This document shows, in pieces, positions 1-36,530 of a stretch of DNA of 36,530 nucleotides. The position numbers were made by a program, and so were the translations under genes. How positions within the stretch are numbered: position 1 is the stretch's first letter; each line of letters opens with the position of its first letter. This DNA comes from an uncultured Mucilaginibacter sp. (GTDB taxonomy: Bacteria; Bacteroidota; Bacteroidia; Sphingobacteriales; Sphingobacteriaceae), in assembly GCF_937859865.1 (NCBI RefSeq), contig NZ_CALMAT010000018.1, positions 31,678 to 68,207 on the forward strand, in the 5' to 3' direction. The notes under the pieces are model-generated. The model worked only from the letters and a program-made list of their open reading frames with translations. It ran no database searches and was not told where the DNA came from.

Positions 1-1275
1 GGCTATCTGCCCAAAACCAAGTTTTTTGGCGAAGACTTAAACTATAATGCACCTGGCATCGGGTTTTTGTTGGGAAGCCAGGCAGATATCCGAAGCCGTG
101 CGCTTGCAAACGGATGGATCACGACCGATACTTTGCAAAACCAATTGTTTACAAAAACACTGAACGAAGACATGCGCTTTCGAGGTGTCTTAGAGCCGGT
201 TCCTGACCTTCGGATTGAACTTTCTGCTTTTCGCACGCGCAACCTCAACTACCAAACCAACTTTAAATATTCGCCCTTAACCAATGAGGTTGAAAACTTA
301 AGCCCGATCACCTCCGGAGATTACAGCATTTCGTATTTTACCCTGCCAACCGCTTTTTCTAAAACAACAGGCATCAACAATACATCGGCCGTTTTCCAAA
401 AGTTTTTGGACAACAGAAGTGTTGTTTCACAACGTTTAGGCAGGCAAAACCCTAATTCAACCAATGTAACCAATGGTTTTGCCGATGGCTATAGTGCAAA
501 CGACCAGGATGTATTGGTTTCGTCGTTTCTGGCTGCTTATTCGGGTAAGGATGCAAGCAGCATTAGCACTGGCAGTTTTCCAAAAATCCCGATCCCAAAC
601 TGGCAAATTACTTATACCGGTTTAAACAAATTGCCTTTTTTAACCGATCTTTTTGATTCTTTTGATATGCAGCACGGTTACCGTTCGTCGTACAGCGTCA
701 ACGGTTTCAACACGTTGCTGCGTTACTCAGAAGCAAACGGAGCCGTAAATGTGCGCGATGCCAACAACGACTTTTTGCCTTATTACCAATATGCGCAGAT
801 CACTATTTTTGAGCAGTTTGTGCCATTGTTGGGTTTTAGTGCGCGGTTTAAAAACAGCATGACGGGAAATTTTGAATACCGCCAAAGCCGCGCACTAAGT
901 TTGAGTTTATCTAACAGCCAACTGACTCAGCAAAACGAAACGGCGGTTGTTTTTGGCTTTGGCTACCATACCAGCAATTTCCGTTTTCCGTTTGGCTTGT
1001 TTCAAAACCTACAGCTTAAAAACGACATGAACTTTAAGCTTGATTTTGCCATTGCAGATAACAAAACTGTAGTTTTTAGGCCGGATGTGCAGGAAGCGGA
1101 TGTTTCATCGGGCGCAAAAAATATTACGGTAAGACCTTCGGTAAATTATGTCATCAACCAGCGTTTTAACCTGCAACTGTTTTACGATTCCAACATCACC
1201 AAACCTTATACATCGCAATCCTTCAACACAGCATTTACCAACTTTGGCGTTAATTTAAAACTGCTTTTTCAGTAA
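1..1275 (+). CDS. sprA: Cell-surface protein SprA, C-terminal end (5' truncated)
   Basis: This is the last 424 codons of an open frame that is already running at base 1 (GYLPKTKFFGEDLNYNAPG...). SprA is a very large (over 2000 residues) outer-membrane beta-barrel that forms the translocon of the type IX secretion system and supports gliding in Bacteroidota. The visible part has the alternating hydrophobic/polar strands and aromatic residues of a barrel, the family-like stretch SLSLSNSQLTQQNETAVVFG, and a final strand ending in FGVNLKLLFQ. A TTG at 67 could be taken as a start, but the frame is open upstream and the homology-like text continues there, so the gene is cut by the window edge. In many Bacteroidota gcvH and a VanZ-like gene follow sprA; here they follow only after about 4 kb of accessory DNA. 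Family assignment is from recognised sequence style, not a database search. Confidence 0.88.
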   Translation, partial: GYLPKTKFFGEDLNYNAPGIGFLLGSQADIRSRALANGWITTDTLQNQLFTKTLNEDMRFRGVLEPVPDLRIELSAFRTRNLNYQTNFKYSPLTNEVENLSPITSGDYSISYFTLPTAFSKTTGINNTSAVFQKFLDNRSVVSQRLGRQNPNSTNVTNGFADGYSANDQDVLVSSFLAAYSGKDASSISTGSFPKIPIPNWQITYTGLNKLPFLTDLFDSFDMQHGYRSSYSVNGFNTLLRYSEANGAVNVRDANNDFLPYYQYAQITIFEQFVPLLGFSARFKNSMTGNFEYRQSRALSLSLSNSQLTQQNETAVVFGFGYHTSNFRFPFGLFQNLQLKNDMNFKLDFAIADNKTVVFRPDVQEADVSSGAKNITVRPSVNYVINQRFNLQLFYDSNITKPYTSQSFNTAFTNFGVNLKLLFQ

Positions 1276-1310
1276 AAAAGCTTGTTTAATATTTATTGAT
1301 TAAAGTTTCC

Positions 1311-1404
1311 ATGCTTCTTTTATCACCCAAAAATTAGCAAATATCTTGGTTTTGATTTGTTTAGCTATATGCACGCACCAATTTTTATAGGGTAAAAGAA
1401 GCAT
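1311..1404. repeat. Inverted pair of the 12-mer repeat (1311-1322 minus, 1393-1404 plus)
   Basis: ATGCTTCTTTTA at 1311-1322 and TAAAAGAAGCAT at 1393-1404 face away from each other across a 70-bp AT-rich spacer. The upstream flank is also inverted: AAAAATT at the left and AATTTTTATAGGG at the right, so the imperfect inverted repeat is about 25 bp per arm. It lies in the gap between the convergent sprA and outer-membrane protein genes. Confidence 0.9.
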
Positions 1405-1472
1405 GGGCATCAAGCCGGAGAATACCAAAGGGCCTTGTATAAACATAAAAGACACTAAATTTAGGGGCATAA

Positions 1473-1510
1473 AAAAAGCATGTTCAGTTTTATAACTGAA
1501 CATGCTTTTT
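1473..1510. terminator. Bidirectional intrinsic terminator
   Basis: A 17-bp perfect stem (1473-1489 with 1494-1510) closes a TTAT loop. The stem ends in T5 on the plus strand and T7 on the minus strand, so it can terminate both sprA and the convergent outer-membrane protein gene, whose stop is 24 bases away. The arms resemble the dispersed repeat core with one change (AAAAAAAGCAT), which may mean it was built from it. Confidence 0.85.
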
Positions 1511-1533
1511 ATGGGTAAATAAATCCGGAAATG

Positions 1534-2112
1534 TTATTTTACGTCTCGGATAACTTTAGCTGCTGTAGCCCTTCCCGGCAAATAAACCTGGAAACCAAAT
1601 TGCAGGTTAACGTTGTTTGCATAAGGGCTGCTGCCGAAACCAACAATGCCATTGTATTTAAGCAAAGTTTCTAAACCAATACTTGGCGTGATAAAATAGG
1701 CAAAACCAGGGCCAACGCCAAAACCTAAACCGTTGGTAGAACCACCTGTGGCCGAATAATTTTGACCTTCAATACCTACGTTTGCTTCTCCAAAAAAGCG
1801 GCCATGCCTAACAATTTCTGTTCCGGCACCACTGTAAATCCGTCCTAATGCACCTATACCGTAAGTAATATTAGAACCATTTCCTTTTAAGGTTGCAACA
1901 CTGAAACTTCCATAGCCTCCTAAAGCAACATTATCCTGGATAAACCATGCCGCTTTTGGCATAATAGTACCAGTAAAACTTGTTGGCTTGCTTAGGCCTA
2001 ATTGTAGGTTTGCCAAATCACTGCCGATTAAAACATTGCCTCTTTGAATTTGTGCATTTGCCGAAAATACGAGGCCCAAAATTGCAATTGCTGCTAAAGT
2101 AATTTTTTTCAT
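1534..2112 (-). CDS. Small outer-membrane beta-barrel protein
   Basis: A 192-residue secreted protein. The start chosen is the ATG at 2112, because it opens directly on a classical signal peptide (MKKITLAAIAILGLVFSANA, cleavage before QIQRGN); an upstream in-frame extension to 2214 would bury the signal. The mature part alternates hydrophobic and polar residues with many glycines and aromatics (LGGYGSFSVATL, GLGFGVGPGFAYFI, NVNLQFGFQVYL), as in eight-stranded OmpW/OmpA-type barrels or the 'outer membrane beta-barrel' proteins of Bacteroidota. No enzyme motif is visible and the substrate, if any, is unknown. It is a single gene in the accessory block between sprA and gcvH and is followed by a strong hairpin terminator. 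Confidence 0.75.
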   Translation of the reverse strand: MKKITLAAIAILGLVFSANAQIQRGNVLIGSDLANLQLGLSKPTSFTGTIMPKAAWFIQDNVALGGYGSFSVATLKGNGSNITYGIGALGRIYSGAGTEIVRHGRFFGEANVGIEGQNYSATGGSTNGLGFGVGPGFAYFITPSIGLETLLKYNGIVGFGSSPYANNVNLQFGFQVYLPGRATAAKVIRDVK

Positions 2113-2532
2113 TGTAGTAGTTATTATAGTTAAACAATACCCTTTGAACAAGATTTGAAAACTTAAAGTTTTAATTATTATGTAATTATTTAAAGTAGGA
2201 TTTTTTGCGGCCAAATATGGATAGTGATTTAGGTTCTAGTCCTAAAAGTAGGAATGCTTCTTTTAGCCCTTAAAAACTTGTATTTATACCGTTCATCCAC
2301 AAAAAGTATAGAAAAACCAACTACTGTTATTGGTTTAGAGGCACTGCCGATACAAGAGGAAAACGGTAAACCTACTATATGTTTGAATTAAATAACGGGA
2401 TTGTTTAAACTTGTTGAGGTTTGAAAGGGTTTTTCTAAAAAAGCTGTGGACAGTCAAAGCAATTCAACCCATATAATTAAAAAAGTTTTTTTGCCTCTGC
2501 CTGTTTAAGGCAACGTTCCTGTTTGCAAAAAT
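2113..2532. other. Intergenic gap, 420 bp
   Basis: The stretch is AT-rich and holds no frame that I would call a gene. It must contain the promoter of the minus-strand outer-membrane protein gene. The only recognised element is one copy of the 12-mer repeat at 2254-2265. Confidence 0.6.
2254..2265 (-). repeat. Dispersed 12-mer repeat, single copy
   Basis: ATGCTTCTTTTA followed by GCCCTTAAAAAC; read on the minus strand this is GTTTTTAAGGGC before TAAAAGAAGCAT, matching the T-tract plus GG flank seen at other copies. Confidence 0.85.
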
Positions 2533-3252
2533 CTACAAAGATCTTTTGCCTGAACTTAACAACGGAGAAATCAGTAATAAAGCAACAGGAAACGCAAGGT
2601 TCCATTTTCCTAACCAGGATGTGGCCATTACACAAAAGCAGGCACCGGCTAAAAAAGAAAACCAAACAACCAACAACACGATGGCGCGTCGTTGGTGGCT
2701 GTCCCAAACGCCTTGGGAATCTGGCAAAGGCATGCCTTTTACAATTGATGCAAAGTGTTGGGCTATGTTATTTAAAGTGCCGGTAACAAAATCAGGGTTT
2801 ACAGATTGTTTGCCAATATGAGACAGGATAGTGTTCATGTAGCCCATAGAAAAGCTAAGGATACCTACGCTGCAATAACTGTTTATCGTAAAAAAGAATG
2901 TTGCGCCTCCGTAAAGCGTTAATATTGATGCTACAACAATAAAAGGTGCCCAGCGGGATTTATACCAGCTAAATTTTGACAATACAGAACCTGTAAAAAC
3001 ACCGATGACGAAAAACAGGATAGCTACAAAAGAAGTCAACGCAATGGCTAATTTGACCTGGCCTAACGAAAATCCTGTTTGTGTGGTATTGCCGCTCATG
3101 AACGACAGATAAGTTTTGAAATGAAGAAAACCGTAGGCGTCTATAAATCCAGCGATCAGGGCAAGACAAATCATCAGCCTTTCCTGTTTTTTTGCCGTAC
3201 ATAAGTCAGTTTGCTCTTTACTGGAAATTATGGATTTGTGAAGTGTTTCCAT
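2533..3252 (-). CDS. DUF1275 (YoaK-family) membrane protein
   Basis: A 239-residue integral membrane protein with about six hydrophobic segments. The family signature is visible: AGFIDAYGFLHFKTYLSFMSGNTT near residues 34-57, then LVQ-like helix pairs, and the GYMNTILSHIGKQSVNPDFVTGTLNNIAQ region in the middle, which corresponds to the conserved 'GxQN...vTGT' stretch of DUF1275. The length is normal for the family. Function is unknown; members are proposed transporters. The ATG at 3252 is the first start and the N-terminal 25 residues are cytosolic and polar. It is isolated, with the outer-membrane gene downstream on the same strand after 420 bp. Confidence 0.85.
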   Translation of the reverse strand: METLHKSIISSKEQTDLCTAKKQERLMICLALIAGFIDAYGFLHFKTYLSFMSGNTTQTGFSLGQVKLAIALTSFVAILFFVIGVFTGSVLSKFSWYKSRWAPFIVVASILTLYGGATFFFTINSYCSVGILSFSMGYMNTILSHIGKQSVNPDFVTGTLNNIAQHFASIVKGMPLPDSQGVWDSHQRRAIVLLVVWFSFLAGACFCVMATSWLGKWNLAFPVALLLISPLLSSGKRSL

Positions 3253-3339
3253 ATAGAACTTGTTTTGGCAGTTGAAAAGCTATTGAATGATAAGTGAAAA
3301 TAAAAATGATGGTATCCTTCTGTTTGAAAAGGTAACGTT

Positions 3340-3378
3340 AGTTAAAGGAAAACAAATAGGGTTTGTTTTCCTTTAACT
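3340..3378. other. 17-bp perfect hairpin with TAGGG loop
   Basis: Bases 3340-3356 (AGTTAAAGGAAAACAAA) are perfectly complementary to 3362-3378, with a 5-base loop. There is no T-run after either arm, so it is not a standard intrinsic terminator. It lies about 90 bp upstream of the DUF1275 gene start and touches the beginning of the DUF2382 fragment. Confidence 0.8.
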
Positions 3379-3568
3379 ATTTACCTGGGCACGAAAGACC
3401 ACGGCTTTTCGATTGGTAAAAGAAGCATTGGTGGTGAAAAAACGGCTGGTGCTGGTCGAAGGACTGCATATTGTGAAAAAGCAGGTTTCTTTGGTTGACA
3501 TGATAAAAAGATGCTCTACAAAGGAGAGACAGAATAAGCCAAACAGGCATGGCACAGGACAACTCTAA
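3377..3568 (+). pseudogene. Fragment of a DUF2382 (YsnF-like) domain
   Basis: A short open frame without a convincing start reads LVKEALVVKKRLVLVEGLHI followed by VKKQVSLVDMIKR, then unrelated sequence to TAA at 3566-3568. The central stretch resembles the C-terminal repeat of DUF2382/YsnF proteins, whose usual text is 'EEVLVVEKRLVLKEEvHIrk'. An in-frame stop at 3374 and the 17-bp hairpin cut it off upstream, and the rest of the domain is missing, so I read it as a remnant. One copy of the 12-mer repeat encodes its VKEAL. Alternatively it may be chance coding; the match is short. Confidence 0.4.
3417..3428 (+). repeat. Dispersed 12-mer repeat, single copy
   Basis: TAAAAGAAGCAT preceded by CTTTTCGATTGG. 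It falls within the DUF2382-like fragment, where it reads VKEAL. Confidence 0.85.
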
Positions 3569-3606
3569 ACCAACAATCAAAACAGAACAACTTAAATAAA
3601 ACAATC

Positions 3607-4776
3607 ATGCCAAACCAAGAAACAATGCCAATGCCACAAGCGGCAGCACCACCACAACCAATTGATGGCAAGCGCGGTGCTTCGATTCTGGGGCCGACCA
3701 ACCCGGCGCGCGAAGCGCAAGACCGCGACTTGCTCGCTGCACCAATTACCGATAAGGGCACCGTCGCCAACTTGCGTTGGTCGTTCGCCGACAGCCACAA
3801 CCACCTCGAACAGGGCGGCTGGGGGCGCCAGACCACCATCCGCGAGTTGCCCGCCGCTACCACCATCGCGGGTGTCAATATGCGCCTCACGCCCGGCGGC
3901 GCGAGAGAAATGCACTGGCACACCTCAGCGGAATGGGCTTACATGATCGCGGGCCAGGCGCGCATCACAGCCATAGACGAGAACGGCTGCACCTTTCAAG
4001 ACGACGTGAAAACAGGCGACCTATGGAACTTCCCCGCCGGGATTCCGCACTCAATTCAAGGGCTTGAACCCGAAGGCTGCGAGTTTTTGCTCGTCTTCGA
4101 TGACGGCAACTTCACCGAAGAAGGCACCTTTTTGCTCACCGATTGGCTCATCCACACGCCCAAATCGGTGCTGGCCAAAAACTTCGGCGTGTCCGAAAGC
4201 GTGTTTGATTCGCTTCCGGCCAAGCCCTGGTGGATTTTCCAAGCGCCGGTTCCGGGCACGCTCGAATCGGATCGGATCGCAGGCGCCGGCCCGGTGCCCG
4301 CGAGCTTTAGCTTTCACATGGAAGGGCAGGAGCCGATTCGCACCCAGGGCGGTTCGGTTCGCATCGTGGACTCAAAAAACTTTCCGGCCTCTACCACCAT
4401 CGCCGCCGCCATCGTGGAAGTGGAGCCGGGCGGGATGCGCGAAATGCACTGGCACCCCAACGCGCAGGAATGGCAGTTCTACCTCGAAGGCCAGGCGCGC
4501 ATGACTGTGTTTGCCGCCGATGGTAGCGCGCGCACCTTCGACTATCAGGCGGGCGATGTCGGCTGCGTTCCGTTTCCGATGGGTCACTACGTCGAAAACA
4601 CCGGCACCACCACGTTGCGCTTCCTCGAATGTTTCCGCTCCGACCACTATGCCGATGTGTCGCTTCGCCAATGGCTGGCATTTTCGCCCGCCGAACTGGT
4701 CAAAGCTCATTTGGGCTTCGACACCTCGGCACTGGCGCCAGTTCAAACATATAAGACTCCGGTAGTGCCGGCCTGA
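3607..4776 (+). CDS. oxdC: Bicupin oxalate decarboxylase, probably horizontally acquired
   Basis: Predicted to convert oxalate to formate and CO2 with manganese. The 389 residues hold two cupin domains. By alignment from memory to Bacillus OxdC, the N-terminal metal ligands are H103, H105, E109, H148 and the C-terminal ones H281, H283, E288, H327, with identical spacings. R100 and R278 stand next to the two sites, and the lid over the first site reads TEEG (170-173) where OxdC has SENS; the lid glutamate (E171) is kept, which favours decarboxylase over oxidase. E341 corresponds to the second-site glutamate. No signal peptide is visible; the N-terminus is Pro/Gln/Ala rich. Base use is very different from all neighbours: by eye near 60% G+C with GCG, CGC and CTC codons, against AT-rich flanks. 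It stands alone, with a terminator right after. Acquisition from a high-G+C donor is an inference. Confidence 0.92.
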   Translation: MPNQETMPMPQAAAPPQPIDGKRGASILGPTNPAREAQDRDLLAAPITDKGTVANLRWSFADSHNHLEQGGWGRQTTIRELPAATTIAGVNMRLTPGGAREMHWHTSAEWAYMIAGQARITAIDENGCTFQDDVKTGDLWNFPAGIPHSIQGLEPEGCEFLLVFDDGNFTEEGTFLLTDWLIHTPKSVLAKNFGVSESVFDSLPAKPWWIFQAPVPGTLESDRIAGAGPVPASFSFHMEGQEPIRTQGGSVRIVDSKNFPASTTIAAAIVEVEPGGMREMHWHPNAQEWQFYLEGQARMTVFAADGSARTFDYQAGDVGCVPFPMGHYVENTGTTTLRFLECFRSDHYADVSLRQWLAFSPAELVKAHLGFDTSALAPVQTYKTPVVPA

Positions 4777-4798
4777 AAATCGGTAACTTGAAGATTGG

Positions 4799-4925
4799 AA
4801 GAGAAGGCTGTATCATAAACCATGAACAGCCTCTTTTTTATGTAATTTATTCGGATACCTGTTGGAGCTTGTTTTCTTTTAGGTGATTCTTAGGATGCCT
4901 GTTTTCTTTATGATACAGCCTCTTC
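4799..4925. mobile_element. 127-bp MITE-like or IS-remnant element with inverted ends
   Basis: The left end (4799-4819) carries GGCTGTATCATAAA and the right end (4907-4925) its exact complement TTTATGATACAGCC; outside that both have GAAGAG, with three extra bases at the left. Between the ends there is no gene. This is the look of a non-autonomous element or a collapsed insertion sequence. No clear target duplication was found, and the IS family is not identified. Confidence 0.55.
4805..4839 (+). terminator. Intrinsic terminator after oxdC
   Basis: AGGCTGT (4805-4811) pairs with ACAGCCT (4826-4832), and after one bulged A, TCAT pairs with ATGA, leaving loop AAACC. A T6 run follows at 4834-4839. 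It is made from the left end of the inverted-end element. Confidence 0.75.
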
Positions 4926-4974
4926 GATTTTTTAAAAATTAAAAGCTGTTTAACTTTTATCCTGAATATTTTTG

Positions 4975-5054
4975 ATGCTTCTTTTATCCTATAAAAACGT
5001 ATTTTTTCTATACCAATAGAATATAACGCAAATTTTTTAGGGATAAAAGAAGCA
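4975..5054. repeat. Inverted pair of the 12-mer repeat (4975-4986 minus, 5043-5054 plus)
   Basis: Two exact cores face outward across 56 bp. Their flanks continue the symmetry: TCCTATAAAAA on the left and TTTTTTAGGGA on the right. The spacer is AT-rich and unlike the spacers of the other pairs. The pair lies in the 509-bp gap between oxdC and gcvH, which otherwise holds the inverted-end element, another repeat copy at 5173 and the gcvH promoter. Confidence 0.9.
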
Positions 5055-5172
5055 TTGTTATTTTATCTAATATTTAGAAACTGGTTAAATTTTATTCAAT
5101 AATAATTTTTTGGAGGCTAAGCAGAGCATGTAGGTTAAATTGGGATAGAAAACTTAATTAATTTTTATGCCA

Positions 5173-5184
5173 TAAAAGAAGCAT
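5173..5184 (+). repeat. Dispersed 12-mer repeat, single copy
   Basis: TAAAAGAAGCAT preceded by TTTTTATGCCA, close to the most common flank. Confidence 0.88.
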
Positions 5185-5262
5185 CAACAATAGTTCGTAA
5201 ACATTTTCAAATAAATATTCTTGCATTTAAGCCAATTTTCGGTTTCTAAACATGTTTTTATT

Positions 5263-5270
5263 TATTTTTG
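5263..5270 (+). promoter_or_regulatory. Promoter -7 box of gcvH (TATTTTTG)
   Basis: Exact match to the Bacteroidota -7 consensus TAnnTTTG, 15 bases before the chosen ATG. A TTG inside this box (5268) is in frame with gcvH but is better explained as promoter. No perfect -33 TTTG was found at the ideal distance. Confidence 0.6.
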
Positions 5271-5285
5271 AGAAAAAAAACGAAC

Positions 5286-5666
5286 ATGAATTTCCCATCT
5301 GAGTTAAAATACACCAAAGACCACGAGTGGGTTAGGATAGAGGGCAACACGGCTTACATCGGTATTACCGATTTTGCGCAGCACGAACTGGGCGATATTG
5401 TTTACATAGATATCAATACCATTGGCGAACACGTAGCCAAAGAAGGTATTTTTGGAACGGTTGAAGCTGTAAAAACTGTCTCTGATTTGTTTATGCCGGT
5501 AAGGGGACAGGTTTTGGAAGTGAACGCTGCGCTGGATGCCAACCCGGAGCTGGTTAATTCTGACCCTTTCGGTGATGGCTGGATGGTTAAAATTACAGTT
5601 TCCGATACTAAGGAATTGGAAGAGCTTTTATCCGTCGAAAAATACAAAGCTTTAATCGGCGCATGA
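5286..5666 (+). CDS. gcvH: Glycine cleavage system H protein
   Basis: Lipoyl carrier of the glycine cleavage complex, shuttling the aminomethyl group between the P, T and L proteins. The 126 residues match the family length. The lipoylation site is K63 in [18 protein letters not shown]. The N-terminus [18 protein letters not shown] is typical, which together with the -7 box just upstream supports ATG 5286 rather than the in-frame TTG at 5268. Its stop overlaps the start of the VanZ-like gene (ATGATG), so the two are translationally linked. The T protein gene gcvT is also in this window, 24 kb away, but the P protein gene is not. Confidence 0.97.
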
Positions 5667-6061
5667 TGCAGAAACTGTTGAAATATCAAAGCCTTACACT
5701 AATGTGGGCTTTGTTTATTTTAGTGATTTGTTGCGTTTCTTTAGGAAAAGTCGGCGAATCGCATTTGTTTTTCAAAGGTTTTGACAAGCTTACGCACACC
5801 GGACTGTTTTTTGTGCTCACGGTGCTTACTTTTTACGGTTTGTTCCGTAAACAAAGAAGCGTGAACCTTAGCGGGCCGTTTTTTGTGGTCGTGCTGTTTT
5901 GCATGTTCCTGTTTGGCGGTGCGATCGAATTGTTGCAATGGAAAATCTTTACTTACCGCAGCGCCGAGTGGGACGATCTTTTTTGCGACGTGCTGGGTTC
6001 TTTAATGGGTATTTTCAGTATTTTAGTTACAACACATGCCATACAAGCTCAAAAACAATAA
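5663..6061 (+). CDS. VanZ-like membrane protein
   Basis: A 132-residue protein with four hydrophobic segments (about 12-29, 45-62, 72-88 and 109-126). The VanZ-like features are the [14 protein letters not shown] motif near 39-52, the [30 protein letters not shown] region with the conserved Glu-Leu-x-Gln and Asp-Asx pattern, and the small size. The role of the family outside teicoplanin resistance is unknown. The start ATG overlaps the gcvH stop. Its 3' end overlaps the next small lipoprotein gene by 26 bases, so the three genes form one operon. Confidence 0.85.
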
Positions 6062-6173
6062 ACGGGTTTTAGCCGGATTTTTGCTGGCCACGACGGTGTT
6101 TTCTTCCTGTGGTTTGTTCCATAAAAAATGCAACTGCCCGCATTTCCGGTACGATTCTTACCAGCGGCCCTAA
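6036..6173 (+). CDS. Tiny lipoprotein, 45 residues
   Basis: A short frame begins at ATG 6036, inside the end of the VanZ-like gene in another frame, and runs to TAA 6171-6173. The product has a basic start ([10 protein letters not shown]), a hydrophobic stretch (VLAGFLLATTVF) and a lipobox-like SSCG, followed by a short Cys/His-rich tail (LFHKKCNCPHFRYD). It is therefore a predicted membrane-anchored lipoprotein with three further possible metal or disulfide residues. The overlap with the upstream gene and the well-formed lipobox argue it is real. I do not recognise a function. Confidence 0.65.
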   Translation: MPYKLKNNKRVLAGFLLATTVFSSCGLFHKKCNCPHFRYDSYQRP

Positions 6174-6215
6174 TTCTTTTCAACCTAAAAATTTCGGCCA
6201 ATGCTTTTATGCCGA

Positions 6216-6237
6216 TAAAAGAAGCATGCTTCTTTTA
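6216..6237. repeat. Two abutting repeat cores forming a perfect 22-bp palindrome
   Basis: TAAAAGAAGCAT at 6216-6227 and ATGCTTCTTTTA at 6226-6237 share the central AT, giving an unbroken palindrome. The left copy has the usual flank (CTTTTATGCCGA). An extra ATGCTTTTAT at 6201 could also pair with the first copy. It lies between the lipoprotein and feoA. Confidence 0.9.
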
Positions 6238-6313
6238 CATTGATATTATCAAATCTTATTTGGATTTAATTTAAATAAGGTTTAGCTTTACAGTATAATT
6301 AGTACTTGTATTC

Positions 6314-6529
6314 ATGAAGCTATCGCAATTAACAATAGGCAAAAAAGGTATCATTAAAGAATTTACCGATTTGGAAATGTCTGTTAAATTGATGGAAATG
6401 GGTTGTTTGCCCGGAGAAGAAATCAGCATCCAAAGGGTTGCCCCGCTTGGCGACCCAATTGCAGTTAACGTTTCCGGTTACCAGCTAAGTTTACGTAAAC
6501 GCGAAGCATCTACCATTATCTTACAATAA
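6314..6529 (+). CDS. feoA: Ferrous iron transport protein A
   Basis: A 71-residue SH3-like cytosolic protein that assists FeoB in Fe2+ uptake. The family pattern is clear: MKLSQLTIGKKGIIKEF, then the LMEMGCLPGEEISIQRVAPLGDPIAVNVSGY core and the REASTIIL end. The ATG at 6314 gives the normal length. The stop is followed after six bases by the TTG start of feoB, so the two are co-transcribed. No Fur box was identified with confidence. Confidence 0.95.
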   Translation: MKLSQLTIGKKGIIKEFTDLEMSVKLMEMGCLPGEEISIQRVAPLGDPIAVNVSGYQLSLRKREASTIILQ

Positions 6530-6535
6530 TTTGAG

Positions 6536-8653
6536 TTGAAGGCTGATCTGAAAGTTGCATTAATAGGAAACCCAAACACCGGTAAATCCACGCTTTTTAA
6601 TGTTCTTACCGGCCTTAACCAAAAAGTTGGCAATTTCCCCGGCGTTACGGTTGATAAAAAAACCGGTTTCTGTATTTTAAATGATGGCCGCCGCGCCGAA
6701 ATCATTGACCTTCCCGGAACATATAGCTTGTATCCGAAAAGCAAGGACGAGTCTATCGTTTTTTCTGTTCTGGCCGATCGTTCCAATCCACACCATCCTG
6801 ATCTGGTGATTGTTATCTTGGATGCTTCCAACCTCAAACGAAATTTACTGCTTTATACCCAGGTTGCCGATTTGAAAATCCCGGTTATCTTGGCTTTAAA
6901 CATGATGGATTTGGCCAATAAATCCGGGCTGAACATTAACATAAACCTTCTTTCAAAAAAATTAGGTGTTCCTGTTGTCCCGATTTCTGCGCGCAAAGCC
7001 GAAGGAATTACGGCCTTAAAAGAAGCAATTGCTTATGCCAACCGTTTTGCTTTGCAGGAAGATACAATTGATGTAGAGCAATTAGCGCCCGAACTGATCA
7101 GCAGTATCCGCGAAGAAATCCACGTAGAAAATAATTACTACGCTTTGCAATTGGCGCATCAGCACGAATATTTGCCGTTCCTATCTCCGCAGCAAAACGA
7201 CCGGATTGAAACGCTGGAGGAAGAGCACAGCTTTCATTCCCAAAAATCTCAGGCTACCGAAACTATTGCGCGTTACAATTTTATAAACGATGTGCTTTTT
7301 GATGTGGTTACGCGGAAAGAACATTTCGCGGAAAAAGAAAGTTACAGCAACAAAATTGATAAAGTTTTAACCCATAAGGTTTTCGGTTTCGTCATTTTCT
7401 TCGCCATCCTGATGTTCATTTTCCAAGCCATATTTTCCTGGTCGGCTTACCCAATGACGCTGATTGAAAACCTGTTTACCTGGCTCACTTCCGTATTGCA
7501 CAAAACACTTCCGGCCGGACCGTTAACCAGTTTATTGCTTGATGGTGTAATTGCCGGATTAAGCGGCGTGCTGGTTTTCATCCCGCAAATTGCCATCCTG
7601 TTTGCTTTTATTTCGATTTTGGAAGATACGGGCTACATGTCGCGTGTAACTTTTATGATGGACCGCATCATGCGCAAAGTTGGGCTGAACGGAAAATCCG
7701 TCGTACCGCTGATTGGTGGTTTCGCTTGCGCCGTTCCTTCCATCATGAGTACGCGCACCATCGAAAACTGGAAAGACCGCATGATTACCATTATGGTAAC
7801 GCCTTTAATTACCTGTTCTGCACGTTTGCCGGTTTACACGCTGCTTATTTCGCTTGTGGTTCCAAACCGAAATGTGTGGTGGCTTTTCAATTTACAAGGC
7901 TTGGCCATGATGGCGATGTACCTGTTCAGCGTAGTTTCGGCAGTAGTTGTGGCGTTTGTTTTTAAGCTGATTTTGAAGAGCCGCGAACGTGGTTATTTTA
8001 TCATGGAACTGCCCGTTTACCAGATGCCGCGCTGGAAAAACGTAGGTTTAACGATGTACGAACGGTCAAAAACTTTCGTCATCCAGGCCGGGAAAGTTAT
8101 CATCGCCGTTTCAATCATTTTGTGGGTGATGGCTTCGTACGGGCCAGGAAAACGAATGGAGCAGATTGATCAGAAATACAGCAATGCTTCTTTTACCGGC
8201 AAAAAATCAGCGGAGGAAGTGCAGCGTTTAAAAGCAACCGATCAGCTTGAAAATTCTTACGCCGGTATTTTAGGCCATGCCATCGAGCCGGCCATTCGTC
8301 CTTTGGGTTTTGATTGGAAAATTGGCATCGCTTTAATTACTTCCGTTGCTGCCCGCGAAGTTTTTGTAGGAACAATGGCCACGATTTACAGTGTGGATGG
8401 CAATGCCGATAAATTAGATTCGGTGATGGATAAAATGCGGAATGCCAAGAATCCGGAAACAGGTTTGCCGGTTTTCACTTTTGCCGTCGCCATGTCGCTC
8501 ATGATGTTTTACGCTTTTGCCATGCAATGCGCCAGCACGGTTGCTGTGGTTTACCGCGAAACTAAAGAATGGAAATGGCCAGTCATCCAGTTTGCTTACA
8601 TGACGGTGCTGGCTTATGCCGCAAGTTTTATTACTTTCCACCTGTTAAAATAA
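6536..8653 (+). CDS. feoB: Ferrous iron transporter FeoB (GTPase-coupled permease)
   Basis: Inner-membrane Fe2+ importer of 705 residues. The N-terminal G domain has G1 GNPNTGKS (11-18), G3 DLPG (58-61), G4 NMMD (122-125) and a SAR-type G5; a helical linker follows to about 270, then the membrane part with the two nucleoside-recognition (Gate) modules, including GFACAVPSIMSTRTI and a second ITSVAAREVFVGTMATIY. The start must be TTG 6536: no in-frame ATG precedes the G1 loop. A copy of the dispersed repeat lies in a polar loop (residues about 549-553, NASFT) between membrane segments. It follows feoA by six bases. Confidence 0.97.
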   Translation: MKADLKVALIGNPNTGKSTLFNVLTGLNQKVGNFPGVTVDKKTGFCILNDGRRAEIIDLPGTYSLYPKSKDESIVFSVLADRSNPHHPDLVIVILDASNLKRNLLLYTQVADLKIPVILALNMMDLANKSGLNININLLSKKLGVPVVPISARKAEGITALKEAIAYANRFALQEDTIDVEQLAPELISSIREEIHVENNYYALQLAHQHEYLPFLSPQQNDRIETLEEEHSFHSQKSQATETIARYNFINDVLFDVVTRKEHFAEKESYSNKIDKVLTHKVFGFVIFFAILMFIFQAIFSWSAYPMTLIENLFTWLTSVLHKTLPAGPLTSLLLDGVIAGLSGVLVFIPQIAILFAFISILEDTGYMSRVTFMMDRIMRKVGLNGKSVVPLIGGFACAVPSIMSTRTIENWKDRMITIMVTPLITCSARLPVYTLLISLVVPNRNVWWLFNLQGLAMMAMYLFSVVSAVVVAFVFKLILKSRERGYFIMELPVYQMPRWKNVGLTMYERSKTFVIQAGKVIIAVSIILWVMASYGPGKRMEQIDQKYSNASFTGKKSAEEVQRLKATDQLENSYAGILGHAIEPAIRPLGFDWKIGIALITSVAAREVFVGTMATIYSVDGNADKLDSVMDKMRNAKNPETGLPVFTFAVAMSLMMFYAFAMQCASTVAVVYRETKEWKWPVIQFAYMTVLAYAASFITFHLLK
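8184..8195 (-). repeat. Dispersed 12-mer repeat inside feoB
   Basis: ATGCTTCTTTTA followed by CCGGCAAAAAA; it encodes A-S-F-T in a variable loop of FeoB. On the minus strand the flank is TTTTTTGCCGG. Confidence 0.85.
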
Positions 8654-8668
8654 GCGTTACATTACGGC

Positions 8669-9277
8669 GTGGATAAAAAGGAGATTCTTAAAAATTACAT
8701 GCCGGAAGCAGCCGCGCCGGTAATTGCCAAATGGATTGATTATTTTCAATGTGAGTTTAAAGTTTCCCGCAACCGCGGAACCAAATTTGGCGATTACCGT
8801 TCACCTTTTGGCGGAAAAGGGCACCGTATTTCTGTGAATTACGATTTGAATGCTTACGCTTTTTTGGTAACTACGGTACACGAGTTTGCGCATCTTTATA
8901 CTTTTAACCAGCATCAGCACAAAGCAAAACCACACGGAGCCGAATGGAAAAGCAATTTTAAAAGGATGATGAAACCGTTCTTCGAGTTAAATCTTTTTCC
9001 GCCTGATGTAAATCTCGCCATTCATAATTATTTGGATAACCCGGCAGCTTCCAGTTGTTCTGACCTTACTTTATTTCGTGTCCTCAAAAAATATGATGTA
9101 AAAGAAGCATCGGTTATTTTGGTCAAAAAAATCCCGGCAAACGGTTTGTTTAAGTGGAAAGACGGACGCGTTTTCCGCCGGGAAGAACGGCTACGAAAAC
9201 GTTATCGTTGTGTGGAAGTAAGTACGAACCGAATTTATTTGTTTAATCCGGTTGCAGAAGTGGAGTTGGTAAGCTAA
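8669..9277 (+). CDS. SprT-like zinc metalloprotease-fold protein
   Basis: A 202-residue protein with the SprT-like zincin core: HEFAH at residues 71-75 and a third ligand candidate H89 in KPHGAEWK. In this family such proteins bind zinc; the best-studied relative, SPRTN, repairs DNA-protein crosslinks, but the bacterial role is not settled. The start is GTG 8669, 15 bases after the feoB stop, so it is likely in the same transcript. The C-terminal 60 residues are basic and carry a repeat copy that encodes VKEAS (144-148). Confidence 0.85.
   Translation: MDKKEILKNYMPEAAAPVIAKWIDYFQCEFKVSRNRGTKFGDYRSPFGGKGHRISVNYDLNAYAFLVTTVHEFAHLYTFNQHQHKAKPHGAEWKSNFKRMMKPFFELNLFPPDVNLAIHNYLDNPAASSCSDLTLFRVLKKYDVKEASVILVKKIPANGLFKWKDGRVFRREERLRKRYRCVEVSTNRIYLFNPVAEVELVS
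9099..9110 (+). repeat. Dispersed 12-mer repeat inside the SprT-like gene
   Basis: TAAAAGAAGCAT in frame as V-K-E-A-S, with CAAAAAATATGATG ahead of it. Confidence 0.75.
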
Positions 9278-9287
9278 AATGTTTAAC

Positions 9288-9833
9288 CTACATGTCCAGC
9301 ATACTCAAATCAAACTTTGGCGGGATGATATAACGCAATTGCACCAAACCGCTGGAGTAGGATTTATGGTTAATCAGCATCAAATCAATTTTATCTTTTC
9401 CGCTTTGGAACAGTGGTTTTCCTCCGCCTAAAATTAGCGGATGGACGGAAATCAAAAACTCGTCCACCAAATTTTCTGCCATAAAAGAAGCAAGCAGATT
9501 GGCGCCGCCAAAAAACCAAACGTTTTTGCCTTCCTGTTCGCGAAATTTTTTTACAAAAGCAACAAAATCAGATTTACGGATAACTTTTACGCCCAATTGT
9601 TCTTCGGGCACAAGCGTATCCGAAAAAACATAAATATCATGGTTTTCAAAAAATCCAAGTCCGGCCTGCGCAATCAGTTCGTAGCTTTTTCTACCCATAA
9701 ACAAAGCATCGGTATCTTCCGAAAATTCGGTCAAACCGTAATCCTGGTCGTTTAAACACCAATCAATTTCGCCGTTCGGGCCTTCAATATAACCATCTAA
9801 AGTTGTGGCAATGTTAAGTGTGATTTTGCGCAT
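9288..9833 (-). CDS. Dihydrofolate reductase-family protein (RibD C-terminal domain type)
   Basis: A 181-residue NADPH-type reductase of the YyaP/YwjB group. Characteristic segments are LNIATTLDGYIEGPNGEIDW at the start, DALFMGRKSYEL near 42-53, and VWFFGGANLLASFM near 105-118, equivalent to the 'GGa.l...l' nucleotide loop. The end HPLILGGGKPLF is also typical. Substrate is not known for most members. It is convergent with the SprT-like gene with only 10 bases between stops. A near-exact repeat copy (9482-9492) encodes its ASF. Confidence 0.88.
   Translation of the reverse strand: MRKITLNIATTLDGYIEGPNGEIDWCLNDQDYGLTEFSEDTDALFMGRKSYELIAQAGLGFFENHDIYVFSDTLVPEEQLGVKVIRKSDFVAFVKKFREQEGKNVWFFGGANLLASFMAENLVDEFLISVHPLILGGGKPLFQSGKDKIDLMLINHKSYSSGLVQLRYIIPPKFDLSMLDM
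9482..9492 (+). repeat. Repeat core, 11 of 12 bases, inside the DHFR-like gene
   Basis: TAAAAGAAGCA then A instead of T. On the gene strand it reads GCTTCTTTTATG, A-S-F-M. Confidence 0.55.
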
Positions 9834-9919
9834 AGTTTTTTTATGAGGTTAATAGTTAATGGATGATAGTTAATAGTAAACACCAGCCGATGAACCATCA
9901 ACCATAATCCATTGAACCA

Positions 9920-11302
9920 TCAGCTTTCTTCATTCTTCTCTATCCATTGCTGGCTGAAAGATTTAGGCGCAACGTTTGGCATTTCCCGTAAATGTCCCCA
10001 AGTTCCTTTAAATAGAAAGCGTAATAGGAAATTTTTAACGCCTCCGCCAAAATAATCGGTCATTTTTCGGCTCAACATGCCTTTTTTCCATAAAGCCCAG
10101 CCCCAGCGTTCTTTTACCGGATTGAGGTTTTCTTTGACTGAATCGCGGCGGTTAAGCAGCAATAATTTATGCAAATCTATTTTAACGGGACAAACTTCCG
10201 AACATTTTCCGCACAGACTTGAAGCATAACTCAGGTGTTTAAACTCGTCCATGCCTTGCATATGCGGCGTAATGATGGAGCCGATTGGGCCGCTATACGT
10301 GGTTTCGTACGTGTGGCCGCCAATGTTTTTGTAAACCGGACAAGCATTTAAGCAAGCGCCGCAACGGATGCAATACAGAGCCTGCCGCTGGTCTTTTTGC
10401 GCTAATAAATTGGTTCGGCCATTGTCCAACAAAATTACATACATTTCTTCCGGACCGTCGGTTTCCGGGGATTGCCGCGGGCCGCTTAAAATGGTGTTGT
10501 AAACGGTTAAATTTTGTCCCGTTCCATGCGTGGAAAGCAGCGGCCAGAATAAATCCAAATCGGCAATTGAAGGGATCATCTTTTCAATCCCAACAACCGC
10601 AATATGAATTTTGGGGAAAGTAGTGCACAAACGCGCGTTGCCTTCGTTCTCCGTAATCGCGATACTGCCGGAATCAGCAATTAAAAAGTTGGCGCCGGTA
10701 ATGCCAACATCCGCATAAACATATTTTGCCCGTAGCAGTTCGCGTGCTTTTAACGTGAGTTGTTCCGGCGTGGCATCTATCGGCGTGCCAAAACGTTCGT
10801 TAAACAATTTGGCAATATCTTCTTTGGAAAGGTGCATGGCCGGCGTAACAATATGATACGGTTTTTGGCCGAGCAACTGCACAATGTATTCACCTAAGTC
10901 GGTTTCCAAACTTTCGATGTTATTTTCGGTGAGAAATTCGTTGATGTGAATTTCTTCCGTAACCATTGATTTGGATTTGACTACTGTTTTTGCACCTGCT
11001 TTTTGGATGATGTTCAGGATTTCTTTTTGCGCTTCGGCCGCATCGTTCGCCCAAATCACTTTTCCGCCGCGCCGCTGGAAGTTTGCCTCAAACTCAGGCA
11101 AAAGCTTGTCTAAATTTTCCATCACCTTCCACTTCGTTACATGCGCTTTGCGCTTGGCATTTTCAAGGTTGGTTAAACGGGAAATTCCGCGGGCAACGGC
11201 AGCATCATATTTACCAATATTGTGGTTGATGATGCTGCGGTGTTTTAAATCAAAGGCTTTAACTTCAGCTTTCGCAATAAAATCTTCTGCAGTTTTAGTC
11301 AT
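9920..11302 (-). CDS. lutB: Lactate utilization iron-sulfur protein LutB
   Basis: Part of the LutABC L-lactate oxidation system, in which LutB carries the iron-sulfur clusters. The 460 residues have the LUD (DUF162) domain in the first about 290 residues and then two ferredoxin-type motifs, CIRCGACLNACP and CGKCSEVCP, each with the four cysteines for a 4Fe-4S cluster. A C-terminal stretch of about 90 residues follows (WGWALWKKGMLSRKM...). Neither lutA nor lutC is beside it, so the partners must be encoded elsewhere. ATG 11302 is the first start and fits. The upstream gap carries one repeat copy. Confidence 0.93.
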   Translation of the reverse strand: MTKTAEDFIAKAEVKAFDLKHRSIINHNIGKYDAAVARGISRLTNLENAKRKAHVTKWKVMENLDKLLPEFEANFQRRGGKVIWANDAAEAQKEILNIIQKAGAKTVVKSKSMVTEEIHINEFLTENNIESLETDLGEYIVQLLGQKPYHIVTPAMHLSKEDIAKLFNERFGTPIDATPEQLTLKARELLRAKYVYADVGITGANFLIADSGSIAITENEGNARLCTTFPKIHIAVVGIEKMIPSIADLDLFWPLLSTHGTGQNLTVYNTILSGPRQSPETDGPEEMYVILLDNGRTNLLAQKDQRQALYCIRCGACLNACPVYKNIGGHTYETTYSGPIGSIITPHMQGMDEFKHLSYASSLCGKCSEVCPVKIDLHKLLLLNRRDSVKENLNPVKERWGWALWKKGMLSRKMTDYFGGGVKNFLLRFLFKGTWGHLREMPNVAPKSFSQQWIEKNEES

Positions 11303-11376
11303 GCGGTAAATTTACGGATTTAGCCTTTAACGCCGGTTCTTCTGCAAAGGTGTTTGCAATACTAATTTTTATATGA

Positions 11377-11388
11377 TAAAAGAAGCAT
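11377..11388 (+). repeat. Dispersed 12-mer repeat, single copy
   Basis: TAAAAGAAGCAT preceded by ATTTTTATATGA, just outside the stop of the M28 peptidase gene (11394). Confidence 0.88.
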
Positions 11389-11393
11389 CGGCA

Positions 11394-12971
11394 TTATTGG
11401 CTTGCAGCCTTATCGCTTTTTGCATCCACCACCGGCCGTTTATCGCGGTTGGCCAAATCCCAACCGGTATAAAAAACCAATTGTGCGCGTTTTACCAGCA
11501 TCGGGAAATTAATTTTGCTCACTTCATCACTTGGCCGGTGGTAATCCTGATGCTCGCCGTCAAAATAAAAAATAATCGGAACGCCGTGTTTGGCAAAATT
11601 GTAATGATCGGAGCGGTAATAAAAGCGGTTCGGATCGTTAGGGTCATCGTATTTATAATCCAGGTCGAGCTTGGTAAATTTATTATTGGCTTCCTCGTTT
11701 ATTTTGTGCAAATCCGAACTCAACATCGCCGAACCAATCACATAAACATAATTGGAAGAATCTGCTTTGCCCTGATAATCGTAACCCGTGCGGCCAATCA
11801 TATCAATGTTTAAATCGGTAATGGTTTGGCTGAGCGGAAAAACTGGATGATCGGTATAATATTCTGATCCTAACAAACCTTTTTCTTCGCCCACATTTCC
11901 TAAAAACAAAATGCTGCGGCGTGCAGGATGGCCATCTTTTTTAGCTTGGGTAAATGCTCGTGCAATTTCCAAGATTCCAGTTGTGCCAGAGCCATCATCG
12001 TCAGCGCCGTTATTTACTTTATCTGTTCCGGTTGTGGTGAGGCCGATGTGATCATAATGCGCAGAAAAAACCAGGATTTCATCTTTTAATTTAGGATCTG
12101 ATCCTGGCAAAAAACCCAAAACATCAACCGCTTTTGCCGGTTTGGTTTCGGTGTGATAAGCAACCGTAAAATCAAACTTTATGGATTTTGCCGGAACAAC
12201 TCCTGCTGCCGATGCTGTTTTTATCGCATTAAAATCTTGTCCGGTTGGTTTTGTCAATGCATCAGCAACAGCCAAATCAATGTTGATTACCGGCGCATTT
12301 TGGGTTGCAGCGGCAGGCGTCTCTTTTTTAAGCGACAAACTGCTTCCTGTATAACTCGAACCAAAACGTTTCAACACATCTGCAATTCCGACGTTTGCTG
12401 CCAGAATCACTGCCGGATGTTTACTTTGGATTTCCCGGATGATCTTAGTTCGGGCGGCACTCATCCGGTAGCTGGTGTTTGGCGTTGCACCAGCTTCGGG
12501 TTTATCTTCGTTGATCCAAAGCAAAACTTTACCGCTTAAATCAGTCGTTCCTATTTCTTCTGAAGTTCCGTAACCGATAAAAATAACTTCGGTGGCATGT
12601 GTATTGGTATTGCCAAAAGTGCCGCGCATTAAAAAGTCTTTTCCGTTTTCAAAAGATAGATTATTTATGGAAAAGGCCGTTACTTTCAGCGTATTTTCTT
12701 CTAAAGGAACATCTAAAAAATAAGAACCGTTGACCGGAGCTTGCAAACCCATTTTTTTAAATTCGCCTGCAAGGTAGTTAGCTGCTTTTTCTGCGCCGGG
12801 TTGGCCGGTTTCGCGTCCTTCAAAAGCATCAGAAGCCAGGATAGTTAAGTGTTTTCTGGCATCATCTACTGAAATGTACGAAGCATATTTTTGCTGTAAA
12901 GCATCGGTTTTTTGTGCATTGGCGTAACTGAAAAAAGCAGCAGGAATCAAGCAAAAGAGTAGTTTTTTCAT
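11394..12971 (-). CDS. Secreted M28-family zinc aminopeptidase
   Basis: A 525-residue exported peptidase. ATG 12971 is chosen because it opens on the signal peptide MKKLLFCLIPAAFFSYANAQ; a TTG six bases upstream is less likely. The mature part has an N-terminal helper region (SDAFEGRETGQPGAEKAANYL), a PA-type insert around residues 120-260, and the M28 catalytic domain with HYDHIG, the D-D-D-G-S-G zinc region, NVGEEKGLLGSEYY (catalytic and zinc glutamates), LNIDMIGR and a late HRPSDEV histidine. Substrate cannot be read from sequence. It is 17 bases downstream of rpiB on the same strand and probably co-transcribed. Confidence 0.92.
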   Translation of the reverse strand: MKKLLFCLIPAAFFSYANAQKTDALQQKYASYISVDDARKHLTILASDAFEGRETGQPGAEKAANYLAGEFKKMGLQAPVNGSYFLDVPLEENTLKVTAFSINNLSFENGKDFLMRGTFGNTNTHATEVIFIGYGTSEEIGTTDLSGKVLLWINEDKPEAGATPNTSYRMSAARTKIIREIQSKHPAVILAANVGIADVLKRFGSSYTGSSLSLKKETPAAATQNAPVINIDLAVADALTKPTGQDFNAIKTASAAGVVPAKSIKFDFTVAYHTETKPAKAVDVLGFLPGSDPKLKDEILVFSAHYDHIGLTTTGTDKVNNGADDDGSGTTGILEIARAFTQAKKDGHPARRSILFLGNVGEEKGLLGSEYYTDHPVFPLSQTITDLNIDMIGRTGYDYQGKADSSNYVYVIGSAMLSSDLHKINEEANNKFTKLDLDYKYDDPNDPNRFYYRSDHYNFAKHGVPIIFYFDGEHQDYHRPSDEVSKINFPMLVKRAQLVFYTGWDLANRDKRPVVDAKSDKAASQ

Positions 12972-12987
12972 GGTCAATATTTTGGTT

Positions 12988-13410
12988 TTAGCAGGAGATC
13001 TTGTTCACGCGGTTGGCGTGGCGGCCGCCTTCAAATTCGGTGGTTAAAAATGTTTGGGTGATGGCTAATGCTTCTTTTACCGGTATAAATCTGGCGGGCA
13101 AACAAAGGACGTTGGCGTTGTTATGTTTTCTGGCCAGGCTGGCCAGTTCTATGTTCCAGCAAATAGCGGCACGGATTCCCTGGTGTTTGTTTGCCGTGAT
13201 GGCGATACCGTTTCCGCTGCCGCAAATTAAAATGCCTAAATCAAATTCGCCATTTTCAACAGCAAAAGCAACTGGATGCGCAAAATCAGGATAATCAACC
13301 GATTCGGCAGAATACGTTCCAAAATCTTTTAGTTGATATTCGGTTAGAGACGAACGTAACGTTTCTTTCAGTTCAAATCCGGCATGGTCTGCACCTATCG
13401 CAATTTTCAT
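12988..13410 (-). CDS. rpiB: Ribose-5-phosphate isomerase B
   Basis: Interconverts ribose 5-phosphate and ribulose 5-phosphate in the pentose phosphate pathway. The 140 residues fit the family: MKIAIGADHAGFELKE at the start, DYPDFAH, the LGILICGSGNGIAITANK loop with the catalytic-site cysteine and GSGxG turn, and a C-terminal GGRHANRVNKI. The start at 13410 is unambiguous. One repeat copy lies in frame near the C-terminus and encodes VKEAL. Confidence 0.95.
   Translation of the reverse strand: MKIAIGADHAGFELKETLRSSLTEYQLKDFGTYSAESVDYPDFAHPVAFAVENGEFDLGILICGSGNGIAITANKHQGIRAAICWNIELASLARKHNNANVLCLPARFIPVKEALAITQTFLTTEFEGGRHANRVNKISC
13068..13079 (-). repeat. Dispersed 12-mer repeat inside rpiB
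   Basis: On the gene strand the flank is ATTTATACCGG before TAAAAGAAGCAT, coding V-K-E-A-L. Confidence 0.85.
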
Positions 13411-13414
13411 GGCA

Positions 13415-13426
13415 TAAAAGAAGTAT
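13415..13426 (+). repeat. Variant repeat core TAAAAGAAGTAT
   Basis: One change (C to T) from the main core. It starts four bases upstream of the rpiB start codon, so it overlaps the translation-initiation region of rpiB on the other strand. Confidence 0.6.
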
Positions 13427-13480
13427 GTTTAAAAATCAGTTTAATTTTAGCACCTGTTTAAATCTATAAAAAAAATATTG

Positions 13481-13576
13481 ATGCTTCTTTTATGCCTATA
13501 AATTTAGTGTGCCTGGAAATTTTACGGGTACAAAAACCACAAAAAGACAATGATTTTTAGGTGGTAAAAGAAGCAT
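13481..13576. repeat. Inverted pair of the 12-mer repeat (13481-13492 minus, 13565-13576 plus)
   Basis: Two exact cores face outward over 72 bp, with symmetric flanks TGCCTATAAATTTAG and GATTTTTAGGTGG. The spacer differs from the other pairs. It lies in the 207-bp gap between tatC and rpiB. Confidence 0.9.
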
Positions 13577-13617
13577 GGCAAATTAGTTTAACAAAATTTA
13601 AACAGGTTCTTAGAAAT

Positions 13618-14493
13618 TTATGAACCCATTAATTCATCATGTTTCAATTGGCGGCGTTTATCTACCGCAGCAGCTACAAAAATACTGGCTTCAAATAGTA
13701 AAAATAGTGGAATACTTACTACCGTCATGGTCAGCATATCCGGTGTTGGCGTTACCACAGCGGCCACAATCAGGATGATGATAATGGCATAACGACGGGA
13801 TTCGCGCATAAACTTCGCGGTTAGTAATCCCATCGTTGATAAGATGTAGATCAAAATTGGTAATTCAAAAACAGCACCGGTTGCCAGCGTTAAGGTGGCG
13901 ACGGATGAAATGTAAGAATCGATACTAAATAAATTCTGGATGGAATCACTTACCGTATAACCCGCTAAAAAACTAAGCGACATGGCCGTAATCACAAAAT
14001 AGCCAAATAAAACACCCAGTAAAAAAAGTACCGAAGCATAAAAAACAAAACCGCTGGCTGCCTTGCGCTCTTTATCGTGCAATGCAGGTTTGATAAAAAG
14101 CCAAACCTCATACAGCAAATACGGAAAGCCCAATGCCAGACCTATCATAAATGAGGAATTGATTTGTAGTGTAAACTGCCCGGCCATCTCCGTATTGATT
14201 GTATGAATGTTAATTTTATCAATACACAAACCTGGCCTGTGCAAATAAGCACCTAATTCGCATAGCATTCGGTACGTCCAAAATGAGGGTTTACTTGGCC
14301 CCATGATAACAGTATTATAGAAGAAATCAAAATAGTAAAACGCCAGACTTGTGAAAATTACAATGGCTAAAGCCGAACGGATTAGATGCTTTCGGAGGGC
14401 ATCCAAATGATCAAAAAACGACATTTCTGATTCCAGGTTCGTGCCTTTATCTCTTATCGCTTTAAACAGTTTGTTATCTTTTAGATCGCTCAT
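13618..14493 (-). CDS. tatC: Twin-arginine translocase subunit TatC
   Basis: Core membrane receptor of the Tat pathway, which exports folded proteins with RR signal peptides. The 291 residues show six hydrophobic segments, the N-terminal SFFDHLDALRKHLIRSA motif, the FPYLLYEVWLFIKPALHDKERK loop and the ATGAVFELPILIYIL segment, all family hallmarks. The first periplasmic loop is long (about residues 63-108), as in other Bacteroidota. No tatA/tatB gene is in the window. A hairpin terminator lies just upstream, separating it from accC, so it must have its own promoter. Confidence 0.96.
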   Translation of the reverse strand: MSDLKDNKLFKAIRDKGTNLESEMSFFDHLDALRKHLIRSALAIVIFTSLAFYYFDFFYNTVIMGPSKPSFWTYRMLCELGAYLHRPGLCIDKINIHTINTEMAGQFTLQINSSFMIGLALGFPYLLYEVWLFIKPALHDKERKAASGFVFYASVLFLLGVLFGYFVITAMSLSFLAGYTVSDSIQNLFSIDSYISSVATLTLATGAVFELPILIYILSTMGLLTAKFMRESRRYAIIIILIVAAVVTPTPDMLTMTVVSIPLFLLFEASIFVAAAVDKRRQLKHDELMGS

Positions 14494-14507
14494 AATGCAG
14501 TAGAAAC

Positions 14508-14540
14508 AAAAATACCATTCTGGTGGGATTTAGAATGGTA
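14508..14540 (-). terminator. Intrinsic terminator of the accB-accC transcript
   Basis: On the minus strand TACCATTC pairs with GAATGGTA (plus-strand 14533-14540 with 14513-14520) around a 12-base loop and is followed by TTTTTG. It is 28 bases past the accC stop and ahead of tatC. Confidence 0.65.
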
Positions 14541-14567
14541 CTTACGTTTAAATTTATAATCGGTTTT

Positions 14568-15911
14568 TTAGTCTTCGGTATATTCAAAAGTTTCCATAAA
14601 CTTGGTGGTAAAGTTACCAGCGCGGAAGTTTGGATCCTGTAACAATTTCATATGGAAAGGGATCGTGGTTTTTACGCCTTCGATCACAAATTCGCTCAAC
14701 GCACGCGCCATGGTATTCAAAGCTTCTTCGCGGGTTTGCGCCGTACAAATCAATTTCGCGATCATTGAATCGTAATTTGGCGGGATAACGTAGCCGGAAT
14801 ACACATGCGTATCAACCCGAACGCCATGGCCGCCCGGCGAATGGAAGTTGGTGATTTTCCCGGGAGAAGGGCGGAAATTGTTGAACGGGTCTTCTGCATT
14901 GATCCGGCATTCGATGGCATGCATCGTTGGCTCGTAGTTTTTGCCGGAAATCGGGATTCCTGCCGCTACTTTTATCTGCTCTTTAATCAGGTCGAAATTG
15001 ATCACTTCTTCGGTAACCGGGTGCTCTACCTGGATGCGCGTGTTCATCTCCATAAAATAGAAATCGTGGTTTTTGTCCACCAAAAACTCAATCGTTCCGG
15101 CACCTTCGTATTTTACAGATTTTGCACCTTTAATCGCTGCTTCGCCCATTTTGCGGCGCAGCCTTTCGGTCATAAACGGCGAAGGGGATTCTTCAACCAG
15201 TTTTTGATGGCGGCGCTGGATGGAGCAATCACGTTCTGATAAATGGCAAACTTTGCCAAACTGGTCGCCAATTACTTGTATTTCAATATGGCGCGGGTCT
15301 TCCACGTATTTTTCGAGGTAGATGCCATCGTTTCCAAAAGCGGCACCAGCTTCGGCACGGGCCGAATCCCAGGCAGCTTCAAAAGCCTCATCTTTCCAAA
15401 CAATACGCATCCCGCGGCCGCCACCACCGGCAGTTGCTTTTAAAATAATGGGATAGCCAATTTTATTGGCGACTTGGATGCCTTGTTTTACATCCGTTAG
15501 CAAACCGTCGGAACCGGGAATGGTAGGCACGCCCGCTTTTTTCATGGTGTCTTTGGCTGAGGCTTTATCACCCATCGCGTTAATCTGATCGGATGTAGCA
15601 CCAATAAATTTGATTCCGTATTCGGCACAAATAGCAGAAAACTTGGCATTCTCCGACAAAAAACCGTAACCCGGATGGATTGCATCGGCATTGGTCAGTT
15701 CGGCGGCGGAAATTATATTGGGGATATTAAGGTAAGAATCTTTGCTGGGCGGCGGGCCGATACAAACCGCTTCATCGGCAAAGCGGACGTGCAAGCTATC
15801 GCGATCAGCAGTAGAATAAATAGCTACTGTTTTTATGCCCATTTCTTTACACGTACGGATAATGCGCAATGCAATTTCGCCACGGTTGGCAATCAATATT
15901 TTTTTGAACAT
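14568..15911 (-). CDS. accC: Biotin carboxylase subunit of acetyl-CoA carboxylase
   Basis: ATP-dependent carboxylation of the biotin on AccB, the first committed step of fatty acid synthesis. The 447 residues match the family: [20 protein letters not shown] at the N-terminus, [10 protein letters not shown], the glycine-rich ATP loop [14 protein letters not shown], the [11 protein letters not shown] stretch, and [14 protein letters not shown] with the catalytic arginine and glutamates. Start ATG 15911 is certain. It lies 73 bases downstream of accB, at the end of the yceD-rpmF-plsX-fabH-accB-accC series. Confidence 0.98.
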
Positions 15912-15963
15912 TACTTAAATATCTTTTGAAAAATTAGCGGCTACAGCAACAAATTTATAGTGG

Positions 15964-15975
15964 TAAAAACAGTAT
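15964..15975 (+). repeat. Variant repeat core TAAAAACAGTAT
   Basis: Preceded by TTTATAGTGG, the same flank type as the main repeat. It is in the accB-accC gap. Two other copies of this variant are at 29291 and 34242. Confidence 0.5.
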
Positions 15976-15984
15976 GCAACGTGT

Positions 15985-16455
15985 TTAAGCCGGATCAACT
16001 AAAAATAAAGGCTGGTCATACTCTACCGGAGAAGCATTTTCAACCAGGATTTTAACGATACGGCCGGATACTTCAGATTCGATTTCGTTAAACAGTTTCA
16101 TCGCTTCAATAATACACAACACGTCGCCTGATTTAATTTCATCGCCCACATTTACAAACAATGGTTTTTCCGGTGCCGAAGAGCGGTAAAAAGTACCGAT
16201 CATGGGGGATTTGATGGTGATGTATTTGGAAGTATCTTCTGCCGCAGGCGTTGTAACAACCGGCGTAGTTACCGTAATGGTTGGTGTTGCAGCTGTGGTT
16301 TCTGCCGTTGCAGCAGGCACCGTAGTGGTAACAATAGCGGTTTGCGGCTGGTTGGTTTTGATGGTGATTTTGAAGTCCTGCTGTTCGATGGAAACCTCGT
16401 TAACTCCTGATTTTGAAACGAATCGGATTAAATCCTGAATCTGTTTAATATCCAT
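15985..16455 (-). CDS. accB: Biotin carboxyl carrier protein of acetyl-CoA carboxylase
   Basis: Carries biotin between the carboxylase and transferase of acetyl-CoA carboxylase. The 156 residues comprise an N-terminal helix region, an Ala/Thr/Pro/Val-rich flexible linker (about 40-72) and the biotinyl domain. The biotinylated lysine is K120 in the [12 protein letters not shown] motif, and the protruding-thumb-like segment [11 protein letters not shown] is present. Next to accC, as is usual. Confidence 0.97.
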
Positions 16456-16537
16456 GCTGGTTGTTTCGTTTAATTTTAGTTTGATTTGTGTTTGGCAGGC
16501 TAATTTATCATTAAATACTAAAAAAGGAGGGATAAAA

Positions 16538-17527
16538 TTAGTATGCCCATTTTAAGTAAGCTGCGCCCCAGGTAAAGCCGCCGCCAAAAGCCGCCAACAC
16601 CAAGTTATCGCCTTTTTTTAATTTGCTTTCCCATTCCCACAAACACAGTGGAATAGTGCCGTTGGTGGTATTTCCGTAGCGTTCAATGTTCACCATTACT
16701 TTTTCCGGGCCAACGCCCATTCGGTTGGCAGTTGCATCAATAATACGTTTATTGGCCTGGTGCGGAACCAGCCAGTCTACCGTTTCTGAATTGAGGCCAT
16801 TTCGTTCCATAATTTCGGCAGCAGCTTCGGCCATGTTGGTTACGGCAAATTTAAACACGGCTTTTCCTTCCTGGTAAATATAATGCTGACGTGAATCTAT
16901 GGTTTCGTGGCTGGTTGGTTTTACAGAACCGCCTGCTTTTTGATGCAAATGGACAATACCAGCACCATCACTGCGCAAGTTTGCATCCATCAAGCCAAAA
17001 CCTTCGTGGTTTGGTTCTAATAAAACAGCACCGCAGCCATCACCAAAAATGATACAAGTTGCCCGGTCCTGGTAATCCACGATAGAGGACATTTTATCTC
17101 CCGCCACCACCAAAACCTTTTTGTGCATCCCGGTTTCGATAAATTGTGCGCCAACTGTTAAGCCGTATAAAAAGCCGGAACAAGCGGCCTGCAAATCAAA
17201 TCCCCAAGCATTATTGGCACCAACTTTTGCACTGATGATATTTGCCGTTGCCGGGAAAGGCATATCCGAAGTAGTGGTGCAAAAGATCAGTAAATCAATT
17301 TCTAAAGGGCTGATTCCTCGTTTTTCGAGCAAACCATTTATCGCCGGAACAGCCAGGTCAGAAACGCCCAAGCCTTCGCCTTTTAAAATCCTGCGTTCGC
17401 TTATTCCCGTTCTGCTTAAAATCCATTCGTTGTTGGTATCAACCATGGTTTCCAATTCCTGATTGGTTAACACATAATCGGGCACGTAGCCATGAACAGC
17501 AGTAATTGCGGCGTAAATTTTATCCAT
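16538..17527 (-). CDS. fabH: Beta-ketoacyl-ACP synthase III
   Basis: Starts fatty acid synthesis by condensing acetyl-CoA (or a branched starter) with malonyl-ACP. The 329 residues have the active-site cysteine C116 in [11 protein letters not shown], the histidine in [11 protein letters not shown] and the asparagine in [13 protein letters not shown]. These give the Cys-His-Asn triad. It follows plsX by eight bases in a conserved cluster. Confidence 0.97.
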
Positions 17528-17535
17528 GTTGGTAT

Positions 17536-18474
17536 TTAGAGGAAAGCTTGTTTGATTTTTTCAATCAGACCTGATTCGACTGTATTTTTGGAAAGCAGAA
17601 TCATACTTTTTATAGCCTCCGGGTTGGAGATGCCGTGGCCAATGATTACAGGCGCATTAACGCCCAATATCGGACTTCCGCCATATTGTTCGTAATTAAA
17701 ACGGTCGAAAAACTCGTCGCGCATCCCTTTTTCTAAAGTAATGTCATAAAAGTTTTCGGCCAGTTTTAAAATAACATTGCCGGTAAAGCCATCGCAAACA
17801 AATACATCGGCCTGATCGGTAAACAAATCCCGGCCTTCTATATTGCCTACAAAATTAAACTGTTTGTTTTCGGCCATCAAAGGGTAAGTGGCCTGGCAAA
17901 GCAGGTTGCCTTTTTCTTTTTCTTCGCCGATATTGATTAAACCAACTTTGGGGTCGTCAATATGGTAAAGCGATTCGGCCATCAAACTACCTAAAATGCC
18001 AAACTGTACAAGCGCATCCGGCTTGCAATCTGCATTGGCGCCAACATCTAAAATAATGCCGCAGCCGCCGATAAGTTTCGGAACGATACCTGCAATAGCC
18101 GGACGGATAACCCCCGCAATAGCTTTTACGCTAAACATCGCGCCAACCAGCATCGCACCGGTATTGCCTGCCGAAGCAAAAGAATCAATCTGGCCTTCTT
18201 TCAAAAGCTTAAAACCGATGCCAATGCTCGATTCCGGTTTTTGGGCGATGGCTTTTGTGGGGTGTTCGGCCATGCCGATCACTTCGGTTGTATGGACGTA
18301 TTCAAAACAACCAGCATCAAAATTATTATCGGCAATAACTTTCAAGGCAACTTCCTTATCGCCAATTAAAACTAATTTCTGATCAGGCGATAAAACCTGG
18401 TAGCTTGCAATTGCACCTAAAACTGCTGCTTCAGGCGCAAAATCGCCACCCATAATATCCAAGCCAATCTTCAT
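17536..18474 (-). CDS. plsX: Phosphate acyltransferase PlsX
   Basis: Makes acyl-phosphate from acyl-ACP for phospholipid synthesis. The 312 residues begin [20 protein letters not shown] and include [17 protein letters not shown] and [17 protein letters not shown], all typical. It lies between rpmF and fabH, the standard bacterial arrangement. The start at 18474 is 13 bases after the rpmF stop. Confidence 0.97.
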
Positions 18475-18487
18475 TTCAGAAAATCAA

Positions 18488-18679
18488 CTAAGCTGCCGGT
18501 GTGCGTTCGATCAATAGTTTACCATTAAAGTAAACATTGCCGTCAACAGTGTAAGCTCTGTGTGGCAAATGTACTGCGCCGGTAGTTTTGCAGGTAGTTA
18601 AGGTTGGGGCTTCCGCTTTGTAGTGTGTGCGGCGTTTATCTCTTCTGGATTTGGATATTTTTCGTTTTGGATGTGGCAT
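18488..18679 (-). CDS. rpmF: 50S ribosomal protein L32
   Basis: Small ribosomal protein, 63 residues, with the family start MPHPKRKISKSRRDKRRTHY and a C-terminal strand region. The zinc-binding cysteine pairs of some L32 proteins are absent, leaving one cysteine (CKTTG), as in many Bacteroidota. It follows yceD by 17 bases. Confidence 0.97.
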   Translation of the reverse strand: MPHPKRKISKSRRDKRRTHYKAEAPTLTTCKTTGAVHLPHRAYTVDGNVYFNGKLLIERTPAA

Positions 18680-18696
18680 TTCCTAAGGTATTTAAT

Positions 18697-19224
18697 TTAT
18701 TTTATGTTTTTTAACACGTTCCAACGCGGGTCGGTGTCGGTATTTTCTTCTTCGCTTCCCGATAATTGCTTCAACTTGTCCAGCATTTCCTGATCGCAAA
18801 ACGGTGTGTTGCCTTCGTCTTTGCAAATGCTCACAAAAGGCATCGCCAGGTTGATGTATTCGTAAATCAAACCGGATAAATCAATTTCAAAATCCTGCCG
18901 GTTTAAAACCATAATCTCATCGTCTGCGTCTCCCGGTTCTGCTTCGCCTGCAAACTTTACAATCTGCCGTTCCTGCACGTCAACCGTTTCCGGAAACTGC
19001 GAAAGGCAACGGTCGCAAGAGCGGTCCACCATTCCGTTGATCTTGAAATCCAGGATCATCATCGTTTCCTGCTTTTCCAATTCAACTTTGCAATCCAGTT
19101 TTCCTTTTTTCACCAATGAATATTCAAACTCATCAAAAAAGGCATCCGTGATCTCAAAATCAAAGTGGTGCTTTCCAAGTTTCAGTCCCTTAAACGGAAT
19201 CGAGTATGTTTTAAGCGTTTTCAA
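18697..19224 (-). CDS. yceD: DUF177 (YceD) protein
   Basis: A 175-residue protein of the YceD/DUF177 family, linked in bacteria and plants to 23S rRNA accumulation and always found next to rpmF. The hallmark is CDRCLSQF in the middle (about residues 72-79), with a second Cys pair CKDEG...FCDQ near the C-terminus, which may bind metal. It heads the rpmF-plsX-fabH-accB-accC series. The upstream gap contains an inverted repeat pair. Confidence 0.88.
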   Translation of the reverse strand: MKTLKTYSIPFKGLKLGKHHFDFEITDAFFDEFEYSLVKKGKLDCKVELEKQETMMILDFKINGMVDRSCDRCLSQFPETVDVQERQIVKFAGEAEPGDADDEIMVLNRQDFEIDLSGLIYEYINLAMPFVSICKDEGNTPFCDQEMLDKLKQLSGSEEENTDTDPRWNVLKNIK

Positions 19225-19301
19225 TGAGCGTTAATTAGCCCGCAAATTTAGGAAAAATTACACAATCAAAAATAGTTTTTTTAATAATGAAATTAGTGCT
19301 G

Positions 19302-19373
19302 TAAAAGAAGCATGGTTAGTTGTTGGTTTTTAAGCGGATAACAAAATAGCTTAGCTTGCAAATGCTTCTTTTA
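19302..19373. repeat. Inward-facing pair of the 12-mer repeat (19302-19313 plus, 19362-19373 minus)
   Basis: The cores point at each other over 48 bp, the reverse of the outward pairs. The right copy has flank TTTTTATTGGCA on the minus strand. They fill the 194-bp gap between yceD and pdxA. Confidence 0.9.
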
Positions 19374-19418
19374 TGCCAATAAAAACAGGATCAAATGGTG
19401 CTAAAATTTCACAAAAAC

Positions 19419-20474
19419 TTAATCCCGATCTCTACTAAACTTGCTAAACTTCAACGGGTTTTGTGATAATTCTGCCAATTCTGCGCGGTTTTTTACTACA
19501 TGTATCGCCGTAAACATCGCTTCGCGAAAGGAAGTGGGCGATGCCATATTCTTCCCGGCAATGCCGTATCCGGTTCCGTGGTCGGGCGAAGTGCGCACTT
19601 TGTTTAAGCCGGCCGTGAAATTCACGCCTAAATCAAAAGCTGTATTTTTAAACGGGATCAAACCTTGATCGTGGTACATTGCTAGCACGGCATCAAAGTT
19701 TTTGTACGTGCTGTTTCCAAGAAAACCATCGGCAAGGAAGGGGCCGGAAGCCAAAATTCCTTCGGTATTGGCAATTTCTATCGCCGGGATAATGGTTAAT
19801 TGTTCTTCAATCCCGATCAAACCGTTATCGCCGGCGTGCGGGTTCAATCCCAAAACGGCAATGCGCGGTTTACGGATCCAAAAATCCTGCTTCAAACTTT
19901 GGTTCATTAAACGAAGCTTGGACAGGATATTGGCAACCGTAATCCGCTCGCTGATTTGTGCAACCGGAATGTGGCCGGTAACCACGCCAACACGCAATTC
20001 ATCACTCACCAAAAACATCAGCGAATCTGCCGCGCCGCAGCGTTCCTGCAAATATTCGGTATGTCCGGGAAAATTAAATTGTTCGCTTTGGATGTTGTGT
20101 TTGTTGATCGGCGCAGTAACCAAAGCATCAATTTTACCTTCCATTAAATCATTTGTGGCACGTTCCAATGAGATAAAAGCGTACTTGCCACCAACTTCAT
20201 TAGCTTCGCCAAAATTAATTTTTACATCTTCTTCCCAGCAATTGATTAGGTTTGGTTTTTTCGAGTTTGCCTGTTCCGGCTCATTAATCACATTAAAACT
20301 AAACTCGTTCAAGCCTAAATTTTTACGGTTATAAGAAGCAATTTTGGTATTGCCGTAAACAATCGGCGTGCAGTAATTTAGCATCAACGGTTCGGCCAAC
20401 GTTTTGATGATCACTTCCATCCCAATGCCGTTTACATCGCCAATGCTGATGCCAACTTTTATTTTTTCACTCAT
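19419..20474 (-). CDS. pdxA: 4-hydroxythreonine-4-phosphate dehydrogenase
   Basis: NAD-dependent oxidative decarboxylase in the pyridoxal-phosphate (vitamin B6) pathway. The 351 residues show the family's metal-binding histidines: FPGHTEYLQERCG, LAMYHDQGLIPFK and VRTSPDHGTGYGIAGK. The N-terminus KVGISIGDVNGIGMEVI is typical. It is transcribed away from rsmA; pdxA and rsmA neighbour each other in many bacteria. Confidence 0.97.
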   Translation of the reverse strand: MSEKIKVGISIGDVNGIGMEVIIKTLAEPLMLNYCTPIVYGNTKIASYNRKNLGLNEFSFNVINEPEQANSKKPNLINCWEEDVKINFGEANEVGGKYAFISLERATNDLMEGKIDALVTAPINKHNIQSEQFNFPGHTEYLQERCGAADSLMFLVSDELRVGVVTGHIPVAQISERITVANILSKLRLMNQSLKQDFWIRKPRIAVLGLNPHAGDNGLIGIEEQLTIIPAIEIANTEGILASGPFLADGFLGNSTYKNFDAVLAMYHDQGLIPFKNTAFDLGVNFTAGLNKVRTSPDHGTGYGIAGKNMASPTSFREAMFTAIHVVKNRAELAELSQNPLKFSKFSRDRD

Positions 20475-20560
20475 TTGAGTTTTTGTTAATCAATACAAAT
20501 AAAACCTATCCGCTTTAAAAACCGGATAAAGCACAAATATGACGTATTTTGCAGCAATTT

Positions 20561-20566
20561 AAGGAG
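20561..20566 (+). promoter_or_regulatory. Ribosome binding site of rsmA (AAGGAG)
   Basis: A strong Shine-Dalgarno match, rare in this window, three bases before the ATG at 20570. It favours that ATG, although the spacing is short, over the in-frame TTG at 20549. Confidence 0.5.
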
Positions 20567-20569
20567 CAA

Positions 20570-21340
20570 ATGCAATTAGTAAAAGCCAAAAAACATTTAG
20601 GCCAACATTTTTTGACCGATAAAAACATTGCCGCCAAAATTGTAAACAGTTTAAAAACGGAAGGCGCAGTGCTGGAAGTTGGTCCGGGAATGGGCATTTT
20701 ATCCGATTTTTTGTTGCAGAAACCCGAACTCGAAGTTTTTATGGTTGATATTGATACCGAATCCTATCAGTTCCTCCAAAAAAAATATCCGCAATTAGGC
20801 CAGAAATTGATCAATGCCGATTTTTTGCAGATGGATTTTGATGCTGTTTTTACCGGTACTTTTTCGATCATCGGCAATTTTCCGTATAATATTTCTTCGC
20901 AGATTTTATTTAAAATATTGGATAACCGCAATAAAGTGCCGGAAGTAGTAGGCATGTTCCAGAAAGAAGTTGCCGAACGCTGCGCCGCCAAACCGGGAAG
21001 CAAAGAATACGGCATTTTGAGCGTTTTTTTGCAGGCTTATTATAAAGTCGAATATTTATTTACGGTGAAAGCTGGCGTTTTTAACCCGCCGCCAAAAGTG
21101 CTTTCGGCGGTAATTCGATTAACTCGAAATGAAGTTAGGGAATTGGATTGTGATGAAAAACTGTTTTGGCAGGTTGTAAAAGCGGGATTTAATCAGCGGC
21201 GGAAAACGTTGCGTAATGCGCTTTCTTCGCTCATCAACAAAGAAAAAATGACGGAAGAACCGTTGCTGGATTTACGTGCGGAAAGGTTAAGTGTTGGGGA
21301 TTTTGTTAAACTTACAAACATGATTGAAGAGAATAAATAG
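20570..21340 (+). CDS. rsmA: 16S rRNA dimethyltransferase RsmA (KsgA)
   Basis: Dimethylates two adjacent adenines near the 3' end of 16S rRNA in 30S assembly, using S-adenosylmethionine. The 256 residues have AKKHLGQHFLTDKNI at the start, the cofactor loop LEVGPGMGILSDFLL and the catalytic motif IGNFPYNISSQI. The C-terminal FNQRRKTLRNALSS is also standard. The start at 20570 is preferred over TTG 20549 because it gives the normal N-terminus. Confidence 0.97.
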   Translation: MQLVKAKKHLGQHFLTDKNIAAKIVNSLKTEGAVLEVGPGMGILSDFLLQKPELEVFMVDIDTESYQFLQKKYPQLGQKLINADFLQMDFDAVFTGTFSIIGNFPYNISSQILFKILDNRNKVPEVVGMFQKEVAERCAAKPGSKEYGILSVFLQAYYKVEYLFTVKAGVFNPPPKVLSAVIRLTRNEVRELDCDEKLFWQVVKAGFNQRRKTLRNALSSLINKEKMTEEPLLDLRAERLSVGDFVKLTNMIEENK

Positions 21341-21368
21341 TTTATTATATTTGATTAAACGATTGAAA

Positions 21369-21608
21369 ATGAATATTGAAGCTGAAAAAATAGAATTGCT
21401 TAAATTGATTTTGGAAACAGAAAATGAAGAAGTTATTCAGGAAATCAAAAGTGTTTTTCAAAGGCAAGAGCCTGATTTTTGGGATGGGTTACCTGATTCA
21501 GTTAAAGAAAGTATCAATCGTGGTTTAGCGGATGTTGAAGCAGGTCGGGTTCAAAGCCATGATTCTGTAATGAAAGAAATAAAAGCGCGTTATGGCCTTA
21601 ACGGTTAA
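21369..21608 (+). CDS. Antitoxin of a RelB/ParD-type pair
   Basis: A 79-residue acidic, helical protein (MNIEAEKIELLKLILETENE...). The stretch PDFWDGLPDSVKESINRGLADVEAGRVQSH is typical of antitoxins found before RelE/ParE-type toxins in Bacteroidota. It overlaps the toxin start by 17 bases. The start at ATG 21369 is 28 bases after the rsmA stop; earlier in-frame starts would overlap rsmA. Confidence 0.82.
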   Translation: MNIEAEKIELLKLILETENEEVIQEIKSVFQRQEPDFWDGLPDSVKESINRGLADVEAGRVQSHDSVMKEIKARYGLNG

Positions 21609-21885
21609 TTGGTCTGAAGAAGCAAGGTTTCAATTTGAAAACATTATTGATTTTTTAAATTATCGCTGGACGGAAAAAGAAACAAAAGATTTTATTTTAA
21701 AAACCGAAGCTGTTGTAAAAGTAATTCGCGCACATCCTTATATTTATCCGGCTTCCAATTATAATCAAATCAGAAAAGCAGTTATTACCAAGCAAACTTC
21801 TCTGTTTTATTTGATCCGTACCAAAGAAATATATTTGGTTTCATTTTGGGATAACCGTCAAAATCCAACACGTAACCCTTTTTAA
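21592..21885 (+). CDS. RelE/ParE-family toxin
   Basis: A 97-residue protein with the fold pattern of the RelE/ParE superfamily: VNWSEEARFQFENIIDFLNY, then a helix pair, then strands with RKAVITKQTSLFYLI and the final strand IYLVSFWDNRQNP. Family toxins either cleave mRNA on the ribosome or poison gyrase; the sequence does not settle which. The gene overlaps its antitoxin and the pair sits between rsmA and a dehydrogenase. Confidence 0.87.
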   Translation: MALTVNWSEEARFQFENIIDFLNYRWTEKETKDFILKTEAVVKVIRAHPYIYPASNYNQIRKAVITKQTSLFYLIRTKEIYLVSFWDNRQNPTRNPF

Positions 21886-21894
21886 AATATCCGC

Positions 21895-21902
21895 TATCTT
21901 TG
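21895..21902 (+). promoter_or_regulatory. Promoter -7 box (TATCTTTG)
   Basis: Exact match to TAnnTTTG, 18 bases before a GTG that starts the dehydrogenase. It overlaps an in-frame TTG (21900), which is therefore unlikely to be the start. No ideal -33 TTTG is visible. Confidence 0.6.
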
Positions 21903-21920
21903 CCTGAAATATTAAACAAA

Positions 21921-22868
21921 GTGCCTGCTTCCATCCAAAAAAAAATACTAATCGTCGATGACCTCCACCCAGCTTTCGCCCAGGCTGCCGAAAAATTAGG
22001 TTATACCTGCACTATTGATGCTTCTTTTACCCGAGAAAAAACGTTAAGCGTAATTGCAGATTACGAAGGTTTGGCGATAAGAACCAAGTTTCAAGTAGAT
22101 CAGGAAATTATAGATGCGGCACCAAAACTGCGTTTTATTGCACGCGCCGGAGCCGGAATGGACAACATAGACGAAATTTATGCCGATAAAAGAAGCATCG
22201 CCTGCATCAACGCGCCCGAAGGAAATAGTGATGCCGTTGGCGAACATGCTGTTGGTTTGCTGCTTTCGCTGATGAATAATTTTAGGAAAGCGGATATCGA
22301 AATCAGAAACGGCATTTGGGACCGCGAAGGCAACCGCGGCTATGAACTGAAAGGCAAAACCGTTGGCATTATTGGTTACGGCCACATGGGCAAAAGTTTC
22401 GCCCAAAAACTAAGTGGTTTTGGTGTGGAAGTGATTGCTTATGATAAATACAAAACCGGCTTTTCCGACAAGTTTGCGCGCGAAGTAAGCATGGAAGAAA
22501 TTGTGCGGTTAAGCAATGTCATCAGTTTTCATATTCCGCTTACACCAGAAACCAAAGGCATGGTGGATGATGAATATCTGTTCCATTTCCGCAAACCGAT
22601 TTTTTTGCTAAATACCTCGCGCGGAGAAATCGCCAAAGTACAAGCTATTTTAAACGGGATAAAAAGCGGCAAAATTTTGGGTGCAGGTTTGGATGTTTTG
22701 GAAACAGAAAAATTTCCGTCGCTGGCAGAACAAAGCTGGTTTGAGGAACTAAAAAGCAGTGGCCGTGTTTTGTTAACGCCGCACATTGCCGGCTGGACAT
22801 TTGATTCGTACCGGAAAATAAGCGAAGTGCTGGCCGAAAAACTGAAAAATTTGGAGTTTAAGGTTTAA
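21921..22868 (+). CDS. NAD-dependent D-2-hydroxyacid dehydrogenase
   Basis: A 315-residue member of the D-isomer 2-hydroxyacid dehydrogenase family (phosphoglycerate, hydroxypyruvate or lactate type). The nucleotide fold is clear: GKTVGIIGYGHMGKSFAQKL (the GxGxxG turn), followed by an acidic residue in VIAYDKYK. Catalytic residues can be placed at R in NTSRGEIAK, the E of the LDVLETE segment, and H in TPHIAGWT. The substrate is not clear from sequence. The start is taken as GTG 21921 because a promoter box covers the earlier TTG. Two dispersed repeat copies lie in frame (DASFT at 33-37, DKRSI at 89-93). Confidence 0.9.
   Translation: MPASIQKKILIVDDLHPAFAQAAEKLGYTCTIDASFTREKTLSVIADYEGLAIRTKFQVDQEIIDAAPKLRFIARAGAGMDNIDEIYADKRSIACINAPEGNSDAVGEHAVGLLLSLMNNFRKADIEIRNGIWDREGNRGYELKGKTVGIIGYGHMGKSFAQKLSGFGVEVIAYDKYKTGFSDKFAREVSMEEIVRLSNVISFHIPLTPETKGMVDDEYLFHFRKPIFLLNTSRGEIAKVQAILNGIKSGKILGAGLDVLETEKFPSLAEQSWFEELKSSGRVLLTPHIAGWTFDSYRKISEVLAEKLKNLEFKV
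22018..22029 (-). repeat. Dispersed 12-mer repeat inside the dehydrogenase gene
   Basis: ATGCTTCTTTTA followed by CCCGAGAAAAAA, coding A-S-F-T. It forms an outward-facing pair with the copy at 22187, 181 bp end to end. Confidence 0.85.
22187..22198 (+). repeat. Second repeat copy inside the dehydrogenase gene
   Basis: TAAAAGAAGCAT with flank ATTTATGCCGA, coding K-R-S-I. Confidence 0.85.
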
Positions 22869-22892
22869 AGTTTTTATCTTCGTTCTAACAAA

Positions 22893-22936
22893 AACAAGAC
22901 TATGCAGGCAAGCCGGTGTAGTCTTGTTTGTTTTTT
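22893..22936 (+). terminator. Intrinsic terminator after the dehydrogenase gene
   Basis: A 10-bp perfect stem (AACAAGACTA 22893-22902 with TAGTCTTGTT 22919-22928), a 16-base loop, then TGTTTTTT. Confidence 0.8.
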
Positions 22937-22946
22937 AAAAACGTTG

Positions 22947-22974
22947 CATCCTTCTTTTTCAGAAGGATGTTTTT
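22947..22974 (+). terminator. Second hairpin with T-run, in the greA leader
   Basis: CATCCTTCT (22947-22955) pairs with AGAAGGATG (22961-22969) around TTTTC, followed by TTTTT. It is 36 bases before the greA ATG. It is either a second terminator of the upstream gene or an attenuator of greA. Confidence 0.7.
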
Positions 22975-23009
22975 AGTTTATAACAACCAGAATTTAAAGA
23001 TATTTGATC

Positions 23010-23483
23010 ATGGCAGAAGTTGCTTACTATACAAAAGAAGGGTTAGAGAAATTGAAGGAAGAACTGCAGTTTCTGAAAACAGAAGGCCGCGCCTCGATTG
23101 CCAAACAGATTGCAGAAGCCCGCGATAAAGGCGATTTATCGGAAAATGCAGAATATGATGCGGCAAAAGAAGCACAAGGTTTGCACGAAGCGAAGATTGC
23201 CAAATTAGGCGAAGTGCTGGCCAACGCACGCTTGCTGGACGAATCAAAAATGGACATCACCAAAGTGCTGGCTTTGTCTAAAGTCAAAATAAAAAATTTG
23301 AAGAACGGTGCGGTGATGCAATACCAATTAGTATCCGAAACGGAAGCTGATTTTAAAGCCGGCAAAATATCGGTTACTTCGCCTATTGCCAAAGGTTTGC
23401 TGGGCAAAAAAGTAGGCGACAAAACCGAAATTACGGTTCCGGCCGGTAAGATTGAGTTTGAAATTATGGAGATTAGCAGGTGA
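23010..23483 (+). CDS. greA: Transcription elongation factor GreA
   Basis: Rescues backtracked RNA polymerase by stimulating transcript cleavage. The 157 residues have the coiled-coil arm with the acidic tip region (AEARDKGDLSENAEYDAAKEAQ, residues about 35-56) and the C-terminal FKBP-like domain ending in IEFEIMEISR. ATG 23010 is the proper start; a TTG two codons upstream is not needed. Two hairpins with T-runs lie in the short region upstream, so it either has a promoter after them or is under attenuation. Confidence 0.97.
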   Translation: MAEVAYYTKEGLEKLKEELQFLKTEGRASIAKQIAEARDKGDLSENAEYDAAKEAQGLHEAKIAKLGEVLANARLLDESKMDITKVLALSKVKIKNLKNGAVMQYQLVSETEADFKAGKISVTSPIAKGLLGKKVGDKTEITVPAGKIEFEIMEISR

Positions 23484-23552
23484 GTTTAGTTTATAGGTAA
23501 TAGTTTATTGATAATAGTTCATAGTTCAGAACCTAACTTTTAACACAACAAC

Positions 23553-23954
23553 ATGTCAACCATTTTTTCAAAAATCGTTTCCGGTGAAATTGAAGCGTAC
23601 AAAGTAGCAGAAAGCATTGATTTTCTGGCTTTTCTGGATGTGAGTCCGCTTGCTAACGGCCATACCCTGGTGATCCCGAAAAAGGAAGTGGATTACCTGT
23701 TCGATTTGGACGATGAAACATACAATGGCTTAATGATCTTTGCCAAAATTGTGGCCGAAGGCTTAAAAAAAGTGATTCCGTGCAAAAAAGTGGGCGTTGC
23801 CGTAATTGGTTTGGAAGTGCCACATGCGCACATTCATTTAATTCCGATGAACGAAGTAAACGATATGAATTTCTCCCGCCCAAAATTGAGTTTTAGCGCA
23901 GCAGAAATGGAAGTAACGGCGGAGAAAATTAAAGAAGCATTGCGGAACGACTAA
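23553..23954 (+). CDS. HIT-family nucleotide-binding protein
   Basis: A 133-residue histidine-triad hydrolase-type protein (Hint/HinT group). The triad is H91, H93, H95 in the motif HAHIHLIP. The N-terminal STIFSKIVSGEIEAYKV and the SPLANGHTLVIPK stretch are typical. Members hydrolyse AMP-linked substrates such as AMP-lysine or phosphoramidates. It ends 49 bases from the converging ruvC, with two repeat copies between. Confidence 0.95.
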   Translation: MSTIFSKIVSGEIEAYKVAESIDFLAFLDVSPLANGHTLVIPKKEVDYLFDLDDETYNGLMIFAKIVAEGLKKVIPCKKVGVAVIGLEVPHAHIHLIPMNEVNDMNFSRPKLSFSAAEMEVTAEKIKEALRND

Positions 23955-23967
23955 GATTTTATGCCGA

Positions 23968-24006
23968 TAAAAGAAGTATCGTGCTAAACCAACAATGCTT
24001 CTTTTA
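23968..24006. repeat. Inward-facing pair: variant core 23968-23979 and exact core 23995-24006
   Basis: TAAAAGAAGTAT (variant) with flank TTTTATGCCGA, then ATGCTTCTTTTA. The last three bases of the second core (24004-24006) are the stop codon of ruvC on the minus strand. Confidence 0.85.
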
Positions 24007-24603
24007 CACTACTTTTTTTGCGATAACTGCTGGCGAAGCAACACGTTTTACATTATCTTTCACAAAAGATTCCCAACCGGTATAGCTCTTTTTGGCGCCG
24101 CTTTTGGTGCTGATTTTTTGGAATGAATGGCAAACTGCAACCGCCAAACCATCCGTGGCATCCAAAAAATCGGGCGTTTCGTTAAACTTTAGCAAATTTT
24201 GCAGCATGGCGGCAACCTGTTCTTTGCTGGCGTTTCCGTTTCCGGTGATGGACTGCTTGATTTTTCGTGGCGAATACTCTGTAATTTCCACATTACGGGA
24301 AAGTGCCGCCGCCATCGCTACGCCTTGCGCGCGTCCCAATTTCAGCATCACTTGGATATTTTTGCCATAAAAAGGCGCTTCAATCGCCAAACAATCCGGG
24401 TGGTAATTATCAATTAAATTGACGGTTTTTTCAAAAATACGCTGCAGTTTCAGCATGTGGTCGTCCAGATGTTCCATCTTCACCACGCCCAAACTCAGCA
24501 GTTCCAGCTTTTGTCCGTTCTCTTTCACCAAACCGTAACCCATCACTTTCGTTCCGGGGTCAATGCCTAAAATAATCCGCTCTTTCGATTTTTCCACCTG
24601 CAT
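24004..24603 (-). CDS. ruvC: Holliday junction endonuclease RuvC
   Basis: Resolves four-way DNA junctions with RuvAB. The 199 residues have the first catalytic aspartate D15 in RIILGIDPGTKVMGYG, the glutamate in CLAIEAPFYGKN, and the late aspartates in FLDATDGLAVAVCH. The ATG at 24603 gives the normal N-terminus; a TTG at 24621 is less likely. Its TAA stop is provided by the dispersed repeat, and the C-terminal tail (about 40 residues, KKSYTGWESFVKDNVKR...) is basic. ruvA and ruvB are not in the window. Confidence 0.96.
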   Translation of the reverse strand: MQVEKSKERIILGIDPGTKVMGYGLVKENGQKLELLSLGVVKMEHLDDHMLKLQRIFEKTVNLIDNYHPDCLAIEAPFYGKNIQVMLKLGRAQGVAMAAALSRNVEITEYSPRKIKQSITGNGNASKEQVAAMLQNLLKFNETPDFLDATDGLAVAVCHSFQKISTKSGAKKSYTGWESFVKDNVKRVASPAVIAKKVV

Positions 24604-24648
24604 AGAACAAGTATAGCCCAAATCCGTAACATTGCAAAAAATTTAGCC

Positions 24649-25620
24649 TTGGCCCGTATTGCCCGTAAAACGCTTGGTTACCTGTTAAAAGCAGGGATTT
24701 TACTGCTTACCATCTGGTTTGTTTACCGGCACGTTAACCACAACAAAAACCTGGAGCAATTTGTAAACCGTATCCATTCGGTTGGGCAAAACCAGGTTTA
24801 CGCAGGCTTGATTGCCGTTACTTTGCTGATGTTTTTGAATTGGGTTTTAGAAGCCGTGAAATGGAAATACCTGACCAAGCTGCTCGAAAAAATGAGTTTG
24901 TGGAAATCTATCGAAGCCGTTTTTTGCGGATTAACCATGGCGATCATCACCCCAAACCGCATTGGCGAATATGGCGGCCGGATTTTGTACCTACCACCAA
25001 GAAAACGCATTCACGGCATTTTTGCGATGGCCGTTGGTGCTTTCGGCCAAAATACCGTAACCAATGTGGTGGGCACTTTGTCGCTGCTGTATTTAATTTA
25101 CACGTATCAGCATTTAAACTTTTGGCTTTCTTTTGGGATCACCGTGTTCGGTGCTGTTTTTATCCTTGCTTTTTTGTTGTTGTATTTTCGCATCCGCTGG
25201 CTGGTGTTTTTGCTGGATAAGATCAAATTCCTCCAAAAATACCACCGCTTTTTTAGCATCATGGCCAAGTACAGCTTCCCGCAATTAACTTTGATTATGT
25301 TACTGAGCCTGGCACGTTTTGTGGTTTTTTCTTCGCAATATTATATTTTGATCCATATTTTGCTGCCCGATTTGCATTTAATCCCGGTGATGGTGATGGT
25401 TTTTAACCTGTTTTTTATCCAGTCGGCCATCCCGTCTTTGGATTTGCTGGATATTGGCGTGCGCAACTTCATCGCCAATTATCTGTTCGGGTTTATCACC
25501 ACGCAATCGGTCGCCATTATGGCTTGTGTATCTTGCATCTGGCTGATCAATCTGATCATTCCTGCGGTGATCGGTTCTGTTTTTGTACTTAAACTTAACT
25601 TCTTTGGCAACAATACTTAG
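24649..25620 (+). CDS. LPG-synthase-type integral membrane protein (UPF0104)
   Basis: A 323-residue membrane protein with about eight hydrophobic segments. The segment pattern and the motif TPNRIGEYGGRILYLPPRKR (about residues 99-118) fit the lysylphosphatidylglycerol synthase transmembrane (flippase-like) family. Function in Bacteroidota is not known. TTG 24649 is the only start that gives the first membrane segment; no early ATG exists. Its 3' end overlaps the GT2 gene, so they are likely coupled, perhaps in lipid or glycan work; that link is inference. Confidence 0.8.
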   Translation: MARIARKTLGYLLKAGILLLTIWFVYRHVNHNKNLEQFVNRIHSVGQNQVYAGLIAVTLLMFLNWVLEAVKWKYLTKLLEKMSLWKSIEAVFCGLTMAIITPNRIGEYGGRILYLPPRKRIHGIFAMAVGAFGQNTVTNVVGTLSLLYLIYTYQHLNFWLSFGITVFGAVFILAFLLLYFRIRWLVFLLDKIKFLQKYHRFFSIMAKYSFPQLTLIMLLSLARFVVFSSQYYILIHILLPDLHLIPVMVMVFNLFFIQSAIPSLDLLDIGVRNFIANYLFGFITTQSVAIMACVSCIWLINLIIPAVIGSVFVLKLNFFGNNT

Positions 25621-26737
25621 TTCGGCAGCAGTTTTATTTACGGTTTTGTATGTGCTTTTGTTTGTGTTTTTGATCCGCGGCTGGCTGCGTATCAAGCCCA
25701 ATTTTTATGTGCTAAAAACAGCATATCAAACCAAAGTAACGGTATTAATTGCTGCGCGGAATGAAGAGGCCGGCATCCACAAAACCATCGAAGATATTTT
25801 GGCGCAGCAATATCCGAAGGCATTATTGGAAGTGATTATTGCCGATGACCACTCAACAGATCGTACCGCCGAAATTATTTTAAGTTATGCGAATCGCGGC
25901 ATAAAATTGTTGCAGTTGAAAGAAGACCGGGTCTTAAATTCGTACAAAAAGAAAGCCATCAGCGAAGCCATCCGTTTATCAACCGGCGATTTAATGGTGG
26001 CTACCGATGCCGATTGTCGCATGGGCGTGCACTGGTTGGAAGCGATTGTAACTAAGTTTGAAGAAAGTAACGTGTTGATGTTGTCCTCGCCGGTTGCTTT
26101 TTTTGAAGATAAAAATTTGTTCGAAAGTATGCAGGCGCTGGAGTTTTCGGCTTTTATCGGTTTAGGCGCGGCAACCATCGGCAACCGAAAAGCTTCCACT
26201 TGCAACGGCGCAAATTTGGCCTATAAAAAAAGTGTTTTTAACGAAGTTGGCGGTTTTAAAGGAATTGATGATCTGGCCTCCGGCGATGACGAGCTGCTGC
26301 TGCAAAAAATAGCTGCCAGATACCCGAAGGGAATCCAATTTTTAAAGCAGCGCGAAGCCATCGTTTATACGCACGCCAAACCAAACTGGGAAGAATTTAA
26401 GCAGCAACGCCGCCGCTGGGCATCAAAGTCGGTGAAGTATAAAGACAAATCCATTGTGGCTTTGTCGGTTGGTTTCTGGCTTTTCAACGCCATTATCCTG
26501 GTAAATTTGGTGGCCGGCATTTTCAACCCATACTTTTTAAAAGTTGCCGGCTTGCAATTACTTTTTAAAATTTTTGCCGAAGGCATCTTTTTATTTCTTG
26601 TCGCCATGTTTTTTAAACGGCGTAAACTGCTGTTTTTGCTGCCTTTAGGTTCTTTGCTGCACGTTTTTTACGTGGTTTACATCGGCATCATTGGCAACAA
26701 AGGCACGTACGAATGGAAAGGCCGGAAAGTGCATTGA
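25583..26737 (+). CDS. Family 2 glycosyltransferase, membrane-anchored
   Basis: Transfers a sugar from a nucleotide donor; acceptor unknown. An N-terminal membrane segment (about 8-33) is followed by the GT-A fold: VTVLIAARNEEAGIHKTI, IIADDHSTDRT, the DADC metal motif, a catalytic-region GDDELLL and the QQRRRWASKS motif (like QxxRW), then three or so membrane helices at the C-terminus. This layout is that of processive or polyprenyl-type GT2 enzymes. The start is uncertain: TTG 25583 is the longest, but TTG 25604 or later starts are possible; all overlap the upstream gene. Confidence 0.9.
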   Translation: MYLNLTSLATILSSAAVLFTVLYVLLFVFLIRGWLRIKPNFYVLKTAYQTKVTVLIAARNEEAGIHKTIEDILAQQYPKALLEVIIADDHSTDRTAEIILSYANRGIKLLQLKEDRVLNSYKKKAISEAIRLSTGDLMVATDADCRMGVHWLEAIVTKFEESNVLMLSSPVAFFEDKNLFESMQALEFSAFIGLGAATIGNRKASTCNGANLAYKKSVFNEVGGFKGIDDLASGDDELLLQKIAARYPKGIQFLKQREAIVYTHAKPNWEEFKQQRRRWASKSVKYKDKSIVALSVGFWLFNAIILVNLVAGIFNPYFLKVAGLQLLFKIFAEGIFLFLVAMFFKRRKLLFLLPLGSLLHVFYVVYIGIIGNKGTYEWKGRKVH

Positions 26738-26816
26738 CATATTTTTGAAAATAAAATAGGGTTTTGAAGCACCAAAGCCTATATTTAAACTTTAAAACAT
26801 TCCTGTTGAACAGCCA

Positions 26817-28001
26817 TTGACCAAAGCCAATCTTTCTTCTAACCAAAAAATTTTCTTTCAAAATAAATTAGCCGTTGCCGGAATGTTGTTGATTTTGTTC
26901 ACATCGCTTGTTGCCGTTTTAGGTTATCTGATTACGCCCGACGGCACGCCGCAAGCCAACGATATGCTGGTGCAACTGGGCCTGAAAAAGCCTGGTGCTT
27001 CTTTTACCATCCTCCGCATTAAAAAAGAAGACCGCACGGATACCGTCAATTTTATTAGTAAAATGCTGTTCGGCCAGCCTTCGCCCTGGCACAACGTGCC
27101 GATAACCCATTATCGTTTCAACAAAGATTCCATTTACGTCCGCGAATACATCGGCGATGAAGATGTGGCCGCAGAAACTGCTTACAACATTTATAAAATC
27201 AGTGGTAAAAAAAGCATTGCGGATAATCCTTCAACCCAAGACACCAAAAAAGAGGTGCTAAAAGAAGCATTGCCCCAAGTGCAAAAAGAAATAACAGACC
27301 AGCAAATCATCAAAAAAACATTTTGGTTGGGCACAGATATTTATGGCCGCGATATGTTAAGCCGGTTAATTATTGGTGCCCGAATCTCACTTGCTGTGGG
27401 TTTCGTATCTGTACTAATTAGTTTGATTGTTGGCGTAACTGTTGGTTCGGCCGCAGGTTATTTTGGCGGAAAAACAGACGAATTGCTGAGCTGGCTGATG
27501 AATGTTTTATGGGCCTTGCCGGCGCTGCTGCTGGTGATTGCCATCTCTTTTGCTTTAGGCAAAGGTTTATGGCAGATATTTGTAGCCGTTGGCCTTTCCA
27601 TGTGGGTAGAAGTTGGCCGTTTGGTGCGCGGCCAGGTAATCGCCTTAAAACAAGTTGAATTTATTGAAGCGGCGCGTGCTTTGGGTTTTGGTCATTACCG
27701 CATAATCCGCCATCATATTTTGCCCAATATTACCGGGCCAATTTTGGTTTTGGCGGCTTCTAATTTTGCTTCGGCTATTTTGCTCGAAGCCGGTTTAAGC
27801 TTTTTGGGTTACGGCGCGCAACCGCCAACGCCCACTTGGGGCGCCATGATTAAAGAACATTATGGTTACATTGTGATAGATTCAGCTTATCTTGCTATTT
27901 TGCCGGGGTTGGCCATCATGTTGATAGTTTATGCTTTTAATGTGGTAACTATTGGCTTGCGCGATGCGTTTGATGTTAAATCACAAAATACGCGGATTTA
28001 A
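26817..28001 (+). CDS. ABC transporter permease, DppC/OppC type
   Basis: Inner-membrane permease of a peptide or nickel-type ABC importer. The 394 residues start with the OppC N-terminal helix (KLAVAGMLLILFTSLVAVLGYLI), have an unusually long periplasmic region (about 45-170), then the core: FWLGTDIYGRDMLSRLIIGAR, five helices, and the EAA-like loop EAARALGFGHYRIIRHHILPN. The partner permease, ATPases and binding protein are not here. The only sensible start is TTG 26817. Two repeat copies sit in the long periplasmic region (GASFT about 60-64, LKEAL 148-152), not in the conserved core. Confidence 0.92.
   Translation: MTKANLSSNQKIFFQNKLAVAGMLLILFTSLVAVLGYLITPDGTPQANDMLVQLGLKKPGASFTILRIKKEDRTDTVNFISKMLFGQPSPWHNVPITHYRFNKDSIYVREYIGDEDVAAETAYNIYKISGKKSIADNPSTQDTKKEVLKEALPQVQKEITDQQIIKKTFWLGTDIYGRDMLSRLIIGARISLAVGFVSVLISLIVGVTVGSAAGYFGGKTDELLSWLMNVLWALPALLLVIAISFALGKGLWQIFVAVGLSMWVEVGRLVRGQVIALKQVEFIEAARALGFGHYRIIRHHILPNITGPILVLAASNFASAILLEAGLSFLGYGAQPPTPTWGAMIKEHYGYIVIDSAYLAILPGLAIMLIVYAFNVVTIGLRDAFDVKSQNTRI
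26996..27006 (-). repeat. Repeat core, 11 of 12 bases, inside the permease gene
   Basis: TGCTTCTTTTA preceded by G rather than A, in GGTGCTTCTTTTACC, coding G-A-S-F-T. Confidence 0.55.
27259..27270 (+). repeat. Dispersed 12-mer repeat inside the permease gene
   Basis: TAAAAGAAGCAT with GGTGC just before it, coding L-K-E-A-L in the periplasmic region. Confidence 0.75.
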
Positions 28002-28035
28002 TCAATATAAATGATGAGGGAAGAAGTATAATTTC

Positions 28036-29271
28036 ATGCAAAACGTCAACAATAATTCTGAAGAGGATGAACTGATCCGCCTGCTTTTAAAAAGACAGGC
28101 AGAATTAAATGCTTTGCTGGAAGTAACCCAGGCAATCAACAAAAGTGCCACGACGGCAGTTTTGCTAGACATGCTGGAAGTGATTTTGAAAGATTACCTG
28201 CAAGTGGGCAAGTTCCGGTTTATGGCCGAAGTGGAAAACCGCTTTAAATGCGTTTCTTACTACGGCGGCGAGTTTGAGCAGCACCGCGTATTGCTGAAAG
28301 CCTGCAAAGGTTTAGGGAAATTTAAAGGGCCCGTACAAGTTAGCTTATACGAAAACGAAATCCTGTGCGATTACGATTACTTTATCCCGGTTTTTCAAAA
28401 AAACAAACTGCTGGCTTTTGCACTCATTGGCGATTTTAAAACCACGCCGCAAATGCTGGGCAACGACCTCAACTTTATCCAAACGCTTTCCAACGTGATT
28501 GTGGTGGCTTTGGAGAACAAAAAGCTGTTTAGAAAACGCATCGAGGCCGAACGCTTTCAGCGCGAAATGGAACTGGCGGGTGATGTGCAGCAAATGCTGA
28601 TCCCGATTACCATTTACAACGAGCCGGGGATTGAAGTTGGCGCGCGTTATTTGCCGCACCAAAATATCGGCGGCGATTATTACGATTTTATCCGCCTAAA
28701 CGAAGATGAATTTTTGTGGTGTATTGCCGATGTTTCCGGCAAAGGTGTTTCTGCCGCTTTGCTGATGGCCAATTTGCAAGCCAGTTTGCGCGCTTGGGCA
28801 TCGGTGGTAGAAGATTTGACAACCATCATCGAAAAGCTAAACGATGTAATCATCAAAACCACCCGCGGCGAAAAATTTATTACTATATTTTTGGGAAAAT
28901 TTAACCAGAAAAGCCGGATGCTCAGCTACATTAATGCCGGCCATAACCCGTCCATCGTTTACCACAAAGGCTGCATCACCGAGCTAAAATTAGGCACCAC
29001 TATTATTGGTGTTTTGGATAAGCTGCCCTTTGTAAACATGGGCGAAATGCTGCTGGAAGAAGAGTTTACGATTTTTAATTATACCGATGGCTTGATCGAA
29101 TACGACGAGGAAAGCCCAAACTGGAACGAAAAAAAGCTGCGCGAATATGTAAAAACGCACGGCAAATTAAAACCCGACCATTTCAACACCAAAATACTCG
29201 ACCACATCAACCGCCAGGTTAAAGGCAAACCCATTGATGATATTACATTGCTCACCATTTGTTGTAAATAA
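28036..29271 (+). CDS. GAF-SpoIIE/PP2C phosphatase (RsbU-like)
   Basis: A cytosolic serine phosphatase likely acting on an anti-sigma antagonist or STAS protein. The first about 30 residues form a coil, a GAF-like sensor spans about 30-170, a helical linker (KRIEAERFQREMELAGDVQQML) follows, and the phosphatase runs about 190-411. Metal and catalytic motifs are present: NIGGDYYDF, DVSGKGVSAALLMA, NAGHNPS, YTDGLIE and DDITLL. No kinase or STAS gene is adjacent. ATG 28036 fits. Confidence 0.93.
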   Translation: MQNVNNNSEEDELIRLLLKRQAELNALLEVTQAINKSATTAVLLDMLEVILKDYLQVGKFRFMAEVENRFKCVSYYGGEFEQHRVLLKACKGLGKFKGPVQVSLYENEILCDYDYFIPVFQKNKLLAFALIGDFKTTPQMLGNDLNFIQTLSNVIVVALENKKLFRKRIEAERFQREMELAGDVQQMLIPITIYNEPGIEVGARYLPHQNIGGDYYDFIRLNEDEFLWCIADVSGKGVSAALLMANLQASLRAWASVVEDLTTIIEKLNDVIIKTTRGEKFITIFLGKFNQKSRMLSYINAGHNPSIVYHKGCITELKLGTTIIGVLDKLPFVNMGEMLLEEEFTIFNYTDGLIEYDEESPNWNEKKLREYVKTHGKLKPDHFNTKILDHINRQVKGKPIDDITLLTICCK

Positions 29272-29290
29272 AACACCAATTTTTGACCGG

Positions 29291-29302
29291 TAAAAACAGT
29301 AT
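29291..29302 (+). repeat. Variant repeat core TAAAAACAGTAT
   Basis: Flank TTTTTGACCGG, identical in type to main copies. It lies just upstream of the rnhB start. Confidence 0.5.
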
Positions 29303-29321
29303 CAATTCAGTTCAAAATTTG

Positions 29322-29966
29322 ATGATGGCCACGAACAACAGACCGGCACTTTTACCGCGCTATCAGCACACGTTGTTGGAAGCCGGTTGCGATGAAGCAG
29401 GCCGTGGTTGTTTGGCCGGGCCGGTTTTTGCCGCCGCCGTTATTTTGCCGCAGGACTTTGTTCATTCCGAACTGCACGATTCTAAGCAATTGGATGAAAA
29501 AACGCGCGACCAATTGCGATTGGAGATTGAAAAAACAGCTTTGGCTTTTGCCGTAGCTTCGGTTGATAATTTGGAGATTGACCAAATCAATATTCTGCAA
29601 GCTTCCATTCTGGCCATGCACCGCGCACTGGATATGCTTCTTTTACCACCCGAATTTTTGATTGTTGACGGCAATTATTTCAAAAAATACAATTCGCTCG
29701 ATCATGCCTGCATTGTAAAAGGTGATTGCAAATATTACAGCATCGCGGCCGCCTCCGTCCTGGCAAAAACCTACCGCGATGATTACATGAAAAAAATCGC
29801 CCAAGAACATCCCGAATACCACTGGCATCAAAACAAAGGTTATCCAACCCAAAAACACCGCTCGGTTATTTTAGAAAAAGGGTTTACGCCTTATCACCGG
29901 CTAACTTTTCGGGTCCGCGATCCGCTTTTAGACGGTTCAAAAAGCACTGCTGTTCCAGCCGGTTAA
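29322..29966 (+). CDS. rnhB: Ribonuclease HII
   Basis: Removes RNA from RNA-DNA hybrids and single ribonucleotides. The 214 residues have the start of the fold EAGCDEAGRGCLAGPVFAAAV with the two acidic catalytic residues (DE), and later VDGN and DYMKKIAQEHPEYHWHQNKGYPT, all family marks. ATG 29322 is taken as the start, since the earlier in-frame TTG (29283) is ahead of the repeat variant and adds 13 atypical residues. One repeat copy encodes MLLLP (about 105-109). Confidence 0.95.
   Translation: MMATNNRPALLPRYQHTLLEAGCDEAGRGCLAGPVFAAAVILPQDFVHSELHDSKQLDEKTRDQLRLEIEKTALAFAVASVDNLEIDQINILQASILAMHRALDMLLLPPEFLIVDGNYFKKYNSLDHACIVKGDCKYYSIAAASVLAKTYRDDYMKKIAQEHPEYHWHQNKGYPTQKHRSVILEKGFTPYHRLTFRVRDPLLDGSKSTAVPAG
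29634..29645 (-). repeat. Dispersed 12-mer repeat inside rnhB
   Basis: ATGCTTCTTTTA coding M-L-L-L; on the minus strand it is preceded by AAAAATTCGGGTGG. Confidence 0.8.
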
Positions 29967-29992
29967 TTGCATTGCCCTTCTCCTTATTTTGC

Positions 29993-30000
29993 TACTTTTG
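29993..30000 (+). promoter_or_regulatory. Promoter -7 box of gcvT (TACTTTTG)
   Basis: Exact match to TAnnTTTG, 20 bases before the gcvT ATG. A TTG at 29972-29974, 18 bases upstream, could serve as the -33 element. Confidence 0.65.
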
Positions 30001-30020
30001 CCACCACAAAAATTGTTACC

Positions 30021-31100
30021 ATGAAAACTACTGCCCTCACCGATACACACATAAAAACCGGTGCCAAAATGGTGCCTTTTGCCGGTTACAACATGCCGGT
30101 TACCTACGCCGGGATTAATGCCGAACATGATACCGTGCGTAAAGCGGTTGGGGTTTTTGATGTGAGCCATATGGGCGAATTTATTTTGAAAGGCGAAAAA
30201 GTATTAGATCTGATCCAGAAAGTAACCACCAACGATGCTTCAAAATTGTACGACGGCAAAGTGCAATATTCCTGTTTGCCGAACGAAAATGGCGGTATTG
30301 TAGATGATTTGCTGGTTTACCGTTTGAACGAGAAAACCTACATGCTCGTGGTAAATGCTTCCAACATCGAAAAAGATTGGGACTGGATTTCGAAATACAA
30401 CGATTTTGGTGTGGAGATGAAAAACATTTCCGACCGCACCTCGCTGCTGGCCGTGCAAGGCCCGAAAGCTGCCGAAGCGTTGCAAAGCTTAACCGATGTT
30501 GACCTCGCTTCGATGGAATATTATACCTTTAAAAGAAGCATTTTTGCCGGGATCAACAACGTAATTATTTCTGCAACAGGTTATACCGGTGCCGGTGGTT
30601 TTGAAATTTATTTTGATAACGATCACGCCGAAACCATTTGGAACGCCATTTTTAAAGCCGGCGAACCTTTTGGCATCAAACCGATTGGTCTCGCTGCGCG
30701 CGATACTTTGCGTTTGGAAATGGGTTTTTGTTTGTACGGAAACGATATTGACGATACCACTTCTCCGCTCGAAGCCGGTTTGGGCTGGGTCACCAAATTC
30801 AGTAAAGATTTTGTGAATTCCGAAGCCTTGAAACAGCAAAAAGAAGCAGGCATCAGCAAAAAGTTGGTTGGTTTTGAAATGATCGAACGCGGCATTCCGC
30901 GCCACAATTACGAAATTGTTGATGCTGAAGGAAACGTAATCGGCAAAGTAACTTCCGGCACACAATCGCCATCGTTGCAAAAAGCAGTTGGGTTGGGTTA
31001 TGTGAGCAATACTTTTGCCAAAGAAGGAACAGAAATCTACATCAAAATCCGCGATCAAAAAATCAAAGCCAAAGTAGTGAAGCCGCCTTTTTACAAATAA
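30021..31100 (+). CDS. gcvT: Glycine cleavage system T protein (aminomethyltransferase)
   Basis: Transfers the methylene group from the H-protein lipoyl arm to tetrahydrofolate, releasing ammonia. The 359 residues begin [20 protein letters not shown] and include [32 protein letters not shown], the folate-site Asp in [15 protein letters not shown] and [20 protein letters not shown]. The start is ATG 30021, right after a promoter; an upstream TTG frame is an extension into promoter. A repeat copy encodes FKRSI (170-174). Confidence 0.97.
30530..30541 (+). repeat. Dispersed 12-mer repeat inside gcvT
   Basis: TAAAAGAAGCAT with ATTATACCTT ahead, coding K-R-S-I. Confidence 0.75.
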
Positions 31101-31114
31101 TTGTTTTTTCGCCG

Positions 31115-31126
31115 ATGCTTCTTTTA
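31115..31126 (-). repeat. Dispersed 12-mer repeat between gcvT and comB
   Basis: ATGCTTCTTTTA; minus-strand flank GATTTTTAGGTGG, identical in 13 bases to that of the copy at 13565. Confidence 0.88.
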
Positions 31127-31157
31127 CCACCTAAAAATCAGTGTTAACTAATTTCAA

Positions 31158-31883
31158 ATGAGCGAAAAATTAAAGATCGAAACTTGCCTCACGCCCGCGC
31201 TGCTGCCGCTTTATCCAATTGAAAACAGCATTGCCGTGATTATTGATATTTTCCGGGCAACGTCTTCCATTTGTTACGGCATTGAAAACGGTGCCGAAGC
31301 GATCATTCCTGTTGCGCAGGTAGAGGAATGCACGGCGTACCGCGAAAAAGGCTTGGATTATTTGCTCGCTGCCGAGCGTAACGGCGAAGTGGTAGCAGGT
31401 TTTGATTTCGGTAATTCGCCTTTTTCTTACACCAAAGAAAAAGTTGCGGGCAAAACAATCGTGCTTACTACAACCAACGGAACACATGCTTTACATCTTT
31501 CCCGCGCAGCCAAAAAAATTGTGATCGGTTCTTTTTTAAACCTCACCACTTTGTGCAATTGGCTGAAAGACCAGCAGAAAAATGTTTTGTTAGTTTGCGC
31601 CGGTTGGAAAAACAACTTCAACTTGGAAGACACTTTATTTGCTGGAGCCGTTGTTGATCAGTTGAAAGCAGGCAACTACAAATTAGACGACTCAAGTATC
31701 GCTGCCAACGATCTTTTTCAACTTGGAAAAAATAACCTCAATTTATACCTGCAAAAAACAGCACACAGCGACCGCTTAAAAAAGTTAGGCATTGAAGAAG
31801 ATATTCGTTTTTGTTTGCAGGTTGATTTAACGACGGCAATTCCGGTTTTGGAAGGAGAGAAGTTGGTGAAGTTGAAAGAATAA
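31158..31883 (+). CDS. comB: 2-phosphosulfolactate phosphatase
   Basis: ComB-type phosphatase, in archaea a step of coenzyme M synthesis and in bacteria proposed to act in sulfolactate-related or sulfonolipid-related metabolism. The 241 residues show IAVIIDIFRATSSICYGIENGA near 27-48, GFDFGNSPFSY, TIVLTTTNGTHAL and LLVCAGWKNNFNLEDTLFAGA, the conserved family stretches. The start at 31158 is clear. It converges on the mazG-type gene with only seven bases between. Confidence 0.9.
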   Translation: MSEKLKIETCLTPALLPLYPIENSIAVIIDIFRATSSICYGIENGAEAIIPVAQVEECTAYREKGLDYLLAAERNGEVVAGFDFGNSPFSYTKEKVAGKTIVLTTTNGTHALHLSRAAKKIVIGSFLNLTTLCNWLKDQQKNVLLVCAGWKNNFNLEDTLFAGAVVDQLKAGNYKLDDSSIAANDLFQLGKNNLNLYLQKTAHSDRLKKLGIEEDIRFCLQVDLTTAIPVLEGEKLVKLKE

Positions 31884-31890
31884 TTTCTAC

Positions 31891-32217
31891 TCACTTCAAT
31901 TTCTCATTATTCTTATGCCGGTCCGCATCGCGGATACTCTTTTTAGCCATGTTTTTTTCTAAAGCCTCCGTTAAATCAATGCCGGTTTGGTTGGCCAGGC
32001 AAATCAACACAAATAAGACATCGGCCATTTCATCTGGCAGGTTTACGCTTTCGTCGGATTTTTTGAACGATTGTTCGCCGTATTTGCGCGCCATAATACG
32101 GGCAACTTCGCCAACTTCTTCCATCAAAATGGCTGTGTTGGTGAGTTCGTTGAAATAGCGGATTCCGGTTGTATTGATCCATTCATCAACCGCTTGCTGT
32201 GCTTCTTTTATCGTCAT
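31891..32217 (-). CDS. MazG-type nucleotide pyrophosphohydrolase
   Basis: A 108-residue all-alpha NTP pyrophosphohydrolase domain. The metal-binding pattern is EEVGEVARIMARKYGEQ with a later E-x-x-D in LPDEMADVLFVLICLANQTG. Such enzymes clean non-canonical nucleotides. It is the last gene of the antitoxin-toxin-rsgA-dtd series and starts four bases after the dtd stop. A near-exact repeat copy covers codons 3-6 (I-K-E-A). Confidence 0.9.
   Translation of the reverse strand: MTIKEAQQAVDEWINTTGIRYFNELTNTAILMEEVGEVARIMARKYGEQSFKKSDESVNLPDEMADVLFVLICLANQTGIDLTEALEKNMAKKSIRDADRHKNNEKLK
32200..32210 (-). repeat. Repeat core, 11 of 12 bases, at the start of the MazG-type gene
   Basis: On the gene strand GATTTTATGACGATAAAAGA then AGCA; the T-tract flank lies just before the ATG, and the core encodes I-K-E-A. 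Confidence 0.55.
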
Positions 32218-32221
32218 AAAA

Positions 32222-32680
32222 TCAGTGGTTGTCTTTATCTTTTGTATCCATGATGATGGTAACCGGTCCGTCGTTTACCAAACTGACCTTCATATCCGCG
32301 CCGAATTGTCCGGTGGAAATGCTTTTACCCAACAAGTTTTCCAGCGTTTTAATCATCATTTCATACAACGGAATGGCAAATTCTGGTTTTGCTGCGCGGA
32401 TGAACGACGGCCGGTTTCCTTTTTTCGTTTGTGCAAAAAGCGTGAATTGCGAGATGAGTAAAACCGAACCGTTCACATCTGCCAAAGCTTTGTTCATTAA
32501 ACCGTTTTCATCAGCAAAAACACGCAGGTTGATGATTTTTTGTGCCAGCCAAGTTACATCTTCTTCGGAATCTGCTTCTTCAATCCCCAGCAAAACCACA
32601 AAACCTGTTTCAATTTCGCCGGTTGCCAAACCGTTTACTTTTACGGATGCTTCGCTTACGCGCTGGATAACTGCCCTCAT
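32222..32680 (-). CDS. dtd: D-aminoacyl-tRNA deacylase
   Basis: Hydrolyses D-amino acids mis-attached to tRNA. The 152 residues start MRAVIQRVSEASVKVNG and carry both active-site motifs, SQFTLFA (about 77-83) and the NDGPVT loop (137-142). It is placed between rsgA and the MazG-type gene on the same strand. Confidence 0.97.
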   Translation of the reverse strand: MRAVIQRVSEASVKVNGLATGEIETGFVVLLGIEEADSEEDVTWLAQKIINLRVFADENGLMNKALADVNGSVLLISQFTLFAQTKKGNRPSFIRAAKPEFAIPLYEMMIKTLENLLGKSISTGQFGADMKVSLVNDGPVTIIMDTKDKDNH

Positions 32681-32709
32681 TTTAAAAATTATGACTTCAA
32701 ATCAAATTC

Positions 32710-33630
32710 TCAAGCCCGCGTATCATTTCCCTGATAAATACTCAAATAGCTTTCATAACGCGAAGGCTCAATTTCACCAGCTTCCAGCGCAGCTAAAACA
32801 GCGCAACCAGGCTCATTAATGTGGCGGCAATTGTGGAAACGGCATTGGTTGAGCAGGTTGCGCATTTCGGGGAAAAAGTGGCTCAGTTCCTGTTTTTCGA
32901 TATCAATCACGCCTAACTCGCGGATGCCGGGCGTATCAATTAAAAAACCGCCGAAAGGCAGTTCAAACATTTCCGCAAAAGTGGTGGTGTGTTTTCCGGA
33001 ATCGCTCCAATCAGAAATTTCGCCTGTTCTTAGATTTTGTTCAGGTAAAAGCGTGTTGATTAAGGTTGATTTTCCTACGCCGGAATGGCCGGAAAAAAGC
33101 GTGGTTTTATCTTTCAAAACGGCTTCTACTTCTTTTATGCCTGTTTTTTTTAAGGCTGAAACTTCCAGGCATTGATACCCAATTTGCTCATAAATAGAAC
33201 GGTAATCAGCCAAAATTTCCAAACCTTCATCGCTAAACAGATCCAATTTATTGAAAATAATACCGGCCGGGATGCCATAAGCTTCGGCAGTAACCAAAAA
33301 ACGGTCAATAAAACCCAGCGAAGTTCGGGGCGAAGCCAGCGTTACCACCAGCAAAGCCAAATCTAAATTAGCCGCGATTATCTGCGCCTGTTTGCTGAGA
33401 TTGATGGATTTACGAATGATATAATTTTTCCGGTCGTGCAGTTTATGGATCACGCCGGTTTGCTGGTCTGGTTCGATCTCAAAATCCACCTGATCGCCAA
33501 CGGCAATTGGGTTGGTGGTGGTTAAGCCTTTCATTCGGAACTTGCCTTTGATGCGACAATCAAAGCGGTCGCCGTTTGCGGTTTGTACTTGGTACCAGCT
33601 TCCGGTTGATTTTGTTACTAAGCCTTGCAT
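32710..33630 (-). CDS. rsgA: Ribosome small-subunit GTPase RsgA
   Basis: Circularly permuted GTPase that assists late 30S maturation. The 306 residues have an N-terminal OB-fold, then the GTPase motifs in permuted order: NKLD (G4) first, SALK (G5), GHSGVGKST (G1) and DTPGIRE (G3). The C-terminal zinc site shows the CRFHNCRHINEPGCAV cluster. Its ATG overlaps the toxin stop (TAATG) so translation is coupled to the toxin gene. Confidence 0.97.
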   Translation of the reverse strand: MQGLVTKSTGSWYQVQTANGDRFDCRIKGKFRMKGLTTTNPIAVGDQVDFEIEPDQQTGVIHKLHDRKNYIIRKSINLSKQAQIIAANLDLALLVVTLASPRTSLGFIDRFLVTAEAYGIPAGIIFNKLDLFSDEGLEILADYRSIYEQIGYQCLEVSALKKTGIKEVEAVLKDKTTLFSGHSGVGKSTLINTLLPEQNLRTGEISDWSDSGKHTTTFAEMFELPFGGFLIDTPGIRELGVIDIEKQELSHFFPEMRNLLNQCRFHNCRHINEPGCAVLAALEAGEIEPSRYESYLSIYQGNDTRA

Positions 33631-33989
33631 TAGTCGAAAGATAAAACAGCTTTTATGCTTTTGCGTAAATAATTAATGGTTTCATCGTCCAGTTTGCCAA
33701 TCTTTTCCTGCAACCGCGACAAATCTAACGCCCTAATCTGATCTGCTAAAATGTACGATTGCTTTTTTAAACCGTTTTCATCCGTAGGTTTTACCTGAAT
33801 ACGAATCAAAGAAATACCTTGTCGGGGCTGAGAAGAAATTGCGCAAGCAATAGTTGAACTGTGGCCAGCATTATGCAAAATATCTGATTGTAAAATCACA
33901 ACCGGCCTGATTTTTCCCGGTTCGCTTTTGTTTCCCGGTTCCAAATCGGCAATCCAGATTTCGTATTGCAGCGGCGATTGCTTATTCAT
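33630..33989 (-). CDS. MazF/PemK-family toxin
   Basis: A 119-residue mRNA-interferase-type toxin. The fold marks are YEIWIADLEPGNKSEPGKIRPVVILQSD at the start (with the usual Arg-Pro-Val), the central SSTIACAISS and the C-terminal ADQIRALDLSRLQEKIGKL stretch. It overlaps its antitoxin by eight bases upstream and shares its stop with the rsgA start. Confidence 0.9.
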   Translation of the reverse strand: MNKQSPLQYEIWIADLEPGNKSEPGKIRPVVILQSDILHNAGHSSTIACAISSQPRQGISLIRIQVKPTDENGLKKQSYILADQIRALDLSRLQEKIGKLDDETINYLRKSIKAVLSFD

Positions 33990-34239
33990 CCAAATGTTTT
34001 TGTAAATCGGTTAAAGAAGCAGTTTCAAATAATTCCTTCAACTCTTTATCCGGATCATGTTCCTTTAAAATTTCCACTTCCCGCCGCAACTGTTCTTCCA
34101 AAGCCTTGCGTTCCAACTTTTTGTTGTAATTGGCAATCGCTTCTTTAATGTAACCGTTTCGGCTCACTTGCAACGCTTTTACCTGTTTTTCGGTTTCTTC
34201 AAAAAGCTTATCGTCTAATTTCAGCAAAACACTTTTCAT
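33982..34239 (-). CDS. Ribbon-helix-helix-type antitoxin
   Basis: An 85-residue protein; the first about 45 residues look like a ribbon-helix-helix DNA-binding fold (SVLLKLDDKLFEETEKQVKA, then VSRNGYIKEAIANYN). The second half is a charged helix (LERKALEEQLRREVEILKEHD) suited to wrapping the toxin. It probably represses its own operon, which includes rsgA and further genes. It starts at ATG 34239, next to two variant repeat copies. Confidence 0.85.
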   Translation of the reverse strand: MKSVLLKLDDKLFEETEKQVKALQVSRNGYIKEAIANYNKKLERKALEEQLRREVEILKEHDPDKELKELFETASLTDLQKHLDE

Positions 34240-34241
34240 GG

Positions 34242-34294
34242 ATACTGTTTTTATCTATCAAAAATAGTTATACTTTTTGTATATACTTCTTTTA
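34242..34294 (-). repeat. Two variant repeat copies in tandem (34242-34253 and 34283-34294)
   Basis: ATACTGTTTTTA (complement TAAAAACAGTAT) starts two bases from the antitoxin ATG; ATACTTCTTTTA (complement TAAAAGAAGTAT) follows 29 bases later with CCGGCAAAATTTA after it. Both have the same direction. They lie in the divergent region between the antitoxin operon and thrA. Confidence 0.5.
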
Positions 34295-34375
34295 CCGGCA
34301 AAATTTATAAATTAATTTTATTGCGAATTTGGGAACAAAGCATTTACTTTACGCTGTTATCAAAAACGATTGCAA

Positions 34376-34438
34376 ATGTTCAACCCAATTTTTACCACGA
34401 TTATTACTACCACCGGCAACACAGCGGAGGAAGTATAA
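34376..34438 (+). CDS. thrL: Threonine-operon leader peptide (20 residues)
   Basis: A short frame ATG 34376 to TAA 34436-34438 reads MFNPIFTTIITTTGNTAEEV. Six of 20 codons are Thr and three Ile, concentrated in seven successive positions (TTIITTT, 34394-34414). It lies directly upstream of a transcription attenuator and of thrA, whose products are Thr and (later) Ile. That is the design of the thrL regulatory peptide in Escherichia coli, with unrelated sequence. The peptide itself would have no function other than ribosome positioning. Evidence is composition plus location. Confidence 0.85.
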   Translation: MFNPIFTTIITTTGNTAEEV

Positions 34439-34504
34439 ATTTGGTGAAAATTAAAAAGATAAAAATCATCAAAAGCCTTCCTCCGCCAAGAGGAAGGCTT
34501 TTTT
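34424..34504 (+). promoter_or_regulatory. Threonine attenuator: antiterminator and terminator
   Basis: The terminator is a 13-bp perfect stem, 34471-34483 with 34490-34502, loop CGCCAA, and a T6 run at 34499-34504. Its 5' arm (CTTCCTCCGC, 34477-34486) is also fully complementary to GCGGAGGAAG at 34424-34433, inside the leader-peptide frame. The two pairings exclude each other. A ribosome that stalls at the Thr/Ile codons leaves 34424-34433 free to form the antiterminator; one that reads to the stop (34436) covers it and the terminator forms. So thrA should be expressed when charged Thr or Ile tRNA is low. Confidence 0.87.
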
Positions 34505-34519
34505 GTTAAATTATTAATA

Positions 34520-36530
34520 ATGAAAATTTTAAAGTTCGGAGGCACGTCCGTTGGTTCTCCCGAAAGTATCCAAACACTGCTACAAATTGTTCAAAAAGAA
34601 AATGCGGCTTCCGGTGCGCCGGTTGTGGTTGTTTCGGCGATGGGCGGCGTTACCAACTTATTGGCACAAATGGCCGAAAAAGCTTCGGTTGGAGAAGAAT
34701 ATGCCAGTTATTTAACTGAATTAGAAACACGCCATTTTACCATTATAAAAACATTGCTGGATGTACAGCGCCAAAATCCGGTTTTTACCAAATTGAAAAT
34801 ATTTTTTAATGAGCTGGAAGATTTGCTGCAAGGGATTTCGAGTTTAAAAGAACTTACCGCACAAACCCGGGATTTGGTTTTAAGTTACGGCGAACGTTGT
34901 TCTGCTTTTATGATCAGCAAAATTGCGGAACAGTTTTTTTTAGATTCGTTGTATGTTGATGCGACACATTTGATTAAAACCGATAGCAATTTCGGACAAG
35001 CGCGTGTTCAGACCGAACTGACCGACATCCTGATCCAAAGTTTTTACAGCGAACATCAAGGCAAAATACTGTTTTTAACTGGCTTTATTGCGAGCAACGA
35101 ACATAACCGCATTACAACTTTAGGCCGCGGGGGAAGCGATTATACGGCAGCAATTGTAGGTGCGGCGTTAAATGCAGCAAAAATCCAAATTTGGACCGAT
35201 GTAAACGGCATGATGACCGCCGATCCGAGGATGGTAAAAAAAGCATTCCCGCTGCCCGAACTTTCTTATACAGAAGCAATGGAACTTTCTTACTTCGGGG
35301 CGAAAGTGATTTATCCGCCAACCATGATTCCGGCGTTTTTAAAACGCATTCCAATCGCCATAAAAAATACGTTTGAACCAGATTTTCCCGGAACGGTAAT
35401 TAAACATGATTGCGGCCCCTCAAACCTAACGATAAAAGGCATTTCTTCTATCAACGAGATCAGTATTATCAATCTGGAAGGCAGCGGAATGGTTGGAAAA
35501 GCCGGTTTTAGCGGAAGATTATTTTCGCTTTTGGCGCGAGAACAAATTAACGTTATTTTGATCACACAATCCTCTTCCGAACATAGCATTACTTTTGCCA
35601 TTCATCCGGCTGATGCACCGAAAGCGCAACATTTAATCGAGCAGGAATTTGAACTGGAACTGATCGCCAAAAAGTTGGAAAAGCCAGTTTTCGAGCAAAA
35701 CCTTTCTATTTTGGCCATCGTTGGCGAAAACATGAAGCAAACGCCGGGCATGTCGGGCAAGTTGTTTCATGCGCTGGGACGAAATGGTGTCAATGTTCGG
35801 GCAATTGCGCAAGGTTCATCCGAGTATAATATTTCGGTTGTGATTGCGCGTCCCGATCTCAACAAAGCTTTAAACGCCGTTCACGATGCTTTTTTTACCG
35901 AGCTAAATAAAACCTTGCATGTTTTTAATCTGGGCACGGGCAATATCGGTAAAACATTGTTCCGCCAACTGTTAGCTCACACTGAGTTTTTGCAGGAAAA
36001 TAATGGCATTCAGGTAAAAGTCGTCGGTATCAGCAACACGCGTAAAATGGTTTTTAACAGTGATGGTTTGGCTTTAGAAAACTGGCAAAATGAATTGGAA
36101 AACGCTGGAGAAACGGCGCAATTAGATGAATTTGTAGCGCGGATGAAAGCGATGAATTTGCCCAATGCTGTTTTTATTGATAACACCGCCAGTCCGAAAC
36201 CAATTGCTTTTTACGAAGCGGTTTTTAAGTCGAACATTTCCATTGTAACCTGCAATAAAATCGGGAATTCGGCGAGTTACGAACAGTATAAAAAGTTTAA
36301 AGATGCGGCCAGAAGTCATGGTGTTGATTTTTATTATGAAACCAATGTTGGCGCCGGTTTGCCAATTATCCAAACATTAAAAAATCTGATGGTTTCAGGC
36401 GACCGGGTTTTGAAAATCGAAGCAATTTTATCGGGAACGATTTCTTTCATTTTTAATAATTTTAAAGGTGAAGCGAGTTTCCACGACGTGGTGAAAGAAG
36501 CGCAGGAAAAAGGTTATACCGAACCCGATC
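34520..36530 (+). CDS. thrA: Bifunctional aspartokinase / homoserine dehydrogenase (3' truncated)
   Basis: First and third steps from aspartate to threonine in one chain. The frame is open from ATG 34520 to the window end (670 codons seen, of about 815 usual). The kinase begins KILKFGGTSVGS and includes TLGRGGSDYTAAIVG and the WTDVNGMMTADPRMV stretch. Two ACT-type regulatory segments follow (around 310-460), then the dehydrogenase starts with FNLGTGNIGKTLF (NAD(P) loop) near residue 469 and continues through VTCNKIGNSASYEQYKKF and ILSGTISFIFNNF. thrB and thrC probably follow beyond the edge. It lies 15 bases after the attenuator. Confidence 0.96.
   Translation, partial: MKILKFGGTSVGSPESIQTLLQIVQKENAASGAPVVVVSAMGGVTNLLAQMAEKASVGEEYASYLTELETRHFTIIKTLLDVQRQNPVFTKLKIFFNELEDLLQGISSLKELTAQTRDLVLSYGERCSAFMISKIAEQFFLDSLYVDATHLIKTDSNFGQARVQTELTDILIQSFYSEHQGKILFLTGFIASNEHNRITTLGRGGSDYTAAIVGAALNAAKIQIWTDVNGMMTADPRMVKKAFPLPELSYTEAMELSYFGAKVIYPPTMIPAFLKRIPIAIKNTFEPDFPGTVIKHDCGPSNLTIKGISSINEISIINLEGSGMVGKAGFSGRLFSLLAREQINVILITQSSSEHSITFAIHPADAPKAQHLIEQEFELELIAKKLEKPVFEQNLSILAIVGENMKQTPGMSGKLFHALGRNGVNVRAIAQGSSEYNISVVIARPDLNKALNAVHDAFFTELNKTLHVFNLGTGNIGKTLFRQLLAHTEFLQENNGIQVKVVGISNTRKMVFNSDGLALENWQNELENAGETAQLDEFVARMKAMNLPNAVFIDNTASPKPIAFYEAVFKSNISIVTCNKIGNSASYEQYKKFKDAARSHGVDFYYETNVGAGLPIIQTLKNLMVSGDRVLKIEAILSGTISFIFNNFKGEASFHDVVKEAQEKGYTEPD

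Follow-up and report, generated by a model that had tools for sequence, protein, structure and literature searches.

The available parts of PMC7811141 name uptake sequences only in the Neisseriaceae and the Pasteurellaceae, and those of PMC13020248, which deals with frequent words in terminators across prokaryotes, likewise name uptake motifs in these two families only. The uptake sequence of the Pasteurellaceae (USS) has a short core, GCGG, with two AT-rich tracts, and occurs in many copies that show no orientation bias, arise by point change and are accompanied by a gradient of mismatch loads (available parts of PMC12616744 and PMC1939737). The DUS of the Neisseriaceae is continuous, with the core CTG and no AT tract, and its receptor, ComP, is a minor pilin (PMC12616744, same parts). 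Within the Bacteroidota, transformation of Riemerella anatipestifer needs ComEC and DprA, as well as a helix-hairpin-helix protein and envelope proteins that do not resemble known machines, and its outer-membrane step is only proposed; the term 'uptake sequence' does not occur in the available text of that study (PMC8459023). No report of an uptake sequence in Bacteroidota stood among the literature matches listed (titles and abstract starts), and no literature pairing 'uptake signal sequence' with Bacteroidota was found.

Here we analyse a non-palindromic 12-letter word, ATGCTTCTTTTA, in a window of 36,530 nucleotides (the whole stretch studied) from an uncultured Mucilaginibacter sp. In the literature its letters matched only work on Campylobacter transporters and lung cancer. 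We consider it probable that its copies are a genus-wide DNA recognition motif behaving as a DNA uptake sequence, and we infer a role in uptake for the protein that recognises it. Like the USS, the motif joins a short core to a downstream AT-rich tract, and it shares with uptake sequences a high copy number in related genomes, no orientation bias, gain by point change (genic copies with outgroups) and a near-match gradient. It differs from the USS in its unrelated core and in having one AT tract instead of two; neither GCGG nor CTG, the cores given in the available parts of PMC12616744, occurs in ATGCTTCTTTTA on either strand. With the DUS it has in common that a short word is present in great numbers. 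A further difference from these systems is the host, a member of the Bacteroidota in which a search for the type IV pilus ATPase (PF00437), as a test for machinery that carries a minor-pilin receptor, gave no match above cut-off. The share of exact copies lying in genes is 70/305 in the window's genome (G000), against 65% for the USS of H. influenzae, whereas the 56/168 and 16/46 of two congeners (G001 and G002) resemble the 35% of N. gonorrhoeae (both percentages cited in the available part of PMC1939737); our gene calls come from a home-made gene finder that overlooks some genes and may retain spurious ones.

The motif and its distribution

In the window, exact copies of ATGCTTCTTTTA number 24 and one-mismatch copies 12, against 0.42 expected (100 shuffles, maximum 2). 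There are 2,114 exact copies in the 3.98 Mb of G000, compared with 2 of the reversed control, and 1,947 and 1,118 in G001 and G002, while each of the 396 other genomes sampled from the family has at most 12. In this sample of 399 genomes the motif is confined to three, which represent one genus. Among 80 named AccC loci, a single exact copy was present overall, in L048; among weaker words, one of the TGCACAT type is found in seven loci from Mucilaginibacter or nearby, these 21-kb loci being too short to decide on comparable motifs elsewhere. Viral contigs yielded no exact motif pairs, and Rfam and tRNA scans of the window gave no matches.

The full motif spans about 29 bp: the core ATGCTTCTTTTA, roughly [CT]C[AG][CG], then an AT tract placed about a helical turn past the core, and a weak RGTG. 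Its strands are mixed along the contigs in equal numbers (1055/1059 for exact copies in G000, 1/1 for the control), and there is hence no orientation bias. A restriction-modification or Chi-like recombination signal would share the very high over-representation with other signal words, but we find this explanation very improbable given that the motif is non-palindromic, extends to about 29 bp and lacks strand bias, with strands taken as read along the contigs and not relative to replication.

Over-representation falls off gradually with mismatch load. From zero to five mismatches, the ratio of observed to expected counts in 593 kb of G000 is 1525, 25, 2.8, 1.5, 1.1 and 1.05, the first value resting on an expected count of 0.2, derived from 30 permuted motifs; in G001 it is 720, 18, 3.2, 1.5, 1.2 and 1.1, and the profile of G002 has the same shape. 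Copies in G000 are concentrated outside genes, at 2.5/kb of non-coding against 0.14/kb of coding sequence, and intergenic sites, counted together with the pairs, peak in density between convergent genes, at 4.76/kb against 1.54/kb between divergent ones. A density peak of this kind would also be consistent with a function close to gene ends, and any sequence-specific protein gaining from many sites could give a similar pattern. In G002, a 70-kb stretch holds 5 sites against 82 in the remaining 150 kb; this site-poor stretch is a defence island with a relaxase, a serine recombinase, HsdM and Argonaute (Pfam).

The copies could instead be thousands of binding sites for an intracellular protein acting in nucleoid organisation, chromosome folding or termination, and both the long motif with its AT tract and the intergenic excess, highest between convergent genes, are what such a site might show. 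We nevertheless judge it unlikely, in view of the equal and mixed strands, the copies inside conserved genes and the restriction to three genomes of one genus among the 399 sampled. Intracellular sites of such number and length are unusual. The mismatch-load gradient points the same way, although a gradient alone does not exclude such sites: a gradual excess of near matches has been reported both for uptake sequences and for other frequent words (PMC1939737, available part).

Copies inside genes

The sequence-only reading had placed eight exact copies and several near-exact ones in frame within conserved genes, and all were located where it put them, with Pfam bearing out its nine gene identities. 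The exact copies lie in feoB (8184..8195, plus strand, read as NASFT), a SprT-like gene (9099..9110, minus, VKEAS), rpiB (13068..13079, plus, VKEAL), a 2-hydroxyacid dehydrogenase gene (22018..22029, plus, DASFT; and a second copy at 22187..22198, minus, DKRSI), an ABC permease (27259..27270, minus, LKEAL), rnhB (29634..29645, plus, MLLLP) and gcvT (30530..30541, minus, FKRSI). One-mismatch copies were confirmed by motif scan and Pfam in a RibD_C/DHFR-like gene (9482..9493, minus), twice in the permease (26995..27006, plus; 27206..27217, minus) and in a mazG-type gene (32199..32210, plus, TIKEA), and further ones emerged in feoB (7017), a HIT gene (23929) and the gene at 34520-36943 (35235 and 35886). 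It is true that no copy breaks a frame, but the point is a weak one, since a copy inside an open gene cannot do so.

The suggestion that the same few peptides recur held on a wider sample. In 593 kb of G000 and 617 kb of the congeners (397 kb of G001, 220 kb of G002), the 139 exact solitary genic sites read KEA in 60 cases, ASF in 33, KRS in 23, MLLL in 22 and CFF in one, and the sixth frame would read a stop. The genic sites also carry the downstream flank, with C at +13 and, in 74-80% of cases, only A or T at +19..23, compared with 3-7% at +30..34. Within genes the tract may consist of either base (AAA 56, TTT 44, n=139), whereas in paired elements it is A only (AAA 91, TTT 0, n=99); with A and T interchangeable, the genic sites were not copied from one source.

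How these copies arose can be read from relatives. Within the genus, orthologues came from the same 593, 397 and 220 kb of the three genomes; the outgroup ones lie mostly within some 20 kb surrounding accC. An aligned relative of any kind is available for 67 of the 139 genic sites. Outgroup orthologues cover five of the window's eight exact genic sites, and the named outgroup rows are ungapped at the site in 4/7 cases for feoB, 5/9 for the SprT-like gene, 38/38 for rpiB, and 21/22 and 22/22 for the two dehydrogenase copies. Across a three-species set of 26 sites, 207 of 232 outgroup rows (identity at least 45%) are ungapped and every site has at least one ungapped row; these totals weigh less than they suggest, since half of the sites (13) are the five window positions, each viewed from as many as three species, and the remaining 13 are backed by just one or two rows apiece. 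Gaps occur in 25 rows, mostly at feoB and the SprT-like gene (22 rows); they cover 1-3 positions and show no constant unit. All listed outgroup rows lack the motif, with at least two mismatches. With outgroups mostly ungapped and none bearing the motif, those copies arose by substitution, and the proposal of gradual gain by point change is supported for those genic copies that have outgroups, which amount to five positions covered in depth. Wherever the alternative, a unit inserted into genes, could be tested, it found no support. Nor are the peptides strictly conserved in distant orthologues: site columns rank near the 1st conservation percentile in feoB and the SprT-like gene and near the 20th in rpiB and the dehydrogenase. 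Single residues are often common to outgroups, many of which retain -EA in rpiB.

Within the genus, genic sites are maintained at the DNA level. The feoB copy is exact in both congeners, and those in rpiB and gcvT have one mismatch in both; the permease copy is exact in G001 with one mismatch in G002, and the rnhB copy the reverse, the permease, rnhB and gcvT sites being compared with congeners only. Identical 12-mers occupy genic sites in 14/20 cases between G000 and G001 (2.3 expected) and 12/17 between G000 and G002 (2.1 expected), and where a residue is kept so is its codon in 76/79 cases (96%), against 4394/7336 (60%) elsewhere. This comparison uses 14-20 sites per species pair, filtered at 55% identity, and the species pairs are not independent. 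Because its sites were chosen for being exact in one species, it is somewhat biased towards slowly evolving positions. Gaps of 1-2 residues at the site appear in two within-genus rows (G001 20355 against G000, and G002 179774 against G001); four other gapped rows, at 29-31% identity, were taken as paralogues.

Paired copies and mobile elements

The convergent pairs are a separate fraction, spread partly by insertion. Exact pairs with cores 60-76 bases apart number 202, 117 and 23 in G000, G001 and G002, and many sit within elements some 160 bp long whose outer repeats are close to GAGCCTGTTTAAATTT. In the window, a MITE-like element at 13450..13609 has outer inverted repeats GCACCTGTTTAAAT / AAATTTAAACAGGTTC, TTA on both sides and a motif pair (13481/13565) inside, in a region about 163 bp longer here than in both congeners. 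A convergent pair 82 bp apart (1311..1404) lies in a stretch 176-185 bp longer than in the congeners, and motif scanning gave a convergent intergenic pair 69 bp apart (4975..5055) and an overlapping divergent pair forming a 22-bp palindrome (6216..6237).

These findings raise the question of whether all copies are remains of a mobile element, a MITE or REPIN whose inner ends bear the motif. Part of the pairs do have the terminal inverted repeats, short target duplications and empty sites in relatives that mark a MITE with IS ends: 3-bp flanks match in 8 of the 15 elements tested (of 16 found, 141-181 bp), and 5 of 8 pairs with placeable flanks lie in stretches 148-288 bp longer than in congeners. 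By eye, their outer ends agree at 13/16 bases with those of DDE_Tnp_1 insertion sequences, which are about 930 bp long and present in G000 and G002. The paired copies share with REPIN/RAYT and MITE families that they are dispersed, short and bounded by inverted ends; the solitary genic copies are not elements. Pairs make up only 19%, 12% and 4% of exact copies in the three genomes; in G000, element ends occur near 44/84 paired sites but near 2/69 genic and 12/136 solitary intergenic ones (background 1.7%); and neither the A-only tract of pairs nor any constant gap in relatives is found at the genic copies where these could be compared. A mobile origin is therefore contradicted for the testable genic copies and very improbable for the motif as a whole, while it stands for part of the pairs; the earlier case against insertion holds for the former and fails for those intergenic pairs that sit in inserted elements. 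Y1 transposase genes, 1, 2 and 1 in the three genomes, have 3, 6, 4 and 1 motif copies (at most one mismatch) within 1.5 kb, and this survey gave no clear support to REPIN/RAYT as the motif source.

Competence genes and the proposed uptake

ComEC and DprA, needed in R. anatipestifer, occur in the genus with open frames, as do HHH_3 proteins. All three were found in 7/7 genomes tested, so that they do not single out the genus. PF00437, the type II secretion/type IV pilus ATPase, had no match in G000 and one below-cut-off match each in G001 and G002 (the latter genome 92% complete), which makes a minor-pilin receptor of the known kind unlikely.

The mismatch-load profile, the strand balance, the intergenic excess, the weakly conserved protein positions and the scarcity in the defence island are all consistent with DNA uptake sequences. 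On this reading, competent cells would bind motif-bearing DNA through a putative surface receptor and the bound DNA would pass ComEC. Recombination would then swap the homologous stretch, and motif-like variants would be copied into chromosomes more often than others. Such molecular drive would assemble the motif through point changes in sequences that tolerate them, chiefly intergenic ones; in genes, it would favour frames reading KEA, ASF, KRS or MLLL at weakly constrained positions.

One may go further: we put at slightly less than even the chance that sequence-specific DNA uptake was invented here a third time, independently, by Bacteroidota that use a new receptor and no type IV pilus, and that a MITE of the genus gained two facing uptake motifs that aid its own transfer between cells by transformation. 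Should the motif indeed serve uptake, the two known groups would be joined by a third, from a different phylum and apparently lacking the receptor-carrying pilus, which would show that the trait can evolve with other machinery. Such a case would also offer an outside test of the molecular-drive model, and the motif could be used to fish for the DNA receptor of Bacteroidota transformation.

Abundance, spread and anatomy of the motif

The repeated word proposed by the sequence-only reading is borne out in the window, where the 12-base core ATGCTTCTTTTA occurs in 24 exact and 12 one-mismatch copies against 0.42 expected, and the identities it gave to the motif-bearing genes agree with Pfam. Genome-wide (G000; 3,976,085 bases), the core is found 1,055 times on the forward strand and 1,059 times on the reverse, with one copy of a control word on each. 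Two congeners carry 1,947 (G001) and 1,118 (G002) exact copies; in a sample of 399 Sphingobacteriaceae genomes that counts these three among its members, the other 396 hold at most 12 copies each. A biotin carboxylase tree of 57 rows places the three motif-rich genomes in one clade (support 100/99), which joins Mucilaginibacter rows (98/98), the branching order inside the joint group not being settled. A different word, of the TGCACAT/ATGTGCA type, is present on both strands at 5-8 copies per 19-21 kb in seven loci, Mucilaginibacter for the most part (L014, L017, L019, L023, L030, L035 and L056).

The ratio of observed to expected copies drops stepwise with zero to five mismatches (1525, 25, 2.8, 1.5, 1.1 and 1.05), the first value having an expectation of just 0.2 as its denominator. 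Such a fall is described for the uptake sequences of Haemophilus and Neisseria, and also for certain other frequent words (PMC1939737). Information reaches about +28 along the motif in 173 exact sites (331 kb): beyond the core, +12 is pyrimidine-rich and +13 is C, followed by an AT tract from +18 to +23, about one helical turn past the T run of the core, and then by T and a weak RGTG. In both G000 and G001, each class of site has the C at +13 in 74-84% of its members. Positions +19 to +23 are all A or T at 93% of the solitary intergenic sites of G000 and at 74% of its genic ones.

One stretch of a G002 contig (C1, 50-120 kb) has 5 sites with at most one mismatch versus 82 across the other 150 kb. 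A Pfam scan of eight of the ten large genes of this stretch and of its left edge identified Argonaute (Piwi), HsdM, a serine recombinase, a KAP NTPase, a TrwC relaxase and an outer-membrane barrel inside it, with NB-ARC/TPR and TrkA_N proteins at the edge; edge included, these genes fall within 44-115 kb (loci L122 and L172-L174). These kinds of gene suggest recently acquired mobile DNA.

Intergenic copies and paired elements

Motif density in coding and non-coding DNA is 0.14 and 2.5 per kb in G000 (1.6 non-coding without pairs), 0.16 and 2.1 in G001, and 0.09 and 0.63 in G002. With pairs counted, gaps between convergent genes have the highest intergenic density (4.76, 3.05 and 1.61 per kb, respectively); tandem and divergent gaps in G000 have 2.43 and 1.54. 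At window positions 6216-6237, two overlapping copies make a 22-bp palindrome, and close inverted copies (10-32 bp) recur in the genome; these may act as terminators.

In G000, many intergenic copies are arranged as convergent pairs with a spacing of 80-84 bp. When 38 pairs were aligned, many proved to have in common an asymmetric interior, bounded by outer inverted repeats near GAGCCTGTTTAAATTT, and to form MITE-like elements of ~160 bp. For 44 of the 84 paired copies, an element end is no more than 75 bp away. The 3-bp flanks match in 8 of 15 elements tested, being TTA or TAA in seven of those eight. One such element, with two facing copies, occupies 13450-13609 in the window, a stretch ~163 bp shorter in both congeners; two facing copies at 1311-1404 lie in a stretch 176-185 bp longer than in the congeners. 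Eight G000 pairs could be placed by their flanks in a congener, five in stretches 148-288 bp longer and three in stretches of equal length, so not every pair is recent. G000 has 202 exact pairs whose cores are separated by 60-76 bases, G001 has 117 and G002 has 23. Two insertion sequences of ~930 bp with a DDE_Tnp_1 gene (L205 and L209) have ends matching those of the MITE-like elements at 13 of 16 bases, and may mobilise them.

Origin and maintenance of copies inside genes

The copies inside genes do not seem to derive from these elements: of 139 genic sites in the three genomes, 56 have AAA at positions +19 to +21 and 44 have TTT, whereas of 99 paired intergenic sites 91 have AAA and none has TTT. 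The genic copies converge towards a shape. The proposal that genic copies arose by point change, not by insertion of a unit, is upheld by orthologue alignment: 207 of 232 outgroup rows (26 sites, identity at least 45%) run through the site ungapped, no site lacks such a row, and the depth lies in five window positions, which viewed from up to three species make 13 of the 26 sites, the remaining 13 having one or two rows each. Most gapped rows (22 of 25) are at feoB and SprT, where the alignment is loose; their gaps cover 1-3 positions and reveal no unit of constant size.

Both congeners retain the exact motif at the feoB, SprT and two dehydrogenase sites, and differ by one change at rpiB. Among the outgroup rows listed for these genes, the core has 2-11 mismatches and the residues are mostly different, although pieces of the site peptide recur, as with the -EA retained by many outgroups at rpiB. 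For the permease, rnhB and gcvT sites, the congeners, exact or with one mismatch, are the sole comparison. The 139 exact solitary genic sites read as KEA (60), ASF (33), KRS (23), MLLL (22) or CFF (1). Strict conservation of these peptides in outgroups, which the sequence-only reading had named as evidence against itself, is not what we found: at the five positions with enough rows, site columns ranked by conservation within their gene fall near the 1st percentile for feoB and SprT, and near the 20th for rpiB and the dehydrogenase.

Within the genus, rows at 25-32% identity were treated as paralogues and excluded by a 55% filter. Six orthologue comparisons then gave identical 12-mers at 14/20, 12/17, 10/14, 13/16, 12/14 and 12/14 sites, whereas positions of equal phase in those genes predict 2.3, 2.1, 1.7, 2.1, 1.7 and 1.5. 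Retained residues use the same codon in 91-97% of cases at sites versus 60-63% elsewhere. The comparisons are non-independent and the sites were picked as exact in one species; nevertheless, because the gap between sites and elsewhere is so large, it points to constraint or drive acting on the DNA of genic sites.

Probable uptake-like function and competence genes

Judged from sequence, it is reasonably probable that the motif functions like an uptake sequence. It belongs to neither DUS nor USS, because its core and host family are different and the pilus ATPase family (PF00437, type II secretion/type IV pilus) was not found above the cut-off in the three motif-rich genomes: G000 has no match, and G001 and G002 have one sub-cut-off match each. 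Among the other family genomes tested, G003 and G007 have one match each above the cut-off, and G005 and G014 none. ComEC, DprA and HHH_3 proteins are encoded by the three motif-rich genomes and likewise by all four of the others, and are thus not peculiar to the former. In Riemerella, also of the Bacteroidota, transformation is described as requiring ComEC, DprA, ComF and RecA together with proteins unlike known machines (PMC8459023). An uptake route without a pilus is therefore plausible for the motif-rich genomes.
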